From: Sphingopyxis fribergensis
GTDB lineage: Bacteria > Pseudomonadota > Alphaproteobacteria > Sphingomonadales > Sphingomonadaceae
NCBI RefSeq assembly: GCF_000803645.1
Contig: NZ_CP009122.1
Location: 1,650,501-1,714,500 of the forward strand
Reading direction: 5' to 3'
Length of the DNA: 64,000 nt
In this document: one piece after another, positions 1-64,000 of the stretch
How positions within the stretch are numbered: position 1 is the first letter of the stretch
Layout: each line of letters begins with the position of its first letter
Made by a program: the position numbers and the translations under genes
The notes under the pieces: model-generated
What the model saw: the letters and a program-made list of their open reading frames with translations, nothing else
Database searches by the model: none
Told to the model about the DNA's origin: nothing

Positions 1-8
1 CGACGGCA

Positions 9-1223
9 TCAGGCCGCGACCAACTCGTCGGTCGGACCGAAAAATTCGTAGTGGATCCGCTCCGGCGACACCCCCGCGATATGGAGCCCGGTCACGAGTG
101 CCTTCAGGAATGGCTTGGGGCCGCACAGATAGATGTCCGCTTCGTTTAACGGAGCGTTAGCGCGCAACCAGTCGACCGAGATCAGCCCCGTAACATCGTG
201 CGTCTTGCCGATGGCGTCGCCTGCGGCGGGCTGGTCGTAAAAGGTGGAGACCGACATCGCGCCATGGCGTTCGGCCAGCCCGCGCAGATGTGATCCCATG
301 GCGTGGGTCGCGCTATTGAGCGTGCCATGGACATAATGAGTTTCGACGTCCGGGTGATTGGCCGCAATCGTTTCGGCAATGCTCACCATCGGGGTTAGGC
401 CGACCCCGCCCGAGAGCAGGATTACTGGGCGGCCCGTCGGGGCGTTCAGGACGAAGTCGCCAGAGGGGGGCGTTGCCTCGAGCGTATCGCCGACACTGAC
501 CTGGTCGTGAAGAAAACGCGACCCGCCAGCGCCCTCGGCTTCGCGCTTCACCGAAATGCGGTACGCTTCGTCGTTCGGCGCGCAAGAAATCGAATAATTG
601 CGCTTGACCGGCGGCCCGCCGGGCACGTCGAGACGGAACGTCAGATATTGACCGGGCTGATGGCGAAGAACCGGCAGACCGTCGGCCGGGCGAAGGACGA
701 AGGAAGTGATAAGTTGGCTCTCCCGCCTCTTTTCGACGACGGTGAAGGGGCGCCATCCCGTCCAACCGCCTGAGGCGGCCGTAATCTGCTCGCGGATTGT
801 GGTTTCGCGAGCCTTGAGAACGTCGGCAAGAAACCAATAAGCTTCACCCCACGCCGTCAATATTTCCTCCGATGCGACATCGCCGAGGACCTCGCCAATC
901 GCGCCGAGAAGCGCGGTCGCGACGGAAGGATAATGTTCGGGGAGGATATGATAGCCGACATGCTTGTGCGCGATGCGTTCGATCGTTGGTCCTAGCTGGT
1001 CGAGATTGTCGATATTCTGCGCATAGGCAAGAATTGCTGCGGCAAGTGCATGGACCTGCGACCCGCCTTCACCCTGATTACTGTGATTAAATAATGCGCG
1101 GATTTGTTCGTCTTTGAAAAGGCGCCGGTACATGGCGGCGGTGATCGCAGTGCCGTGGTCGGCGAGCGCCGGTACGGTGGCTTTGACTAAAGCAATCGTG
1201 CGCGGGGAAAGAGGTTGGGTCAT
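9..1223 (-). CDS. hmp: Flavohaemoprotein, nitric oxide dioxygenase
   Basis: Converts nitric oxide to nitrate in the cytoplasm with O2 and NAD(P)H. The 404 residues show the full three-part architecture: an N-terminal globin (about 1-140) with the HKHVGYHI region carrying the proximal histidine, an FAD-binding reductase domain with the RNYSIS flavin motif near residue 208, and an NAD domain with GGVGLTPM and a C-terminal CGPKPF motif. Length is normal for Hmp. It lies 25 bp downstream of the truncated haemoglobin gene on the same strand, so the two probably form one operon controlled by the NsrR-type boxes upstream of that gene. Family assignment is secure; regulation is inferred from the operators. 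Confidence 0.96.
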   Translation of the reverse strand: MTQPLSPRTIALVKATVPALADHGTAITAAMYRRLFKDEQIRALFNHSNQGEGGSQVHALAAAILAYAQNIDNLDQLGPTIERIAHKHVGYHILPEHYPSVATALLGAIGEVLGDVASEEILTAWGEAYWFLADVLKARETTIREQITAASGGWTGWRPFTVVEKRRESQLITSFVLRPADGLPVLRHQPGQYLTFRLDVPGGPPVKRNYSISCAPNDEAYRISVKREAEGAGGSRFLHDQVSVGDTLEATPPSGDFVLNAPTGRPVILLSGGVGLTPMVSIAETIAANHPDVETHYVHGTLNSATHAMGSHLRGLAERHGAMSVSTFYDQPAAGDAIGKTHDVTGLISVDWLRANAPLNEADIYLCGPKPFLKALVTGLHIAGVSPERIHYEFFGPTDELVAA

Positions 1224-1248
1224 GGTAACTCCCTGGTTGAATATTCAG

Positions 1249-1638
1249 TTAGGTTTGATCAGTTCGGAGCGGGGGGGGGGGGCAGATAACGGCACGGAGC
1301 GTTTCCGCGATCCGGGATGCCCTCGCCTGTACGGCGGCGGCGGCCTCGCGCGGGAGCAGAGCATCGGTCGTATCAGCCCAGAGGAGCAGCCAGCGATCGA
1401 ACAAGGGGGGTGTGATGCGGTCCGCGTGCAGCATGTGCATGGCAAGGGGGTTGCCCTTGTATCGTCCGCTTGCGAAAACGACCGAAGACCAGAAATCGGT
1501 GATACGGTCGAGATGCTCGGGCCAGTCTGATATGACGTCGTTGAAAACCGGCCCAAGCTGAGGGTCCGCCCGCACCCTCGTGTAAAATAGCGTCACGAGA
1601 TGTTTCAAATCTTCGTCCACCAAGGTCGGCTCTGTCAT
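1249..1638 (-). CDS. Group III (P-type) truncated haemoglobin
   Basis: About 129 residues when started at the methionine of MTEPTLVDED; the open frame extends 25 codons further upstream but that part overlaps the operator region and does not look like globin. The fragments LVTLFYTRV, LGPVFN, ITDFWSSVV, GNPLAMHM and FDRWLLLW are typical of group III truncated globins. It probably binds or scavenges NO/O2 next to Hmp. It is the first gene of the tHb-hmp operon and has two NsrR-like boxes upstream. Its last codons run through a 12-base G tract (1271-1282, plus strand) that gives four consecutive prolines. Confidence 0.88.
   Translation of the reverse strand: MTEPTLVDEDLKHLVTLFYTRVRADPQLGPVFNDVISDWPEHLDRITDFWSSVVFASGRYKGNPLAMHMLHADRITPPLFDRWLLLWADTTDALLPREAAAAVQARASRIAETLRAVICPPPPLRTDQT
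1271..1282. repeat. 12-base poly-G tract inside the 3' end of a globin gene
   Basis: An uninterrupted run of twelve G on the plus strand, read as four proline codons near the end of the truncated haemoglobin. Homopolymers of this length are slippage-prone. A one-base change would alter only the extreme C-terminus of the globin. Confidence 0.9.
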
Positions 1639-1656
1639 CTTAGCGACTCCATTAAC

Positions 1657-1673
1657 ATGTATTATCGGTGCAT
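1657..1673. promoter_or_regulatory. NsrR-type operator upstream of the tHb-hmp operon (proximal)
   Basis: ATGTATTATCGGTGCAT fits the dyad ATGYA-N7-TRCAT, which is the core of the known NsrR box. It lies 19 bp upstream of the chosen globin start codon. Confidence 0.7.
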
Positions 1674-1693
1674 CTATAAGAGGCGATTGAAAC

Positions 1694-1710
1694 ATGCAAT
1701 ATCGATACAT
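1694..1710. promoter_or_regulatory. NsrR-type operator upstream of the tHb-hmp operon (distal)
   Basis: ATGCAATATCGATACAT is a second copy of ATGYA-N7-TRCAT, 37 bp centre to centre from the proximal box. Confidence 0.7.
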
Positions 1711-2242
1711 CATTTATTTTCGCCGTGAATGGCGCGTTATGGATCGGCCATCCGGAAGCAGCTTGTGCTCCCATCTCAGCATGAATGGATCGCGGGGCGA
1801 CGATCGCGGCTGACTTGGTCTATCGCATGGCTGCTTTCCCCGAGCATTCGCCGCCGCCGCTTGTGCGCGCGCTACTCGTTGCCCAGGATGGTCACAAACT
1901 ATCGCCGTGGGACCGACCGTGCGGTGCTTGCCGAGCCGCGAGCCTTGCTCAGCCAAAAGGGCGGCGACAACTTGGCTCGTGATAGGGGCTAATGACCGGC
2001 ACTGGGCAGGACAGCGCGTGCGGCGCATCTTTTCCTTTGAGCGCTATCCGCGCAATGCACACGCGGATAGCGCGATTTCGCGCGCAGCCGTCGGTTCCGA
2101 TTGCAGCCAATGACCCTATGCCCCCAGTCGTGTCGGGGGGTTCTGAATGCCCGTCGTCCTGACTCGCGGAGATTGCCCGCTGAAGCGGTTCAATGGTCTG
2201 GCTATCATGGCTGATCGCGGGATTTGTCGGTCATCAAATTTG
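1711..2242. other. Intergenic region between the globin operon and nsrR
   Basis: About 530 bp. Open frames on both strands here have no recognisable protein signature and no convincing ribosome site. A CCCCC/GGGGG hairpin lies near 2119-2138. I see nothing else I can name. Confidence 0.5.
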
Positions 2243-2259
2243 ATGTAAGCTACATGCAT
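2243..2259. promoter_or_regulatory. NsrR-type operator upstream of nsrR
   Basis: ATGTAAGCTACATGCAT fits the same ATGYA-N7-TRCAT dyad as the two boxes of the tHb-hmp operon. It sits 18 bp before the nsrR start, suggesting autoregulation. Confidence 0.7.
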
Positions 2260-2277
2260 GGTTAGGATATGCCCGCT

Positions 2278-2700
2278 ATGCGTCTGACACGATACACCGA
2301 CTATGCCATGCGCGTGCTGCTCTATCTTGCTCAGCGGCCCGACCGATTGTGCTCGATCGCCGAAGTCTCAAGCGCTTATGCCGTCTCCAACAACCATCTG
2401 ATGAAAGTCGTGAATGACCTGGTCAACGCGGGGTATCTGGAAAGCGTACGTGGACGGTATGGCGGGATCAGGCTAGCTCGACCCGCCTCCGAGATCAATG
2501 TTGGTACGGTGGTGCGGCATACTGAGGATGATTTCGAACTCGCGGGTTGCGGGGCGTGCATCATTGCGCCCGCATGCGGCCTCACGAGTATCCTCGACGA
2601 AGCTCTTTCGGCTTTTCTCGCGACGCTCGACCGCTATTCGCTCGCCGACGTTCTCGCGCGAAAGGGCGACTTTTCCTATCTGCTTCATCCCGTGAAATAA
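2278..2700 (+). CDS. nsrR: Rrf2-family NO-sensing repressor NsrR
   Basis: A 140-residue winged-helix Rrf2 regulator beginning MRLTRYTDYAMRVLLYLA, the usual NsrR/IscR start. The cysteines in GCGACIIAPAC are spaced C-X2-C-X5-C, the arrangement that binds the NO-sensitive iron-sulfur cluster. An ATG three codons earlier (2269) is only one base from the AGGA ribosome site, so 2278 fits better. Its neighbours (Hmp, truncated globin) and the three matching operators make NsrR more likely than IscR. It is predicted to repress the tHb-hmp operon and itself until nitrosylated. Confidence 0.9.
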   Translation: MRLTRYTDYAMRVLLYLAQRPDRLCSIAEVSSAYAVSNNHLMKVVNDLVNAGYLESVRGRYGGIRLARPASEINVGTVVRHTEDDFELAGCGACIIAPACGLTSILDEALSAFLATLDRYSLADVLARKGDFSYLLHPVK

Positions 2701-2874
2701 CATTCGCGCGCAGTCTACGACTGGTCGGCTGCCAATCCGGCCGAGGCGGAGCTGATCCCCGACATCGCCCTGATGCAGGATGCTTTGGCAAGGCTCTCTC
2801 AGGGCGCAGCCAAGGTCGGTACGTCGATCGCGATAGAGCTTATGCGGATAGGATATCCCTTACGCCTGCCATAA
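2701..2874 (+). pseudogene. Coding-like stretch without a start, directly after nsrR
   Basis: The frame continuing past the nsrR stop stays open for 57 codons and ends at a TAA (2872-2874). Its translation (VYDWSAANPAEAELIPDIAL and onward) has a protein-like composition, but there is no start codon at its head. It may be the tail of a deleted gene. I do not recognise the family, and the signal is weak. Confidence 0.25.
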
Positions 2875-2935
2875 TAGGTCTGCTCGTTGACCGCGATCCG
2901 CCGATTCCGTTGGCCTCGTCGTGAATGGCTGTAGA

Positions 2936-3580
2936 TCAATCGCCCGAGCGAGTGCCATCCGACACGCCATACAATGTTCTCAAAACATGGATTACTCGTT
3001 CGGACCGCTCCTGGACCACGGCTGCGTCAATTGACTGATTTGTCCATAGCATATGTGACTGGTCGGATCCCGCACACAGAGCGATGGTAAGCGACGCAGC
3101 TTGCGAGGGACAACCAAGCCGAACCACCCCAACCGATTTTTGACGTGCGTAGAATGCCGTCAGCGCGCTCTCCATATCGCGTACCAACCGTTGGTAAACC
3201 ATATCGCCGACGGAAACATGCCCGAGCACTGATCCGACCAACCGCCTCAAAATGAGCGTCTCACTGCTTATCATTCGCTCGATGATCGCCTCGGCAAACC
3301 GATGAAGGACTTCGAACGGCTTCTCATCTTCTTTCAGAATGGCGATTACGCGGTCGTGATATCCCAGTGTCTCCCGATCGATGACAGCTGAGAACAATTC
3401 TTCTTTCGACTTGAAATGGCTCCAGATAACGCTCTTCGACCCACCCACATCAGCGGCAATGCCCGACATGGTCGTGTTGAAGTAACCGAAATCAAAGAAT
3501 TGCTTGCGCGCCGCTGCGAGTATTTTGTCGCGTTGCATAACGCGGTGCGCCTCAACGGCTTCAACTGACCGGATGGGCAT
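2936..3580 (-). CDS. TetR-family transcriptional regulator at the end of the efflux operon
   Basis: About 214 residues from the start chosen at MPIRSVEAVEAH; the longer open frame runs inside the outer-membrane channel gene. The N-terminal helix-turn-helix reads KILAAARKQFFDFGYFNTTM then GGSKSVIWSHFKSKEELF, classical for TetR. Its start overlaps the stop of the outer-membrane channel gene by about 20 bp, so it is probably co-transcribed with the pump. That gives the pump two candidate TetR regulators, this one and the divergent one at 7730. Confidence 0.88.
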   Translation of the reverse strand: MPIRSVEAVEAHRVMQRDKILAAARKQFFDFGYFNTTMSGIAADVGGSKSVIWSHFKSKEELFSAVIDRETLGYHDRVIAILKEDEKPFEVLHRFAEAIIERMISSETLILRRLVGSVLGHVSVGDMVYQRLVRDMESALTAFYARQKSVGVVRLGCPSQAASLTIALCAGSDQSHMLWTNQSIDAAVVQERSERVIHVLRTLYGVSDGTRSGD

Positions 3581-5015
3581 CAGATGACTCCGCACTCTCG
3601 ACGGCCTCCCAGCCGCCGCCGAGCGCCTTGTAAAGCGCGGCCAGTTGCTGCAATCGCGCGGCTTGTGCCTGCACATGCAGGCGATCGGCGGCGCTGAACG
3701 CAATCTGCGCCTGCAACAAGGCCGTCAGATCCTCTTCGCCCGCTTTGTAACGTCGCCGGGCAAGCTCCACCGCCTCGGCCGCAGCGGCGCGCGCCGCGGC
3801 GCGTTCGACGCCGACGAAGCCCGCCGAGGCATAGCGGTTGATGCTCGTCTCGCTGTCGACGAGCGCGTTGAGGACTGCGCGTTCGTAGCGCGCGGTCGCG
3901 GCGTCGGACCGCGCATCAGCGGCGCGGATCTGCGCGCGGATGCGGCCGCCCGAAAAGATCGGCCAGCGGAGCGACGGGCCGACCTGAAAGCGCAAGCTGC
4001 TGCTCGAAACCAGATCCCCCGGCTCCTGCGCCTGCAGCCCGATGCCGCCAATCAGCGAGAAGCGCGGGAAGAGTTCGGCCGTTGCTACACCGACATCGGC
4101 GGTCGCCGCGGCAAGGTCGCGTTCGGCGACGCGGATGTCCGGCCGACGGCGAAGGAGGTCGGAGCGCAGACCTGCGGTAACGGCAAAGTTCGCTTCGGGC
4201 ATCGGTGCGACCTGACGAAGCCGCGCATATAGCGCCTCGGGCGGCTGCCCGACGAGTAGCGCGAGACGAAACGCAGCGGCAGCCTCATCGCTTTCATAAG
4301 CCGGAATCACGGCCGCCGTCGACCGGGCCTGCGTTTCGGCGCGAAGATATTCGGCGCGGGACGCGGCGCCGACGCGCAGCCGGTCGACGACCAATCGCGC
4401 GATGTCACCCTGCGCGCCGGCATCAAGGATCGCATTGGCACGCAGCGTTTGCGCAGTGCGCAGGTCGACATATGAGCGAACAACTTCGGCGATCACCTGA
4501 ATGACGGCGCCACGCCGCGCTTCCTCGGCCGCTTGCGCGCGGGCCTCGCTGCTTTCGATTGCGCGGCGTGTGCTACCCCACAGATCGATTTCCCAAGAAG
4601 AATCGAAACCGACGTCATAGATCGACAGATTGCGACCGAGGCCGGGGACTTTGCCAATCGGCAGCTGGCCATTTTCGCTGAGCTGGTTTTCGGTCGCGGT
4701 TGCCGAAATGCCGACTTGCGGCAGTTCGCGGCCATGGACGGCGTCGCGGTTGGCACGCGCCTCGCGCAGCCGGGCGCTTGCTTCGTCGATATCCTTGTTA
4801 CCCGCAATCGCCGCCTCGACGAGTTCCGTGAGCAGCGGATCGTTGAATTTCCGCCACCAGGTGCCATCGACATCTTCGCTGCTGACTGTGCCGACCCATT
4901 CTTGGCCAACCGCGACTTCGGGTCGCTGATAGTCCGGGCCGACGGTGGTGCAGCCCGCAAGACCGGCCGCAAGAAGCGCCGTCAAAATGACTTTGGTGTG
5001 CGACGTCTGTCTCAT
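3561..5015 (-). CDS. NodT/OprM-type outer-membrane efflux lipoprotein
   Basis: About 484 residues. Starts MRQTSHTKVILTALLAAGLAGC, a lipoprotein signal whose lipobox cysteine is followed by TTVGPDYQRP, the hallmark of NodT-family channels. The rest has two repeats rich in ARA/AEA helices, as in TolC/OprM barrels. It supplies the outer-membrane exit for the EmrA/EmrB genes upstream. The ATG overlaps the stop of the MFS gene by 4 bp, so translation is probably coupled. The substrate cannot be read from sequence. Confidence 0.93.
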   Translation of the reverse strand: MRQTSHTKVILTALLAAGLAGCTTVGPDYQRPEVAVGQEWVGTVSSEDVDGTWWRKFNDPLLTELVEAAIAGNKDIDEASARLREARANRDAVHGRELPQVGISATATENQLSENGQLPIGKVPGLGRNLSIYDVGFDSSWEIDLWGSTRRAIESSEARAQAAEEARRGAVIQVIAEVVRSYVDLRTAQTLRANAILDAGAQGDIARLVVDRLRVGAASRAEYLRAETQARSTAAVIPAYESDEAAAAFRLALLVGQPPEALYARLRQVAPMPEANFAVTAGLRSDLLRRRPDIRVAERDLAAATADVGVATAELFPRFSLIGGIGLQAQEPGDLVSSSSLRFQVGPSLRWPIFSGGRIRAQIRAADARSDAATARYERAVLNALVDSETSINRYASAGFVGVERAAARAAAAEAVELARRRYKAGEEDLTALLQAQIAFSAADRLHVQAQAARLQQLAALYKALGGGWEAVESAESSDAHPVS

Positions 5016-6619
5016 GGTACGGCCTCTGCTGGAACGGATTTCTGCTTGCCATGCGCCTTGGTGAGAAAGATTTTGAACGCGACGATGCACGGCGCGCCAA
5101 AGACGAAGAGCAAAGCGACGAGATTGAAAGCGGTATCGAAAGCTATGATCGTTCCCTGTCCACCGACAGCGCGGCCGACCATCGCGGTCGCGGTCTTCGC
5201 CGCAGCGCCCGCCTCGACCCCGCGCGATATGAGCAGATTGGTCGTCGCGGCGATCCGCTCGGCAAGCGCGGGCGACCCAGCGGTGATGGCCGCGCCGAGG
5301 ATCGCCTGATTATGAACAAGGCCATGGTCGATCGACGTCTGGAGCGCAGCGACGCCCATGAGTCCGCCGAGTTGACGCCCGATGTTGAAGATGGCGATGC
5401 CGAAGGCAACGCTCGCGGCAGGCAATTTGCTAAAGGCGATCAGCGTGATAGACAGAAAAAGAAAGCCGAGGCCGAAGCCGCGGAGCAAGATGGCAGGCAG
5501 CATGTCGTCCGCCCCGCTCTGGCCGTTCGAACCCGAAAGCATCCACATCGCGATCATGATCGACAAGATGCCTAGCGGCACCGTTGCGACCGGCGCCAGT
5601 CCCCGCGCTTGGATCAACCAGGCCGCGAGCATCAATGTGGCGAGAAAACAGGCGCCGCTGGGCAGGAGCAGTTCGCCCGCCTCGGTCGGGGTCAAGCCGA
5701 GCACCGACACCGCGAAAGCGGTGATCACATATCCGCTACCGAACAGCGCCGCGCCGGCGACGAAACTGACGAAAAAGGCAAACGCGAAATCGTCGGTCTT
5801 GAAGGTCGACAGGTCGAATAATCGAGCAGCCCCCGCGTGATATTGCCGAACGGCGAGTAATATGAGCCCAGCCGCAACGGCTGCAGTCATCCAGCCGATC
5901 CGGCTGGCCTCGAACCAGTCCCATCGGCTTCCCTGGGTCAGCACATAGGTCGCGCAAAAAAGTGCCGCTCCGAACGCAAGCAACCCCGCCCAGTCGAGGC
6001 GGCGCGGCGGCGCGGGTCGCGCGGGCGTCGGATCGGCGATGAGCAGCAACCCCGCAGCGCCCAGGGAAAGCGGCAGGATTGCGAAGAAAATCCAGGTCCA
6101 GTCATGGTTGTCGACCAGCCATCCCTCAAGCAGAGGTGCCGCAGTTGCCGGGGCGACGACCGAGCCCATCGCAAACATCGCCTGCAGGATCGGCTGCCGC
6201 GCGGCGGGAAAGTTCCAGAAGAGGATCGCCTGCCCGCTGATCAGCAAAGTCGCTCCGGCGAGCCCCTGAACCATCCGCAGGACGATCAATGTATCAAGGT
6301 GCGCCGTCGCGGCGGCGCATGTGCACGCTGCGCCCATCACCAGCGTTGCGATCAAAAGCAATTGCCGCGGATCTATCCGCGTCAGAAGCCAGGGCGCGAG
6401 CGCAAAGCCAATGAACTTGAACGCCGTATATCCGACATCGAGCCACGCGAATTCGTCGGGCGTCACAGAGGTGTCGCCGATGATGTCGGCGCGGCCGAGC
6501 GACAGCAATGTGCCCGCGAGCGCTTCGGTCAGGCTCGCGAGTATGATGCCGGTGACGAGAAGCCAGCCGGTTGCGCCCTTTGAAGGCGCCGCCGCCGCCG
6601 GAGCAGCGACGGCGGTCAT
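5012..6619 (-). CDS. emrB: DHA2-family (EmrB/QacA-like) MFS drug transporter
   Basis: 535 residues with about 14 hydrophobic segments, the DHA2 layout. The N-terminal half holds LGRADIIGDTSVTPDEFAW, typical of EmrB-like pumps where the DHA2 signature follows helix 1. Overlaps both flanking genes by 4 bp (emrA stop/emrB start and emrB stop/channel start). Works as the inner-membrane proton antiporter of a tripartite pump. The symbol is by family, not a specific orthologue. Confidence 0.92.
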   Translation of the reverse strand: MTAVAAPAAAAPSKGATGWLLVTGIILASLTEALAGTLLSLGRADIIGDTSVTPDEFAWLDVGYTAFKFIGFALAPWLLTRIDPRQLLLIATLVMGAACTCAAATAHLDTLIVLRMVQGLAGATLLISGQAILFWNFPAARQPILQAMFAMGSVVAPATAAPLLEGWLVDNHDWTWIFFAILPLSLGAAGLLLIADPTPARPAPPRRLDWAGLLAFGAALFCATYVLTQGSRWDWFEASRIGWMTAAVAAGLILLAVRQYHAGAARLFDLSTFKTDDFAFAFFVSFVAGAALFGSGYVITAFAVSVLGLTPTEAGELLLPSGACFLATLMLAAWLIQARGLAPVATVPLGILSIMIAMWMLSGSNGQSGADDMLPAILLRGFGLGFLFLSITLIAFSKLPAASVAFGIAIFNIGRQLGGLMGVAALQTSIDHGLVHNQAILGAAITAGSPALAERIAATTNLLISRGVEAGAAAKTATAMVGRAVGGQGTIIAFDTAFNLVALLFVFGAPCIVAFKIFLTKAHGKQKSVPAEAVP

Positions 6620-7647
6620 GACCGGGCGCCGCGCTCGACTTCGACCCGAGCCGACAGGCCGGGGACCAGCCGTCCGGGAAGGGGGTTGCGCTGAATCCGA
6701 ATCTTGACCGGGACGCGCTGCACAACGCGGACGAAATTGCCCGTCGCATTGTCGGCAGGAATCAAGGCAAAGGCCGACCCGCTGCCGGGCGCGAGGCTGT
6801 CGACGACACCCTTGATCACAACGTCGGGATAACCGTCGACGCGGATCTGGGCGCCTTGCCCGGGGCGGATATGTTCGAGCTGCGTTTCCTTGAAGTTCGC
6901 GACGACGTACAAATCTGCCACCGGCACAATGTCGAGCAGCGACGCGCCCGGCGTGACGAGCCGGCCGACGCGAACCTGCCGATTGCCGACGACGCCGGCA
7001 ACGGGCGCGCGCACCACGGTATTTTCCAGATCGATACGCGCGAGATCGCGCGCGGCGACCGCCTGCGCGAGCGCCGCGACGGCCGCTTCGCGCTGGGTCC
7101 CGAGAAGCTCGACGCGCTGCCGCTGGGCATCGATTGCAGCAGTCGAAACCGAGACTCCGGCTTCGGCGCGCGCGCGCGCGGTCTCGCTTTCGTCGACTTG
7201 CGCCTGACTGACCGCACCGCCGTCGATCAATTCGTTGCGGCGATTACTCGTCTTGCGCGCCAGCCCCAGGTCGGCGACCGCCGCACCGCGCTGCGCCGCT
7301 GCCTGACGGATCAGGATATGCTGCAATCGGATATCCTCGCCGCTGTTCGCAAGTCGCGCTTCAGCTGCCTTCACATTTGCTTCGGCCTGCGCGAGCTTCG
7401 CACGATAATCGCGGTCGTCGATACGGAACAATATGTCCCCCGCGCGTACCGCCTGATTATCCTTCACCGCGACCGCCACGACATAGCCGCCGACTTTCGG
7501 AGCCATCGAGGTGACGTCAGCGCGTACATAGGCGTTGTCGGTTTCCGCAGCATCGCTGCCGCCCCAGACCGCTGCGCCGAGCGCGACGATTATGGCCGTC
7601 ACACACAGGAGAACGCCGATTTTTTTCTTTTTGCTCGCGCTGGCCAT
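6616..7647 (-). CDS. emrA: HlyD/EmrA-type membrane fusion protein
   Basis: 343 residues: a short lysine-rich cytoplasmic start (MASASKKKKIG), one membrane helix (about 9-30), then the biotinyl-lipoyl-like half motif TDNAYVRADVTSMAPKVGGY, a long coiled-coil hairpin (about 90-200) and the second lipoyl half VRAPVAGVVGNRQV. This is the periplasmic adaptor linking the MFS pump to the outer-membrane channel. First gene of the efflux operon, separated from the divergent tetR by an 82-bp region full of inverted repeats. Confidence 0.94.
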   Translation of the reverse strand: MASASKKKKIGVLLCVTAIIVALGAAVWGGSDAAETDNAYVRADVTSMAPKVGGYVVAVAVKDNQAVRAGDILFRIDDRDYRAKLAQAEANVKAAEARLANSGEDIRLQHILIRQAAAQRGAAVADLGLARKTSNRRNELIDGGAVSQAQVDESETARARAEAGVSVSTAAIDAQRQRVELLGTQREAAVAALAQAVAARDLARIDLENTVVRAPVAGVVGNRQVRVGRLVTPGASLLDIVPVADLYVVANFKETQLEHIRPGQGAQIRVDGYPDVVIKGVVDSLAPGSGSAFALIPADNATGNFVRVVQRVPVKIRIQRNPLPGRLVPGLSARVEVERGARS

Positions 7648-7656
7648 CAGAATCTC

Positions 7657-7711
7657 CGGTAATATGTGTTACCATTGACCCATACGGTAATATACATTAC
7701 CGGTCAATGGT
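7657..7711. promoter_or_regulatory. Palindromic operator cluster between emrA and tetR
   Basis: Contains CGGTAATATGTGTTACC (7657-7673) and the near-perfect palindrome CGGTAATATACATTACCG (7685-7702), two copies of a GGTAAT-N5/6-ATTACC-like element. A perfect 10-bp inverted repeat ACCATTGACC / GGTCAATGGT (7671-7680 and 7702-7711) frames the second copy. Position and symmetry fit TetR binding controlling both divergent transcripts. Confidence 0.7.
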
Positions 7712-7729
7712 GGCGGGCTTTGGAAGGAT

Positions 7730-8371
7730 ATGCAGGTGAGCGAAACGGCGAATGAGGGCCGCCTTAAAGTCAGGCGCGAAGAGCTTCTGAGCGCCGCGGC
7801 CACTATCTTTTTCGAACAAGGATACGCCGCAACGCGCATCGACGACATCATCGAACGAACGGGCGGTTCGAAGCGAAATATCTACAGCGAGTTCGGCAAC
7901 AAGGAGGGGCTGTTCGCCGCGATCATTTCCGAACAGGCCAGCCGCGCTTTGTCGGCACTTACGATCGACAATGTGGCGGGTCAAAGTCTTGAGGAGATCC
8001 TGCTCGACTTCGGCCACCGGCTGATCGATATCTATATGTCGCCCGCATTGCTGGGGGTCTACCGCATCGCGATTACCGAATTCGCCCGCTTTCCCGAACT
8101 CGTCCGGCGCTTCTACGCTCTTGGCCCGGGACGCGCAGCCGCCACGCTCGCCGATGTACTGGAAGCGGCGAAGGCTCGCGGCGACATTCGCGTCGATGAC
8201 TGCATCATGGCGGGTGATCATTTCGTCGGAATGATCCGTGGCAACATGCATCTTCACGTCATGCTGGGCCTCCGCGAACCGCCCGATGCACGCGAGCGTC
8301 GCCAATTTGTCGCTTCCGTCGTCGAACTTTTTCTGAATGGCATGCGTTTTGGCGAGCCCGCACGCACGTAG
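7730..8371 (+). CDS. TetR-family regulator of the divergent efflux operon
   Basis: 213 residues with an N-terminal TetR helix-turn-helix (LLSAAATIFFEQGYAATRID, then GGSKRNIYSEFGNKEGLF) and a C-terminal ligand domain of the AcrR-like class. The ATG at 7730 is almost touching the GGAAGGA ribosome site; the GTG at 7736 is better spaced and may be the true start. Divergent from emrA with shared palindromes, so very likely the local repressor of the pump. Confidence 0.9.
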   Translation: MQVSETANEGRLKVRREELLSAAATIFFEQGYAATRIDDIIERTGGSKRNIYSEFGNKEGLFAAIISEQASRALSALTIDNVAGQSLEEILLDFGHRLIDIYMSPALLGVYRIAITEFARFPELVRRFYALGPGRAAATLADVLEAAKARGDIRVDDCIMAGDHFVGMIRGNMHLHVMLGLREPPDARERRQFVASVVELFLNGMRFGEPART

Positions 8372-8758
8372 AGGTTTGCGTGTGTTTCCGTTCACCGCGT
8401 TGTTTGTCCTATTTTCAACGATCCACATCACGTCTGCCTCTCGATAAGGAGAGCATCCAAGGCGCCTTGGCCGGCCGCGTAAGCCAACGGCGCTGAAGCG
8501 ACTTTTCCGAGATAATGCTCTGAATGGGGAAGTCGCAGCAAGCACCGGCCGGTGCCAAACGGACTGCACCATCTATGATATGCCATCGCTAATCGAAACC
8601 AGCGGCTTGTCGCTTCGCATCACACCAAGGTGCAGGGGCGGCAATACAAAGGTCCGCCTCAATGAGGATTACGGGCTGGTTGTGCGCGGCGAACGCCGAC
8701 CACATTCTCATCGCGGTTCCTGAGAGCCGCAGCGATGCAGGACAGCAAGGACTGAGAA
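8372..8758. other. Intergenic region, nothing recognised
   Basis: About 390 bp between tetR and the membrane-protein gene. No open frame here has a recognisable signature. An AAGGAC ribosome site for the next gene lies at its end. Confidence 0.5.
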
Positions 8759-9604
8759 ATGCAACCCAGTGCATCGCCCGTTCCGGGCCTTAACGATCAG
8801 GCGGCTTGCAAGCAGGGTCGAGGATCAACTGATAATACGCCGACAGCCGCGCGCCGTGCCGATGGCTTTTTCATTGCGGCGCGTGTAGTCGATCTGCTCA
8901 AGCCCGCGACGAAGCAGATGGTCGCTCGGCCGACGGACCCGTTAAGCATTGCGCTGAGTTATGAAATTCTGCGCAATGGAATAGGGGTCCTTGCACTGGC
9001 ATTCCCGATCGTCATGCTGGTGGGGGGCGGACTCGACCATATCCAGGGCTCACTCAGCGCCTATTATCATTTCAATCCTTCGGCTCCGACCCAATATGGC
9101 GCCGGGACGATGCGCGATGCGTTCGTGGGTATGCTTTGCGCAATCGGCGCCTTTCTGTTCTTTTATCGCGGCCACTCCCTTCGGGAGGATATTGCCCTTA
9201 ATTGCGCGGGCATCGCGGCTGTCCTTGTGGCTTTCATACCGACGGACTGGCCGACGGTCGCTGGAGCCTCGACGACCATCAAGGGAACGATCCATTGGGT
9301 GTCGGCAACGATCTTTTTCGTCATGATCGGGTATGTCTGCATTTTCCGCGCCCGCGATACGCTTTTTCTTACACATGACGCAGGGCGCAGAATAGCATTT
9401 CATCGCATATATCTATGCTTCGGAACGCTGATGCTCGTGACCCCCGCCGCTGCCGCAATTTCGTTTAAGCAAAGCGGCCATGGGACGCTGACCATCGAGA
9501 TTTGCGGAATTTTTGTGTTTTCCGCATTCTGGTTGGTCAAGGGTTATGAGATCAGATCGTCGTTCGGCATGACGTTGGATGCGGCTTTCGGGGAGGCACC
9601 CTAG
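8759..9604 (+). CDS. Polytopic membrane protein of unknown function
   Basis: 281 residues. A hydrophilic N-terminal stretch of about 60 residues is followed by roughly six membrane segments. Visible landmarks are SLSAYYHF, MRDAFVGMLCAIGAFLFFYRG and ISFKQSGHG. The pattern resembles a family of uncharacterised membrane proteins seen in alphaproteobacteria, but I cannot name a domain with confidence. AAGGAC lies at the right distance before the ATG. It stands alone between the pump regulator and locus A. Confidence 0.75.
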   Translation: MQPSASPVPGLNDQAACKQGRGSTDNTPTAARRADGFFIAARVVDLLKPATKQMVARPTDPLSIALSYEILRNGIGVLALAFPIVMLVGGGLDHIQGSLSAYYHFNPSAPTQYGAGTMRDAFVGMLCAIGAFLFFYRGHSLREDIALNCAGIAAVLVAFIPTDWPTVAGASTTIKGTIHWVSATIFFVMIGYVCIFRARDTLFLTHDAGRRIAFHRIYLCFGTLMLVTPAAAAISFKQSGHGTLTIEICGIFVFSAFWLVKGYEIRSSFGMTLDAAFGEAP

Positions 9605-9895
9605 CAATGACCAATTCCTTGGCCGATTTGCGACGTCCGCTGTAAGTCGTAAATCTGAAATAGCTGACATTGGACGGTCTACTGCGGCGATGAGCGAACA
9701 GACCAGCCTTCGCCATTCAGTACCAAGGCCGCGCGCCGGGCGGTTCGTGGCGGACGATCTCTGGGCGCTCGATTCGAACAGTCAATAGCTCTTAGCCGCC
9801 GCCCAAATTGTGCGATCGGGTGAAAGCAAGATTCTGGACAGCGACGGACGTGCTCTCTACCCCATCCACGCAAGCTGCTGGAGAGTCGTGAAAAA

Positions 9896-10435
9896 TTGTC
9901 GGAAGCAATCGCGCAGGGCCATCAGCGTGGAGACTCGTTGGAGAAGGTTTTTCTCGACGAACGTCCGCGCCTGCTTGCTTTTCTGCGACGGATCGGTGCA
10001 GCGGAGGACGCGGAGGATCTGCTTCAGGATGCCTGGATACGAATCCGGTCGTTAGACCGGCCGGTCCCTGCCGAAGCATTATCCTATCTCTATCGCATGC
10101 TGCATAATCTGATGATCGACCGCCGCCGCGCGTCACGCAGCGCCGTTCGCCGCGACGCCCAATGGGCGGACGTGTCCGGCGGCGGTGCCGATCGCTGCGT
10201 CCAGCCCGACAGCGAGCGCCGCGTGCTTGCAATCGATGAGGTCCGCGCCATCCACGAAGCGATCGATTTGCTTGGCGAACCCGCGGCAAGCATCTTTCGC
10301 CGCCATCGCCTGCACGGACAGACGCAACGCACGATCGCCGACGAACTCGATATGGGGCTCAGTACGGTCGAAAAGCATTTGCGCCGTGCCTATGCCGCGC
10401 TTCTGGAATTTCGGAAGGCGAATAACGATGGCTGA
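9896..10435 (+). CDS. FecI-type ECF sigma factor (locus A)
   Basis: 179 residues with region 2 (LLAFLRRIGAAEDAEDLLQD, then LSYLYRMLHNLMIDRRR) and region 4 (QTQRTIADELDMGLSTVEKH). The start is a TTG at 9896; no ATG lies near the expected N-terminus. First gene of the locus A operon, overlapping fecR by 8 bp. Predicted to be held by the FecR protein and released when the TonB receptor binds its ligand. Closely resembles the locus B sigma in layout. Confidence 0.9.
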   Translation: MSEAIAQGHQRGDSLEKVFLDERPRLLAFLRRIGAAEDAEDLLQDAWIRIRSLDRPVPAEALSYLYRMLHNLMIDRRRASRSAVRRDAQWADVSGGGADRCVQPDSERRVLAIDEVRAIHEAIDLLGEPAASIFRRHRLHGQTQRTIADELDMGLSTVEKHLRRAYAALLEFRKANNDG

Positions 10436-11384
10436 GACCGCGCCAAGAAAAACCTTCGAAACCTTGCGCGATGAAGCGCTCGGCTGGATTATCCGGCTAC
10501 GCGAAGGCGACGCCACCGACTGGCAGGCGTTCGAGCAATGGATGGCGGGGGATCCGCGAGCCGCCGACATTTACTGGGATCTCGCGGCGGACGATGCGGA
10601 TGTGGCCGACGCGTTGTTGCAGGACCGGCCAATCGTCCCGACTGCGGCGCAGCCGGCGCGCACAGCGAAAGCGATGTGGCTGGGCGGCGGCGTCCTCGCT
10701 CTAGCGGCATCGCTCCTTCTTTTGCTGTTTCTGCCGGGGCCGACGGTCACCTATTCCGTCGAGACGGCGCCCGGCCAAACCCGCAGTATCCCGCTGAGCG
10801 ATGGAAGCGAGATATTGCTCAACGGCGGCTCGAAAATCCAGCTCGACCGGGAAAATCCGCGCCGGGCCCGTCTCGCCGATGGCGAAGGGCGCTTTACGAT
10901 CGCGCACGACGAAACCCGGCCCTTTATCGTCGAAGTGGGCGAGGCGTCCCTGACCGACCTCGGCACCGTCTTTTCGGTGACGCGGCAAGGCGGCGAGCTT
11001 CGCGTCGCCGTGGCCGAAGGCGCGGTCCGTTATAGTCGCGGCGGCATCAGCCGCGATCTCGCCGCGGGCGATACGCTTCGGATAGGCCGCGATGGCAGGC
11101 TGGTCGCGGGCGAGATCGAGCCCGCCGATGTTGCGGCCTGGGCCGATGGGCGGTTGGCTTATGGCAGCGTCGACGTCGCAGCGGTCGCTGCCGACCTTTC
11201 GCGCGCCACCGGACTGGATGTGTCGGCCGACCCGGCCGTCGCGCGGCGTCCGTTCAGTGGCGGCTTCGCACTTGGGAAACGCGACGCCGAGACGGTACGC
11301 CGTGCGGCAAGCCTGATGGGATTGCGTATTCGCGCGAAGGGCAAGGGCTGGATATTGGAGGCGCCCGCTTCGGGTCTGGAATGA
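10428..11384 (+). CDS. FecR-type anti-sigma/sigma regulator (locus A)
   Basis: 318 residues starting MAETAPRKTF; the frame is open further upstream but inside the sigma gene. Order: N-terminal DUF4880-like helical sigma-binding part (WIIRLREGDATDWQAFEQW), one membrane helix at about 82-100, periplasmic FecR domain (SIPLSDGSEILLNGGSKIQL, LGTVFSVT, VAEGAVRY), and a C-terminal STN-like region. It would sit in the inner membrane and contact the receptor's signalling domain. Stop overlaps the receptor start by 4 bp. Confidence 0.93.
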   Translation: MAETAPRKTFETLRDEALGWIIRLREGDATDWQAFEQWMAGDPRAADIYWDLAADDADVADALLQDRPIVPTAAQPARTAKAMWLGGGVLALAASLLLLLFLPGPTVTYSVETAPGQTRSIPLSDGSEILLNGGSKIQLDRENPRRARLADGEGRFTIAHDETRPFIVEVGEASLTDLGTVFSVTRQGGELRVAVAEGAVRYSRGGISRDLAAGDTLRIGRDGRLVAGEIEPADVAAWADGRLAYGSVDVAAVAADLSRATGLDVSADPAVARRPFSGGFALGKRDAETVRRAASLMGLRIRAKGKGWILEAPASGLE

Positions 11385-13738
11385 GGGTCGGCGCCGCTAT
11401 GCTGTTGCTGGCGGCGCCTGTTGCCGCGCGGGCCGCCGACGATGCGGCGCAGATCGACGTGCCAGCGGGCCCCCTCGGCAAAGCCGTCGCCACGCTGTCG
11501 CGGCAGGCGCGCATCGACGTCGGCGTCGACGACCCGGCGCTGCACCGCATTGCGACGCCCCCCATTCGCGGAACAATGAGTGCGGAAGCCGCACTCGACA
11601 AGCTGTTGCGCGGTACGCCGGCGACCTGGCGGAGCGGGCGTAACGGGCTGTTCCATGTCGTGCGGCGACCGCGCGCCGTTGCAGTGCCGTTCTTCGCCGC
11701 GCGGCCGAAGCGTACGGAAAATCCCGTCGCCATGACCCCGCCGATCGAGATCGTCGTCACCGCATCGAAGCGCGACGCGCCGCTGGCCGATTGCCCGGCG
11801 ACCGTCGCGATCCTGTCTGGCACCAATCTGGGAGCCGCCGGCACGGTTCCTGACAGTGAAGCTATCGCGGGTGGTTTGCCGGGCGTGGGATCGACGCATC
11901 TGGGACCGGGCCGCAATCAACTGTTCGTGCGGGGCATCATCGATTCGACCTTCGCCGGCCCCGGCGAGGCGACCACCGCCCAATATCTCGACCACGCCCG
12001 GATCAATCATAATGGTCCCGACCCGGACCTTCGTCTTTATGATGTCGCGTCGGTCGAGGTGCTCGAAGGGCCGCAGGGAACCCTTTATGGTGCGGGCGCG
12101 CTCGGCGGGTTGATCCGCATCATGACCAATCGACCGGCGCTTGATCGCACCGAGGCGCGCGCCAGCGCCGGCTTTACGCATCTCGCGCACGGCGATCCGG
12201 GCGGTGACGCGGCAGCGACGCTCAATCTTCCGCTGGTCGACGGAAAGGCAGCGGTGCGCGTCGTGGGCTACGCAGTTCGGGAGGGGGGGTATATCGACAA
12301 TCCGCTGCTCGGAATTTCCAACATAAACGGCGTCTCGGTCCGTGGCGGACGCGCTGCGCTGCGGGTTGTGTCGGCGGGCTGGACGGTCGATCTTGGCGGG
12401 GTCGTGCAGTCGATCCGCGCAGACGACAGCCAATGGACCGATCGTGATGGCCCCGGACTGACCCGGTCAAGCCGGGCGCGCGAGGACTATGACGCCCATT
12501 TTCGTCAGGCGAGTGCTGCTGTCTCACGCGATCTGGGCGGCATCCAACTGGTTTCGAGTTTTGCCGCAGTGAGCCGTTCGATGGTCCAGCGATACGATAA
12601 TGGCGCGACCGCACCGCCCTTTGCCGTGACCGAACGCGATCGCTCCAGAATGATCGGTGGCGAGACGCGCCTTTCGCGGCAGGCGGACGATGGCGTCGGC
12701 TGGGTCGCCGGCCTCAGCCTCTTCGACTCCACCAGCTTGAGCCACCGCGCAAATGGCGCGGGTCTCAGCCTTGCAGAATTGCGGCAGCGAGCGGTCAATA
12801 AATCGCGCGAATGGACGCTTTTTGGCGAAGGCAGCTTCCGTCTCGCCCCCCGGTTGATCGCTACGGCGGGTTTGCGCATCAGTCAGGTGCGGCTGCAAGG
12901 CGTCGCTTGGGCAAAGGAAAGTCTGAGCGCGCTGCCGGGAAATGGCCGGCCGGTCGTGGTCGAGTTGGATCGCCGCGATCTGCGGGGACTTCCCAGTCTT
13001 GCGTTATCGCTGCGTCCGTCGAAACATCTGCTGCTGTTCGCACGATATCAGGAGGGCTTTCGGCCGGGCGGTGTCGGCGTGACCGGTCTGCAACCCGAAA
13101 TCCATCGCGGCGACCGGTTGCGATCTTGGGAGATCGGCCAGCGCCTGACCCTGCCGGGAGGCAAGGTGGAGATCCGTGCAGCGGCATCTTATGCGACTTG
13201 GGAGGGCATATTGGCTCAAGTCGTCTCGCAATCGGGCGATCTGATGACGCTGAATATCGGCGACGGCGACATCGCCGCGATCGAGGCAAGTGCGGATTGG
13301 CGTCCTGCCGCCGGGTGGAATGTGCGCGGCGGGCTCTTTCTGAGCCGCAGCCGCCTGACCCGATCCGATATCGGGACGATCGCGCTAAAAGGCGGGCGCC
13401 TGCCGAATGTTCCGAATATGGGTCTTCAGGGCAGCATCGCCCGCGAATGGGCGCTGTCCAACGGTCTTCGCGCCAATCTGGTTGCGGATATCCGATATTT
13501 CGGCGGATCGCGCATCGGGAGCGGCCCGCTGCTCGATGCGGCGCAGGGCGATTATGTCGATGACCGTATCCTCCTGCGCATCGCGGACGCCCGGCACGGG
13601 CTCAGCCTTCAAATCACCAACCTGACGGATAGCAGCGCCAATCGTTTTGCGCTCGGCACGCCTTACCGCATTTATCACCCGCAGGCGTCGCCGCAACGAC
13701 CGCGCACGATCCGCGTCGGCTTCGACGCCGCTTTTTGA
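11381..13738 (+). CDS. TonB-dependent transducer with STN signalling domain (locus A)
   Basis: 785 residues: signal peptide (about 1-19, ending ARAADD), STN domain (IDVPAGPLGKAVATLSRQAR to about residue 95), a TonB-box-like IEIVVTASKR, plug with GVGSTHLGPGRNQLFVRG and GPQGTLYGAGALGGLIRI, and a 22-strand barrel ending RVGFDAAF. An STN domain is the hallmark of FecA-type receptors that signal to FecR. Closely related to the locus B receptor, both holding the phrase GPDPDLRLYD. Substrate unknown. Confidence 0.93.
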   Translation: MRVGAAMLLLAAPVAARAADDAAQIDVPAGPLGKAVATLSRQARIDVGVDDPALHRIATPPIRGTMSAEAALDKLLRGTPATWRSGRNGLFHVVRRPRAVAVPFFAARPKRTENPVAMTPPIEIVVTASKRDAPLADCPATVAILSGTNLGAAGTVPDSEAIAGGLPGVGSTHLGPGRNQLFVRGIIDSTFAGPGEATTAQYLDHARINHNGPDPDLRLYDVASVEVLEGPQGTLYGAGALGGLIRIMTNRPALDRTEARASAGFTHLAHGDPGGDAAATLNLPLVDGKAAVRVVGYAVREGGYIDNPLLGISNINGVSVRGGRAALRVVSAGWTVDLGGVVQSIRADDSQWTDRDGPGLTRSSRAREDYDAHFRQASAAVSRDLGGIQLVSSFAAVSRSMVQRYDNGATAPPFAVTERDRSRMIGGETRLSRQADDGVGWVAGLSLFDSTSLSHRANGAGLSLAELRQRAVNKSREWTLFGEGSFRLAPRLIATAGLRISQVRLQGVAWAKESLSALPGNGRPVVVELDRRDLRGLPSLALSLRPSKHLLLFARYQEGFRPGGVGVTGLQPEIHRGDRLRSWEIGQRLTLPGGKVEIRAAASYATWEGILAQVVSQSGDLMTLNIGDGDIAAIEASADWRPAAGWNVRGGLFLSRSRLTRSDIGTIALKGGRLPNVPNMGLQGSIAREWALSNGLRANLVADIRYFGGSRIGSGPLLDAAQGDYVDDRILLRIADARHGLSLQITNLTDSSANRFALGTPYRIYHPQASPQRPRTIRVGFDAAF

Positions 13739-13783
13739 TCGAACCCCAGGATTTTTTCCCGCGCGGCGTAAGGTGTCCCTAAA

Positions 13784-13801
13784 GCGACATCGTTCTGTCA
13801 T
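13784..13801. promoter_or_regulatory. GCGACA/TGTCAT inverted element before autotransporter A
   Basis: GCGACATCGTTCTGTCAT, a short inverted repeat 75 bp before the autotransporter start. A similar GCGACA-N9-TGTCAC lies upstream of autotransporter B. The similarity is short and may be chance. Confidence 0.25.
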
Positions 13802-13875
13802 CATCGGGCTCGATCGTTTCATCGGAAACGGAAAATGGACGGCGAGCCCCTGAACCAGATGACAGGGAGTTTGGC

Positions 13876-16800
13876 GTGCAGCAGTTTTCGAGCCTCGGGA
13901 TCGCATCGCATCATCATTATCGCGCGCGCAATCGCCGCACGCGACTGGGTCTGGGGACATGCCTTGCCGGCGCCGCCGCGCTGCTGCTGACCGCGGCGCC
14001 CGCCGAGGCGCAAGCCGCGCCCGATATCTCGACGCTGCAAGCACCGCTTCACCAGGGGGCGGCACGCGCGCCTGTATCGGACGACGCCGTCGCGGAGCCG
14101 CAGGATCTGACCATCCGCATCGATGACGGGACTGCGATCGTCACCGAGGATGATTATCAGCACGGTGTCACGCTCACCAATTTTTCGGGGGGCTCGGTCA
14201 CGATCGATGCTGGAGGCGCCGCGGTCACGACAAAAGGGACGGGTGCAATCGGCGCCGTCGCGATCGCGGTCGACGGCAATGCGACGCTCAACATCGGCGA
14301 TGTGCATACATCGGGTGACAGCGCAAACGGGATCGTGGCGGGGTCGGCCAATGGCGCCGTGAGCGTGAAGGCGGGCACGGTCATCACCGAAGGGGGCGGA
14401 TCGTTCGGCATTCACGCAACGGGCTATAGCGGCCCGGTCGACGTGACGGCCGCCGCGGTGCAAACGTCGGGCTATTATGCGACCGGCATTCACGCGATGT
14501 CGAACGGCAATGTGACCATCGATGTCGGCGATGTGCTGACGACCGGCGATCATTCGGTCGGCGTGAACGGGCAGGTCGGCCAGCCGCCCGCCTTTGACGA
14601 GGAAACCGGCCTGCCGATCCTGTCGGACCCCGCCGACCTGACCATCCGGGCGGACCATGTCGAGACGCATGGCTATGCTTCGGACGGCGTGATCGCGACC
14701 AATTTTACCATGGGCAAGACGTCGGTCGACGTCGGCAATATCAAGACGTCCGGGGACAATAGCTGGGGCGCCTATGCCGGCGGCTTTGGCGACGTCTCGC
14801 TCCACGCCGGTTCCGTCGAAACGACCGGCGCCGGCTCAGCCGGCCTCGGCGCGGTCAGCTTTTATGGCGCGATCAAGGTGTCGGGCGACAGCGTGGCGAC
14901 TCGCGGCGATTTTTCCAACGGCGTCAACGTGCTGAACTACGACGCCACCAAGCCGACGACGATCGATCTCGGCAGCGTCGAAACGCACGGCAATTCGTCG
15001 ACGGGCATCTATGTCGGCGGTCCCTATTGGCCGTATAATGAAGGGCAGGACATCACGCTGACCGCCGACAAGGTGACGACGCATGGTGTCAATTCGAGCG
15101 GCGTTGCGATATTGTCGGGCGGGAATTTGACGATCGACCTTGGCGAGGTCGTCGTCGAGGGCGACCGTTCGCGCGGCGTGGCGATCGCAACGGGGTGGGG
15201 CAATCTCTCCCTCAACGTCGATAGCGTCATTACCAAGGGCGAGGCCCAATATGGCCGCGATACGATCGGCATCCGCATCGGCACCAATCATGGTTCGGTC
15301 GATGCCACGATCGGATCGGTGGAAACCAGCAGCCGCAATTCTCCCGCTATTCTGGCAAACGGCTTTTACACCGATCAGAGCTTTACGATTACCGGAAGCC
15401 TGAAGACCGACGGATATCATGCCTCCGGCTTTCAGGCCGATATCGACACGGGTTCGCTGATGCTCGATGCGGCCACGATCATCACGAAGGGCGAAGCGAG
15501 CCACGGCGTAAACGTCGGGATGCGATCGGGCGACGTCGATATCCGCACCGGATCGATCGAGACGTTCGGCAATAGCTCGTCAGGGATCATATTGCAGAGC
15601 GCAAGCTATGACGGGCAGGCGCATCATGCCGCTATCGACGCGGGATCGATCACGACGCAGGGCGAGAATTCGGCAGGGATCAACCTGCTCGCGCTGGGCG
15701 CGAACGCCGACATCAAGGCCGGCAATATCGTGACGTCGGGCAATTATTCGTCCGGCGTAACCGCCGCCGCGATCTCCGGCATCGACGCATATGGCAATAT
15801 TTTCGGCGGCGACCTGAACATCGATGTCGGCACTGTTGCAACGAGCGGTGACGACGCCCCGGGCATCGACGCGCTGGCTTATGGTGCAATCACCATCGCT
15901 GCGAAGAATGTGACGACGACAGGCGCCCGATCGACCGGCATCAGGGCGTCGGGCCTTGGCGACATCGTCATCGACGCAGGCACGATCGAAACGCAGGGCG
16001 ACCACGCCGATGGCATTTACGCGAACACCAACTTCGGCGGGGTCGCGGGCGACATAAAGATTAGCGCGGGGAGCATCACGACATCCGGGGCCGCGTCTAG
16101 CGGGATTCGCGCGGTGGCTTACGGCGGTTCGGTCGACATCAAGGCCGGGAGCGTGAAGACGAGCGGTTATGGCGCCGATGGCATTTTTGCGTGGAGCTAT
16201 ATGGGCGATGCGACGGTCGAAGCCGGTGCGGTGACGACGAGCGGCGACGCGGGCCGCGGTATCACCGCTTATTCTGGTGGCACCACGACTATTATCGCGG
16301 GCGACGTCACGACGGCAGGGAAGGGACTCACGCCCGATTCCGATGCTGGCGGCATCAAGGCGGTCGGCGCGTCAGTCATCGTCAAGGCGGGGAATGTCAG
16401 CACCAAGGGCGACTATTCGACCGGCATTTACGCCAACAGCAATTTCGTGAACGACAATGGCCAAGTCCCGCGCGACATCAGCGTCACCGCCGACAGCGTT
16501 TCGACCGAGGGCTTTGCCTCGCACGGCGTGGTCGCGATCAATAGCGCGCGGCGCGCCGACATCGATATCGACGTCGGCAGCGTGAAAACGGGCGGCGATT
16601 ATTCACTCGGCATCTATGCTTCCGCCCCGGCCGGCAGCATCTCGGTGAAGGCGGGTAGCGTCGAGACGGCCGGCAAGCAGTCGGCTGGCGTCGTGGCGAT
16701 CAGCGAATATGGCGACATCGGCGTCGACATTGGCACGATCAAGACCAGCGGCGAAGGCGCGGCGGGCATTTATACCTATGCCGGCGGTGCGCCGAAGACT

Positions 16801-19569
16801 GGCGAGGCGGCGACCACGATCCGCGCGGGTTCGATCACGACCAGCGGCGACTATTCGTCGGGCGTGACGGCGATCGCCAACGGCGAGGACATCGCGATCG
16901 ATATCGGTGTCGGGACCGTCTCAACGGAGGGTCTCGCGTCGCGCGGCGTCTTTGCATACGGCCTTGGCGACCTGACGGTGGCCGCGGAGACGATCAGCAC
17001 GAAGGGTGAGGGCGCGAGCGGGATCGAAGCCTTCTCCTTCTATGGAGACATCAAGGTCAGCGCGGGCAAGGTGTCGACCGAAGGCAATCTTGCTACGGGC
17101 ATTTATGCGTCGACCCTGATCGGCGACGTCGTCGTCGAGGCGGGCGACATCGCGACGCAAGGCGACTTCTCCTCCGGCGTGCGTGCCTTCAGCCAGACGG
17201 GGGACATTTCCGTCACCACCACGGGCGATGTCACAACCGAGGGCGCCAATTCCTATGGCATCCTTGCTTTCGGCAATGGCAATATCACGGTCGACAACCA
17301 GGGCAGCGTCGAGACGCGTGGCGAGTTCGGCCATGGCCTTTATGCGCTCGGACGCGGCGAGGGTTTCACCACTGTGACCAATAGCGGATCGGTGACGGTG
17401 ACGGGCGCCGGGACATCGGCGATCCGTGCGCTGGGATCCTATCTCGGCGGCGGCGTCCAGGTCGTCTCCACTGGAAGTGTCAGCGCGGCGGGCGACTATG
17501 CCGCCGGCATCCTCGGTGTGATTCCGCGCAGTCGCGGCGGCGGCGGACCCGACGCTCCCAAGGTCGATATCGATGCTGCCACCGTGACCGTGACAGGTGA
17601 TTCGACGATTGGCATTATCGGCCTGAATTACGCGGGTGATGTGCATATTCGCGCCGACTCGATTTCGGTCGACGGAAAAGGCATCGGTATTTCCGCGATT
17701 GCTCTCGATTCGATTGACGTCGAGGCGGGCGACATAACATCGGGCGGCCGCGGCGTAATCCTGATCAGCGGCGGCGGTTCGACGCTGACGGTGACTGGCG
17801 ATATCGTTGCCCGCGATCATGTGGCGGTGGAGATGGGCGCCGGCACCGGCCAAGCCGTCCTCAACGTCGCGAAAGGCGCTTCGGTGATCGGCGGCGGCAA
17901 GCGGAACCCCGCCGACGACCCCTATACCGGTCCGGGCAATGCGATCATCCTCGGCTCCGATTCTGGGGTCGTGGTCAACAATGCGGGGACGATACGCAAC
18001 GTCGGCGATCGCTACACGATCTTCGTGACCGACCAATATGCCGGGGACTGGGAGCCGGTTCCGGGCGCGGGCAGCCTGATCAACAACAGCGGCGTGCTGG
18101 AGGGCAATTTGCGCCTCACCGCCGGCGAAGACGTCATGATCAATTCGGGCGTGTTCGAGGCGACGAAGGACAGCATCTTCGGCGGCGGCGAGGACCGTTT
18201 CGAGAATAGCGGCGTGGTCCGGATCGGCAGCGCGGGTGTCACGACGGCCGCGCGTGCCGCCGCTGCGGGTACGAGCGTCACCTTCGCCGGCCTCGAGCGG
18301 TTCGAGAACAGCGGGACGATCGACATGCGTAACGGCATTGCCGGCGACCGGCTGGTGCTGACCGGCGACTTCGTGGGATCGGATGCCTCGACGCTGGCCG
18401 TCGATGTCGGCGGCGCAAGCGCCGACCAACTGGTTGTCGAGGGCGCGGCGACGGGGGCGACCAGCGTGGTTGTCGCGACGCTTCCGGGCAAGGCCACTCT
18501 GTTCGCCGGGCCGGTCGCGATCATCAAGGTCGGCGCCGGGTCGGCGGCCGATGCCTTCAAGCTCGACAAGGCCGACATGGGCTTCATCCAGTATGATATG
18601 CGCTATGACGCGGTTACTGGCACCTACAGCCTCGGCACGCAGGTCGGCAGCTCAGCCTATCGCCTCGCCAAACTCAACGAAGCGGCGCAGGCCATCTGGG
18701 ACAAATCGGCGCAGGCGTGGAGTACGCACATGGCCGAACTGCGCGATGCCAATGGCAACGGCAACCGGCTGTGGGGCCAGATGTTCGGCGGTGTGGTCGA
18801 TCGCGACGGCGCGATCGACGGTGCGCCGCTGGATTATCGCCAGGACTTTTTCGGTGCGCAGGCGGGTTACGATCTTGGCGGCAGCGAGGGCGAAGACAGC
18901 GCTGCGATCTTTGGCGTTACGGGCGGTTATCTCAGCTCGAAGCAACGGTTCAAGGGCGGCGACGAGCGCGCCGACTTCGATGCACTCAACCTTGCGGGTT
19001 ATGGCAGCTATCGCGGCAAACATGTCTTTGCGAACCTGCTCGCGCAATATAGCCATTACTGGATCGGCGCGCGCGGCGGCGTCGGCACCGAGCGCTGGTC
19101 GGACAAGGTCGGCGGCGATGCTTATGGCGTGCAGGGCGAAGTCGGGATGCGGCTTGGGTCGGAGAAATTCTTCGTCGAACCCGTTGCGACGCTCGCCTGG
19201 CAGACGAGCTCGATCGATTCGATCGAGGCGTTCAGCCACCGGATCGAGTTCGACGACAATAGCGCGTTCACGGGGAAGATCGGGGCACGACTTGGTGCCG
19301 CGATCGGCAAAAGCGAAGGGACACAGGCGGTGCTTTATGCACGCGGCAATTATGTCCACGCATTCGATGGAAAGGCGGGCCTGCTCTTCTCGAGCGGTGG
19401 CGTCAGCCAATCGATCGTGACGCCGCAGATCGGCGATTATGGCGAAGCGGCAATCGGGGTGAACATCCTGTCGAAGGGGCCGGTAAGCGGCTTTATCGAG
19501 GGGGATGCGACCGTCGGCAAGGGGGCCACGGGCGGCGGCGGCCGCGTCGGCATCCGCTTCAAATTCTGA
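13876..19569 (+). CDS. Giant beta-solenoid autotransporter (locus A)
   Basis: 1,897 residues from a GTG start preceded by AGGGAG. Long signal peptide (residues 1 to about 46, with a basic stretch then an alanine/leucine core ending AEAQA). From about residue 85 to about 1330 the passenger is a tandem array of imperfect units of roughly 32-35 residues, each like VDIKAGSVKTSGYGADGI; this is the composition of a right-handed beta-solenoid. A junction region follows, and the C-terminal 280 residues (from RLWGQMFGG) form the type V translocation barrel ending RVGIRFKF. No protease motif is apparent in the passenger. Sits between the TonB transducer and the TIGR03032 gene. Confidence 0.93.
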   Translation: MQQFSSLGIASHHHYRARNRRTRLGLGTCLAGAAALLLTAAPAEAQAAPDISTLQAPLHQGAARAPVSDDAVAEPQDLTIRIDDGTAIVTEDDYQHGVTLTNFSGGSVTIDAGGAAVTTKGTGAIGAVAIAVDGNATLNIGDVHTSGDSANGIVAGSANGAVSVKAGTVITEGGGSFGIHATGYSGPVDVTAAAVQTSGYYATGIHAMSNGNVTIDVGDVLTTGDHSVGVNGQVGQPPAFDEETGLPILSDPADLTIRADHVETHGYASDGVIATNFTMGKTSVDVGNIKTSGDNSWGAYAGGFGDVSLHAGSVETTGAGSAGLGAVSFYGAIKVSGDSVATRGDFSNGVNVLNYDATKPTTIDLGSVETHGNSSTGIYVGGPYWPYNEGQDITLTADKVTTHGVNSSGVAILSGGNLTIDLGEVVVEGDRSRGVAIATGWGNLSLNVDSVITKGEAQYGRDTIGIRIGTNHGSVDATIGSVETSSRNSPAILANGFYTDQSFTITGSLKTDGYHASGFQADIDTGSLMLDAATIITKGEASHGVNVGMRSGDVDIRTGSIETFGNSSSGIILQSASYDGQAHHAAIDAGSITTQGENSAGINLLALGANADIKAGNIVTSGNYSSGVTAAAISGIDAYGNIFGGDLNIDVGTVATSGDDAPGIDALAYGAITIAAKNVTTTGARSTGIRASGLGDIVIDAGTIETQGDHADGIYANTNFGGVAGDIKISAGSITTSGAASSGIRAVAYGGSVDIKAGSVKTSGYGADGIFAWSYMGDATVEAGAVTTSGDAGRGITAYSGGTTTIIAGDVTTAGKGLTPDSDAGGIKAVGASVIVKAGNVSTKGDYSTGIYANSNFVNDNGQVPRDISVTADSVSTEGFASHGVVAINSARRADIDIDVGSVKTGGDYSLGIYASAPAGSISVKAGSVETAGKQSAGVVAISEYGDIGVDIGTIKTSGEGAAGIYTYAGGAPKTGEAATTIRAGSITTSGDYSSGVTAIANGEDIAIDIGVGTVSTEGLASRGVFAYGLGDLTVAAETISTKGEGASGIEAFSFYGDIKVSAGKVSTEGNLATGIYASTLIGDVVVEAGDIATQGDFSSGVRAFSQTGDISVTTTGDVTTEGANSYGILAFGNGNITVDNQGSVETRGEFGHGLYALGRGEGFTTVTNSGSVTVTGAGTSAIRALGSYLGGGVQVVSTGSVSAAGDYAAGILGVIPRSRGGGGPDAPKVDIDAATVTVTGDSTIGIIGLNYAGDVHIRADSISVDGKGIGISAIALDSIDVEAGDITSGGRGVILISGGGSTLTVTGDIVARDHVAVEMGAGTGQAVLNVAKGASVIGGGKRNPADDPYTGPGNAIILGSDSGVVVNNAGTIRNVGDRYTIFVTDQYAGDWEPVPGAGSLINNSGVLEGNLRLTAGEDVMINSGVFEATKDSIFGGGEDRFENSGVVRIGSAGVTTAARAAAAGTSVTFAGLERFENSGTIDMRNGIAGDRLVLTGDFVGSDASTLAVDVGGASADQLVVEGAATGATSVVVATLPGKATLFAGPVAIIKVGAGSAADAFKLDKADMGFIQYDMRYDAVTGTYSLGTQVGSSAYRLAKLNEAAQAIWDKSAQAWSTHMAELRDANGNGNRLWGQMFGGVVDRDGAIDGAPLDYRQDFFGAQAGYDLGGSEGEDSAAIFGVTGGYLSSKQRFKGGDERADFDALNLAGYGSYRGKHVFANLLAQYSHYWIGARGGVGTERWSDKVGGDAYGVQGEVGMRLGSEKFFVEPVATLAWQTSSIDSIEAFSHRIEFDDNSAFTGKIGARLGAAIGKSEGTQAVLYARGNYVHAFDGKAGLLFSSGGVSQSIVTPQIGDYGEAAIGVNILSKGPVSGFIEGDATVGKGATGGGGRVGIRFKF
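14225..17870 (+). repeat. Array of ~33-residue (about 100-bp) coding repeats in the autotransporter passenger
   Basis: The translated units alternate a beta pair (DIxVxAGxVxT) with SGDxSxGIxA, giving a period near 33 residues over some 1,200 residues. The unit spacing is irregular and the DNA copies are diverged, so this is an old protein-level repeat and not a recent tandem duplication. Confidence 0.8.
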
Positions 19570-19584
19570 TCCAGTCCAACCTTT

Positions 19585-19613
19585 GCAAGGCCCGGTTTCA
19601 TGCCGGGCCTTGC
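19585..19613 (+). terminator. Hairpin between autotransporter A and TIGR03032 A
   Basis: Perfect 11-bp stem GCAAGGCCCGG / CCGGGCCTTGC with a 7-nt loop, 15 bp after the autotransporter stop. No clear T-run follows, so it may attenuate or protect the message more than fully terminate it. Confidence 0.6.
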
Positions 19614-19627
19614 CTGCATGAGCGAGC

Positions 19628-20833
19628 ATGATGAGCGAGACCGAAACCCCCGACACGTCCTCTTCCGATACGATCGAAGCCGTATCGACCGGCAAGGCCT
19701 ATGCGCCGGGCGCGGCGCCCGAAGCCGAGCCGGGCAAGACCAATATCGCCGTGTCGCGCGGCCTCAGCGGTTGGCTGGCCGCCCGGCGGACGAGCCTGGC
19801 GTTTACGAGCTATCAGACCGGCCAGCTTTTCCTTGTCGGTTTGCACCCCAACGGGACGGTGTCGTTCAACCAGCAAAGCTTCAGCCGCGCGATGGGCGTT
19901 TGCTGGCGACCGGGACGGCTGTATCTCGGCTCGCTGTTCCAGCTCTGGCGGCTGGAAAATATCCTGCGTCCGGGCGAGGTCGGCAATCAGGCGTTCGACG
20001 TGGTCCTGGTGCCGCGCAACGCGCAAACGACGGGCGATGTCGACATCCACGAAGTTGCGATCGACGGCGAGGGCCGCGTTGTCTTCGTGAACACAAAATA
20101 TAGCTGCCTCGCGACGCTGGACCTGACGCACAGTTTCAAACCGATCTGGAAGCCGGCCTTCATTTCGAAGCTCGCGCCCGAGGATCGATGCCACCTCAAC
20201 GGGCTGGCGATGCAGGATGGCGCGCCGCGCTATGTGACCGCGGTCAGCCGGTCGGACGTCATCGCGGGCTGGCGCGAGCGGCGGCACGAGGGCGGGGTAT
20301 TGATCGACGTGCAGACCGACCGCATCGTCACCGATCAATTGTCGATGCCGCACTCGCCGCGGGTCGTCGGCGATCATGTCTATGTGCTCGACAGCGGACG
20401 CGGGCGGATTGTGCGGATTGACCCGGCTACCGGCGAAAAGGCCGACGTCGCTTTCTGTCCGGGCTTCCTGCGCGGCATGTCGATCGTCGACGGTCATGCG
20501 ATTGTGACGGTGTCCAAGCCCCGAAACGGCAGCTTCGCCGGTCTGCTGCTCGATGGCGAGCTCAAGGCGCGCGATGCCGAGCCATGGTGCGGTGTGCTCA
20601 TCGTCAATCTTACAAGCGGCGACATCGTCGAGTGGATCCGCCTCGAAGGTCATATTACCGAAATGTTCGACGTGACGGCGATGCCGGGCGTTGTGTGCCC
20701 CATGTCGGTCGGACCGGCGGCGGCAGAGATGCACAATACGGTCAGTTTCGAGCAAACGCATCTTCTGTCGCTGGTGGAAGGTGCAAACGGCGGCACGGAA
20801 GCTCGCTTGGATCGGCGATCGGCGGTGGTATAA
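19628..20833 (+). CDS. TIGR03032-family protein (locus A)
   Basis: 401 residues with no signal peptide, so probably cytoplasmic. A disordered N-terminal tail (about 1-45) precedes the conserved core, which holds SYQTGQLFLVGL, WRPGRLYLG, VPRNAQTTGDVDIHE, FVNTKYSCLATL, EDRCHLNGLA, SMPHSPR, DSGRGRIVRID and FCPGFLRG. The alternating short strands suggest a beta-propeller. Biochemical function of the family is unknown to me. It ends locus A; the locus B copy also directly follows its autotransporter, which ties the two proteins together. Confidence 0.85.
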   Translation: MMSETETPDTSSSDTIEAVSTGKAYAPGAAPEAEPGKTNIAVSRGLSGWLAARRTSLAFTSYQTGQLFLVGLHPNGTVSFNQQSFSRAMGVCWRPGRLYLGSLFQLWRLENILRPGEVGNQAFDVVLVPRNAQTTGDVDIHEVAIDGEGRVVFVNTKYSCLATLDLTHSFKPIWKPAFISKLAPEDRCHLNGLAMQDGAPRYVTAVSRSDVIAGWRERRHEGGVLIDVQTDRIVTDQLSMPHSPRVVGDHVYVLDSGRGRIVRIDPATGEKADVAFCPGFLRGMSIVDGHAIVTVSKPRNGSFAGLLLDGELKARDAEPWCGVLIVNLTSGDIVEWIRLEGHITEMFDVTAMPGVVCPMSVGPAAAEMHNTVSFEQTHLLSLVEGANGGTEARLDRRSAVV

Positions 20834-21043
20834 ACTTCCTGGATTCATAGCTTTGGAAAGCACAAGGGTCGATCTCTGCGAGGTCGACGCCGACCGCCAA
20901 ATCTTTGAGGCGAACCCAACCTATCTCTAAGTACAGGTACGGCTGCCGCTCAGGAGACCCAACCTGTCCGCTCGCACGATATCGACAGCCCGGTAAACGC
21001 GCCATCAAAGGTCTTCACGCAAGTCGAGCAAATGGAGACCGAC

Positions 21044-21961
21044 ATGACACAGAACACGACCTTGACTGCCGACAAATCTCGCCTCGATGAGCTCGTCCCG
21101 TCGCGTTACGCGCTGCAGGTCGGCGACATCGAAGTATTGGTGATCAGCGATGGCGTGCTGCCGATCCCTGCACAAGTATTGGCGCACAATGTCGAGCCGG
21201 AGGTCCTCGGAGCCTGGTTGGACGGTCAGTTCCTGCCCCGCGAGATCGCCGAGTGGCCGCTCAACGTCCTCGTAGTGCGCAGCGGCGAGCAGACCATCCT
21301 TGTCGACGCCGGACTGGGGTTCGATCCGAACCTGGAGCTGGGGAAGGCCGGTCGCCTGATCCAGCGCCTCGCGGCCGCCGGGATCGAGCTTGGGTCGGTG
21401 ACCGACGTGGTGCTGACCCACATGCACATGGACCATATCGGCGGTCTCGTCGTCGACGGCATCAAGGAAAAAATGCGCCCCGACCTGCGCGTTCATGTCT
21501 CGGCGACCGAGGTCAAGTTCTGGGAAGATCCCGATTTCTCCCGTACCGCCATGCCTGAGGGCTTCCCCGACGCCCTCCGCCGTACCGCCACCCGCTTCAT
21601 GGAGCTTTACGGTAGCCAGGTACATACGTTCGACCAGCAGCATGAAGTGGCACCTGGCGTGGTCGTCGAACTCACGGGCGGCCATACCCCGGGCCACAGC
21701 GTGGTCCGCGTCGGGGCGGGCGCCGAGCGGCTCACTTTTGTCGGCGACGCCATTTTCCAGGTCTCGTTCGAACAGCCGGGCTGGTATAACGGCTTTGAAC
21801 ACGACCCCGAGGAAGCAGCCCGCGTGCGCGTGAAGCTGATGCGCGATTTCGCGGCGAAGCGCGAAGCGTTCGTCGCGACGCATCTTCCTTTCCCGTCCAT
21901 CTTCCATGTCGCGGTCGACGGCGATGCCTTTCGCTGCGTCCCGGCAGTATGGGATTACTGA
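21044..21961 (+). CDS. MBL-fold metallo-hydrolase
   Basis: About 305 residues. The zinc motif THMHMDHIGG (near residue 125) and the later histidines in GGHTPGHS and THLPFP mark a metallo-beta-lactamase-fold hydrolase of the lactonase/glyoxalase-like branch. No signal peptide. An ATG 12 bp earlier is also possible, but GGAGA lies between the two ATGs and favours 21044. Followed by two strong hairpins. Substrate not predictable. Confidence 0.88.
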   Translation: MTQNTTLTADKSRLDELVPSRYALQVGDIEVLVISDGVLPIPAQVLAHNVEPEVLGAWLDGQFLPREIAEWPLNVLVVRSGEQTILVDAGLGFDPNLELGKAGRLIQRLAAAGIELGSVTDVVLTHMHMDHIGGLVVDGIKEKMRPDLRVHVSATEVKFWEDPDFSRTAMPEGFPDALRRTATRFMELYGSQVHTFDQQHEVAPGVVVELTGGHTPGHSVVRVGAGAERLTFVGDAIFQVSFEQPGWYNGFEHDPEEAARVRVKLMRDFAAKREAFVATHLPFPSIFHVAVDGDAFRCVPAVWDY

Positions 21962-21990
21962 CCTCAGATCGGCTTGATCGACCACCTTTG

Positions 21991-22069
21991 GGCGGGGCGA
22001 GCGCGATTGCGCGCTTTCCCCGCCGGACATACGGCGGCGACCATCGAGAGATTGGTCGCCGCCGTTTTG
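21991..22069 (+). terminator. Double hairpin after the MBL hydrolase gene
   Basis: First hairpin pairs GGCGGGG with CCCCGCC and AGCGCG with CGCGCT (21991-22026). The second has a perfect 13-bp stem ACGGCGGCGACCA / TGGTCGCCGCCGT (22031-22065) followed by TTTT. It probably ends the plus-strand transcript and separates it from the convergent SDR gene. Confidence 0.75.
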
Positions 22070-22128
22070 GCATGATCCGTGGTGGCAATCGGGCTACCGC
22101 TCCGGCGCGCTCGGCGTTAGGCTGTTGG

Positions 22129-23094
22129 TCAGCGATACCGGAACCGCTCGCCGGTCAGCTCTTGGGAGACACGCCAGAGCCGCTCCGCAACATCTTCGTC
22201 CTTCGCATTTTTAGGCCAGGCAGAAAGGCCCGGCGGGCCTTTCTGACGCAGGAAGCCGGTCGGCGCGAAATAGTCGAGCGCCTTTGCCTCCGGCGAAGCC
22301 GCTGCCATCAGGCCCGAGAGGGCGCCGGCCGCCGCATCATGCGAGGCAAGGCGTTGCAGCACGGCGATCAGCACCGCTTGCATTCCCTTTGGTCGCCCTA
22401 CGCCATTGGCGATGAGGTCGGTCCGGGCGTGACCGGGATGCGCCGCAAGCGCGGCGATATTCCAGCCATGACAGTGGCTGAGACGCTGCAGTTCTTGCGC
22501 AAACAACAGGTTTGCCAGCTTGGACTGAGCGTAAGCCCGGTTTGGGTTATAGTTGTGCATCGACTGAAGATCCTCAAAATCGATCTTGCCGAAGGAGGCG
22601 ATTCCGGAGGAGATCGACACCACCCTTGGATTTGGCGCCGCGCGAAGCAGTGGCAGCAAATTGCCGGTCAGCGCGAAATGGCCAAGGTGATTGGTGCCGA
22701 ACTGAAGCTCGAAGCCATCTTCCGTCTCGCGCCGCGTCGGCGGCGCCATCACCCCGGCATTATTGATCAATATATCGACCGGCAGCCCCTCGATCCGGAC
22801 AGCCTCGCCGAATTGTCTGATCGACGCCAGCGATGCGAGATCGACGCTTCGGTAGTCAAGCCGGGCGTCCGGCACCGCTGCCGCGATGCGACCGACCGCA
22901 TCGGCTCCTTTGGTCGCATCGCGCCCGGTCAGGATGACCAAGGCCCCAGCGGCAGCCAGCGACTTTGCCATTTCAAAACCCAACCCTCCTGTTGCGCCGG
23001 TGATGAGCGCTCTTTTCCCCGATAGTTCGGGGATATTGGTCGCTATCGGGCTGCGACCTTCGAGCTGGGGGGTGGCAGGGGTCTTGTCATTCAT
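22129..23094 (-). CDS. Short-chain dehydrogenase (retinol-dehydrogenase-like SDR)
   Basis: 321 residues. The Rossmann motif [21 protein letters not shown], a serine in [10 protein letters not shown] and the catalytic YAQSK are all present. The extended C-terminal part with [13 protein letters not shown] matches the WW-domain oxidoreductase/retinol dehydrogenase-like branch common in sphingomonads. Stands alone on the minus strand; substrate unknown. Confidence 0.9.
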
Positions 23095-23754
23095 GCGGCG
23101 TTCTCCTGAGGGCGGGCGGGGTGGCCGGGGATCGTCTCGGCGGCGGAGCCGCGTTTATCCTGCGGGCGCCGCGCCCATAGGTCTGAAATATGTCGGTTCG
23201 GCTATACTGTCCTAATGATGCCAAGGTTCGCGCGGGGAAAATGATCGTTGCCACTGCGTTTTCGGACAGACCTGGAGCGTTTTCGACCCTTGCGAACATT
23301 TGAGCCAGAAAAGGAGGAGCCGGACAGGTCGGATGCTCGTCTGCCAATTCGTTGGCCGCAAGGTGAAATCGGAAAAACCCCTGCGTTCACCATCCCTGTT
23401 ATGTCCGATTAACACGGCTCCCCAAGTCACCCATGATCATGGCGTGGGTGACCGGAACGCCCCGCTCTCCTGGGCGATCGCCGTACAGCGCCGATCGCGC
23501 CTGCCTGGCGTCACCGGCCGCCGGCGGCTTTAGGGCAGGGTGCAAAGAGACGGATAGAACCGAAAAGTGCGGCGTGCATTATACCAATCTTCGGGCGGCG
23601 GGAGGGCATGGTACATCGGTTTGACCCGCTCTCGGGACTGCGGCCCACCCCGGCATTGCGCTAGCCTGATGCAACGGCCACGGGCTGCGCTCCATCATCG
23701 GTCGGCCAGCATGGCGAGGCTTTTCATTTACCAAGCCGAATGAAGGATACGCGA
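23095..23754. other. Intergenic region, nothing recognised
   Basis: About 660 bp upstream of the SDR gene. Several short open frames, none with a recognisable signature. The SDR promoter should lie at its left end. Confidence 0.45.
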
Positions 23755-23933
23755 ATGCCCGCTCGCATGAATATTTTCGAAGCCGCCCCCACGCCGATTG
23801 CGAACTGCTCAAGGCGCGCTTCAATGACAAGGAAATCGCGCATCTGACGGTTGCGGTCGCCGCGATCAACTTCAAGGTGCAGATCAGTCTGCGCGTGGTG
23901 CATCCGCTCGAAGTGGGCGCCGCCTGGGCCTGA
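23755..23933 (+). pseudogene. Remnant of an AhpD-like/carboxymuconolactone decarboxylase family gene
   Basis: A good ribosome site (AAGGAT) and ATG start MPARMNIFEAAP, a typical N-terminus of this family. After a frame change the sequence reads CELLKARFNDKEIAHLTVAV and ends VVHPLEVGAAWA, a recognisable family C-terminus. The whole middle, including the expected CxxC active site, is missing. The gene has an internal deletion with frameshift and cannot make the enzyme. Confidence 0.65.
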
Positions 23934-23983
23934 ATCCCCCCTTCGGCACCGGCGCTGCTGACCCGGTTGCCTTGGTGTCGACC

Positions 23984-24024
23984 GGCCGCTGGAGCGCTTC
24001 TTCATCCCAAGCGTTCCAGCGGCC
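23984..24024. terminator. Strong hairpin downstream of the AhpD-like remnant
   Basis: A 16-bp stem with one mismatch, GGCCGCTGGAGCGCTT / AAGCGTTCCAGCGGCC, and a 9-nt loop. No long T-run. Probably the old terminator of the broken gene. Confidence 0.55.
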
Positions 24025-24140
24025 CCCTTCACAGGAACCATGGCCGATGAGGCTTCATCATTGCCGCCGGGCCTTCAGTTTTGCGGCCCATATCATACTC
24101 GTCGAGGCGAGAGCGTCCATCGACAGCGTGAGCGTCCAGC

Positions 24141-24764
24141 GTGACCGATAGAGATCCCGAAATTGGCGGCGATATCGGACATCGCGGCATGCCGTCTTCG
24201 CGGATGGAGGCGTTAACCGACGGAGTGGTTGCGATCGTGATCACGGTGATGGTGATCGAATTGCGCGTTCCGACCGGCGACGGATGGGCCGGCGTTGCAG
24301 CGAGCATGCCGCTGCTCCTCGTCTATGCGCTCAGTTTCGTGAACGTCGGGCTTTTCTGGAACAACCACCATCACCTGCTGCAAGCCACCGGGCGCATCGA
24401 TGGGCGGGTGCTATGGGCCAATCTCTTCCATCTCTTTTGGCTCAGCCTTATTCCCTATACGATCCGCTGGCTCGACGAGAGCGACTTTGCCGCGCTCGCG
24501 GTGGCGGGATATGGCCTTGTCCTCGGCATGGCGTCGATAGGCTATGAGCTTCTCGTGCGCGCGATCATCGCCTCGCATCCCGCCAACGCGGCGATCGCGC
24601 GCGCGGTCGGCCGCGATATCAAGGGCCGTGTCAGCGTGGCATCCTACGCGCTCGCGGCCGGTCTCGCCCTTGTACATCCTGGCCTCGCCCTGGCGATCTA
24701 TCTGGCCGTCATTCTTTTGTGGTTCATCCCCGACCGCCGGATGGAACGGATATTGAGCGACTGA
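24141..24764 (+). CDS. TMEM175/DUF1211-family potassium channel-like protein
   Basis: 207 residues with about six membrane helices. Helix 1 reads [20 protein letters not shown], matching the family's RxxxFSDG selectivity segment with the serine replaced by threonine and the phenylalanine by leucine. [13 protein letters not shown] and the final [10 protein letters not shown] are also typical. GTG start assumed; an ATG at 24189 is possible. Probably a monovalent-cation channel in the inner membrane. Confidence 0.85.
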
Positions 24765-24876
24765 CGACTTGGTCGCCGCCAATTGGTACAGTCGTATCGG
24801 TCGATCTTGCGTCTGCCGCGCGCTTCACGCGCTGCTATTTTCAGCACTAATTTTGGCGCAGATATTGGACCCGTCG

Positions 24877-26169
24877 ATGAGCTTTCCCTGGGCGAAACCC
24901 TATGAACCCACGCATCCGCTCATGCAGTGGCTCGACCAGAAGCTGCCGCTTCCACGCTTCGTCTATAACGCGACCGGCGGCGGATATCCGGTGCCGCGGA
25001 ACCTGAATTTCTTTTGGAATTTCGGCGTACTGAACGGAATGGCGCTGGTGATTCAGATCGTCACCGGGCTGGTTCTGGCGATGCATTATGCCGCGAACAG
25101 CGGCATCGCGTTCAACTCGGTCGAGCATATCATGCGCGACGTCAACGCGGGTTGGCTGATCCGCTATGTCCATATGAACGGGGCGTCGCTGTTCTTCACA
25201 TCGGTCTATATCCACATGTTCCGCGGACTTTATTACGGGTCGTACAAGGCGCCGCGCGAAATGGCGTGGCTGATGGGACTGGTCATCCTGCTCTTGCTGA
25301 TGGCAACGGCCTTCATGGGCTATGTGCTGCCATGGGGCCAGATGAGCTTTTGGGGTGCCAAGGTCATCACCGGGCTGTTCAGCGCCATTCCGCTTGTCGG
25401 TGAGCCGATCCGGACCTGGCTGCTCGGCGGTTATGCGCCCGACAATGCCACGTTGAACCGCTTCTTCGCGCTGCACTATCTGCTGCCTTTCGTGATCGCG
25501 GCGGTGGTCGTGCTGCATATCTGGGCGATCCATATCCCAGGATCGAACAACCCGATCGGGGTCGATGTGAAAGGGCCGCAGGACACGGTGCCCTTCCACC
25601 CCTTCTACACCGCGAAGGACGGCTTCAGCGTCGCAGTGGTGCTCACCCTGTTTGCCGCGCTCGTTCTCTTCTTTCCAAACGCGCTCGGTCATCCCGATAA
25701 TTATGTTCCGGCGAACCCGCTTTCGACCCCCGCGCATATCGTGCCCGAATGGTATTTCTGGCCCTTCTACGCGATCCTGCGTGCCTTCACTGTCGACTTC
25801 ATCCTCCCGGCGAAGCTGCTCGGCGTGCTCGCAATGTTCACCTCGATCTTTCTGCTGTTCTTCCTGCCGTGGCTCGACACTTCGCCGGTGCGTTCCGGCA
25901 CCTATCGCCCTCTGTTCCGGAAATTTTTCTGGTTCGGACTAGTGCCCTGCGTTTTCGTGCTCGGCTATTGCGGCGGGGCGCCGGCAGAGCAGCCCTATAT
26001 CGTGATCTCGCAGATCGCCGCCATCTACTATTTCGCGCATTTCCTGATCATACTGCCGATTATCGCCAGAATCGAAAAGCCGCTGCCGCTGCCGACTTCG
26101 ATCACCGCATCGGTGCTCTGCGTTCCGGACGCCAGCCCCGACGCGGTCGATGCGCAGCGCCGGAAATGA
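24877..26169 (+). CDS. Cytochrome b (bc1 complex-type), orphan copy
   Basis: About 430 residues from [11 protein letters not shown]; the longer open frame upstream is not family sequence. It has eight predicted membrane helices, paired haem histidines in helix 2 ([20 protein letters not shown]) and helix 4 ([15 protein letters not shown]), and the Qo-site PEWY in [11 protein letters not shown]. Normally cytochrome b is encoded with the Rieske protein and cytochrome c1; neither is here. All key residues look intact. It may be a second copy or a donor to another complex. Confidence 0.92.
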
Positions 26170-26245
26170 CGGACGGCCGTATGGATGGCGACCGCTTCTA
26201 CCGCGTTGGCGCGGTGTGAAAACCCGGCGCGACCCGCGCTCGAAT

Positions 26246-26270
26246 GCCGCTCGCCGAATTCGGGAGCGGC
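26246..26270 (+). terminator. Hairpin after cytochrome b
   Basis: GCCGCTC / GAGCGGC arms enclose an inner palindrome CCGAATTCGG, 77 bp after the cytochrome b stop. No T-run, so only a moderate candidate. Confidence 0.4.
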
Positions 26271-26323
26271 GGGAGCGAAAGCCGCGGCCATTTGACCATT
26301 AGAACATCAAGAAAGACAAAAGA

Positions 26324-26935
26324 ATGAAGCCTTATCTTCTCCCCATATCCTTCGCCCTGGTCGCAAGCCTTGCGGCCGCCAATCCGGCAGCTGCGCAGAC
26401 CTTCGAAGGTCCCTATGTCGGCGCTCAGGCGGGCTGGAACCAGAACAAGCTTGGGACGGTCGAATCCGACATCGGCACTGCGCAGGTCGATCGATCACGC
26501 GACGCCGCGACGGCAGGCATATTCGCCGGCTACAATATCCAGCCCGCGAACGGCATTGTCGTTTCGGCGGAAGGCGCCGTCAATTTCGGTTTCGATGACG
26601 GCGTTACCCGGTCCCAGAAGGACGCGATGGGCAGCATCAATCCGGAATATGGTTTCGACCTTGGTGTTCGCGCGGGCTATCTCGTGACCCCCAATACGCT
26701 CGTCTACGCGCGCGGTGGATACGAAAATATCCGCGCATCGGTGCGCGTCCTTGACCTTGAAGGACCGCGCAGCGGCAAGGATAATTTCGACGGCTGGACG
26801 ATCGGCGGCGGTGTCGAACGGGCAGTCACCGACCGCATCTCGGGACGCATCGAATATCGTTACAGCGATCTCGGCGGTAGCGGCACGAAGTTCGAGCGCC
26901 ATCAGGTGCTCGCCGGCGTTGCCTATCACTTCTGA
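26324..26935 (+). CDS. Small outer-membrane beta-barrel protein
   Basis: 203 residues: signal peptide of about 24 residues ending ANPAAAQ, then FEGPYVGAQAGWNQ and alternating amphipathic strands ending VLAGVAYHF, with the terminal aromatic residue expected for an outer-membrane barrel. Resembles the 8-stranded OmpA/porin-like barrel family. Separate transcription unit with a perfect terminator behind it. Confidence 0.88.
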   Translation: MKPYLLPISFALVASLAAANPAAAQTFEGPYVGAQAGWNQNKLGTVESDIGTAQVDRSRDAATAGIFAGYNIQPANGIVVSAEGAVNFGFDDGVTRSQKDAMGSINPEYGFDLGVRAGYLVTPNTLVYARGGYENIRASVRVLDLEGPRSGKDNFDGWTIGGGVERAVTDRISGRIEYRYSDLGGSGTKFERHQVLAGVAYHF

Positions 26936-26968
26936 CCATATCCTGCGCCTCGTGCGCAGGCGGGCAGC

Positions 26969-27006
26969 GCCCCCGACGCCGGCTGTGCCGGCGTCGGGGG
27001 CTTCTT
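26969..27006 (+). terminator. Rho-independent terminator after the barrel gene
   Basis: Perfect 15-bp stem GCCCCCGACGCCGGC / GCCGGCGTCGGGGGC with a 3-nt loop, followed by TTCTT. Confidence 0.85.
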
Positions 27007-27040
27007 GCGCCATCAAATGTGGAGTGATATAGTCCATGTT

Positions 27041-27583
27041 ATGGCTCATCTTACCGCCAGCGTCGAATATGGCATCCATGGCCTGCTCGCGCTTATTGAC
27101 GCGGATCATCAGCCGCGCAGCGCGCGGGATATCGCATCGTTCGAAGGCATCTCGCCGACATTCGTGTCCAAAATCTTCGCAAAACTCGAAAAGGCGGGCA
27201 TCGTCCGCGCAGCCGGTGGCGTGAAGGGTGGTTATCTCCTCGCTCGCCGGCCAGAGGCGATTAGCGTTCTGGCGCTGGTCGATGCGATTGAAGGCCGCAA
27301 GCCGCTTTTTGAATGTCAGGAAATTCGCGGCCGCTGCGCGCTGTTTGACGGCAAGCCACCGGACTGGGCCAGTCGCGGCGTCTGTTCGATCCACGCCGTG
27401 ATGCTCAAGGCCGAAAAAGCGATGCGCGACGCGCTCGCGAGTGAAACGCTCGCGGATATTTCGAACCGGCTCCAAGCGAAGGCGCCGCCCGAATTCGGCA
27501 GCGAAGCCAAAGCCTGGTTCGATCAACGACTAGCGGCGCGGCGAAAGGGTCTCCTCGCTCAACCGAAAGCACTCGCGCGATGA
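27041..27583 (+). CDS. Rrf2-family transcriptional regulator
   Basis: 180 residues from MAHLTASVEYG. Winged helix with SARDIASFEGISPTFVSKIF and GGVKGGYLLAR, the Rrf2 signature. Three cysteines in the C-terminal part (FECQEIRGRC, then GVCSIH) could ligate an Fe-S cluster, though their spacing is wider than in NsrR/IscR. Stop overlaps the start of the FixJ-type regulator by 4 bp, so the two are co-translated, an unusual pairing of an Rrf2 sensor with a two-component system. Confidence 0.88.
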   Translation: MAHLTASVEYGIHGLLALIDADHQPRSARDIASFEGISPTFVSKIFAKLEKAGIVRAAGGVKGGYLLARRPEAISVLALVDAIEGRKPLFECQEIRGRCALFDGKPPDWASRGVCSIHAVMLKAEKAMRDALASETLADISNRLQAKAPPEFGSEAKAWFDQRLAARRKGLLAQPKALAR

Positions 27584-28230
27584 TCAATATGCTTGTCGAA
27601 GAGAAACCGCCGCTCGTTCTTGTGGTTGACGACGACGAAGAGGTCCGCACCGCGATTTGCGAACTGATGCTGTCGGTCGGAATCGAAGCCGCCTGTTACG
27701 GTTCGACGCGAGAACTGATGGACTCGCAACTTCTCGATCGTGCCGGGTGCCTGGTCCTGGACGTGCGCATGCCCGGTTCGAGTGGCCTTGACCTTCAACA
27801 GTATCTCGCCAGCGCGGGGATAGCGAAGCCGATCGTTTTCCTCACCGGCCATGGCGATATCCCCATGACGGTCCAGGCGATGAAGGCGGGCGCGGTCGAC
27901 TTTCTGACCAAGCCAGTGCGCGATCAGACCTTGCTCGACGCCGTGACCGCAGGCATCGAACGTGACATTGCCGAGCGCGCGAGCGCCAGCGTCGTTCAGC
28001 AGCAAGTCGAGCGCTTTGCAACGCTGACCCCGCGCGAAAGCCAGGTCATGCGCGAAGTGGCGATGGGACGACTCAATAAGCAAATCGCCTACGACCTGGG
28101 TATCAGCGAGATCACCGTGAAGTTGCATCGGTCCAACGTGATGAAGAAAATGCAGGTCGCGTCGGTAGGTGAACTTATCCGCGCATGGGAAAAACTTCCC
28201 TTGGAGTTACGGGAAATCGCCGCAGCCTAA
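27580..28230 (+). CDS. FixJ-family response regulator
   Basis: 216 residues: receiver domain with the acidic triad (DDD at 17-19), phosphoacceptor Asp61 in LVLDVRMPG and Lys in TKPVRD, then a LuxR-type helix-turn-helix (LTPRESQVMREVAMG, KQIAYDLGISEITVKLHRSN). Typical DNA-binding partner of a PAS histidine kinase. The kinase gene lies two genes downstream on the same strand. Confidence 0.93.
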   Translation: MINMLVEEKPPLVLVVDDDEEVRTAICELMLSVGIEAACYGSTRELMDSQLLDRAGCLVLDVRMPGSSGLDLQQYLASAGIAKPIVFLTGHGDIPMTVQAMKAGAVDFLTKPVRDQTLLDAVTAGIERDIAERASASVVQQQVERFATLTPRESQVMREVAMGRLNKQIAYDLGISEITVKLHRSNVMKKMQVASVGELIRAWEKLPLELREIAAA

Positions 28231-28313
28231 TCTTTGGTATGGTTATAATGGAGGACAAGCCGCGCGAGAATATGTCATCGGTCCGCAAGGCCGCATGAAA
28301 GAGGACGAGTGGC

Positions 28314-28694
28314 GTGCCCCAAGAACCCGTTATCGCGATCGTGGACGATGATGCGGCAATTCGTGAAGCTCTGTCCGATCTATTGACGGTGTCGGGTCTC
28401 GACTGCGTCGCCTATGATGGTGCCTTGGCCTTTCTTTCCGACCTGCCACATCGGCGTTTCGCCTGTTTGGTCACCGACATCCGCATGCCGGGAATGAACG
28501 GGCTCGAATTGATCGAGCGGCTGCATTCCGCAGGCTCGACCCTACCCGTCGTCGTATTGACGTCGGTTCGCGACGCGAGGATGCGCGACCGCGCGCTCGC
28601 GCTCGGCACCTTCGATTGGCTGATGAAGCCGGTTACCGATCATCGCTTGCTCCGAGTGCTTGGATCCGCGATCGGTACGGACGACGCCCCATGA
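28314..28694 (+). CDS. Single-domain response regulator
   Basis: 126 residues from a GTG start with GAGGAC upstream. Only a receiver domain: IVDDDAA, Asp55 in VTDIRMPGMNG, LTSVRDA and MKPVTD. No output domain. It may be a phosphate sink or a connector between the kinase downstream and FixJ upstream. Confidence 0.9.
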   Translation: MPQEPVIAIVDDDAAIREALSDLLTVSGLDCVAYDGALAFLSDLPHRRFACLVTDIRMPGMNGLELIERLHSAGSTLPVVVLTSVRDARMRDRALALGTFDWLMKPVTDHRLLRVLGSAIGTDDAP

Positions 28695-28713
28695 CAGTGG
28701 GTTGCTTTAACGG

Positions 28714-30900
28714 ATGGCTCCCTTTTTTCGCGGGCAATGTCCTGACGCCGATACCGCCGCCGTGATCGGGCGCCACAGCCTCGCTACCGGAACACGGAGC
28801 AAATTGGTTCAGGCGGTTTCGGACCGCCGTGCCATTGTCGTGCTAATCTCCGCGTGCGGGGGCTTTCTTGCCGCTTTGCTAGGCGAACCTATCGGTCTGT
28901 TCGCGCCATTCAGCGCACTCCTGATATTCGTGCGCCGCCGCAGGCGATCCGTTCTTTTGGCGGCTCTGGCGTTATTGCTGGTCTTGGCCATGATCGCACT
29001 GCTGCTCGCCGGTGCGCCCGCCTCCGAATCTCGGCTGTCTTGGATTGGACTGTTTTTCACCGCGCTGTGCATCGGCGCTATCCTTGGCGGCACTGAGCCA
29101 GCCCGGATCGAGCCGATCGCAGACCCCGCTCAGAACGGCCGGCTGCCGAAAGATATGCATCCGGACGATGCTCCGGCGGTGGAGCAGGCAAGGGCGCGTG
29201 CTTTCTGGAGCGGTGTACCCCAGATCGTGAGCTACCGGGCGCGCACAGCGGAAGGCGAATGGCGCAGAGCCGCATTTATTGCGGAACCGTCGAACGCCGG
29301 CAACATTCGTCCCGATCCCATGGTCCACGATCCGCACGAGCCCTGGACGATGGCGGAATCCTTCGGAAAAACAATTGATGCGGTTCACGCCGCCAGAATT
29401 CTCGAGAGCTTTTATGGTGCGGCGTTCGCCTTCGATGCGGGCGGACAATTCACTTATGCAACGCCGGTTGCACAGACGTCGATTTCGATGACGCTGGATG
29501 ATCTCAACATGCCCTTGGGAGGAGGGGCCTTTGTCGAGGGCGGCGATTTCGGATGGAAACGCGGCGTACATCCGGACGACTATCCTGGCGCCGCGAGCGA
29601 GCTTCGGCGATGCCTGCGATCCGGCGATCCGTACAATTATGAATATCGCGTATTGCGGACGACAGGCGAATATATCTGGCATCGCTTTGCCATTCGGCCG
29701 ACACACGACGCCGAGGGAGCGATTACCGGTTGGTTCGGCACCGGCTTCGATATCGACCTGTTCCGCAAGACCGAGGATGCGCTGCGCGAAAGCGAGCGGT
29801 CATTACGCGAATTGATCGAGACCGCGCCCGCGCTCATCTGGAGCATGACGCCCGAGGGTGAGCCGGTATATTTCAGCCGTCAGCTTCGCGAATTCTTTGG
29901 CTTCGACGTGATGGACAGGGACGTCGCCGGGACGTCACGGCTCCAGAGCGTGCTCCGCACGGTCATCCACCCCGACGATATCGAGAAGGTGAACCAGCGT
30001 TTCGCCCATTCGCTGCGGACCGGCGCCCCCTATAGCCTCACGCATCGCCAGCGGCGCTTCGACGGAGTTTACCGCTGGGTCGAAACGCGTATTGCGGCGA
30101 TGCGCGGTGCAGACGGAGCCATTGTCCAATGGAACGGCGTCTGCCTCGATATCGAAGATCAGGTCCGCGCGCAGGAAGAACTGCTCCGTACCCAGGAAAA
30201 GCTGTCGCGCGCAGCGCAGGCCGCGAGCCTGGCCGAACTGTCCGCTTCGATCGCGCATGAGGTCAACCAACCGCTGGCGGCTATCATGACCAACGCGCAG
30301 GCCTGCGCGCGCTGGCTAGTTGCGGATCCGCCGAATGTCGCGCGGGCGCAGATGATCGTCGATCGGATCACACAGAGTGCGCAGTCGGCGGCCGACATCG
30401 TAAGCCATATCCGATCGCTGTTCAGCCAATCTTCCGAGCCACGGATAGGCATCGCGATCGACGCTTTAGTGGCGGAGGTTTGCGGAGTCATAGCTGAACA
30501 GGCGGCCCGGTGTAACGTTCAGCTTGATGTACAGGTGCCGCCCGGCCTGCCGTGCGTGGCGATCGACCCTATCCAGATCCAACAGGTTCTGGTGAATCTT
30601 CTGCGCAACGGAATAGAAGCGATGGACGGAATGCTCGCCGACAAGCGTCTCCTCGTAACCGCGCGCACCGACGGCGATGAAATGTTGCGCGTTGAAGTCA
30701 CCGACAGCGGCGTCGGCGTCCTCGATCCAGATCGCATGTTTGAAGCGTTTTTCACGACCAAGCCGCAAGGCATGGGCATGGGGCTCGCCATCTGCCGGTC
30801 GATCATCGAATCGCATGGCGGGAGGCTTTGGGCGGAGGCGGCGCAACCGACCGGTGCCCGGCTTGCTTTCACCTTGCCGGTCGGTTCGCTCAATGCTTGA
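28714..30900 (+). CDS. Membrane-anchored PAS sensor histidine kinase (FixL/DctB-like)
   Basis: 728 residues: two or three membrane helices in the first 125 residues, a degenerate PAS-like part (about 145-230), two PAS/PAC units (about 235-355 and 365-490), a short coiled coil, HisKA with His515 in SIAHEVNQPLAAI, and HATPase_c (LVNLLRNGIEAM, DSGVGV, FFTTKPQGMGMGLAI). HEVNQP is the FixL/DctB variant of the H-box. Probably phosphorylates the FixJ-type and single-domain receivers encoded just upstream. Signal unknown; no haem-PAS residues were checked. Confidence 0.92.
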   Translation: MAPFFRGQCPDADTAAVIGRHSLATGTRSKLVQAVSDRRAIVVLISACGGFLAALLGEPIGLFAPFSALLIFVRRRRRSVLLAALALLLVLAMIALLLAGAPASESRLSWIGLFFTALCIGAILGGTEPARIEPIADPAQNGRLPKDMHPDDAPAVEQARARAFWSGVPQIVSYRARTAEGEWRRAAFIAEPSNAGNIRPDPMVHDPHEPWTMAESFGKTIDAVHAARILESFYGAAFAFDAGGQFTYATPVAQTSISMTLDDLNMPLGGGAFVEGGDFGWKRGVHPDDYPGAASELRRCLRSGDPYNYEYRVLRTTGEYIWHRFAIRPTHDAEGAITGWFGTGFDIDLFRKTEDALRESERSLRELIETAPALIWSMTPEGEPVYFSRQLREFFGFDVMDRDVAGTSRLQSVLRTVIHPDDIEKVNQRFAHSLRTGAPYSLTHRQRRFDGVYRWVETRIAAMRGADGAIVQWNGVCLDIEDQVRAQEELLRTQEKLSRAAQAASLAELSASIAHEVNQPLAAIMTNAQACARWLVADPPNVARAQMIVDRITQSAQSAADIVSHIRSLFSQSSEPRIGIAIDALVAEVCGVIAEQAARCNVQLDVQVPPGLPCVAIDPIQIQQVLVNLLRNGIEAMDGMLADKRLLVTARTDGDEMLRVEVTDSGVGVLDPDRMFEAFFTTKPQGMGMGLAICRSIIESHGGRLWAEAAQPTGARLAFTLPVGSLNA

Positions 30901-30906
30901 GGGCGC

Positions 30907-30928
30907 GGCAGGGGATAGTAACCCTGCC
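30907..30928. terminator. Hairpin between convergent genes
   Basis: GGCAGGG / CCCTGCC with an 8-nt loop between the kinase stop and the convergent small gene. No T-run. Confidence 0.4.
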
Positions 30929-30950
30929 ACCCAGGCTGCTGGCCGACGGG

Positions 30951-31349
30951 TCAGATGCGCGCCGGAACGTCGGCGGCCAGTCTGACCGACAGGGCTGCGC
31001 AACGAATGGCGGGAGCCAGCGTACAGCCCGATGCGGCAAACTCTAGCCACTCATCGGCAGCGGCCAGCCGGCCGGTTACGATCAGCGCACAGATCGCTTG
31101 CTGATCGCATGACGGATCGCCCGCGAGGCCCGCGACAAGCGGGCGTCCCGCAGCATGTTCAACCAGCACCATCAAGCTGTCGAAACTGGCGGCCATCATC
31201 AAAAGGCCAAGCGGAGCGAAAAGGCGATGGAGCGGCGGGGCAGCTGGCAATGCCAGCCGCCGCGCACCGCACCAACGAAGGGTCGCCTGGACAATCAGCT
31301 CGACCGAAAGTTCGGATTGGCCGTCTCGTGCGATCCGGCGGGACGTCAC
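30951..31349 (-). CDS. Small protein of unknown function at the end of the ketone-body operon
   Basis: 132 residues from a GTG that overlaps the TGA of the 3-hydroxybutyrate dehydrogenase gene in a GTGA arrangement, which supports both the start and translational coupling. The frame is open further upstream but only inside bdhA. The product is rich in alanine and leucine, with SELSVELIVQATLRW, LLMMAASFDSLMVLVE and three cysteines. I do not recognise a domain. No signal peptide. Confidence 0.55.
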   Translation of the reverse strand: MTSRRIARDGQSELSVELIVQATLRWCGARRLALPAAPPLHRLFAPLGLLMMAASFDSLMVLVEHAAGRPLVAGLAGDPSCDQQAICALIVTGRLAAADEWLEFAASGCTLAPAIRCAALSVRLAADVPARI

Positions 31350-32131
31350 TCGGCGGTCCAGCCGCCGTCGATGGACAGGTTGGCGCCAGTGACCTGCGCC
31401 GCTGCGTCCGAGCAGAGGAAAAGCGCCATCGCTGCGACATCGTCGGGCTGGACGAAGGCCTTGGTTGGCTGGGCCGCCAGGAGGACATTGTTCACCACTT
31501 CGTCGCGCGTCATCGCGCGCGCTTTCATCGTATCGGGTATCTGCTTTTCCACGAGCGGCGTCCACACATAGCCCGGACTGATGCAGTTTGCGGTGATGCC
31601 AGATGTCGCGAGTTCGAGCGCGACGGTCTTGGTGAGGCCGGCCAGCCCGTGCTTGGCGGCGACATAGGCGCTCTTGAACGGCGATGCGGTCATCGAATGC
31701 GCGGACGCGGTCGAGATGATCCGGCCCCATTTGCGCCGTTTCATGCCGGGTGCGACGGCGCGGATTGCATGAAATGCGGACGACAGGTTGATCGCGATGA
31801 TCTGATCCCATTTCTCCACCGGGAATTCCTCGATGGGGGAGACGAACTGGACGCCGGCATTGTTGATGAGGATATCCACCCCGTCGAAGCTAGCTTCCGC
31901 TTCCGCGATCATCGCCGCAATCTCTTCGGGCCGTGTCATGTCGGCTTCGAGATACAGGACCGTTACGCCATGCTTCGCCGCAAGCGAGGCCCGCTCGGCT
32001 TCGATCGCGTCGGCGTCGCCGAGGCCGTTCAATATGATGTTGGCGCCTGCCGCAGCGAGGGTGCGCGCATAGGCCAGCCCTATGCCGCTCGTCGATCCGG
32101 TGATTACTGCTGTCTTGCCCTTCAGGGTCAT
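31346..32131 (-). CDS. bdhA: 3-hydroxybutyrate dehydrogenase
   Basis: 261 residues from MTLKGKTAVITG. SDR fold with TGSTSGIG, NNAGVQFVSP, STASAHSMTASPFKSAYVAAK (catalytic Ser and YxxxK) and the family-specific end QVTGANLSIDGGWTAE. Interconverts 3-hydroxybutyrate and acetoacetate with NAD. It shares an operon with acetoacetate decarboxylase and a patatin lipase, pointing to breakdown of polyhydroxybutyrate or ketone bodies. Confidence 0.93.
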   Translation of the reverse strand: MTLKGKTAVITGSTSGIGLAYARTLAAAGANIILNGLGDADAIEAERASLAAKHGVTVLYLEADMTRPEEIAAMIAEAEASFDGVDILINNAGVQFVSPIEEFPVEKWDQIIAINLSSAFHAIRAVAPGMKRRKWGRIISTASAHSMTASPFKSAYVAAKHGLAGLTKTVALELATSGITANCISPGYVWTPLVEKQIPDTMKARAMTRDEVVNNVLLAAQPTKAFVQPDDVAAMALFLCSDAAAQVTGANLSIDGGWTAE

Positions 32132-32167
32132 CTCATTCTCCAAATTTCGGGTCGGAAAGTTTTGCGT

Positions 32168-33352
32168 TCACTCCGCTTCGTCGCGGTGGACGTCGTGGAC
32201 GACGATACATTCGTCGGTAAGCAACGGCTCGAGCCATTGCCCGTGGTGCAGCGTCTTGCGCGTATCCTCGAATCCCGCGGCGATATGCTCGCGCATCGAG
32301 ACCTCGGAAAATTCATAGTCCTTGGCCTGACTCTCATAGGTTTTCTGCTGATAGATCAGGTGGATGATATTGACCGATGCGGGCACGCTCGACCGCTGAA
32401 GCTGGATTTTTTCCAGCGCCGTCAGCTGATCGGGAGGAATGCGTTTCAGTGCTTCGCGCAGTTGCAGCTTGAGGTCGTGGATATGACGGTAGCTGTCGGT
32501 ATTTTGCCGGGTGCGGCTGGAGTAGAGGATGTCCTTCTGACGCGTCAGCACATCGTCCATGTCACGCGGCAGCATACCGCGCGCCGAAAAAAGATCGACC
32601 TGGAAGACGAGCGACTTCATTTCCTGCTCTTGCGCGAGGAGGTGTTGGAGCGGCGTGTTCGAGACGAGACCGCCGTCCCAATAATCCTCGCCGTCGATCT
32701 TCACCGACGGAAGGCCGGGCGGGAGCGCCCCGCTGGCCATCACATGTTCGGGACCAAGGCGCATGTTAGCGCTATCGAAAAAGGTCAGGTTGCCGGTGCG
32801 AACCTTGACCGCGCCCAGGCTGATCCGTTTCTCGCCATTGTTCAAGATGTCGAAATCGACGAGCTTCTCGAGCGTCTCGCGCAGGGCATTGCTATCGTAA
32901 AAGCTGGTTGCGCCCGGCGCGCCGGGCGGCAGCATCCAGGGGTTGGGCTGGCGCGGCGCGAAAAACCCCGGAGCGCCGCCGGTCAGCGTCAGCATTGCGC
33001 TCATCCGGTTGCGGAACTGGCGAAACACGTCCCACTCCGGAAGATGATCGCTCCACAATGTTCTTCCCGAGACGGTCGACCAGAACTGCTCCAGCCGGTC
33101 GATCCGGTCCGCGGGCCGGTTGCCGGCGATGATCGCGGCATTGATCGCGCCGATCGAGACGCCGGAGATCCAGTCCGGTTCAGCTCCGGCCTCGCCGAGC
33201 GCCTTATATACCCCGACCTGATAGGCGCCCAGCGCCCCGCCGCCCTGGAGGATAAGGGCAACGCGGTCGTATTTTGCGGTTATCTCGTCAATCCGGGGTG
33301 TCGCATTGGGATCGAAATAGTTCGCGTCGCGTACCTGTGTCGGACCGGTCAC
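32168..33352 (-). CDS. Patatin-like phospholipase with C-terminal DUF3734-like domain
   Basis: 394 residues. The oxyanion motif [16 protein letters not shown], the nucleophile serine in [12 protein letters not shown] and the catalytic aspartate in [10 protein letters not shown] are intact. The C-terminal third ([28 protein letters not shown]) is the extension usual in proteins that neighbour bdhA in proteobacteria. Start overlaps the acetoacetate decarboxylase stop by 4 bp. Probably a cytoplasmic serine acyl-hydrolase. Confidence 0.93.
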
Positions 33353-34098
33353 GCCGCGTCTCCAGCCAGATAGTCGTGCACGACTTCACCGAGCCCTAGC
33401 GTGAGGTCGGCAATGAAATGCGTTGCGCCAAGGACTTCGAGCACGGGGAGGCGGGCGACGTCGGCGATGACATGGGGGAAGAGTGCCAGCGCCGCCGGAC
33501 CGCTCCACGCGCCCTTGAGATCAATATCTTCGAGCGAATAGCGAACGAGCTCGCAGATGCGGGGCGTGCAATCGACGTGCGGGATGATCTTGAGCATGAA
33601 ATTGGGCCGGCGCATGCTTTCGAGGACGGGGCCTGCGTCGAGTATCTCATGCTTGTAGCCGATCGATGCCGAGGCACAGAGCGCCGAGCCATAATGTAGC
33701 GTGCCCCGAATGACGTCGGATTCGTGGACGATGGCCGGCGCGGCGAGCTTCTTTGGAAAGCCCCAGATTTCGCGGCCGCCGGCAATCGGGGCTTCGTCGT
33801 CGAGATACATCGAGTGGACATAGCCGCCCGCTTCGCCGCGATAGCGAACCGGGATGACCTGGCCGGTCTCGGTGTAATCGCCGAAGCCGGTGGAATCGGG
33901 CATCCGGATGAATTCATAGCTCACCACCGGCTCGGCGATTTCGAGCGGTTCGGGCACCACGGCGCGCAGCGCATCGGGGTCGGTGCGATATTTGATGATG
34001 ATATATTCGCGGTCGTAGAAACGATATGGCGGGCGCGGATAAGCCGGATTGGTGAGCGGCATGGCGAATGCCCGCGCTGCGACGTCTTCGGTCTTCAT
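33349..34098 (-). CDS. adc: Acetoacetate decarboxylase
   Basis: 249 residues. The family core includes the Schiff-base lysine region [31 protein letters not shown] and [14 protein letters not shown]. Converts acetoacetate to acetone and CO2. First intact gene of the adc-patatin-bdhA-unknown operon. AAGGAA lies at a good distance before its ATG. The frame of the upstream catalase remnant now runs into this start (ATGA overlap) because of that gene's frameshift. Confidence 0.92.
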
Positions 34099-34122
34099 TG
34101 CATGGTTCCTTCGTAGATGGAG

Positions 34123-34637
34123 TCAATAGGCTGGCGCTTCGAGGCCGAGCGCCGCAGCGACGCTGGGGCATATGCTGGGTCGGCGCGGGAGCAGTTGGCG
34201 ACGTGGCGCTCTTGCACCGCGCGCGATGCGCCGACGGGCTGCCGCGCGATGTTCGCGAACAGCGATGCGCGCTCGCTCGCGCTCATCTTGCGAAAGATGT
34301 TGCCCGTCTGCTCCCCATGATCCTTGTCAATCCGTTGGTCCCAGTGACCGGCGGCACCTTCGATCGGCAGCGGCGGTTCGGCGAATTCGGGCCGGTCTTT
34401 CCAGGCGTCACGGCTGTTCGGGAAATAGGTCGGGGCTGCGCCCAGATTGCCGTCGGAGTGCATTGCGCCGTCGCGGTGATAGCTGGTGGACGGACAGCAC
34501 GGCGCGTTCACCGGGATATGAAGGTGGTTGACCCCGAGGCGGTAACGCTGGGCGTCGCCATAGCAGAAGAGCCGCGTATTGAGATTGTCGGCGACGGGCG
34601 TGCCATTGGCGTGATGAAGCGATGTCTTATGTGTCAT
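34123..34637 (-). pseudogene. Catalase gene with large internal deletion and 3' frameshift
   Basis: Starts with a good AAGGAG site and a normal catalase N-terminus (MTHKTSLHHANGTPVADN), then jumps at about residue 20 straight to the proximal-haem segment RLFCYGDAQRYRLG and the C-terminal region (TSYHRDGAM, APTYFPNS, FANIARQP). Some 300 residues with the catalytic histidine and asparagine are gone. Near the end a one-base shift hides the natural tail SVAAALGLEAPAY, whose stop is at 34123; without correction the frame reads on to 34095. It cannot be an active catalase. Confidence 0.85.
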
Positions 34638-34951
34638 GCGGCGTTCTCCTTGCCGGGGCTGCCGAACTAGACGCTGGCGGCATCGCCCCGCGACTGTGCC
34701 GCGGGGTTAGAGAACTATGCCGTTCGTACAGCGAATGGCGCGATCGGTCGGTCGCGACTGGGCCGCAGCTTAGATTGCGCGGTCGGGAAGGCGGATATTT
34801 CCCGTGCCAAGTGTGCGCGCCGCCTCGACCTTCGAATAGGTCGGCCCCGCCCCATGGACGGTCGTGACTCGCGCTAAATCCGCTATCTTGATAGAGTCAA
34901 CTCCATCGACATCGGCAGTTACGGAGTAGGCCCAGTGCAAGGGATCGCAAT
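34638..34951. other. Divergent intergenic region
   Basis: 314 bp between the catalase remnant and the alpha/beta hydrolase. A small CCCCGCG/CGCGGGG hairpin is at 34686-34706. The promoters of both sides should lie here; I cannot place them with confidence. Confidence 0.4.
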
Positions 34952-35923
34952 ATGTCGCTACTCGAAGAATTCATGATCGATCGCCGCGCGCTCATAGGCG
35001 CGGGGGCCGCCGCCGCGATTGTCGGCGCTGCCGAATGGCCCACCGCCGGCTTTGCCGCCACTCCCTTTCCCGGATCAGAAGGAGAAAATATGATGAACTT
35101 CGTAAAGACGACCGACGGCGTGCAGATATTTTACAAGGACTGGGGGCCGCGCGACGCACAGCCGCTTGTCTTCCATCACGGCTGGCCGCTCACGGCCGAC
35201 GAGTGGGACAACCAAATGCTGTTCTTCCTTTCGAAGGGCTACCGTGTCATCGCGCACGATCGGCGGGGCCACGGCCATTCGACGCAGACCGACACCGGCA
35301 ACGATATGGACACCTACGCAACCGACGTCGCCGCGCTGGTCGCGGCGCTCGATCTCAAGGGCGCGGTGCATATCGGCCATTCGACGGGCGGCGGCGAGGC
35401 GGCGCGTTATGCGGCGCGCGCGAAGCCCGGGACGCTTTCGAAACTGGTTCTCATCGCATCGGTGCCACCGGTGATGGTCAAGAAGCCAGGCAACACGGGT
35501 GGCCTGTCGATCGAGGTCTTTGACGGCTTTCGCACGGCGCTCGCCCAGGATCGCTCACAATTCTATCTCGATATCGCGTCGGGGCCTTTCTACGGCTTCA
35601 ATCGCGATGGCGCGAAGATCAGCCAGGGGCTGATCCAGAACTGGTGGCGTCAGGGTATGATTGGCAGTGCAAAGGCCCACTACGACTGCATCAAGGCGTT
35701 CTCGGAGACCGACTTCACCGAGGATCTGAAGAAGATCCACGTTCCGACGCTGGTTATGCATGGCACCGACGATCAGGTCGTGCCGTTCGAATATGCGGGG
35801 CCGCTGTCGGCCAAGCTGCTCTCAAAGGGCGTGCTCAAGGCCTATGAAGGGTATCCGCACGGCATGGCCGCGGTCCATTCCGACATCATCAATCGCGACC
35901 TGCTCGAATTCCTTCGCAGTTGA
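34952..35923 (+). CDS. Alpha/beta hydrolase, non-haem chloroperoxidase-like, with export signal
   Basis: 323 residues (316 if started at MIDRRALIG). N-terminal DRRALIGAGAAAAIVGAAE looks like a twin-arginine or Sec signal, ending near GFAATPFPG. The mature part has HHGWPLTADEW, the nucleophile serine in GHSTGGGEAARYAA, the aspartate in MHGTDDQVVP and the histidine in GYPHGMAAVHSD. This triad and the sequence around it match perhydrolase/chloroperoxidase-type esterases. Periplasmic location is inferred. Confidence 0.88.
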   Translation: MSLLEEFMIDRRALIGAGAAAAIVGAAEWPTAGFAATPFPGSEGENMMNFVKTTDGVQIFYKDWGPRDAQPLVFHHGWPLTADEWDNQMLFFLSKGYRVIAHDRRGHGHSTQTDTGNDMDTYATDVAALVAALDLKGAVHIGHSTGGGEAARYAARAKPGTLSKLVLIASVPPVMVKKPGNTGGLSIEVFDGFRTALAQDRSQFYLDIASGPFYGFNRDGAKISQGLIQNWWRQGMIGSAKAHYDCIKAFSETDFTEDLKKIHVPTLVMHGTDDQVVPFEYAGPLSAKLLSKGVLKAYEGYPHGMAAVHSDIINRDLLEFLRS

Positions 35924-35932
35924 TCGCATCGG

Positions 35933-35967
35933 GTGCGCGGGGTGAGCCCATATGGGCTTCCCCGCAC
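35933..35967 (+). terminator. Hairpin after the alpha/beta hydrolase gene
   Basis: GTGCGCGGGG pairs with CCCCGCAC around an inner AGCCC/GGGCT stem. Short distance after the stop codon; no strong T-run. Confidence 0.5.
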
Positions 35968-36121
35968 ACCAGCGATGGTCTGTACGGCACATCTTTGATG
36001 CCCGCTGTGTCGGGCTCGACCCGCGCAGCCGATCCGAAAAAGGCACCCTATAGAAATTGACGGGAGCCTCCCGCTACTTGGCGCCCGCAGCGCTCGGCCT
36101 CGCGGACAAGCAGGACTTCCG

Positions 36122-37807
36122 ATGATGCTCGACCTTGACGACGTGGACGGCACAATCCGGCGCCGGACCGAGATATGTGTGATTGGCGCCGGAGCGGCGG
36201 GGATCGCGCTGACGCGGCGTCTGCTCGCTGCGGGGCATGAGGTGCTGCTTCTCGAAAGCGGCGGCCGGGATTTCGAGGCGGCGACCGCCGACCTCAACGC
36301 CGGCTCCAACATCGGCGAAGACTATTATCCGCTCCACGACGCGCGAATGCGCTTCTTCGGCGGCACGACCGCGATATGGGGCGGGCGCTGCGCCGAACTC
36401 GATCCCATTGATTTCGAGCGCCGCGACTGGGTTCCCCATTCCGGCTGGCCGATCGGTCGGGATGATCTGGCGCCCTATTATGCGCAAGCGCGTCCGATGT
36501 TCGGCCTTTCGGATCGCCGTTTCGAGGTCGCGGACCTGCGCGCCGCGGGCGTGCCTGTCCCGCAATTCAGGGATCACCTTCTGCACACACCGATCTGGAC
36601 CTTCGATCCGCGCTTCAACCGCTTTACCCTCGATGCCTGCGCCGACATGCAAGCACATCCCCGGTGCCACATCATTTGCCACGCGAGCGTCGTGGGCATC
36701 GCGCAGCGTGCGGGTTCCGTGCAGTGCCTTGAGGCACGGTCGCTGAAGGGTGGGCGGGTGATGGTGATCGCCGACATCGTCGTGCTGGCCGCGGGTGGCA
36801 TAGAAAATGCGCGGCTTCTCCTCGCCTCGCACATTGGCAACGACAATGATCAGGTCGGCCGCTACTTCATGGAACACCCGCACGCGCGCGGCGGCCGCAT
36901 CGTGGGCGGCGACAGCTGGAATCTGCTCAAATCCTTCGCACGGCGCCACCGCGTCGCCGGGCAGGATGTCGCGGCACTCGTAACGCCAGCCGCCGCACTC
37001 CAGCGGCGCGAGGGTATATTGAACAGCTCGCTGACGATCGTAGCCCGCCAACCGGCGCGCGCTGCACAATTTGTCGGCATGCGCGCTTACGGCAGCCTCA
37101 AGCACGATATCGCCCCGACGAGGCGGGGACGCGCGCTCTGGATGGCGACGAAAAAGGCCGCGAACTGGGCGCAGCAGCATATCGATCCGGCACGCCCCTG
37201 GTTACTGCACAAGGCGGGATTAGCCGATATCGCGCTCCTGGTTCGCGCTGAGCAGGCCCCGAACCCCGAAAGTCGCATTACGCTTGGGAGCGAGATCGAT
37301 GCTCTGGGTGTCCGGCGGGTCAATCTCGATTGGCGGTTATCGGATCTCGACAAACGGAGCGTGACGGGATTGGTTCGGGCGCTGGATGAAGAAATAAGCC
37401 GGTTGGAAATAGGGCGGGTCGAGGCCGCGGACTGGCTCGCCGAAGATGGGCCGAACTGGCAAACCGATCCGCTGATCTCTTCGCACCCGATCGGCGGTTA
37501 TCATCATATCGGGACAACTCGGATGTCGTACACTCCGCGCACGGGCGTGGTCGATGCGGATGGACGCGTTCACGGCGTCAGCAATCTCTATATTGTGGGT
37601 TCCTCGACCTTTCCAACCGCAGGTTGGGCAAATCCCACGCTGACGATCGTCGCGCTTGCCTTGCGAACGGCCGACCGCATATCGGCCATGCTGGCCAAGC
37701 GCCACCGAGGATCGGAAACGTCCCGGGTCACTCTGCCTATCCCGTTCTCGGTAATGAGGCGACCCCCGGCGTGCTTGGATGCGCCGGCTAACGACCCCCG
37801 ATTCTGA
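36122..37807 (+). CDS. GMC-family FAD-dependent oxidoreductase
   Basis: 561 residues. The FAD motif GAGAAGIALTRRLL near the N-terminus, GGTTAIWGGR, IENARLLLAS and the C-terminal HPIGGYHHIGTTRMS ... GWANPTLTIVALALRTAD (substrate-side His and Asn) are the GMC signature. No signal peptide. Its last 20 bp overlap the 3' end of the convergent locus B TonB receptor. It may act on a sugar, sterol or alcohol linked to that receptor, but only proximity suggests this. Confidence 0.92.
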   Translation: MMLDLDDVDGTIRRRTEICVIGAGAAGIALTRRLLAAGHEVLLLESGGRDFEAATADLNAGSNIGEDYYPLHDARMRFFGGTTAIWGGRCAELDPIDFERRDWVPHSGWPIGRDDLAPYYAQARPMFGLSDRRFEVADLRAAGVPVPQFRDHLLHTPIWTFDPRFNRFTLDACADMQAHPRCHIICHASVVGIAQRAGSVQCLEARSLKGGRVMVIADIVVLAAGGIENARLLLASHIGNDNDQVGRYFMEHPHARGGRIVGGDSWNLLKSFARRHRVAGQDVAALVTPAAALQRREGILNSSLTIVARQPARAAQFVGMRAYGSLKHDIAPTRRGRALWMATKKAANWAQQHIDPARPWLLHKAGLADIALLVRAEQAPNPESRITLGSEIDALGVRRVNLDWRLSDLDKRSVTGLVRALDEEISRLEIGRVEAADWLAEDGPNWQTDPLISSHPIGGYHHIGTTRMSYTPRTGVVDADGRVHGVSNLYIVGSSTFPTAGWANPTLTIVALALRTADRISAMLAKRHRGSETSRVTLPIPFSVMRRPPACLDAPANDPRF

Positions 37808-40142
37808 TGCCGAGGCTGACACGGCGGGGCGTTTGCGGGACAAAAAGATCTGATTCGGCCGGTTGGGCGAGCGACCCGAGCGCGAAGCGGTTTCCGGCGG
37901 CGTCGAAAAGATTGGAAACGCCGAGATGGAGTTTGGCGCTGCCCAATTTCAGCGACGCGTCGAGATCAACATCGGAAAAGCCGCCTTGCTCCCGCCCGAG
38001 TTCGGGGCCGATGCCCAGCCGCGACCGGCCGGTGTGGCGCAGCGTCGCCGATAATCGATAGGGATTTTTTGCTGAAGACGGACTATCGTATTGGACGGCC
38101 AGCCGGGCGTTCATGTCTGGAATATTGGGCAAGCGCCCCTCGGCGACGATGATGTGGCTCGGTTCCGCGGCGTTGACGATGGCCCGGTTCATCGTCACGG
38201 CGCCGTTCAGTGTCAGGCATTCGGACAAGCGCAATTGCGCATTCGTCTCGATCGTCAATGTCCTCGCATCGCCGATATTCGCGGCCGTCAGATAGCCGGC
38301 ATGGTCGATGATATCGGCCTGCACGTTGCGCCAGCGGCCCGCCGATAAGCTCAAGGCCCCGGTCAGCGTCCGACCTTCGCCGTCGGGACGGCGCACCGCT
38401 GCCTCCCACGCGGAATAGTGATCGCCAGACAGCGCGATGAAACCGGCAGATGATGCCGCTGCGGTCGGCGGGCGATAGCTTTCGGCATAGCGAACAAGCA
38501 ACTGTATGTCGCTGGGCAGCGTCAGCAAGGCCGATGCGCCGGGAAGTATCTTCCATCCCGCGTCGCTCCAGTCGAAAGGGGCCTCTGGGGAATTCGCGCC
38601 CGACATGTGCAGACCCCGGCCGCGCCATCGCGCCGCCCGTGCGCCGATCGAGAGGGCGAGGGGACCGATTGCCTCCGACGCTTCTCCGAACAGGATATAT
38701 TCGCGTATCGAGGCTGCGGTGTTTGTTTCGAACGGTGCCTCGCTCCGGTAAAGCAACGACGAGGAAAAACGGGTCCGACTATCGACCATAGACCCGCCGA
38801 CGAGCCAGCCGTTGCCCGCTGATCCCGAGCGGCTGACCCGAATTTCGGCCGAACTGACGTCCGACATCTCGCGTCGGGCGAGGGCCAGCGTGTTGGGAAG
38901 CGGCTCGCTTGCGTCGAAAATATCGCGCAGGCGCGCGTGCGAATGCGACAAGTTCGCCGCGATATCGACCCCTTCTTGCTCGCCGCGGAGCGTCGTCGAT
39001 ACCAGGCGGAAGCGGTTCGAGTAAGGCTGCGCAATGGCGGCCGCCCGCGCCAAAGGACCGACGCGGCGGTCGACATAGCCCGCATCGCGGCCCTCGATAT
39101 CCTGCCAGACGCTGAGCATCTCGGCGCGCCAGGCACCGTCAGGCGCGACGGCCAGCGCGGCCCGGCCTCCGGATATGTCGAGCCGGTTGCTGTTGATGAC
39201 GCCCCGCGCAACATCGTCGATATAGCCGCCTTCGCGCACCCGATAACCGACGAGGCGGACGGCGCCCTCGCTCCACCCGAGCGGGAGATTCACCATCGCG
39301 GCGGCTTCCGCCCCCAGCGCCCCGCCCTTGATGGCCGAGGTCGACAGGATAGCGTACAACTGCGTGTGGTCAGGGTCGGGCTGGTTGGGTTCGATCCGCA
39401 TGATCCCGCCGAGCGAACCCGCGCCATAAAGTGTGCCCTGCGGTCCGAGCAGAATTTCGGTGCGGGCGATGTCATATAGGCGAAGATCGGGGTCGGGCCC
39501 CGAATAGTTGAGGCGCGCTTCGCCAAGATATTGCCCGACTATCGCCTGTGTATGTCCGCTGAAGCTGGAATCGCCGACCCCGCGCAGGAACAGCTTGTCG
39601 CGGCCGGGCCCCAGATGGGTCGAACTGAGCGATGTTCCGGCGCGTTCGATCGCTTCGGTGCCGCGGAATTCGGCTTGGGCAAGATCATCCGCCTCGATGG
39701 TCTGAACAATGCCCTGATATTGTGATCGGCTCGTCTGTCGCTTGCTTGCGGTGACGATGATCTCGGCCCTGGGTTGCATCTTTTGAATTTTGGGCGCGGG
39801 GAGGGCGGTCAGGTTCGCGCTTCGTCGCGGTCTTCGGCGGGGCGCGGGAACGAGGCGGAAACTGGAGGAATCGAGCACGACCACGTCGACCTCCAGGCCC
39901 CGAACCATCCTGCGCAGCGCCTGATCCGCTGTCATCCTGCCACGGATCTTGCCAATTTTCAGATCGGCCATCGACGGATCGGCCAGCGCGATGCTCGACC
40001 GGGTTTGTGCGCCGAGCGCCCGCAGACCGGCTTTTAACGTGCCGGCTTGAATCTCGATCCACGTCATGTCTCGGGCGTGCGCGGGACTCCCCAGCGCGAG
40101 GGCGGCGCCCGCAGCGGCGGCGATGCCGTAACCGCGCCTCAT
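37788..40142 (-). CDS. TonB-dependent transducer with STN signalling domain (locus B)
   Basis: 784 residues from MRRGYGIAAAAGAALALGSPAHA (signal peptide). STN domain (IEIQAGTLKAGLRALGAQTR to about residue 95), TonB-box-like AEIIVTASKR, plug with SSTHLGPGRDKLFLRGVGDSSF and GPQGTLYGAGSLGGIMRI, then the barrel. Shares GPDPDLRLYD, ARxNYSGP/ARINHNGP and other phrases with the locus A receptor, so they are paralogues. Start overlaps the fecR stop by 4 bp. The C-terminus (GIRIGGR) lacks the usual final phenylalanine, which is slightly unusual. Confidence 0.92.
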   Translation of the reverse strand: MRRGYGIAAAAGAALALGSPAHARDMTWIEIQAGTLKAGLRALGAQTRSSIALADPSMADLKIGKIRGRMTADQALRRMVRGLEVDVVVLDSSSFRLVPAPRRRPRRSANLTALPAPKIQKMQPRAEIIVTASKRQTSRSQYQGIVQTIEADDLAQAEFRGTEAIERAGTSLSSTHLGPGRDKLFLRGVGDSSFSGHTQAIVGQYLGEARLNYSGPDPDLRLYDIARTEILLGPQGTLYGAGSLGGIMRIEPNQPDPDHTQLYAILSTSAIKGGALGAEAAAMVNLPLGWSEGAVRLVGYRVREGGYIDDVARGVINSNRLDISGGRAALAVAPDGAWRAEMLSVWQDIEGRDAGYVDRRVGPLARAAAIAQPYSNRFRLVSTTLRGEQEGVDIAANLSHSHARLRDIFDASEPLPNTLALARREMSDVSSAEIRVSRSGSAGNGWLVGGSMVDSRTRFSSSLLYRSEAPFETNTAASIREYILFGEASEAIGPLALSIGARAARWRGRGLHMSGANSPEAPFDWSDAGWKILPGASALLTLPSDIQLLVRYAESYRPPTAAASSAGFIALSGDHYSAWEAAVRRPDGEGRTLTGALSLSAGRWRNVQADIIDHAGYLTAANIGDARTLTIETNAQLRLSECLTLNGAVTMNRAIVNAAEPSHIIVAEGRLPNIPDMNARLAVQYDSPSSAKNPYRLSATLRHTGRSRLGIGPELGREQGGFSDVDLDASLKLGSAKLHLGVSNLFDAAGNRFALGSLAQPAESDLFVPQTPRRVSLGIRIGGR

Positions 40143-41074
40143 TTTCCGGGTGACAGCGTCCACCCATCGCCGTCGCGGCGCACATCGACACCAAGCAGCG
40201 GTCCAAATCGCACCATGCTGTGTTCGACGTCGATATCGAGCTGGATCGTCGCACTGATCCGCATATTCGCAGCGCCCGGTGAAACCGAAACAGGGGCTCC
40301 CAGTTCGCGCGAAAGATCGGCCGCGACGGTTTGGAGCGGCGCATTATCGTAATCGAGCCTTGGGGTGGCCCAGCGGCCGATCGCTTCCGTCGCGATCGAA
40401 CCGCGAACCACGCGATTGCCAGTTGCAACAAGCTGCTCGCCCGGACGCAGTTCGGCCCGGATATTCCCGGCCTGAAACGCGACCGCGCCTTCGGCGACGG
40501 CGACCTCGGTGCTGTCGCCTTTTCGAGTGACGGTGAAGCGCGTTCCCAGATTCTGGACCATGCCGCCATCGAAAGTGACGCGAAACCGCGTGCGCGGATC
40601 GTGGACGACATCGAATAGTGCCCCGCCGGTGACAAGCTCCGCCGAGCGCGGCTTGTCGCTGTCGAGCCGCAACCGCGTCGCTTCGTTCAGGACGATCCGG
40701 CTGCCGTCGGCGAGCGATATATGCTTTCGCTGTCCCTCTCGTGTCGCGACTTCATACGTGCCGTCGGGTCGGAGCGTGAGGAAGGCGAGCATGGCAAATG
40801 CCGCCGCGGCGCCGGTCGCGAACAAGCCGGTCCGCCGCCATCGTTTCGGCGGGTCGCTGGCGGCATCGGCGCGGGAAATAAACGGCGGCGGGTCAGCCGC
40901 CAGGTCGTCGGCAATCGCGGCGTCGAGTGCCATGAGCCGCTGGTAATGGGCCGCGTGCGCGGCGTCGGCTTCGAGCCATATGGTAAACCCATCCCAGTCG
41001 TCGAACAGAGGGTCGCGCTGACGGGCGAGCCAGTCGATAGCGGCGTTTTGCGGATCGGGCCCATGTTCAGCCAT
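40139..41074 (-). CDS. FecR-type sigma regulator (locus B)
   Basis: 311 residues: N-terminal DUF4880-like region (IDWLARQRDPLFDDWDGFTI), one membrane helix at about 83-101, FecR domain (HISLADGSRIVLNEATRLRL, LGTRFTVTRKGD, VAEGAVAF) and a C-terminal STN-like tail. Overlaps the sigma gene by 8 bp and the receptor by 4 bp. Same role predicted as in locus A. Confidence 0.93.
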   Translation of the reverse strand: MAEHGPDPQNAAIDWLARQRDPLFDDWDGFTIWLEADAAHAAHYQRLMALDAAIADDLAADPPPFISRADAASDPPKRWRRTGLFATGAAAAFAMLAFLTLRPDGTYEVATREGQRKHISLADGSRIVLNEATRLRLDSDKPRSAELVTGGALFDVVHDPRTRFRVTFDGGMVQNLGTRFTVTRKGDSTEVAVAEGAVAFQAGNIRAELRPGEQLVATGNRVVRGSIATEAIGRWATPRLDYDNAPLQTVAADLSRELGAPVSVSPGAANMRISATIQLDIDVEHSMVRFGPLLGVDVRRDGDGWTLSPGK

Positions 41075-41615
41075 TGTCTTCTTCCTTCAACGCCGCAATC
41101 GCGCGATAGGCGCGCTGAATGTCCTTTTCCACCGCGCTCAGGCTGAGGTGATAGCGTTCTGCAATGATGCGCTGGCTCAGCCCTTCGACGCGAAAGAGAA
41201 AGAAGATTTCCTGCACGCGCGTGCCACACGCGGCGAGACGGCTTCGGGCTCGCGCGATTTCCTCCTTTGCGGCCAGGCCAGCCTCCGCGGCGCTCGCCAC
41301 GCCGACAAGATGTGCCTCTCCCCAGGCTGCTTCGCGCGCTATATTGCGGGCGTCCGTGCGATAGTCGTTGAGCATCAGATTGTTCGCCGCGCGATAAAGA
41401 TAGCTGAGCGGATCGAAGATCGGCCCGGCCGGATTCGATGCGATCCGAACCCATAGCTCCTGAACAAGGTCTTCGGCACGGGCGCCCGCGCCGCGGGCGC
41501 GCAGGAAGCGCAGCAGCCGGTCGCGGTGCGTGAGGTAGACGGCTTCGAGACCAGTGGGAGGCGCGTCGGCGGCTTTGGTTTTCGCCCGCTCGGTCACGAC
41601 TTGCCCGCGTGCCAT
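41067..41615 (-). CDS. FecI-type ECF sigma factor (locus B)
   Basis: About 182 residues from MARGQVVTERAK, one base after the TIGR03032 stop. Region 2 is RLLRFLRARGAGARAEDLVQE and LSYLYRAANNLMLNDYR; region 4 is LSQRIIAERYHLSLSAVEKD. The gene follows TIGR03032 so closely that in this locus the sigma may be transcribed from the autotransporter promoter, making a positive-feedback arrangement possible. Confidence 0.92.
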   Translation of the reverse strand: MARGQVVTERAKTKAADAPPTGLEAVYLTHRDRLLRFLRARGAGARAEDLVQELWVRIASNPAGPIFDPLSYLYRAANNLMLNDYRTDARNIAREAAWGEAHLVGVASAAEAGLAAKEEIARARSRLAACGTRVQEIFFLFRVEGLSQRIIAERYHLSLSAVEKDIQRAYRAIAALKEEDNG

Positions 41616-41616
41616 C

Positions 41617-42684
41617 TCAGGCCATTTCGCCAAGCGCGCGAACGGCGAGGACGGGCAGCGAGTCGAAGGTGAGCATCCGGTCCGCCTCCGCGCTGCGCGG
41701 TGCCACCGCCGAGGGGCAGAGAATTTCCGGCATTGCGACGATGTCGAAAAGCTCGCTCTGTGGTCCGTGAAAACGCAGCCATTCTATAATGTTACCGCTC
41801 GCGAGTTCGACCACCATCACCCCGCACCATGGGGTGCCGCCGCCTATGCTGATCTGCTTGTCGATTGGCAAGCCCGCGAATGTTTCCTCGCGTGGTTTGG
41901 AAAGCGTCACGAGCGCGTGCCCGTTGTGGATCGAGAGGCCGCGCAGGAAGCCGGGGCAGAAGGCGACATCCCGGCGCTCGCTGGTATCGAGATTAAAACG
42001 GACGATCTGACCGCGTCCGCTTTCGAGGAAGAACAAATTGCGTCCGACCAGCCGCGGCGAGTGCGGCATCGACAGCCCGTCTGCCACGGTCGCCCCGGTC
42101 GCAACATCGATGATCAGCCCGCCGTCGCGGCGCTGATCGCGCCAGCCGCCCACGATGTCGCTGCGTCCCGCCGCGGTGACGAAAGCGGGCTCGCCATCGG
42201 CGCCGAAGGCCACGCCGTTGAGGTGGCAGCGATCCTCGGGGGTGAGGCGGCTGATGAAATCGGGCTTCCAGAGCGGGCGGAAACTGTGCCGGATGCTGGG
42301 GGTGGCGAGACAGGAATAGGCAGTGTTGACGAAGACGATCTGCCCGCCGCGCGTCACCCCCATTTCGTGGATATCGAGATCGCCCGTGATCTGCGCATTG
42401 CGGGGCACGAAGACCGCGTCATGGCCGGCATCGTCCTGTTCCCCCGGTGGCAGGATATTCTCGAGCCGCCATATCTCGCGCCGGCCCGCTAGATAGAGCC
42501 GCCCCGGCCGCCAAGCGAGCCCCATGGCACGGTCGAAGGCGCAGCGGCTGACCGCCACTGCGCCTTCGGGATGCGAGCCCACCAGGACCAGAAGCCCCGT
42601 CTGATAGGATGTGCAGGCGAAGCTGAGCCGGTTGTCGCGCAGCCAACCGGCCAGTCCGCGCGACGCGGATATGTCGTCCGTCAA
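41617..42684 (-). CDS. TIGR03032-family protein (locus B)
   Basis: 355 residues from a TTG start, with GGAG eight bases upstream; no in-frame ATG is near. Lacks the 45-residue tail of the locus A copy. Core motifs match: TSYQTGLLVLVG, WRPGRLYLA, VPRNAQITGDLDIHE, EDRCHLNGVAF, SMPHSPRLVG, ESGRGQIVRF and FCPGFLRGLS. No signal peptide, so cytoplasmic. Sits 37 bp after the autotransporter and directly before the sigma gene. Function of the family unknown to me. Confidence 0.86.
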   Translation of the reverse strand: MTDDISASRGLAGWLRDNRLSFACTSYQTGLLVLVGSHPEGAVAVSRCAFDRAMGLAWRPGRLYLAGRREIWRLENILPPGEQDDAGHDAVFVPRNAQITGDLDIHEMGVTRGGQIVFVNTAYSCLATPSIRHSFRPLWKPDFISRLTPEDRCHLNGVAFGADGEPAFVTAAGRSDIVGGWRDQRRDGGLIIDVATGATVADGLSMPHSPRLVGRNLFFLESGRGQIVRFNLDTSERRDVAFCPGFLRGLSIHNGHALVTLSKPREETFAGLPIDKQISIGGGTPWCGVMVVELASGNIIEWLRFHGPQSELFDIVAMPEILCPSAVAPRSAEADRMLTFDSLPVLAVRALGEMA

Positions 42685-42721
42685 ATCCGCATCTCCGTTC
42701 GAATAGGGCGCTCCCGCATCG

Positions 42722-45700
42722 TCAGAAACCGATCCGGAAACCGACGCGGCCGGTCAGCCCGTCATAGCCGCTGCCGATTTCGCCCTGGCCTTCGGCGAAG
42801 GCTTCGAAGCCACCCGCGGCGCGATAGGACAGGCCGACGCGCCCTTCGCCGAAGGTTCCAAGCCGGTCGCCCTCGATGCGCTGGCTTTCGCCGGCGGTGA
42901 CGGTCAGGCCATAGTCGTCGCCGAAGATCCGCACGGCGTTGCCGCTGGCATAGAGGGTAAGCGCTCCGCCGTTTGCGAAATGGCTCGTGCCGCCGAAGCG
43001 TGCGCCGATGCGTGCCTTGACCTGTTTGGATGTTTCGAACTCGAGCCGCTGGGTCGCGGTGCCAAGGCTGTCGACGTCGGTCGCCGACCAGGCCAGGCCG
43101 ACGGCCGGTTCGACGAACATGCCCGTGCTGCCGAAGCGCATCCCGACCTCGCCGTCGGCGCCCCAGGTCGAGCCGTCGAGATCGTGCGCCGATGCGAACG
43201 CCGTGGTGTCCAGTTCGACGTCATGATGGTCATATTTGACGAGCAGGTTGGCGAAGAGCCGCTCACCGACATAGGCGGCATAGATGCCGACGTTGGCGGT
43301 CGACAGTTCGATCCGCTCGCCGCCGCCGCGATAGCGCAGCTTCGAGGTCGCATAGCCGCCGGTCAGGCCGACGCGCAGGGCACCCGTTTCGCCGCCGCTT
43401 CCGAACAGGTCATAGCCGATCTGGCCGCCCTGCTGTGTCTGACGATAGTCGAGGTCGATCGCATCGTCGCCGTCGGTTATGGTCCAGTCGCGCGTCGCGC
43501 GGCCGCCCTGCAGCGACCCCCAAAGGCGCGGAACCGTGCCGAGGTCGCCCATCAACGCATCGCGGCGCGACAGGCCCTGCGCGCGCCATATATCGGCGCT
43601 CGTATCCCACATATGGTCTGCGGCCTGGAGCGCGCCGAGCTGGCGAAATGTGCCCGCGCCCGCGCGGCCGACGAGGCTGTAGCTGCCGCTCGCCGCGTCA
43701 TAGGTCAACGCATAGCGGACAAGGCCGATGTCGCGCGTCGCGTCGGCGAGCACAAAGGCATCGGCGGTCGATTGGCCTTCGACTTCGACGAGCAGGACGC
43801 CCTTGGCCGCGGTGATCTTCGCTTCGGTCGGATCGGTGGTCAGCGCGATCGCGGTCGATCCCGATGCCGAACCTTCGATGACGAGACGGTCCGACGCGCG
43901 GCCGGCGCCGTCGATGTCGAGGTACACGACCGCATCGCCTTGTCCGACATAGTCGCCGGAAATCGTCAGAACGTCGCCCGTCTTTTCGTTACGCAGGTCG
44001 ATTGCGCCGCTGTTCTCGAAACGCTCAAGCCCGTTGAGCCGCACATCGCCCCCGGCGCGAAGCGTGCCACTGTTGCGCAGGACATCGGTGCCGCTGCCGA
44101 AATCGCTATCCTTGGTGACGACGAAAAGCCCGGCATTGTCGAACAGGTCGTCGCCCCCGGCAAACTGCAGTCCGCCGGTAATCGTACCGCTGTTTTCGAG
44201 TGCGATCGCGCCGCGGTCGACGCGAATGGCAAAGCCTTCGCCTGCTTCGATCGTGCCGCGATTGACGATTTTCGCATTGCCGGCGAAGGCGGGAAAATCG
44301 ACTGGCGGCGCAACGGCGGCAACGCCGATTTGTCCGTCCTGCGTGTCTTTTCCGGGGTTGGGGCAGGGGTTGGGCGACCCGTCGCCGACGTCCGGCAGGA
44401 CACAGCGCTGGCCGATCGCATCGATCACCAGCCCGTTCTGGCCGCCGACAATGCGCGCGTCTGCCCCGATTTCGATCGAGACATTCTCGCCTCTCGCCAT
44501 GACCGCGTTGGCATCTTGCGAACGGATTTCGCCGCGCAGATCGAGTGTGACATTCTCGATCATGTCGGTGTCGATTGCCGCGCCCGATACCGCGCTGACA
44601 TTGCCGGCAAGGATCGTGGCGCTGCCAAGACCGCGCGCGCTGATCCCCATCGAAGCCTCGCCGCTGACGGCGACATTCGCGGCGCGGATGTCGATATTCC
44701 CGGTAAAGGGCACGGGTTCGCCGGGAATATGACCGCTATAAAATTCCACGAACTGGGTTCGCGCGTGGATGCCATTTGCGCCGGCGCCTTCGGTCGTCAC
44801 CTTTTGCGCTTCGATCGAAACCTGGCCGTCCTCACCAACGGCGCGGATACCTGCGGAATGATCGCCGATCGTCGAGATTTCGCCCGTCGCCAGGATGGTT
44901 GCGGACCCGTATCGGCCGACAACCCACAGCGCATCGGCGGATTCGCCTTGGGTGCTCACGCGGCCGTTCGTCAGCACGAAATTGTCGCCGCGTGTCGTCG
45001 CGCTCAGAATTCCGACCGATCGTTCGCCCTTCGTCTCCAACGAACCGAGGACGCGGACATCGTTGGTCCGGCCCATTGCAAAAATGCCGGTTGACGCATC
45101 GCCATTCGTAACGACCTTGCCGGCAATGATCGCCACCTCGCCGCGCGTCGCTTCGGCGCGGATGCCGGTTGCCAGCACGCCGTCGGTGGAAACATCCTGC
45201 ACGCGCAGACTGGCGCTGCCGTATGTCGACGCTGCCTGGGCGCCGATCGCCTGATCGCCCTTCACATGGACCGATCCTGCATCGACGTCCGCTGCGCCGT
45301 CGAAGGACTGGGCGCCGATGCCGCCACCGTTTTCGGCGGTGAGCGTTCCGACACGCGCATAGGCGTTGCCCCAACCCGCCACGGCGAAAATGCCGCCGCT
45401 CTGCTCGCCCGTGAACGTTGCGTTCTCGACAGACACATAGGCGGTATCGAGGGCCGTCACCGCGACGCCCGCATTCCCGAAACCGTCGATGTTCAGATCG
45501 CCGACATTGACTATGGCGCTGCTCTCGCTGTCGACGAACACGCCGACGTTGTAATTTCCGGACAGATTGACGCGCCCGACCGAGATGGAGGTGACGCCCG
45601 CCAACATTTGCTCTTCCCACAAAACGCCGTTCGTCGCGTTGATGCCCCAGATATAGTCACCATTGCCTTCGATCGTGTCGACCACGATCTCGGTATCGCC

Positions 45701-46297
45701 GCCCGAAACCACTTTGATGCCGTCGGACGCGAAGCCATTGGTCGAGACCGATCCCGCGTGGATTGTGACGGTGCCCGGGCCGCCATGCTCGACGACCATC
45801 CCGCTCGAATAATCGCCGACTGTGCGCACCGATCCGACATTGATCGTCGTCGAGTCATTGGGGTTCGCTACCGTGATCCCGGCCGCGATCTCGCCAGGCG
45901 TAACCACCTCGGTCGACACGCTTGCCAGGTCGATCAGGATGTCGCCTTCTGCTTCGACGACCACGCCGGTGGCATCACGGGTGCTGATGGACGTGCCAGC
46001 GCCGTTGATGGCGACCGAACCTTTGCTTCCATATTCCGAAATGGCGATGATACCCGCGTCGCCCTTTTCAGGGTTCAGCGACAGCCCGTCCTGCAGATTG
46101 AGCGTGATGTTGCCGGGGGCGTCATAGCGGATGCCCTCGGGATAGTCGGCGCCGTCTGACGGGCAAAAAACCTCGCCGTCGACCAACGTTCCACAGGCGT
46201 CCTGCGCTTGCGCGGCGGCGGTGTTGGCCCAGAGCAGCGTGGCGAGCGCCCCCATGCTGACAGTCGCAAGGTTGCGGCGTGCGCGGCTTGAAATCAT
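42722..46297 (-). CDS. Large repeat-rich autotransporter (locus B)
   Basis: 1,191 residues from MISSRARRN with AAGGGAAG before it; the frame is open 137 codons upstream but that part is not coding. Signal peptide ends TAAAQAQD. The passenger (about 60-650) repeats units like VSTEGxxSxGIxA, fewer and more diverged than in locus A. The last 285 residues (from RLWGSLQGG) form the autotransporter barrel ending GRVGFRIGF. Unusual for this class, it carries cysteine pairs: one near the mature N-terminus (CGTLVDGEVFC) and one near residue 640 (CVLPDVGDGSPNPC). Confidence 0.92.
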   Translation of the reverse strand: MISSRARRNLATVSMGALATLLWANTAAAQAQDACGTLVDGEVFCPSDGADYPEGIRYDAPGNITLNLQDGLSLNPEKGDAGIIAISEYGSKGSVAINGAGTSISTRDATGVVVEAEGDILIDLASVSTEVVTPGEIAAGITVANPNDSTTINVGSVRTVGDYSSGMVVEHGGPGTVTIHAGSVSTNGFASDGIKVVSGGDTEIVVDTIEGNGDYIWGINATNGVLWEEQMLAGVTSISVGRVNLSGNYNVGVFVDSESSAIVNVGDLNIDGFGNAGVAVTALDTAYVSVENATFTGEQSGGIFAVAGWGNAYARVGTLTAENGGGIGAQSFDGAADVDAGSVHVKGDQAIGAQAASTYGSASLRVQDVSTDGVLATGIRAEATRGEVAIIAGKVVTNGDASTGIFAMGRTNDVRVLGSLETKGERSVGILSATTRGDNFVLTNGRVSTQGESADALWVVGRYGSATILATGEISTIGDHSAGIRAVGEDGQVSIEAQKVTTEGAGANGIHARTQFVEFYSGHIPGEPVPFTGNIDIRAANVAVSGEASMGISARGLGSATILAGNVSAVSGAAIDTDMIENVTLDLRGEIRSQDANAVMARGENVSIEIGADARIVGGQNGLVIDAIGQRCVLPDVGDGSPNPCPNPGKDTQDGQIGVAAVAPPVDFPAFAGNAKIVNRGTIEAGEGFAIRVDRGAIALENSGTITGGLQFAGGDDLFDNAGLFVVTKDSDFGSGTDVLRNSGTLRAGGDVRLNGLERFENSGAIDLRNEKTGDVLTISGDYVGQGDAVVYLDIDGAGRASDRLVIEGSASGSTAIALTTDPTEAKITAAKGVLLVEVEGQSTADAFVLADATRDIGLVRYALTYDAASGSYSLVGRAGAGTFRQLGALQAADHMWDTSADIWRAQGLSRRDALMGDLGTVPRLWGSLQGGRATRDWTITDGDDAIDLDYRQTQQGGQIGYDLFGSGGETGALRVGLTGGYATSKLRYRGGGERIELSTANVGIYAAYVGERLFANLLVKYDHHDVELDTTAFASAHDLDGSTWGADGEVGMRFGSTGMFVEPAVGLAWSATDVDSLGTATQRLEFETSKQVKARIGARFGGTSHFANGGALTLYASGNAVRIFGDDYGLTVTAGESQRIEGDRLGTFGEGRVGLSYRAAGGFEAFAEGQGEIGSGYDGLTGRVGFRIGF

Positions 46298-46503
46298 CTC
46301 TCTTCCCTTTCCATTCGTCAGCGCGAGCTGAGCGTTTTGAAAGGGAGACACCGCCGCTGACACGCACCCGCACAAATGTGACAAACTTTTTTTGTCGCGT
46401 TCGACGACACGCGCGCGAGTTGCCGGGAGCTCGCTCAGGGGAGCAGGCCATGCCGTAAAGGTCGCGCAGCGCGACGTCGGCCGACGAACGAAACCCACCG
46501 GGA
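46298..46503. other. Upstream region of autotransporter B
   Basis: Holds the AAGGGAAG ribosome site and an inverted element GCGACA-N9-TGTCAC (46379-46398 region, read on the minus strand) like the one before autotransporter A. No gene is visible. A promoter for the whole locus B operon is expected here. Confidence 0.4.
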
Positions 46504-46675
46504 TCAAGCGCTGATGATGGGGATCGCCGTTCGCGATCGAATGGCGTCCAGATCGATTCCGTCGGCAATTTCCTGAACGGTCAGCCGGCCATTGTAGCGG
46601 TCGAGAAGGAAGCGGCCCAAATCCGACACGATCGCGTCCTCGACCGCTGTTCCGGTGAGGGGCAGGCTGCGAGGG
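46504..46675 (-). pseudogene. C-terminal fragment of a 3-oxoacid CoA-transferase subunit B gene
   Basis: In one minus-strand frame the sequence reads LPLTGTAVEDAIVSDLGRF and then LTVQEIADGIDLDAIRSRTA before a stop, closely resembling the C-terminal 50 residues of acetoacetyl-/succinyl-CoA transferase beta subunits. There is no start and no remaining N-terminal three quarters. It is a relic of a gene now deleted, possibly linked to the ketone-body operon at 31-34 kb. Confidence 0.5.
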
Positions 46676-46806
46676 AGACTTCATTGCGCTGACAATCCGC
46701 TCCACCACTTGGCGGGGCCGGTCAAACCGGTAAGGCGTCAGTCCTCAATCTTCCAGGACCGTGCAATATCAGTGGCATCAAAGGCAGTCGGCAAGTGCCA
46801 GCCTCG

Positions 46807-48048
46807 TTATTCGATCCGTGAACGGCTGGCGTCGGGAAGCAATATTGTCGCGAGACCGAGAAGTGGCAAATAAGCGCAGAATTTATATACCCACACGATG
46901 CCGTAAATGTCGGCGAGCTGGCCAAGGCCCGCGGCGCCGATCCCGCTGATGCCGAACATGAGGCCGAACATCAGTCCCGAAATGAGGCCAACGCGGCCCG
47001 GTACGAGTTCCTGTGCATAAACCACCAGCGCCGCGAAGGCCGAGGACATGATCAGGCCGATCGAAATCGAGAACACGGCTGTCCAAAACAAGTTCGCGTG
47101 CGGCAGGATCATGGCGAAGGGTGCGACGCCGAGGAATGACGCCCATATAACCGCCTTGCGTCCGATCCGGTCCCCCACCGGACCGCCGGCAAATGTGCCG
47201 GCAGCAATCGCCGCGAGGAAGCCGAAGAGGTAGAATTGTGACTGACGCACGCTCAGGTCGAAGCGTTCGATCAGGTAGAAGGTGAAGTAGTTGGTGAAGG
47301 CGCCGATATAGATGAACTTCGCGAACATCAGGACGCCGATCGCCGACAGGGCGCCGACGATTTCGCGACGGCTGTAGCGGGATCTCTGGGCAGGTCCCGT
47401 GGCGACTGGCAGGGCAGCGGCACAGTTTAGCCGCCAGCGGGTGATACCGAACAGCACCCATATGGCCGCGACCGCCGCAAAGGCGAGCCAGCCGACCGCG
47501 GCCTGCCCGAAGGGCAGGATGATGGCCGACGCAACGACTGGCCCCAGCGCGGAGCCCGTGTTGCCGCCGACCTGGAAGGCTGACTGCGCCGTGCCGAAAC
47601 GTCCCCCCGAAGCCATGCGGGCAATGCGCGATGCTTCAGGATGAAATGTCGCCGACCCTACGCCTATCACGGCGGATGCGAGGATTAGCGATGAATAGCC
47701 GCCGGCTGCCGCAAGCCAACCCACGCCCGCAAGCGTCACGAACATCCCGGTTGGCAGCAGATAGGGCAGAGGCCGTTTATCGGTGTAGAGGCCGACCCAC
47801 GGTTGCAGCAGCGAGGCCGTGATTTGGTAGACGAGTGCGATCCAGCCAATCTCCCCGAAGCTCAGATGATATTTATTCTTGAGCATGGGATAGATCGCAG
47901 GAAGCACAGCCTGGATCAGATCGTTGAGAAGATGCGCGAAGGCAACGGCGCCCACGATCTGCACAACCAGTTTTGGTCCATCCTGTCCGGGAGCGGCAGG
48001 GGAGGCGAGCTCGGGAGAATTTGGCGGGCCGGCGGTCGCGATGGTCAT
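46807..48048 (-). CDS. fsr: Fosmidomycin-resistance-type MFS transporter
   Basis: 413 residues from MTIATAGPPNSPE; upstream open codons are not family sequence. Twelve membrane helices with AFAHLLNDLIQAVLPAIYP, ALVYQITASLLQPWVGLYTD, SATFHPEASRIA and GPVGDRIGRK, all typical of Fsr. Pumps out fosmidomycin-like or related compounds by proton antiport in characterised members; the substrate here is not known. Divergent from the AraC gene with 92 bp between. Confidence 0.92.
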   Translation of the reverse strand: MTIATAGPPNSPELASPAAPGQDGPKLVVQIVGAVAFAHLLNDLIQAVLPAIYPMLKNKYHLSFGEIGWIALVYQITASLLQPWVGLYTDKRPLPYLLPTGMFVTLAGVGWLAAAGGYSSLILASAVIGVGSATFHPEASRIARMASGGRFGTAQSAFQVGGNTGSALGPVVASAIILPFGQAAVGWLAFAAVAAIWVLFGITRWRLNCAAALPVATGPAQRSRYSRREIVGALSAIGVLMFAKFIYIGAFTNYFTFYLIERFDLSVRQSQFYLFGFLAAIAAGTFAGGPVGDRIGRKAVIWASFLGVAPFAMILPHANLFWTAVFSISIGLIMSSAFAALVVYAQELVPGRVGLISGLMFGLMFGISGIGAAGLGQLADIYGIVWVYKFCAYLPLLGLATILLPDASRSRIE

Positions 48049-48140
48049 GGGGAGTACTTTCGAATTGTCAGGCGCACATATCGAGCCGCATCCTCGCCCG
48101 CATTGTTGTATGAGCCAATCTTTTCTGCGAATGGGACAGG

Positions 48141-48905
48141 ATGGATTTTTATCCCGACGAGAATGACCATGTTGCCCGTCCACTGATCGCGATCGGGCAC
48201 GACTATCCAGACTCATATGAGATGGCCGAACATCGCCATCGCCGCAGCCAGTTCCTTTATGCAGCCACCGGCGTCATGGCGGTGAACACGCCCAGCGGGT
48301 CATGGGTGGCTCCGCCCGAGCGCGCGGTGTGGATTCCTGCTGGCACGCCGCATTCGGTTCGCATGGTCGGCGCTGTGCAAACCCGCAGCGTTCTTGTTGA
48401 GCCCGGCGACTATGCAAGCCGAGGAGACGAATGCCAGGTCGTCGGCGTGACACCGCTCCTCCGCCAATTGCTCGGCGCGGCGGCCGACGTGCCGCCTGAA
48501 TATGATATTTCGGGTCGCGACGGGCTGGTCATGCGACTGCTTCTCGCCGAGATCGAACGAGCGCCGTCGATCCCTCTCGCCGTTCCTTTTCCTACGCACG
48601 CGATCCTTGCTCGGCGGTGCCACGCGTTTCTTGAACGGCCGAATGCGGCGGCGACGATCGACGAATGGGCTGATGAAATGGCGATGAACCGGCGCAGCTT
48701 CACGCGGCTTTTCAGGCGCGAGACGGGAATGAGCTTTGCCGAATGGCGTCAGCAGGCCTGCCTGTCGGTGGCGCTACCGAAGCTTGCGGCGGGCGAGGCC
48801 ATTACAACGATCGCCTATGACCTCGGTTATGACGGTCCCGGTAATTTCTCGACGATGTTCAAGCGCATGCTGGGAGTGGCCCCGAGCCGATATTTGAAGC
48901 CATAG
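48141..48905 (+). CDS. AraC-family regulator, likely controlling the divergent MFS gene
   Basis: 254 residues: N-terminal cupin-like sensor part with AEHRHRRSQFLYA and WIPAGTPHSV, C-terminal AraC DNA-binding domain (WADEMAMNRRSFTRLFRRETGMSF, IAYDLGYDGPGNFSTMFKRMLGVAPSRY). This architecture matches NimR/YdeO-like regulators that control an adjacent MFS exporter. Confidence 0.9.
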   Translation: MDFYPDENDHVARPLIAIGHDYPDSYEMAEHRHRRSQFLYAATGVMAVNTPSGSWVAPPERAVWIPAGTPHSVRMVGAVQTRSVLVEPGDYASRGDECQVVGVTPLLRQLLGAAADVPPEYDISGRDGLVMRLLLAEIERAPSIPLAVPFPTHAILARRCHAFLERPNAAATIDEWADEMAMNRRSFTRLFRRETGMSFAEWRQQACLSVALPKLAAGEAITTIAYDLGYDGPGNFSTMFKRMLGVAPSRYLKP

Positions 48906-49259
48906 AGAACGGCCGCATCGTCGGCTTTCGCCTGCTTCGCACTAAGAGCAGACCGTCCAACGTTTAGGGTTTCGGACGCGGGCAGGCGTCGGAAAGTCTT
49001 CGATGCCCGCACTGCGGGTGTCATAGGCTGAGCTATGTGTAAAGCGGTTTCGAGTCTGGCTTGGGGCTGAGGGTTGCTGCCCAAAAGCGGACGTGCGCGA
49101 TAGCGGACCGTCTGGATTTAGATCGGCAGAGCGGACGCCGAAAAGCAGACGGGCCGATTTTGCGGTTCGGGCGTCTGTTTTTGGGCAGCGCCGGCGCAAG
49201 CTGGTCTGCTTTCAGGCGCGGGTCTGCCCTGGACGGTGGTGTTGATCGGCCGTTCCGGG
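48906..49259. other. Intergenic region, nothing recognised
   Basis: About 350 bp between the AraC gene and the integrase/IS91 fusion. May hold further degraded element sequence; no signature could be recognised. Confidence 0.4.
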
Positions 49260-49889
49260 TCACGGCGCCTGCATCCCGGATGAGAGCGCCGGCCGTGGCG
49301 GCGCGTGAGGCTGATGGGTGAGCGCAGAGCCCCATGTGTGAAGCACGGCGGTAATGCCGATCCGGGCGCCGAGATGCCTGGGGTCAGCGGCGATGGTCAG
49401 CATCGTATCGGCGGCGGCCTTGAACAGCGGGTCATAGACCAGCGGCTTGTTGTAATAGGCGATGGCTGCGACCTCCGCGCCATAGGCGACCGACAGTGCA
49501 GCCTGGTGTTTGAGGGAGCGTGTCGCATCGAGCAGGCGCTTCACGTCGGCCATGGTCAGTACCACTGGGATCTTGCGGGCGTGCTTGGTGCGGATCAGCT
49601 TACGCGCAAGATCGGGGCGATCGAGGGTATGCGTGAAGAAGAACCTCAGCGCGCCGACGATGCTGTTCATCGTTGGTGCGGGGACGCCCGCCTGTTGCTG
49701 CTCGATCTGGAACTGGCGCACATTCTCCGCGCTCGCGGTGTGCGGCGAGCGCCTCAGCCACGTCGCGAAGCGCCCGACTTCGCGCAGATAGTTACGTTGC
49801 GTCTCCTTGGAGCACCGACGCATTGTCATCTCGTCGATCAGGCGCTGGCGCAGCGGGCTGATCGGGTCAATCTGGATAAGCTCGTTCAT
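49260..49889 (-). mobile_element. Deletion fusion of a tyrosine integrase and an IS91-family transposase
   Basis: One open frame of 209 residues. Residues 1 to about 145 are the N-terminal part of a tyrosine recombinase (SAM-like domain RQRLIDEMTMRRCSKETQRN, then the start of the catalytic domain, LTMADVKRLLDA and ALSVAYGAEV) but end before any catalytic arginine or tyrosine. Residues from about 146 jump to an inner piece of an IS91-type transposase (AYYNKPLVYDPLFKAAADTM, HLGARIGITAVLHTWGSALT). The tail is unrelated. Such integrase plus IS91 transposase pairs occur together in intact elements; this is the scar of one. Confidence 0.75.
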
Positions 49890-50135
49890 CGTTCGAATCC
49901 TAGGCTGAAGGAGTCGAAAGGGTCTGCCTGCGGCTGCCCGCGTTCAATCAGGCGCGGCGCTCGCTGGCCGACTTTACATCGATACTAACGCCAATCTGCG
50001 CAGCGGTTCGTGCATCGGCCAAGAGTTCCCAAATTCGGCAACGGGGTTCAGTCGTCTTACGCGGCAGTACGCACGAAGCTGATCCGGATTAAGTGGACGG
50101 AGTTGCTCGAGAGGCGGGCCCGTTAGATACAGCTG
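49890..50135. other. Intergenic region next to the element scar
   Basis: 246 bp without a recognisable gene. It may contain the end of the former IS91-like element; I see no certain terminal sequence. Confidence 0.35.
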
Positions 50136-52496
50136 TCAGAATCGCTTGCGCAGGCTTAGCTGGATCGTGCGGCCGAGCGGATCGGCTTCGTAGCGCTTAT
50201 AGCCCGGCGCTGCAGTTCCATCGGCTAGCGTGACGCGCCGGTAACTGTCGAACAGGTTCTGGATATCGAGCGAGATGTTGAGGTTCGAAAGCCATACGGG
50301 CTTTTCCGCCACCCGCAGCAGGCGTTCGGGTTCGGCAAACAGCCGAAGATTCAGAGTCATCGCGGCCTTGTAGCGATAGTCGTGTGCACCACCGTCCACC
50401 GCGGAAGAGTAAAGTCGGAAAGCGCTTTGCCAGTTGCCGTCGAGCGTCGCTCCCATGCCCGGCCGGCCTGCAACGAGTTGAAAGCCGACACTGTGCCGCG
50501 ACTGCGCCGCTCCGCCGCGCAGGCGATCGATCGGCGGAAGGCCGATCGCGGTCACCAGCTCGCTGCGCAGGCTCCATCCGTGGTTAAGCGTGAACGAAAT
50601 ATTCCACATACTGGCCGCGGCGATCGCGCTCGCGGTACCGTCCTTGTTTTTGGCGCGCAGCAGGGGCGACAGGGTCAGGCTGTTATTCAGCCGTTCGGTT
50701 GCGTCACGCACGAGCCGGATTGGCCGGGCGTCGACGCGAATCAGGCGCCCCGACGCATCTCGAACGAACCGATCGGGAATGGCTGCCTCGACCGCCAGCG
50801 TGAGCCCGGGAAATCCGCCGGCACCGCCCATCGACTGCTGCTTCTGATATTCGACCGAGAGCGAGAGCAACCGGGGGTCAAACGGACGCAGCGTGGCGCC
50901 CAGCGACCACGTGCGTCGCTGTCCCGATTCCAGATCGGGGTTGCCGCCGGTCACCCAGATCGGTTCGGCGATTTCCTGCCGCGCGAAATCATAAACGCGC
51001 CGTACCTCTTCCAGATAGGGCGCGGTCAATTGCTCGATCGATGGCGCGAGTTTGGCGAAGCTGAGTGAGCCGTTGATCCGCAGCGCGGGAACAGGGCTCC
51101 AGCTCGCTCCCAGTTCGAACCGCGGACGTGACGCCGCGCGCGCGTCAAAGGTCACGCCGCCGGCAAGGTCGAGCGACAGGTCGCCAAGCAGCGAATATGG
51201 ATTTTCGCTCCGCCTGGCGATCGGCATCGCGAACGACAGTCGGCCATCGAATCGTTCCTGCTCAGCCCGGCCGATACGGTCGCCATCGATCACACTGCCG
51301 TCGAATCGGCTGGTCGTGCGGCTGCGGCTCATTCCAGCCGTCAGGGTCGCTGTTAGCGGTCCGGCGGGCAGATTGATGATCGATCTGTTGAAGGTCAGCC
51401 GCGTGCTCAAGCTTTCGCTCACCGACCGGTTGCGGCTGGTCCGAAACCCATCCGGGGGCACATTGTCGGCCTGGTCGATGCGCCCGTTTGCCCAGCCGCG
51501 CGCATAGTTGGCGCTGAAGATGGCACGCCCGCCCGCGAGGCGCCCCGAGAAGGTCGCGGACAGGCCGAGGTTTTGCGAACTCTGTCGGCCGAGCAGGATG
51601 GGCGTATCCGCCGAACCGGGATCGGCCGGTGCAAGGCCGAGCCATTGCCGACTGTCGCTCGTTCCCGCGTTGACGCTGAATGAACCGGTGAAACGCCCGA
51701 TCGGACGCGTATGCCCCATCGAGACCGACAGCTGGTTCGTCGCGGGCAGCAGCGACAGATAGTCGTCGGGATCGACAGACGCACCGGCCTGTAGCAAAGA
51801 CGGCGCGCGCGAACTTTTGAGTAACGCGCTCTCGCCAGAAAGCTGAACCTGCGCACTCCACCGCGCTTTGCCGTCTATGACGAAACGCCCCGCCGATCCA
51901 TTGCCACCAACGCGCCCGCCCGCGCTGGGCAACTTCACGCCGGCCTGCGTCTCCCACGACACGAAATGCTTTTTGAGAACGAGGTTAACGACGCGCTGGT
52001 TTCCTGAATAACCGTATCGTCCGGCGGCTTCTGGGGGCAGGATGGCGAGGCGCTGAAGCGCGGCGGGCGGAAAGCGGGCCAAATCCTGAATCGAATCGAC
52101 GCGCTCGCCGTTGATCAAGATGATCGGCCGTTCGTCCGGGCGCCCGGTCAGCGGGGTAATCCGGCGTATCAGCTCGCCGATTGAATAGGCGCCATAGGCA
52201 TCGATCTGCTGCTCATCGAGCTCGGTTTCGGGTTCAACGAGCGCCTCGCCGTAGCGCGCGGTGACGACGATCTCCCGATCATCGCCAACCGCGATAGTTT
52301 CGCCATCGGAATGGGGCGGCGGTGGCGGGTTGCCCGCAGTCTGGCCCTGCGCCGTCGTGGGGGCAAACGGCCAAAGGCAGAGACAGCCAAGCAAGACTGC
52401 GAATTCCGGACTGCGGTGACCGAAGGGCAGGGGCGAATTGCGGCGGGCCGGCGGATCGGCCGTTATGTCCGTGCGCCCGATATCCGTTCCCCGCAT
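50136..52496 (-). CDS. TonB-dependent receptor-like outer-membrane protein
   Basis: About 786 residues from MRGTDIGRTD (a start nine codons upstream is also open). An export signal lies around residues 30-50 (AVLLGCLCLWPFAPTTAQGQ). The TonB-box-like EIVVTARYG is followed by a plug that is shorter and more diverged than usual (PIILINGERV, GRYGYSGNQRVVNLVLKK), then a long barrel with DIQNLFDSYRRV and a final LSLRKRF. No STN domain and no sigma/FecR partner. Substrate unknown. Confidence 0.82.
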   Translation of the reverse strand: MRGTDIGRTDITADPPARRNSPLPFGHRSPEFAVLLGCLCLWPFAPTTAQGQTAGNPPPPPHSDGETIAVGDDREIVVTARYGEALVEPETELDEQQIDAYGAYSIGELIRRITPLTGRPDERPIILINGERVDSIQDLARFPPAALQRLAILPPEAAGRYGYSGNQRVVNLVLKKHFVSWETQAGVKLPSAGGRVGGNGSAGRFVIDGKARWSAQVQLSGESALLKSSRAPSLLQAGASVDPDDYLSLLPATNQLSVSMGHTRPIGRFTGSFSVNAGTSDSRQWLGLAPADPGSADTPILLGRQSSQNLGLSATFSGRLAGGRAIFSANYARGWANGRIDQADNVPPDGFRTSRNRSVSESLSTRLTFNRSIINLPAGPLTATLTAGMSRSRTTSRFDGSVIDGDRIGRAEQERFDGRLSFAMPIARRSENPYSLLGDLSLDLAGGVTFDARAASRPRFELGASWSPVPALRINGSLSFAKLAPSIEQLTAPYLEEVRRVYDFARQEIAEPIWVTGGNPDLESGQRRTWSLGATLRPFDPRLLSLSVEYQKQQSMGGAGGFPGLTLAVEAAIPDRFVRDASGRLIRVDARPIRLVRDATERLNNSLTLSPLLRAKNKDGTASAIAAASMWNISFTLNHGWSLRSELVTAIGLPPIDRLRGGAAQSRHSVGFQLVAGRPGMGATLDGNWQSAFRLYSSAVDGGAHDYRYKAAMTLNLRLFAEPERLLRVAEKPVWLSNLNISLDIQNLFDSYRRVTLADGTAAPGYKRYEADPLGRTIQLSLRKRF

Positions 52497-52646
52497 CCCG
52501 CTTCGCGACTCCTCGGTATCCACTCTTGGCTGATCGTCGCCAAATCGCTCGCGGCAGGATGTCGGGCCTCTGGCCTTCGGACCAATGAATGCGGCAAGAA
52601 GGATGTGACGTCCCCACTGGAGGGCAAGGCCGCGAAACGATCAAAT

Positions 52647-52677
52647 CGGCCGGGCATGCGTGGGGCGTGCCCGGCCG
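52647..52677 (-). terminator. Hairpin downstream of the small secreted-protein gene
   Basis: CGGCCGGGCATG pairs with CGTGCCCGGCCG (one G-T pair) around a 7-nt loop. Read on the minus strand it is followed by ATTTGATCGTTT. It lies 16 bp beyond the stop at 52693. Confidence 0.6.
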
Positions 52678-52692
52678 CCAAGCAAGCCGATA

Positions 52693-53159
52693 TTAGGAGA
52701 GATCCAGATTGGGAATGGAAATCTGCGCATCGTGGATCGTGCAAATGTCGCCGGCCGGATCGATCGGCGGCAGCGTCTTGTTGGTGATCGTCAGAACCTT
52801 GGTGCTATTGTTCCAGTCGCCACGAACGGTGCCGTAGCAAGGGTCGTTGGCGATCGTGTTGGCGCCCATCGTGATGTCGACCTTGGTTGCGTCACCCGGC
52901 ACCGTCGCGGCCGACCATGTACCCTGCGGGACGACGAATATGCAGCTGAAATCGCCCGGCGCGATGTCCGGCGACGAGATCGCAACGGTGGTGCTCGAAG
53001 TCACCGTTCCGTCGAACGTCACGTCGCACGTCACATTCAAGGATTGTTCCAGATTGGCATGGCCGTTGCTGCCGTTGGCGTTGCCGCTGAACGATTGCGC
53101 CTGGGCGGAGAAAGACATGGCGCTGCGACGGTTCCTATCAGGGCCGTAAATTTCTTCAT
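52693..53159 (-). pseudogene. Small secreted protein with a frameshift in its signal peptide
   Basis: The mature frame codes about 135 residues rich in Thr/Ser/Val strands with four cysteines (VTCDVTF, FSCIFVV, DPCYGT, DICTIHD). The start MKKFTALIGTVAA at 53159 has the form of a signal-peptide beginning, but a one-base deletion near 53119 puts it out of frame with AMSFSAQAQSFSG, which carries the expected cleavage site. Restoring one base gives a perfect signal peptide. Either a recent mutation or a sequencing error. It loosely resembles small secreted proteins of the PraA/PraB type, but I would not assign a function. An ECF-type promoter precedes it. Confidence 0.65.
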
Positions 53160-53217
53160 GACACATCCTCTTCCATTTCAATATTGATTTGGGAAGGCGG
53201 GATGCCTCCCAGTAAAT

Positions 53218-53246
53218 AAGACGCGGCAAATGCGGAACGGGGGGAT
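53218..53246 (-). promoter_or_regulatory. ECF-type promoter of the small secreted-protein gene
   Basis: Minus-strand ATCCCCCC, 15 bp, then CGTCTT. Same elements as the promoters of the neighbouring sigma and receptor genes, one base shorter spacer. Lies 59 bp before the start codon. Confidence 0.65.
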
Positions 53247-53342
53247 CGGAAGCGATCTTTTCTGTGCGTTTGCAACATGACGGCCCGATCAATCGATGGG
53301 ATGGGGTCGATGCTTCGAACCTCACTTCATCGCATACCCAGA
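53247..53342. other. Short gap upstream of the ECF-type promoter
   Basis: No gene seen between the ECF-type promoter of the small secreted-protein gene and the receptor terminator. Confidence 0.4.
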
Positions 53343-53380
53343 AAAAACGGAGGCCGCCGTCCAACAAGGAGACGGCGGCC
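53343..53380 (-). terminator. Rho-independent terminator of the TonB receptor gene
   Basis: Perfect 10-bp stem GGCCGCCGTC / GACGGCGGCC with a 9-nt loop; on the minus strand it is followed by TCCGTTTTTTC. Confidence 0.85.
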
Positions 53381-53491
53381 CCAGGGGAGAGGTTCGTGAA
53401 GCTCGCGCTGTCCGTTTGCACCAAGAAACCGAAGCCTCTCCAATCCCGTTCGCGTCGAGCCGGCGCAGCGCCGTTCCTCCCTTAAGAGGGG

Positions 53492-56400
53492 TTAAAATTT
53501 CATGGTCGCGTTGAGGCCGACGATGCGCGGGTCGAGTGTGAAGACATTGGTGCTGAGCCCGGTGTCGTCGCTGTTGGTGAAGGTGCCGGTGATCGGCGCC
53601 TTGTCGAACAGGTTCTTGACATACAGCTGGAGCGCGAAATCGCCTTCGCCGCGCGCGAGCGTGACTGCCAGATTGACATTATCCCACGCTTTCAACCGGT
53701 CATATTCGGTGTTGAACACACGCGCGTAACTCTTCCCCTGACGATAATAATCGCCACGGAAGGTCAGCACCCAGTCGCCGCCTTCGATAAAGGCGCTGTA
53801 TTGCGCGCCGACGTTGAACGTATAGTGCGGCGCGTTGGGCAGTTCGTTGCCGCCAAGGTCGGCAAAAAAGCCTTTCCCGCCGTTCGGCGCATCGGTCAGC
53901 GGATTATAGGTGAAGCCCAGCAGCCGATCGAACTGAAACGCCGGACTGACGTTCGGAAGCTCCGGATTGAATGTACCGTAACGAGCAGACCCGGCGCATA
54001 GCGCCGACAGCATCAGCAGCTTCAGATCTTCGTTCGCACGATCATAATCCAATATCTGCCCGACGAGCGCCTTGGGCGCGATGCAGTTGGAGGGCACCTG
54101 AAGCCACGGCCGCAGCAGCATCCAGTCGGGGTTGCCCTGCGTGCGGTCCATCACGTCGATCGACTTGGCGCCCTTGTCGATCCGCGTGTCGAGCAAGCCC
54201 AGCGTCGCATCGAGCCGGAAGTTGCGCGAGGGTCGCCACGCCGTCTCAAGTTCCAGCCCCCAGGTCTTTGCGCTGAAATTCTCGTTGAGCGAGATGCGGT
54301 CGACGATCTGCGAAATCTGGTAATCCTGGTACATGTTGAAAAACGCCGCGGCGTTAAGCGTGAAGCGCCCGCCGTCGAAACTGTTCTTCGATCCGATTTC
54401 GAACGCGGTCACATATTCGGGTTTGAACGTTTCGGGCAGGGGCTGATACTGGATCACCGTCTGATCGATATCGGCGCGCGGCGGATTGGCGCCCCCGCCC
54501 TTATATCCGCGTGCAGCCGACGCATACACCAGCGTATCGTCGGTGAAGGAAAGGTCGGGCTTCCAGTCGACCACCAGCCGTCCCGTCACCGTATTCCATT
54601 TCTGCCGGATATCGGGAAATTCGCGGAAACCCCGGTTGATCGTGCCGCCGCTTACCGAGCCGCCCTGCGTCGGATCATTTTCAGATGAGCCCAGCAGCAA
54701 TTGGCTGGGAACCGGAGTTGCGATTTTTTCATCGTGTGTATAGCGCAGCCCAAGCGTCAGCTTAAGATCCTCGGCTGCCTGCCAGTAAAGCTCGCCGAAC
54801 ACCGCTTGCGATTTGGTCCGAACCGGATTTTTGCTGCGGAAATAATTGTGACCGTCCTCGGGGCCTTCACCGATCGGATTGGGATCGACATAAACGCATT
54901 CGCGGGCCGTTAGCGTCCCTTCGCCGCAATTGCGCGTCACCCGGCCATTGTCCACGTTGCTGCCATTGAAGTTATACTGCGCAATCAGCGAGAACAGGTT
55001 GTTGTAGACGAAATAGTCATCCTGCGATTTGAAATCGAGATAATTGGCCCCGACGTTGAAGTTGACCGGGCCGTCGGAGGATGATTGCAGCCGCAGTTCC
55101 TGCGTCCATTGCCGATTGCGCGACCGGCTGAGATCGGCAGAAATGATACGGTCCGACGCGCCCAGTTGCGGATCGGTAAAGATGCCCCCTGGGGTCGGGC
55201 CCGGCACCGTCAACGGCGCGCCATTCGGTCGAACCAGCGTGGCCGAATCGTTGAACACCGGCGCCGAGACGAACCGATTATAATCCTGCGACGAATAATA
55301 ACGATCGCGGGAATAGGCGCCTTGCGACACGAGCGTCAGATCGTCGCCGATTCCTATTTCCAGGTTAAGCTGGAACACATCATTCTTGGCGCGAAAGACG
55401 GGATCATAGCTGGTGGCAACCTCCCTCATGTCGCGCGATTGCACGACATCGCCATAGGGATCGAAATTGCGATCGATCGGAAAGACGAGCGGGCGGGGCG
55501 GCGGCGCGGTCGGATCCCTGCCTATGCCGATGTTGAATTGGGGAAACATGACATAGGCCAACGCCTTGGCATTGGGCGCGCCAAAGGCCGCGTCGTCGTA
55601 TAGCGACGCCGACTGGCACCCCTGGCTGAAACGGCTTTGCAGGAATTCAGGCACCGCGATGTCGCCGACCTGCGCCACACCGGGGTCGGTGGTGCAAAGC
55701 TGTTTGCCGGTACGCGAGCGGTTGTCGTCCTCCTCAAAATGTTGCCAGATCGCATTGACCTTGAACCGGTCGCTCGGCTCCCACTGGATCGACGCGCGCG
55801 TCGACCACAAATCGCGGCCGTTGACCCGCTGCTGGGTGAATGTGTTGTAATCGAAGCCGTCGCGCTTCGTCATCGCGCCGGCGACGCGGACGGCCAGCGT
55901 ATCGGTGATCGGCACGTTGAGCATCCCCGACAGGCGCCGCGTTTCGAAACTGCCGACCTCGCCCTTCAACTCGCCCCCAAAGCTGTCGTCGGGAAGCGCC
56001 GGGATGACGTTGACCACGCCCGCGGTCGCGTTGCGGCCATAGAGCGTACCCTGCGGCCCGCGCAGCACCTCGACCCGCTCCAGGTCAAAGAATTCGGCTT
56101 CGAACAGGCGGTTGCGGATCAGCGGGGTGTTGTTGAAGCTGACCGCGACGGCGGGGTCGTTCGACGCCGAAATCGCCTTGGTCCCGATGCCGCGGATCGT
56201 GAAGTCATAGCCACTGAAATTGCTTTTCGAAAAATTGACGTTCGGTACCGCGCGCACCAGTTCGGCGCCGCCTTCGATCTTGTGGTCGTCGAGCGCCTTG
56301 GGTGTGAAGGCGGTGACAGCAATCGGCACGTCGCTGATCTTTTCCTCGCGCTTTTGTGCCGTCACCACAATCTCGGAATCATCTTCGATTTCAGCGGCGG

Positions 56401-56737
56401 CGGGATTTACGTTTCCCTCCCGCGTCACCACGAATACGTTGCCGTCGCGGCGATAGCCAAGCCCGGTGCCGAGCAGCAACGTGCGCAGTGCCGTTTCGGG
56501 GTCGGACCGCTTGCTGTGGCCGGCCGTCTGCTTGCCGTTGACGATCGACGCATCGACGAGGATCGTCACACCGCTCTGCACACCGAAATCGCGTAGCGCG
56601 CGATCGAGCGACTGTGCCGGAATCCGATAGCTGGCCACCTGTTCGCGGGCCAATGCGGCATTGCCTGAAAGCGCCAGACAGCCGATCGCCGCGCCGCTCA
56701 GAAAAATCCTGCGCAAATTGCTCGCACGAAAATGCAT
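53492..56737 (-). CDS. TonB-dependent transducer with STN domain (third ECF set)
   Basis: 1,081 residues from MHFRASNLRR. Signal peptide (to about ALAREQ), STN domain (YRIPAQSLDRALRDFGVQSG ... GLGYRRDGNVFVV), TonB box-like SEIVVTAQKREE, plug (VPNVNFSKSNFSGYDFTIRG, VEVLRGPQGTLYGRNATAGV) and a large barrel ending GLNATMKF. Length and the phrase TAQKREEKISDVPIAVTA are usual for sphingomonad receptors. Divergent from its sigma and FecR genes, with matching ECF-type promoters on both sides. Substrate unknown. Confidence 0.94.
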   Translation of the reverse strand: MHFRASNLRRIFLSGAAIGCLALSGNAALAREQVASYRIPAQSLDRALRDFGVQSGVTILVDASIVNGKQTAGHSKRSDPETALRTLLLGTGLGYRRDGNVFVVTREGNVNPAAAEIEDDSEIVVTAQKREEKISDVPIAVTAFTPKALDDHKIEGGAELVRAVPNVNFSKSNFSGYDFTIRGIGTKAISASNDPAVAVSFNNTPLIRNRLFEAEFFDLERVEVLRGPQGTLYGRNATAGVVNVIPALPDDSFGGELKGEVGSFETRRLSGMLNVPITDTLAVRVAGAMTKRDGFDYNTFTQQRVNGRDLWSTRASIQWEPSDRFKVNAIWQHFEEDDNRSRTGKQLCTTDPGVAQVGDIAVPEFLQSRFSQGCQSASLYDDAAFGAPNAKALAYVMFPQFNIGIGRDPTAPPPRPLVFPIDRNFDPYGDVVQSRDMREVATSYDPVFRAKNDVFQLNLEIGIGDDLTLVSQGAYSRDRYYSSQDYNRFVSAPVFNDSATLVRPNGAPLTVPGPTPGGIFTDPQLGASDRIISADLSRSRNRQWTQELRLQSSSDGPVNFNVGANYLDFKSQDDYFVYNNLFSLIAQYNFNGSNVDNGRVTRNCGEGTLTARECVYVDPNPIGEGPEDGHNYFRSKNPVRTKSQAVFGELYWQAAEDLKLTLGLRYTHDEKIATPVPSQLLLGSSENDPTQGGSVSGGTINRGFREFPDIRQKWNTVTGRLVVDWKPDLSFTDDTLVYASAARGYKGGGANPPRADIDQTVIQYQPLPETFKPEYVTAFEIGSKNSFDGGRFTLNAAAFFNMYQDYQISQIVDRISLNENFSAKTWGLELETAWRPSRNFRLDATLGLLDTRIDKGAKSIDVMDRTQGNPDWMLLRPWLQVPSNCIAPKALVGQILDYDRANEDLKLLMLSALCAGSARYGTFNPELPNVSPAFQFDRLLGFTYNPLTDAPNGGKGFFADLGGNELPNAPHYTFNVGAQYSAFIEGGDWVLTFRGDYYRQGKSYARVFNTEYDRLKAWDNVNLAVTLARGEGDFALQLYVKNLFDKAPITGTFTNSDDTGLSTNVFTLDPRIVGLNATMKF

Positions 56738-56804
56738 GTGCCTCTCCCCTGTCCGGCGGGATTCATGTCCCGCTGTTTTGACGTTCGATGCGACGCCACT
56801 CAAA

Positions 56805-56834
56805 TAGACGCGACATTTCCCGAAAAGGGGGGAT
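56805..56834 (-). promoter_or_regulatory. ECF-type promoter of the TonB receptor gene
   Basis: Minus-strand ATCCCCCC, exactly 16 bp, then CGTCTA, about 68 bp before the receptor start codon. Identical elements and spacing to the sigma gene's own promoter. Confidence 0.75.
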
Positions 56835-56916
56835 GGTCGAATAAAATTTTCAACAATGTTAATATCTACGCCGGTGAACCGAGCGTTAGGAAAATTTGCG
56901 GGGTCGGGGCAATTCG

Positions 56917-56946
56917 ATCCCCCCTCCTATGCTTTTCCTGCGTCTA
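56917..56946 (+). promoter_or_regulatory. ECF-type promoter of the sigma gene
   Basis: Plus-strand ATCCCCCC, 16 bp, CGTCTA, about 117 bp before the sigma start. Implies autoregulation of the sigma factor together with its receptor and the small secreted protein. Confidence 0.75.
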
Positions 56947-57063
56947 TCCTGTTAACTCCAGCGCAGAATGGGGCCGCAAAGACCGATTTGGGAATGATGC
57001 CGGGATGACAAATAGGGTTGGGAGCATCTCGCAATGCCTGTTCTATCAGGTTCCTTATTGACG

Positions 57064-57576
57064 ATGGCCGTCCCGCAGCAGGATCGGGATCTGGCCGCAT
57101 GGATGACGGCATATGGGCCGGGGCTGCGCCGCTATTTCCGTCGGCGCGCCGACGATGCCGATGTCGACGATCTGGTGCAGGAAGTCTTTCTGCGCCTGCA
57201 ATCGGCGCAGCTGAGCGCCCCGATTGACAATGTCGAACGCTATCTTTTCACCGCCGCGCGCAATGCGCTGATTAGCCGCCATCGCCGACAGAAAGCGCGA
57301 TCGACGCTGCTGCAAGCAGAACTGGAAGACGGCATCGAGATCGCCGAGCAACGCTCGCCCGAACGCATCGTCATCGGACAACAGGAATATCGCCGCGTGC
57401 TCGAGGCGATCCAGAAACTGCCGCCGCGCGCACGCGAGGCCTTTGAGTACCACCGGTTCGAGAACCTGACTTATCAGGCGATCGCACAGCGGATGGGGAT
57501 TTCGAAGGAGGCGGTAAAGGAACTGATGCACCGCGCACTGGTGCGGATCGTTGCCGAGATGGAGGCGGACCTGTGA
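57064..57576 (+). CDS. FecI-type ECF sigma factor (third set)
   Basis: About 170 residues from MAVPQQDRDL (an earlier ATG at 57034 is less likely). Region 2 has LRRYFRRRADDADVDDLVQE and VERYLFTAARNALISRHRR; region 4 has LTYQAIAQRMGISKEAVKEL. Overlaps fecR by 4 bp (GTGA). Predicted to recognise the ATCCCCCC-N15/16-CGTCTW promoters nearby. Confidence 0.93.
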   Translation: MAVPQQDRDLAAWMTAYGPGLRRYFRRRADDADVDDLVQEVFLRLQSAQLSAPIDNVERYLFTAARNALISRHRRQKARSTLLQAELEDGIEIAEQRSPERIVIGQQEYRRVLEAIQKLPPRAREAFEYHRFENLTYQAIAQRMGISKEAVKELMHRALVRIVAEMEADL

Positions 57577-58568
57577 GCCGTGAAAACGCCCTCGCGCGCG
57601 CCGCTCTCCGCTCGGAGGCCGCGCAATGGTTCAACCTCGAACGGTCGGGCGACATGACCGTCGACGACGAACATCGCTTCCACGACTGGCTCGAACAATC
57701 CGACGCGCACCGCGACGCCTATCGGTTGGTCGAGCGCGCGTGGATAATCGCCGGAACGATCCCGCAGGAGCCCGAGATGCTGGCGGCCGCCGAAAATGAC
57801 TTCGCGCATGGCGGTGAAAGGTCGCACTGGCGCCGGCATCTTGCGCTCGCAGCCTCGTTGCTGCTGATCTTCACGGTGAGCTGGGTGGTCCATCAGAACG
57901 GCTTTTTCGGCTTCGGTGCGGCGGAAGATCAACGCTTTCGGACGGGGATCGGCCAGACTTCAACAGTCACGCTTGCCGAAGGATCGGTCGTGACGCTCGA
58001 CGCCGAAACTGAGATGAGGGTCAGCGAAACGCCGCGCGAGCGCCGGGTCGACCTGGTCGGGGGCCGCGCTTTTTTCCGCGTTGCGAAGGACGCCTCGCGG
58101 CCCTTCATCGTTAATGCAGGCGGCAAGAGCGTGCGCGCGATCGGGACTGCTTTTGAAGTCAGTTTCGAACATGGCAATATGGTGGTCACGCTGGCGGAGG
58201 GCAAAGTCCGGGTTGAAGAGGCCAGCGCGGGAACGGGGAGCGGCACCGACATGGTCCCCGGCGGCCAGCTCGTCATCGGCGCCGATCATAACTGGACCCT
58301 CCGCCGCGTCGATGTCGCCAAGGAGACGAGTTGGACCGAAGGGCGCCTGATTTTCATGCGCGATCCGCTGTCCGATGCCGTTGCCGAAATGAACCGCTAT
58401 TCGCCGCGGAAGCTCGTCTTCAAGGACGGCCGAATCCCGGAAAAGGAGGTCGTCGGCGTGTTCGAAGCGGGCGACGTCGAAGGGTTTGTGAAGGCGATGG
58501 AGCTCAACGGCATCGCCCAACGCGTGTCGGCGACGGATGAAGAGATATTGCTGTCGGGAAGCGAATAG
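57573..58568 (+). CDS. FecR-type sigma regulator (third set)
   Basis: 331 residues from a GTG start. N-terminal DUF4880-like part (AAQWFNLERSGDMTVDDEHR), one membrane helix at about 88-105, FecR domain (VTLAEGSVVTLDAETEMRV, IGTAFEVSF, LAEGKVRV) and a C-terminal STN-like segment (SDAVAEMNRYSPRKLVF). Completes a sigma-FecR-TonB transducer set with the divergent receptor. Confidence 0.93.
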   Translation: MSRENALARAALRSEAAQWFNLERSGDMTVDDEHRFHDWLEQSDAHRDAYRLVERAWIIAGTIPQEPEMLAAAENDFAHGGERSHWRRHLALAASLLLIFTVSWVVHQNGFFGFGAAEDQRFRTGIGQTSTVTLAEGSVVTLDAETEMRVSETPRERRVDLVGGRAFFRVAKDASRPFIVNAGGKSVRAIGTAFEVSFEHGNMVVTLAEGKVRVEEASAGTGSGTDMVPGGQLVIGADHNWTLRRVDVAKETSWTEGRLIFMRDPLSDAVAEMNRYSPRKLVFKDGRIPEKEVVGVFEAGDVEGFVKAMELNGIAQRVSATDEEILLSGSE

Positions 58569-58575
58569 CGCGGCG

Positions 58576-59202
58576 CTAAGGGGTCGCAGGCGGGATTCCG
58601 GTCGGGATCAGGAACAACGGCAGAATGCGCGCGACCAGATCGCGCATGGCATCCTCTGGCTGATCGAGCATATCGCGCACATGCGGCCCGATCAGCGCGT
58701 CGCCGAATGCGCTGACCGCCATCATCAGTACCGCCGCGCGGACGCGGTCGGGCGCTGCATCGTCGGTCGACTGGCCGACGATCGCCTCGACCAGCCCGCG
58801 GACCGCTTCGCGCACGGGTTCGAGATGCTCTACATCGCCCGACAGGATGATCCACGCCGCGAGTTGGCCGGCGCCGCCTTTGTCGAATGCATCGAACACG
58901 CGGTCGGCGACGGTGCGCGGTGCTGTAGCATCGGTCTTGAGCAGTTCGACCACGTTATCGAGCGCGGTCGTCAGGTCGGTCACCATCGATCCCATCAGCG
59001 CCGACTGCAGACCCGCCGCCGATCCGAAATGGTGCAACACATTGGCGTGTGACATGCCGATTTCATGGCCGACGCTTGCCAGTGTCACCGCCGCGGGGCC
59101 GCCGTCGAGCAACAGACGTCGGGCCGCAATCAATCCCTCTTCACGCACTTCTACGCCGGAACGCTTGCGCCGCTTCTGGTGCGGTCGCGCTTGCTTGTAC
59201 AT
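58576..59202 (-). CDS. TetR-family regulator
   Basis: 208 residues. The helix-turn-helix is GLIAARRLLLDGGPAAVTLAS followed by MSHANVLHHFGSAAGL. The C-terminal domain is not specific enough for a ligand. Divergent from the PF10118-type hydrolase gene, with a perfect palindrome between them, so it probably controls that gene and itself. Confidence 0.88.
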   Translation of the reverse strand: MYKQARPHQKRRKRSGVEVREEGLIAARRLLLDGGPAAVTLASVGHEIGMSHANVLHHFGSAAGLQSALMGSMVTDLTTALDNVVELLKTDATAPRTVADRVFDAFDKGGAGQLAAWIILSGDVEHLEPVREAVRGLVEAIVGQSTDDAAPDRVRAAVLMMAVSAFGDALIGPHVRDMLDQPEDAMRDLVARILPLFLIPTGIPPATP

Positions 59203-59325
59203 GCGGTCGTCCCTTTTGCGGCCGCCGCGCCCCGCGAAGCCTTCTGCGGAAAAGCCTTACCGAAAAGCGGGCGATTGTCACCAAACTATCGCCCTTGCTT
59301 GCACCACTCTGCATATCGCTATATA

Positions 59326-59343
59326 TACATTGATGTTAATGTA
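59326..59343. promoter_or_regulatory. Palindrome between tetR and the PF10118 gene
   Basis: TACATT-GATGTT-AATGTA: perfect 6-bp arms around a 6-bp centre, 26 bp before the hydrolase start. Good candidate TetR operator. Confidence 0.5.
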
Positions 59344-59368
59344 ACTTGAGTCGCTGAAAGGCTGCACG

Positions 59369-60226
59369 ATGTCCACTGACCTCCGCACACCCGACGATGT
59401 CCGCATTGAAAAGCGGGACTTGAAATTCGGTCGCGAGACGCCTCCGCCGCGATGGTGGCACAGCGGCGACCCCGGCCGCACCGCCTTTTTCAACGCGCTG
59501 TCCTCGACCTTTCCGGTCGGCGAGAAATTCTTCATGACCGCGGTACGCCATTATCGCGAGGGCACGCCGCAACCCTTGCGCGGGCAGATTGACGATTTTC
59601 TCTATCAGGAATCGATGCACACGCGCGAACATGTCGTGTTCAACCGCCAGGCGGAGGACGCCGGCTTTGATATCGCGTCGGCCGAGGATCGGGCGCGCCG
59701 GACGATCGCCTGGGCGAAGCGCCGGTCGCCGATCCAGCAGCTTGCCGCGACCTGCGCTCTCGAACATTTCACCGCGACGCTCGCACATGATGCTTTGGCG
59801 AACCCCGAGCATCTCGGCGGCGCGGCAGAGGAGGCGCGGCAGTTATGGCGCTGGCACGCGATCGAGGAAATCGAGCATAAGGCGGTGGCGTTCGACACCT
59901 ATCTCCACGCCGCGCGGGCGATGACGCCGCTGCGCCGTTGGCTCAAGCGCAGCACGGTGATGTGCGTGACGACCATGCGTTTTCACTATGTCATCTTCCG
60001 CAACACCGCCGATCTGCTGCGCCAGGATGGACGCAACGACTGGGCGACATGGAAAATGTTGCTGGCGTGGCTTTACGGCCGCCACGGTCTGATGCGCGCG
60101 CTGGCGCGCGGTGTCTTTACCTATATGAGGCCCGGATTCCATCCGTGGGAAGTGGACGACCGCTCGCTACTCGAAGAGGCGCTGCGTCTGCTCGAAGCTG
60201 GCAGGGGGAAGGAGATGATGGCATGA
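59369..60226 (+). CDS. PF10118/COG3687-type metal-dependent hydrolase-like protein
   Basis: 285 residues. Conserved blocks are PRWWHSGDPGRTAFFNALSS, FPVGEKFFMTAVRHY, DFLYQESMHTREH, LEHFTATLAH and WRWHAIEEIEHKAVAFDTY, with carboxylate/histidine pairs that suggest a ferritin-like diiron or di-metal site. Widespread in sphingomonads and mycobacteria; substrate unknown. Overlaps the DUF2147 gene by 4 bp. Confidence 0.88.
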   Translation: MSTDLRTPDDVRIEKRDLKFGRETPPPRWWHSGDPGRTAFFNALSSTFPVGEKFFMTAVRHYREGTPQPLRGQIDDFLYQESMHTREHVVFNRQAEDAGFDIASAEDRARRTIAWAKRRSPIQQLAATCALEHFTATLAHDALANPEHLGGAAEEARQLWRWHAIEEIEHKAVAFDTYLHAARAMTPLRRWLKRSTVMCVTTMRFHYVIFRNTADLLRQDGRNDWATWKMLLAWLYGRHGLMRALARGVFTYMRPGFHPWEVDDRSLLEEALRLLEAGRGKEMMA

Positions 60227-60648
60227 AGAAGCCTGCTCTGGCCTTGCTCGCGACGGCGGCAATTTTCAACACGCCTGCTGTAGCCTCCACCGCCGATATC
60301 ACGGGCGTCTGGGCGACGGGTTCTGAGGGCGGTCGAGTGGAAATCTATCGATGCGGCAAGGCGCTGTGCGGAAAGGTCGTCGACGCCAGCCGACTGCGGG
60401 CCAACCCCGACCTGCGCGACGTCCGCAATTCCGACCCCAAGCTGCGCCAGCGCAAGCTCAAGGGCCTCGTCGTGCTCAAGGGTTTCACCGGCGGCCCGCG
60501 CGAATGGAAGGGCGGCCCCGTCTATGATCCCGAAACGGGCGACGGCGCCGCAAAAGGCCACCTCAGGCTGCTTGACAGTGGCAAGCTGGAACTCAAGGGA
60601 TGCGTTATTTTATTCTGCCGCTCCAAAATCTGGAGCAGAGCCAGCTGA
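60223..60648 (+). CDS. DUF2147-family secreted protein
   Basis: 141 residues from MKKPALALLATAAI: a signal peptide of about 21 residues ending AVAS, then DUF2147 features GVWATGSEGGRVEIYRC, LCGKVV, GLVVLKGF, WKGGPVYDPETGD and LELKGCVILFCRS. The start overlaps the stop of the hydrolase gene. Periplasmic; function of the family unresolved. Confidence 0.88.
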   Translation: MKKPALALLATAAIFNTPAVASTADITGVWATGSEGGRVEIYRCGKALCGKVVDASRLRANPDLRDVRNSDPKLRQRKLKGLVVLKGFTGGPREWKGGPVYDPETGDGAAKGHLRLLDSGKLELKGCVILFCRSKIWSRAS

Positions 60649-60949
60649 AGCGCGAGGCCTAGCCTGTATCATGGAGCGGGAATATTTCCAGATATGAATA
60701 CCTTGTAGGGCTACAAAAAGAGCTGCCGCCTACCAGGCCTGGGCCATTGACGTCCTCGCTGATCCTTGCGTTGCAGGAATAATCTCTGTCTGGCGCGAGG
60801 TGGCAGCTTTTTGCCATTCTGTGCCGAAGGCTGGGGGGCTTCTAACGGTCGAGGTTCCCGGTAGCCGGCGCCAGCTTGTCTCAGCCGATCTTTGACGTGA
60901 ACCGACTGGAGCGCGGCGCCTAACATGCTAAGGGCATTCTATGCTTCAC
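60649..60949. other. Intergenic region with a long-range inverted repeat
   Basis: About 300 bp with no gene seen. ACAAAAAGAGCTGCCGCC (60713-60730) is nearly the inverse of GAGGTGGCAGCTTTTTGC (near 60797-60814), framing about 100 bp. This could be a small non-autonomous element or a structured RNA. Confidence 0.4.
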
Positions 60950-61261
60950 ATGCACGGCCGCGGCGGCACCGTCCAAATCGATGGTGTCAAATATGACTGG
61001 GAACTCCTGAGCGAGCCTCAATTGTCCTCTTCCGATGGCTGGAGGGGCATGATGGTTTCCTTGCGCCAGAGAGATATGCCACGCGAAGCCGTGTTGGAAT
61101 TTCCAACGCCAAAGCGCCTGTTAAAAGGATTGCCGAAAGGGCGTTCGCACATCAACGACGCTATAGCCTCGCGAGGGGTGCGAGCGGCATTGTCGGCAGG
61201 ATGGGACCCGGCTTCTCGCGGCAAGCCGACGGTCTTCATGGTTGATGCCAACGGCGACTAA
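60950..61261 (+). CDS. Small conserved protein of unknown function
   Basis: About 103 residues from MHGRGGTVQIDG (an ATG three codons earlier is also open). Clear coding pattern with VKYDWELLSEPQLSSSDGW, AVLEFPTPKRLLKGLPKGR and ALSAGWDPASRGKP. I have the impression of a small family recurring in sphingomonads, but know no function. Convergent with rlmJ, the two stops overlapping by 4 bp. Confidence 0.7.
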   Translation: MHGRGGTVQIDGVKYDWELLSEPQLSSSDGWRGMMVSLRQRDMPREAVLEFPTPKRLLKGLPKGRSHINDAIASRGVRAALSAGWDPASRGKPTVFMVDANGD

Positions 61262-62094
61262 ACGCCATCGCCCAACCAGTCGGCCCTTATCTCTCCCCTA
61301 TGCCCCTCCGGCGCCAGCGCGGCGCGCAGGGCTTCCAGCAGAGGCGGCAGCGCCTGCGTGAAGGCGTAGGGCGGGTTGACGATGAAAAGGCCCGCGCCGT
61401 TATAAATGTCGGGCTGATCACGATCGTACAACCAATGCTCGACTACCAGAAACTTCGGTATGCCGAGCTTGCGCAACTGCTGCGTCCACCGCACATGCGT
61501 GGCGCGGTCCTTCAGCGGATACCAGATTGCCGTCACGCCATGCGCCCATTTGCGGTGCGCGGCCGCGAGGGTGGCGGTGATCCGTGCGCGCTCATCGGTC
61601 TGCTCGTAGGGCGGGTCGACCACCACCACGCCGCGCGCCGTGCGGGGCGGCAGCATCGCCAGCCAAAACTCGTAGGCGTCGCGCTGATGCACGGCGGCGG
61701 ATGTGCCCCGCATCGCGCCGCGCAGGGCATTGACGTCCTCGGGATGCTTCTCGTTCAGGATCAGAAAATCCTGCGGACGCAGAAGCTGCGCCAGAAATCG
61801 CGGCGATCCGGGGTAGAAGCGAGGCTCCGCCCCGGCATTCACCGCCTGTACGGCGGCGCGGTAGTCGTCGAGCAAGGGGTTCGTGTCGGCGAAGGCCCGC
61901 AGCACGCCCTGTGTGGCCTCGCCGGTGCGCCTCGCCTCATCACCGCCGAGGTCGTACAGCCCGCAACCGGCATGGGTGTCGATCAAGGTTAGCGCGCCCG
62001 GTTTTTGCTGCAAGGCCCGCACGAGGGCGATCAGCAGACTGTGCTTTACGACATCGGCGCTGTTGCCAGCATGGAAGGAATGGCGATAATTCAT
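61258..62094 (-). CDS. rlmJ: 23S rRNA (adenine-2030-N6)-methyltransferase
   Basis: 278 residues. Starts MNYRHSFHAGNSADVVKHSL, the unmistakable RlmJ N-terminus; SAM-binding region DTHAGCGLYDL, FYPGSP, and catalytic VVVDPPYEQ. The end FIVNPPYAFTQALPPLL is also typical. Methylates A2030 of 23S rRNA. Confidence 0.96.
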   Translation of the reverse strand: MNYRHSFHAGNSADVVKHSLLIALVRALQQKPGALTLIDTHAGCGLYDLGGDEARRTGEATQGVLRAFADTNPLLDDYRAAVQAVNAGAEPRFYPGSPRFLAQLLRPQDFLILNEKHPEDVNALRGAMRGTSAAVHQRDAYEFWLAMLPPRTARGVVVVDPPYEQTDERARITATLAAAHRKWAHGVTAIWYPLKDRATHVRWTQQLRKLGIPKFLVVEHWLYDRDQPDIYNGAGLFIVNPPYAFTQALPPLLEALRAALAPEGHRGEIRADWLGDGV

Positions 62095-62419
62095 CGTAAT
62101 TCAAAATCCTGGCGATCTGACTTTATACGAGCGGCTGGAAGCGGAAGCCGAACGCGAGGCGATGGAAGCAACCAATCCGGTGCCCCGTACAGAGTCGGGC
62201 GGAAACCTTCAAAGCATTCCGCGCAAGGCCTGGGCCCCCCGTTAGCGATCGTCACCAGAGGCGGAGACAGGCCTCCAGGCCGCATGGGGGTGTTCGATCA
62301 TCGAGGAGCCGCATGCGATTGGCATTGCCGCGAATCGTCCGGCAGCGGACCTGCACTCGCTTGATGCCGACGCTACTCGCGCAGCGAGACCCAGGCTCAC
62401 CGGGTAGCGCTTCGGACTG
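62095..62419. other. Intergenic region, nothing recognised
   Basis: About 325 bp between rlmJ and the TetR fragment. The lost N-terminal part of that regulator would be expected here, but no helix-turn-helix sequence can be read in any frame. Confidence 0.4.
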
Positions 62420-62757
62420 GAGACCGCGCGATTGACGGCATTCGCGCGATGGTCGACCGCGTCGTCCGCGAAGCCAGCCAGCCTTGTCTAGGCGTGAATT
62501 CGGTCGCCGAACTCGGAACATCCTGGCCCGCGCTCAACGAAATCCGCTTGGCGGCCGATCATTGGCTCCGCGCCGCGATCGTAGAGCAGGTGAGGGCGGC
62601 GCAAGGCGACGGACACATCACAGCCGATCTGGACGCCGATATAGTCGCGACGTGGTTCGTGTCGAGCTTCGCGGGAATAAGGATCGCCGCGCGCGGCGGC
62701 GCGAGCGCCGAACATTTGGCCATTCTGGGAGAAATGATACTTCGCGCGCTTCGTTAA
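62420..62757 (+). pseudogene. C-terminal fragment of a TetR-family regulator
   Basis: The frame reads DGIRAMVDRVVREASQPCLG then SVAELGTSWPALNEIRLAAD, AAQGDGHITADLDADIVATW and SFAGIRIAARGGASAEHL, the usual ligand/dimer domain of YcdC/AcrR-like TetR proteins. The DNA-binding half is absent. A start at 62449 could still give 102 residues, but without DNA binding. It lies just before the quinone oxidoreductase gene it probably once controlled. Confidence 0.6.
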
Positions 62758-62809
62758 CTCCCGTTTTTTTTGACTAATTTTGGAACGTTCATTCAATAAG
62801 GAGAATGAT

Positions 62810-63772
62810 ATGAAAGCCATTGCGCTGATATCGCCTGACGGCGGCCTGGACTTCGTCAACGTCCCCGAACCAGCGCCGGGTCCGGGGAATATCGTCGTCG
62901 AGATCGCTGCCGCAGGCGTCAATTTCATGGATATCGGGGTGCGCCGCGGCATGGCGTGGACCGATGTCGCTGACCCCAAGGTAATCGGCGTGGAGGGCGC
63001 GGGGCGGGTGGTCGCGCTGGGCCAGGGCGTCACCGGCTTTGCGATCGGTGATCGCGTCGCCTGGGTGTATGCGCCCGGAAGCTACGCCGAGCAGGTCGAG
63101 GTACCCGAGAACGCGCTGGTTCGGGTTCCCGATGCGATCGACGACCGCACGGCGGCAGCTATCATGATGCAGGGGCTGACCGCCAGCCACTTTGCGACCG
63201 ACTTCTATCCTGTGCAGCCCTGGGATGTCGCGCTCGTGCATGCCGCGGCCGGCGGTCTCGGCATGCTGCTGACGCAGATCGTCAAGCTGCGCGGCGGCAC
63301 GGTGATCGGGCGCGTGTCGAGCGTAGCGAAGGTCGAAGCAGCGCGCGGCGCCGGCGCAGACCACGTCATCGTCGATGAAGAGGGCCATTTTGCGGACCGC
63401 GTCCTAGCGCTAACTGGCGGCGAAGGCGTGAACGTCGTTTTTGACGGTTCGGGTCCGACGACATTCGCGGACTCGCTTGCTTCGCTCCGGAGGTCGGGCA
63501 CCTTCTGCTGGTTTGGGCCGGTGCTCGGCGGACCGGGACCCATCGACATCATGAGCCTGCCGAAGAGCATCAAGCTCGGTTACGCGGTCTTTTCCGACCA
63601 TATTCCGACGCCTGCGCTGTTGCGCGAACGCACGGCGCAATTATTCCAATGGATTATAGACGGAAAGCTGCGCGTCGAAATAGGCGGTGTCTATCCGCTT
63701 GCCGATGCGGCGCGCGCGCATGTGGACATGGAAAGCCGTCGGAGCACCGGCAAGCTGCTGCTCATTCCCTGA
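62810..63772 (+). CDS. NADPH:quinone oxidoreductase (zeta-crystallin-like MDR)
   Basis: 320 residues from MKAIALISPDGGL, preceded by AAGGAG. Zinc-free medium-chain fold: AAGVNFMDIGVRRGM, GVEGAGRVVALGQGV, the NADPH loop HAAAGGLGMLLTQIVK and VIGRVSSVAKVEAARGAGAD. Reduces quinones or enones in characterised members. Followed closely by an exported alpha/beta hydrolase in the same direction, possibly one operon. Confidence 0.92.
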   Translation: MKAIALISPDGGLDFVNVPEPAPGPGNIVVEIAAAGVNFMDIGVRRGMAWTDVADPKVIGVEGAGRVVALGQGVTGFAIGDRVAWVYAPGSYAEQVEVPENALVRVPDAIDDRTAAAIMMQGLTASHFATDFYPVQPWDVALVHAAAGGLGMLLTQIVKLRGGTVIGRVSSVAKVEAARGAGADHVIVDEEGHFADRVLALTGGEGVNVVFDGSGPTTFADSLASLRRSGTFCWFGPVLGGPGPIDIMSLPKSIKLGYAVFSDHIPTPALLRERTAQLFQWIIDGKLRVEIGGVYPLADAARAHVDMESRRSTGKLLLIP

Positions 63773-63788
63773 TGAGACAAAGGAGACG

Positions 63789-64000
63789 ATGATGACCCTG
63801 TTTCAAAACACCGATCGACGCGGCTTCCTGGCGCAGGCGCTGGCCGGGTCGGCTGCGACCATGGTTCTTGCGGTTCCGGAGTCCACGATTGCGGCCGCGC
63901 CTGCCGACTTCGGGCCGCTCAAGCATGTCCGTACGAGCTTGCTCGATATCGCCTATGCGGAAGTCGGCCCCGCGAGCGGCGCGCCGGTGCTGCTCATCCA
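63789..64000 (+). CDS. Alpha/beta hydrolase with Tat-like signal, cut by the window end
   Basis: Starts MMTLFQNTDRRGFLAQALAG with AAGGAGA before it. The DRRGFL motif and the alanine-rich stretch to TIAAAPAD look like a twin-arginine signal. The mature start IAYAEVGPASGAPVLLIH is the first strand region of an alpha/beta hydrolase. The catalytic part lies beyond the window. Confidence 0.75.
   Translation, partial: MMTLFQNTDRRGFLAQALAGSAATMVLAVPESTIAAAPADFGPLKHVRTSLLDIAYAEVGPASGAPVLLI

Follow-up and report, generated by a model that had tools for sequence, protein, structure and literature searches.

The five-gene module that occurs twice in the window, by which we mean the whole 64,000-nucleotide stretch of Sphingopyxis fribergensis DNA analyzed here (contig NZ_CP009122.1), is the overlap of two wider gene linkages. 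One pairs DUF4915 (TIGR03032) with giant exoproteins, and the other pairs sigma-FecR-receptor signalling sets with autotransporters; the two are joined on different sides in the two copies, loci A and B. On balance, we think it probable that a Fec-type signalling operon controls a giant type Va autotransporter in these loci, with a cytoplasmic DUF4915 protein acting on the autotransporter before its export. We regard the loci as a variant of surface-signalled exoprotein operons, for which PUMA3 is the precedent; the element that lends itself to testing is the DUF4915 propeller.

The ten genes of five families that the original prediction placed in the window are all present, co-directional within each locus (Table 1). 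Locus A reads sigma, FecR, TonB-dependent transducer, autotransporter and DUF4915, and locus B, on the opposite strand with 17 kb between the two, reads autotransporter, DUF4915, sigma, FecR and transducer. This gene order fits the circular permutation that had been described; the real difference is the side of the autotransporter-DUF4915 block to which the signalling block is attached. Successive genes are separated by 19, -4, 137 and 58 bp in locus A and by 37, -17, -8 and -25 bp in locus B, and with gaps in this range (-25 to 137 bp) each locus looks like one operon. A longer reading frame, from 10185, is possible for the FecR of locus A. The frame of the locus B autotransporter opens at 46708, and its start at 46297 was taken from two orthologous frames that begin at the equivalent position. 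Both DUF4915 proteins exceed the curated TIGR03032 cut-off (391.8 and 383.6 bits versus 251.5). The 5.2-Mb genome holds 15 FecR matches and two DUF4915 genes; these small numbers, together with the same five-gene sets in other genomes, place the pairing in the window beyond chance. Aligned upstream regions of three operons of type A and three of type B contain conserved blocks, from which we name no sigma-dependent promoter motif.

Table 1 Genes of the two five-gene loci and the model matches that identify them
Feature	Position	Strand	Evidence
Locus A ECF sigma factor	9896..10435	+	Pfam Sigma70_r2 2.2e-10, r4_2 3.4e-9
Locus A FecR anti-sigma factor	about 10455..11384	+	Pfam FecR 3e-18; 1.8e-18 from 10455 start
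Locus A TonB-dependent transducer	11381..13738	+	Plug + barrel (Pfam); N-terminal signalling domain
Locus A autotransporter, 1897 aa	13876..19569	+	TIGR01414 1.8e-36; C-terminal barrel
Locus A DUF4915/TIGR03032	19628..20833	+	PF16261 1.2e-120
Locus B autotransporter, 1191 aa	42722..46297	-	TIGR01414 1.1e-38
Locus B DUF4915/TIGR03032	41617..42684	-	PF16261 1.8e-112
Locus B ECF sigma factor	41067..41633	-	Pfam Sigma70_r2 3.1e-8, r4_2 5.7e-8
Locus B FecR anti-sigma factor	40139..41074	-	Pfam FecR 4.7e-20
Locus B TonB-dependent transducer	37788..40163	-	Plug + barrel (Pfam)

In agreement with the STN-type receptor anticipated from the sequence, residues 22-99 of receptor A match the HasR signalling domain of known structure (PDB code 2m5j, E 2e-4) and, more weakly, those of FoxA, FpvA and PupB. 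The Pfam STN model stays below its cut-off in both receptors (E 0.0038 for A and 0.19 for B), and the N-terminus of receptor B resembles that of receptor A by eye. Each autotransporter has a C-terminal barrel, recognized by TIGR01414 in both and by PF03797 at both genomic positions, and each ends in phenylalanine, an aromatic C-terminal residue. A putative autochaperone region precedes the barrel at locus B (AC_1 match, 3.3e-10), and the locus A protein gives a Pertactin score of 21.9 bits, slightly below the cut-off of 22. Judged by eye, both appear to carry a Sec signal peptide, and the translation of the locus A protein shows repeats resembling a β-solenoid.

The paralogy predicted for the receptor and TIGR03032 pairs extends to all five, which are homologous by blastp: 36% identity for sigma, 35% for FecR, 33% for the receptor, 56% for DUF4915 and 33% over 1181 columns for the autotransporters. 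A recent duplication, tandem or segmental, with a later rearrangement that permuted the genes, would account for the same five families lying 17 kb apart, but we find it hardly credible, as each locus is nearer to operons of other genomes than to its neighbor. The sigma factor of locus A is 81% identical to that of genome G1067 versus 34-36% between A and B, and the DUF4915 of locus B is 91% identical to that of G1089 versus 55-56%. Recent duplication of A from B specifically is rejected, since each has closer orthologous operons elsewhere. Sets in the A order occur also in G1090, G1067, G1079, G225, S. kyeonggiensis (L204) and a Novosphingobium (L205), and sets in the B order in G1089 and G1090; in G294 the five-family set is present with its autotransporter on the opposite strand. 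Eight loci outside the window hold all five families with an intact DUF4915. In G162 and G211 (L068 and L069), a DUF4915 fragment has FecR and a receptor gene some 9 kb away.

The linkage between DUF4915 and giant exoproteins is the wider context of one half of the module. TIGR03032 scores above its cut-off in 11 of the 80 genus-level genomes, a figure that counts the window's own genome. At family level it does so in 31 of 298 genomes, at class level in 45 of 385 and at phylum level in 32 of 398; the samples overlap. The neighborhoods that we read span 108 stretches, none longer than 20 kb, around many of the TIGR03032 matches though not every one, and 80 named loci of at most 21 kb, these being the best 80 of at least 586 and biased to close relatives. 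They contain 174 distinct DUF4915 genes besides the window's two, of which 158 could be scored; DUF4915 frames shorter than 300 residues or at a contig end were left out, and the row for L055, where the DUF4915 frame is overlapped, was dropped. On the same strand and within two genes of DUF4915, an autotransporter-like giant (a local barrel-model match, or at least 900 aa ending in F or W) was present in 59 of the 158, a giant assigned from sequence patterns to the RTX/FG-GAP type in 25, another giant in nine and none in 65. Among 126 unrelated background genes of similar size, from the same stretches and at least five genes away from DUF4915, no autotransporter-like or RTX/FG-GAP giant occupied that position, and three had another giant there. 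These counts bear out the adjacency of DUF4915 and giant exoproteins noticed in the window. A cruder count, of any neighbor of at least 900 aa within 400 bp and with receptors included, gave 96 of 188 versus 38 of 483 (five sample sets summed), and 7 of 9 versus 6 of 25 in the genus set alone.

Partner architectures vary, from solenoid autotransporters to FG-GAP, RTX and cadherin-like proteins. When the intact C-termini of 103 neighbors of at least 700 aa were scanned with Pfam, 59 proved to carry the autotransporter barrel, 14 FG-GAP and 13 RTX repeats; the remaining neighbors are mixed, and some are plainly unrelated. On a quick tree of the 174 DUF4915 genes, the autotransporter state changes at least 21 times, with 15 changes forced by well-supported branches (subject to long-branch warnings), which argues that the pairing is not one inherited accident. 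Some DUF4915 genes sit among genes of housekeeping type, as at L037 and L060. The family is large (7,946 significant of 7,997 candidates scored), and a full-text search, with most subscription literature outside its scope, found no paper on it under TIGR03032, DUF4915, PF16261, IPR017481, pfam16261 or CHP03032. For such a family, the repeated pairing gives a concrete and simply testable hypothesis.

The second linkage was seen in 20 chosen DUF4915-bearing genomes, a sample that includes six in which a full signalling set with DUF4915 had already been read and that leaves G162 and G211 outside. The count used all 114 FecR rows and 84 of 88 autotransporter rows, four below the cut-off being left out. 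A FecR match lies within 12 kb of 24 of these 84 autotransporters, where 3.1 are expected, and of those among the 24 whose genes were read, 13 proved to be full sigma-FecR-receptor sets. Eight of the 13 include DUF4915, and the other five (L284, L285, L286, L287 and L292) lack an intact copy. The predicted tendency of signalling genes and autotransporters to adjoin therefore holds in this sample, and the recurrence of autotransporter-bearing signalling operons in the 20 genomes extends the precedent of PUMA3. L284 is a third signalling operon in the window's own genome, ordered autotransporter-sigma-FecR-receptor, and L285 and L286, in G195 and G225, are sigma-FecR-receptor-autotransporter operons; none of the three includes DUF4915. 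A FecR match does not always mark a signalling set: that at L291, beside a 4764-aa autotransporter of the window's genome, has no sigma factor or receptor by the models used, and some FecR frames run to 1190-1229 aa.

DUF4915 itself lies mostly apart from the sigma/FecR sets, contrary to what the original prediction would lead one to expect of TIGR03032 neighborhoods. Within flanks that reach about 10 kb, a script found sigma/FecR genes near at least 7 of the 174 DUF4915 genes, or eight with L136, which it missed as the gene caller had dropped an overlapping frame. DUF4915 genes near FecR number 8 of 26 in the 20 genomes, a figure biased upward by the choice of genomes. Sixteen of the 24 FecR-linked autotransporters have no DUF4915 near. 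Of all 84 autotransporters, 62 have none near, which argues that DUF4915 is no general export factor. One dedicated five-component system was the original proposal; DUF4915 would then take part in the signalling itself. Both window copies and the eight loci elsewhere do hold all five families with DUF4915 intact. The scarcity of sigma/FecR beside DUF4915, and the signalling-autotransporter operons that do without DUF4915 in the same genomes, the window's own among them, make such a system very improbable.

How the two linkages relate can be seen by comparing trees. In a tree of autotransporter barrels (L206, with a wrong start and one stop in the identity comparison, left out), four signalling-linked autotransporters without DUF4915 separate from all 16 DUF4915-linked ones, 11 of which have signalling genes and five of which do not, with support 100/100. 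A grouping of the 15 signalling-linked autotransporters, with and without DUF4915, on one side of a branch versus the five others was not rejected (p 0.263). The split between DUF4915-linked and DUF4915-less members is absent from the concatenated signalling tree. A single origin of all DUF4915-bearing signalling modules, a group named after a first tree had been viewed, was rejected when a long outgroup was included (AU p 0.0076) but not when it was left out (p 0.056). The barrel and signalling trees suggest that DUF4915 tracks the kind of autotransporter and that the signalling block tracks autotransporters generally.

The DUF4915 protein is modeled confidently as a six-bladed β-propeller (pLDDT 89.8 for the locus A protein). 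Conserved His, Cys, Asp and Arg residues seem to ring one channel mouth of the predicted propeller, and the locus A protein has no signal peptide by eye. No solved relative was found by sequence (best E 0.18), and neither the locus A nor the locus B protein matches a glycosyltransferase domain in the Pfam and NCBIfam sequence models. The 50 structure matches listed for the fold include no glycosyltransferase or known passenger-modifying enzyme, an outcome that excludes nothing. To our knowledge, no reaction has been assigned to the family. The predicted fold is like that of the SMP-30/gluconolactonase, strictosidine synthase and YWTD six-bladed propellers, at 10-14% identity, with no Pfam match to the SMP-30 or strictosidine synthase families. 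A lactonase-like metabolic enzyme, handling the sensed or surface-bound ligand and merely co-expressed with the exoprotein, would have such a fold, but a common propeller fold does not establish function. The commonest partner is instead a giant exoprotein, and a Pfam scan of 131 same-strand near neighbors, at loci without a barrel-model autotransporter, showed no recurring catabolic or uptake family and no recurring single enzyme among the 25 families listed of 228. We consider the metabolic reading improbable, and a role for DUF4915 in modification or chaperoning ranks above a metabolic or signalling one because of that commonest partner.

A non-catalytic chaperone or holdase merits more weight, although we still judge it rather unlikely. 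The propeller would keep the new giant protein unfolded, or time its delivery to Sec or a type I exporter. The partners have size and secretion in common, not sequence, and their export seems to involve type V as well as type I secretion, with possible type I exporter parts (OEP in five cases, ABC in four and HlyD in three) among the same 131 near neighbors. The invariant His, Cys, Asp and Arg residues at the apparent channel mouth, however, are more in keeping with an active or metal site than with a surface that holds peptides. On the strength of these channel residues, we rank modification of the passenger (or of a small group on it) as the most likely action of DUF4915 and chaperoning as less likely.

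With modification of the passenger as the preferred action, a sequence of events can be proposed from the families and their arrangement. A ligand would bind the outer-membrane receptor, whose signalling domain would relay to FecR, and FecR would free the sigma factor, as is typical of these families. Judging from the operon layout, the sigma factor would transcribe its own operon, so that receptor, autotransporter and DUF4915 are made together. Cytoplasmic DUF4915 may then act on the nascent exoprotein, as its pairing and the absent signal peptide suggest, and the exoprotein, once exported, would be presented on the cell surface as a β-solenoid resembling an adhesin or shield. We advance a wider reading only tentatively, as one that may well fail: DUF4915 could be the founding family of cytoplasmic β-propeller enzymes that covalently modify giant exoproteins, both solenoid autotransporters and RTX/FG-GAP proteins, before export by any secretion route, with sphingomonads placing step and substrate under cell-surface signalling.

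Several observations weaken our best explanation. No large same-strand exoprotein lies within two genes of 65 of the 158 scored DUF4915 genes; the partners are of varied architecture, no common substrate motif was seen across the architecturally different ones, and the upstream regions yielded no sigma-dependent promoter. Within autotransporter passengers, G[IV]xA has a median of 1.28 per 100 residues in 58 DUF4915-linked giants ending in F or W versus 0.21 in 24 DUF4915-less autotransporters, and [TS]xGxx[SA]xG[IV] medians of 0.46 versus 0 in the same sets; both motifs were picked after viewing the window's passengers, the rows are related and RTX/FG-GAP partners lie outside the comparison. 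The B-order set of G1090 has its DUF4915 broken into two fragments (110 and 117 aa) with the autotransporter frame still open, which also fits plain dispensability.

In FecI-FecR-FecA iron-citrate signalling, the genes for sigma, FecR and receptor come in that order. Loci A and B have the same three families in the same order, but here an autotransporter and DUF4915 belong to the operon as well. The full-text search, with its limits on subscription literature, found no paper that brings FecI-like signalling together with autotransporters; for autotransporter and Sphingopyxis, the one paper found is a review of cold-active enzymes. In their logic, the loci come nearest to PUMA3/VreI among known systems, and DUF4915 to the TibC/AAH heptosyltransferases, which are cytoplasmic and encoded beside their own autotransporter. 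According to the excerpted account (PMC4358343), these heptosyltransferases act on the passengers of certain autotransporters, TibA and AIDA-I, and so, like DUF4915 as proposed here, are separate proteins that act on a passenger. TibC is described there as a dodecameric heptosyltransferase (PMC4358343), whereas DUF4915 is a predicted β-propeller with no glycosyltransferase match. PUMA3 (VreA-VreI-VreR) of Pseudomonas aeruginosa resembles loci A and B in that genes for a Fec-type sigma factor and an anti-sigma factor lie close to that of a large secreted exoprotein, TpsA; overproducing the sigma factor raises the transcript of this exoprotein (PMC2729926, in excerpt). It differs in that its exoprotein is a two-partner (type Vb) substrate and that VreA, which has the signalling domain, is predicted to be periplasmic; the excerpts make no mention of DUF4915 (PMC2729926). 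In the same excerpts, a PUMA3-type cluster is reported four times in R. palustris and Janthinobacterium, in three of them followed by tpsA homologues (PMC2729926).

The genome from which the window is drawn holds a third signalling-autotransporter operon, one without a gene for DUF4915, the predicted cytoplasmic beta-propeller protein encoded at loci A and B. This operon has a very close counterpart in another genome (L292 in G1067), and eight of the nine same-genus genomes among the 20 that we chose carry an autotransporter that is about as long and lies no more than 2 kb from a FecR match. The DUF4915 gene of a B-type operon is broken into two fragments in one further genome (G1090; L287, 7049-7592), where the autotransporter frame remains open despite this fragmentation and an intact A-type DUF4915 gene lies elsewhere. 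At another locus (L032, 9105-11567), two DUF4915 genes in tandem have only one such neighbour between them, a protein of 2038 aa that contains RTX and FG-GAP-like repeats. Where no autotransporter had been called, 131 near neighbours of DUF4915 were scanned; five of them contain a phage tail collar domain (PF07484) and three a GT41 glycosyltransferase.

The window also carries another Fec-type signalling set beyond loci A and B (53492-58568), with neither an autotransporter nor DUF4915 seen adjoining it. Two other elements were noted in the window, a phage-integrase domain and a match to an sRNA described as belonging to Rhizobiales.

Features in the window and at locus L284 of its own genome
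Feature	Position	Strand	Remark
Signalling-autotransporter operon	L284 5246-12653		Autotransporter-sigma-FecR-receptor
Receptor, clear STN domain	within 53492-58568	-	Additional Fec-type set
Sigma factor	57034-57576	+	Additional Fec-type set
FecR	57573-58568	+	Additional Fec-type set
Atu_At1 sRNA match (RF02496)	23317-23424	-	Rfam, 104.2 bits vs gathering score 60
Phage-integrase N-terminal SAM-like domain, 209-aa ORF	49260-49889	-	~3 kb past locus B
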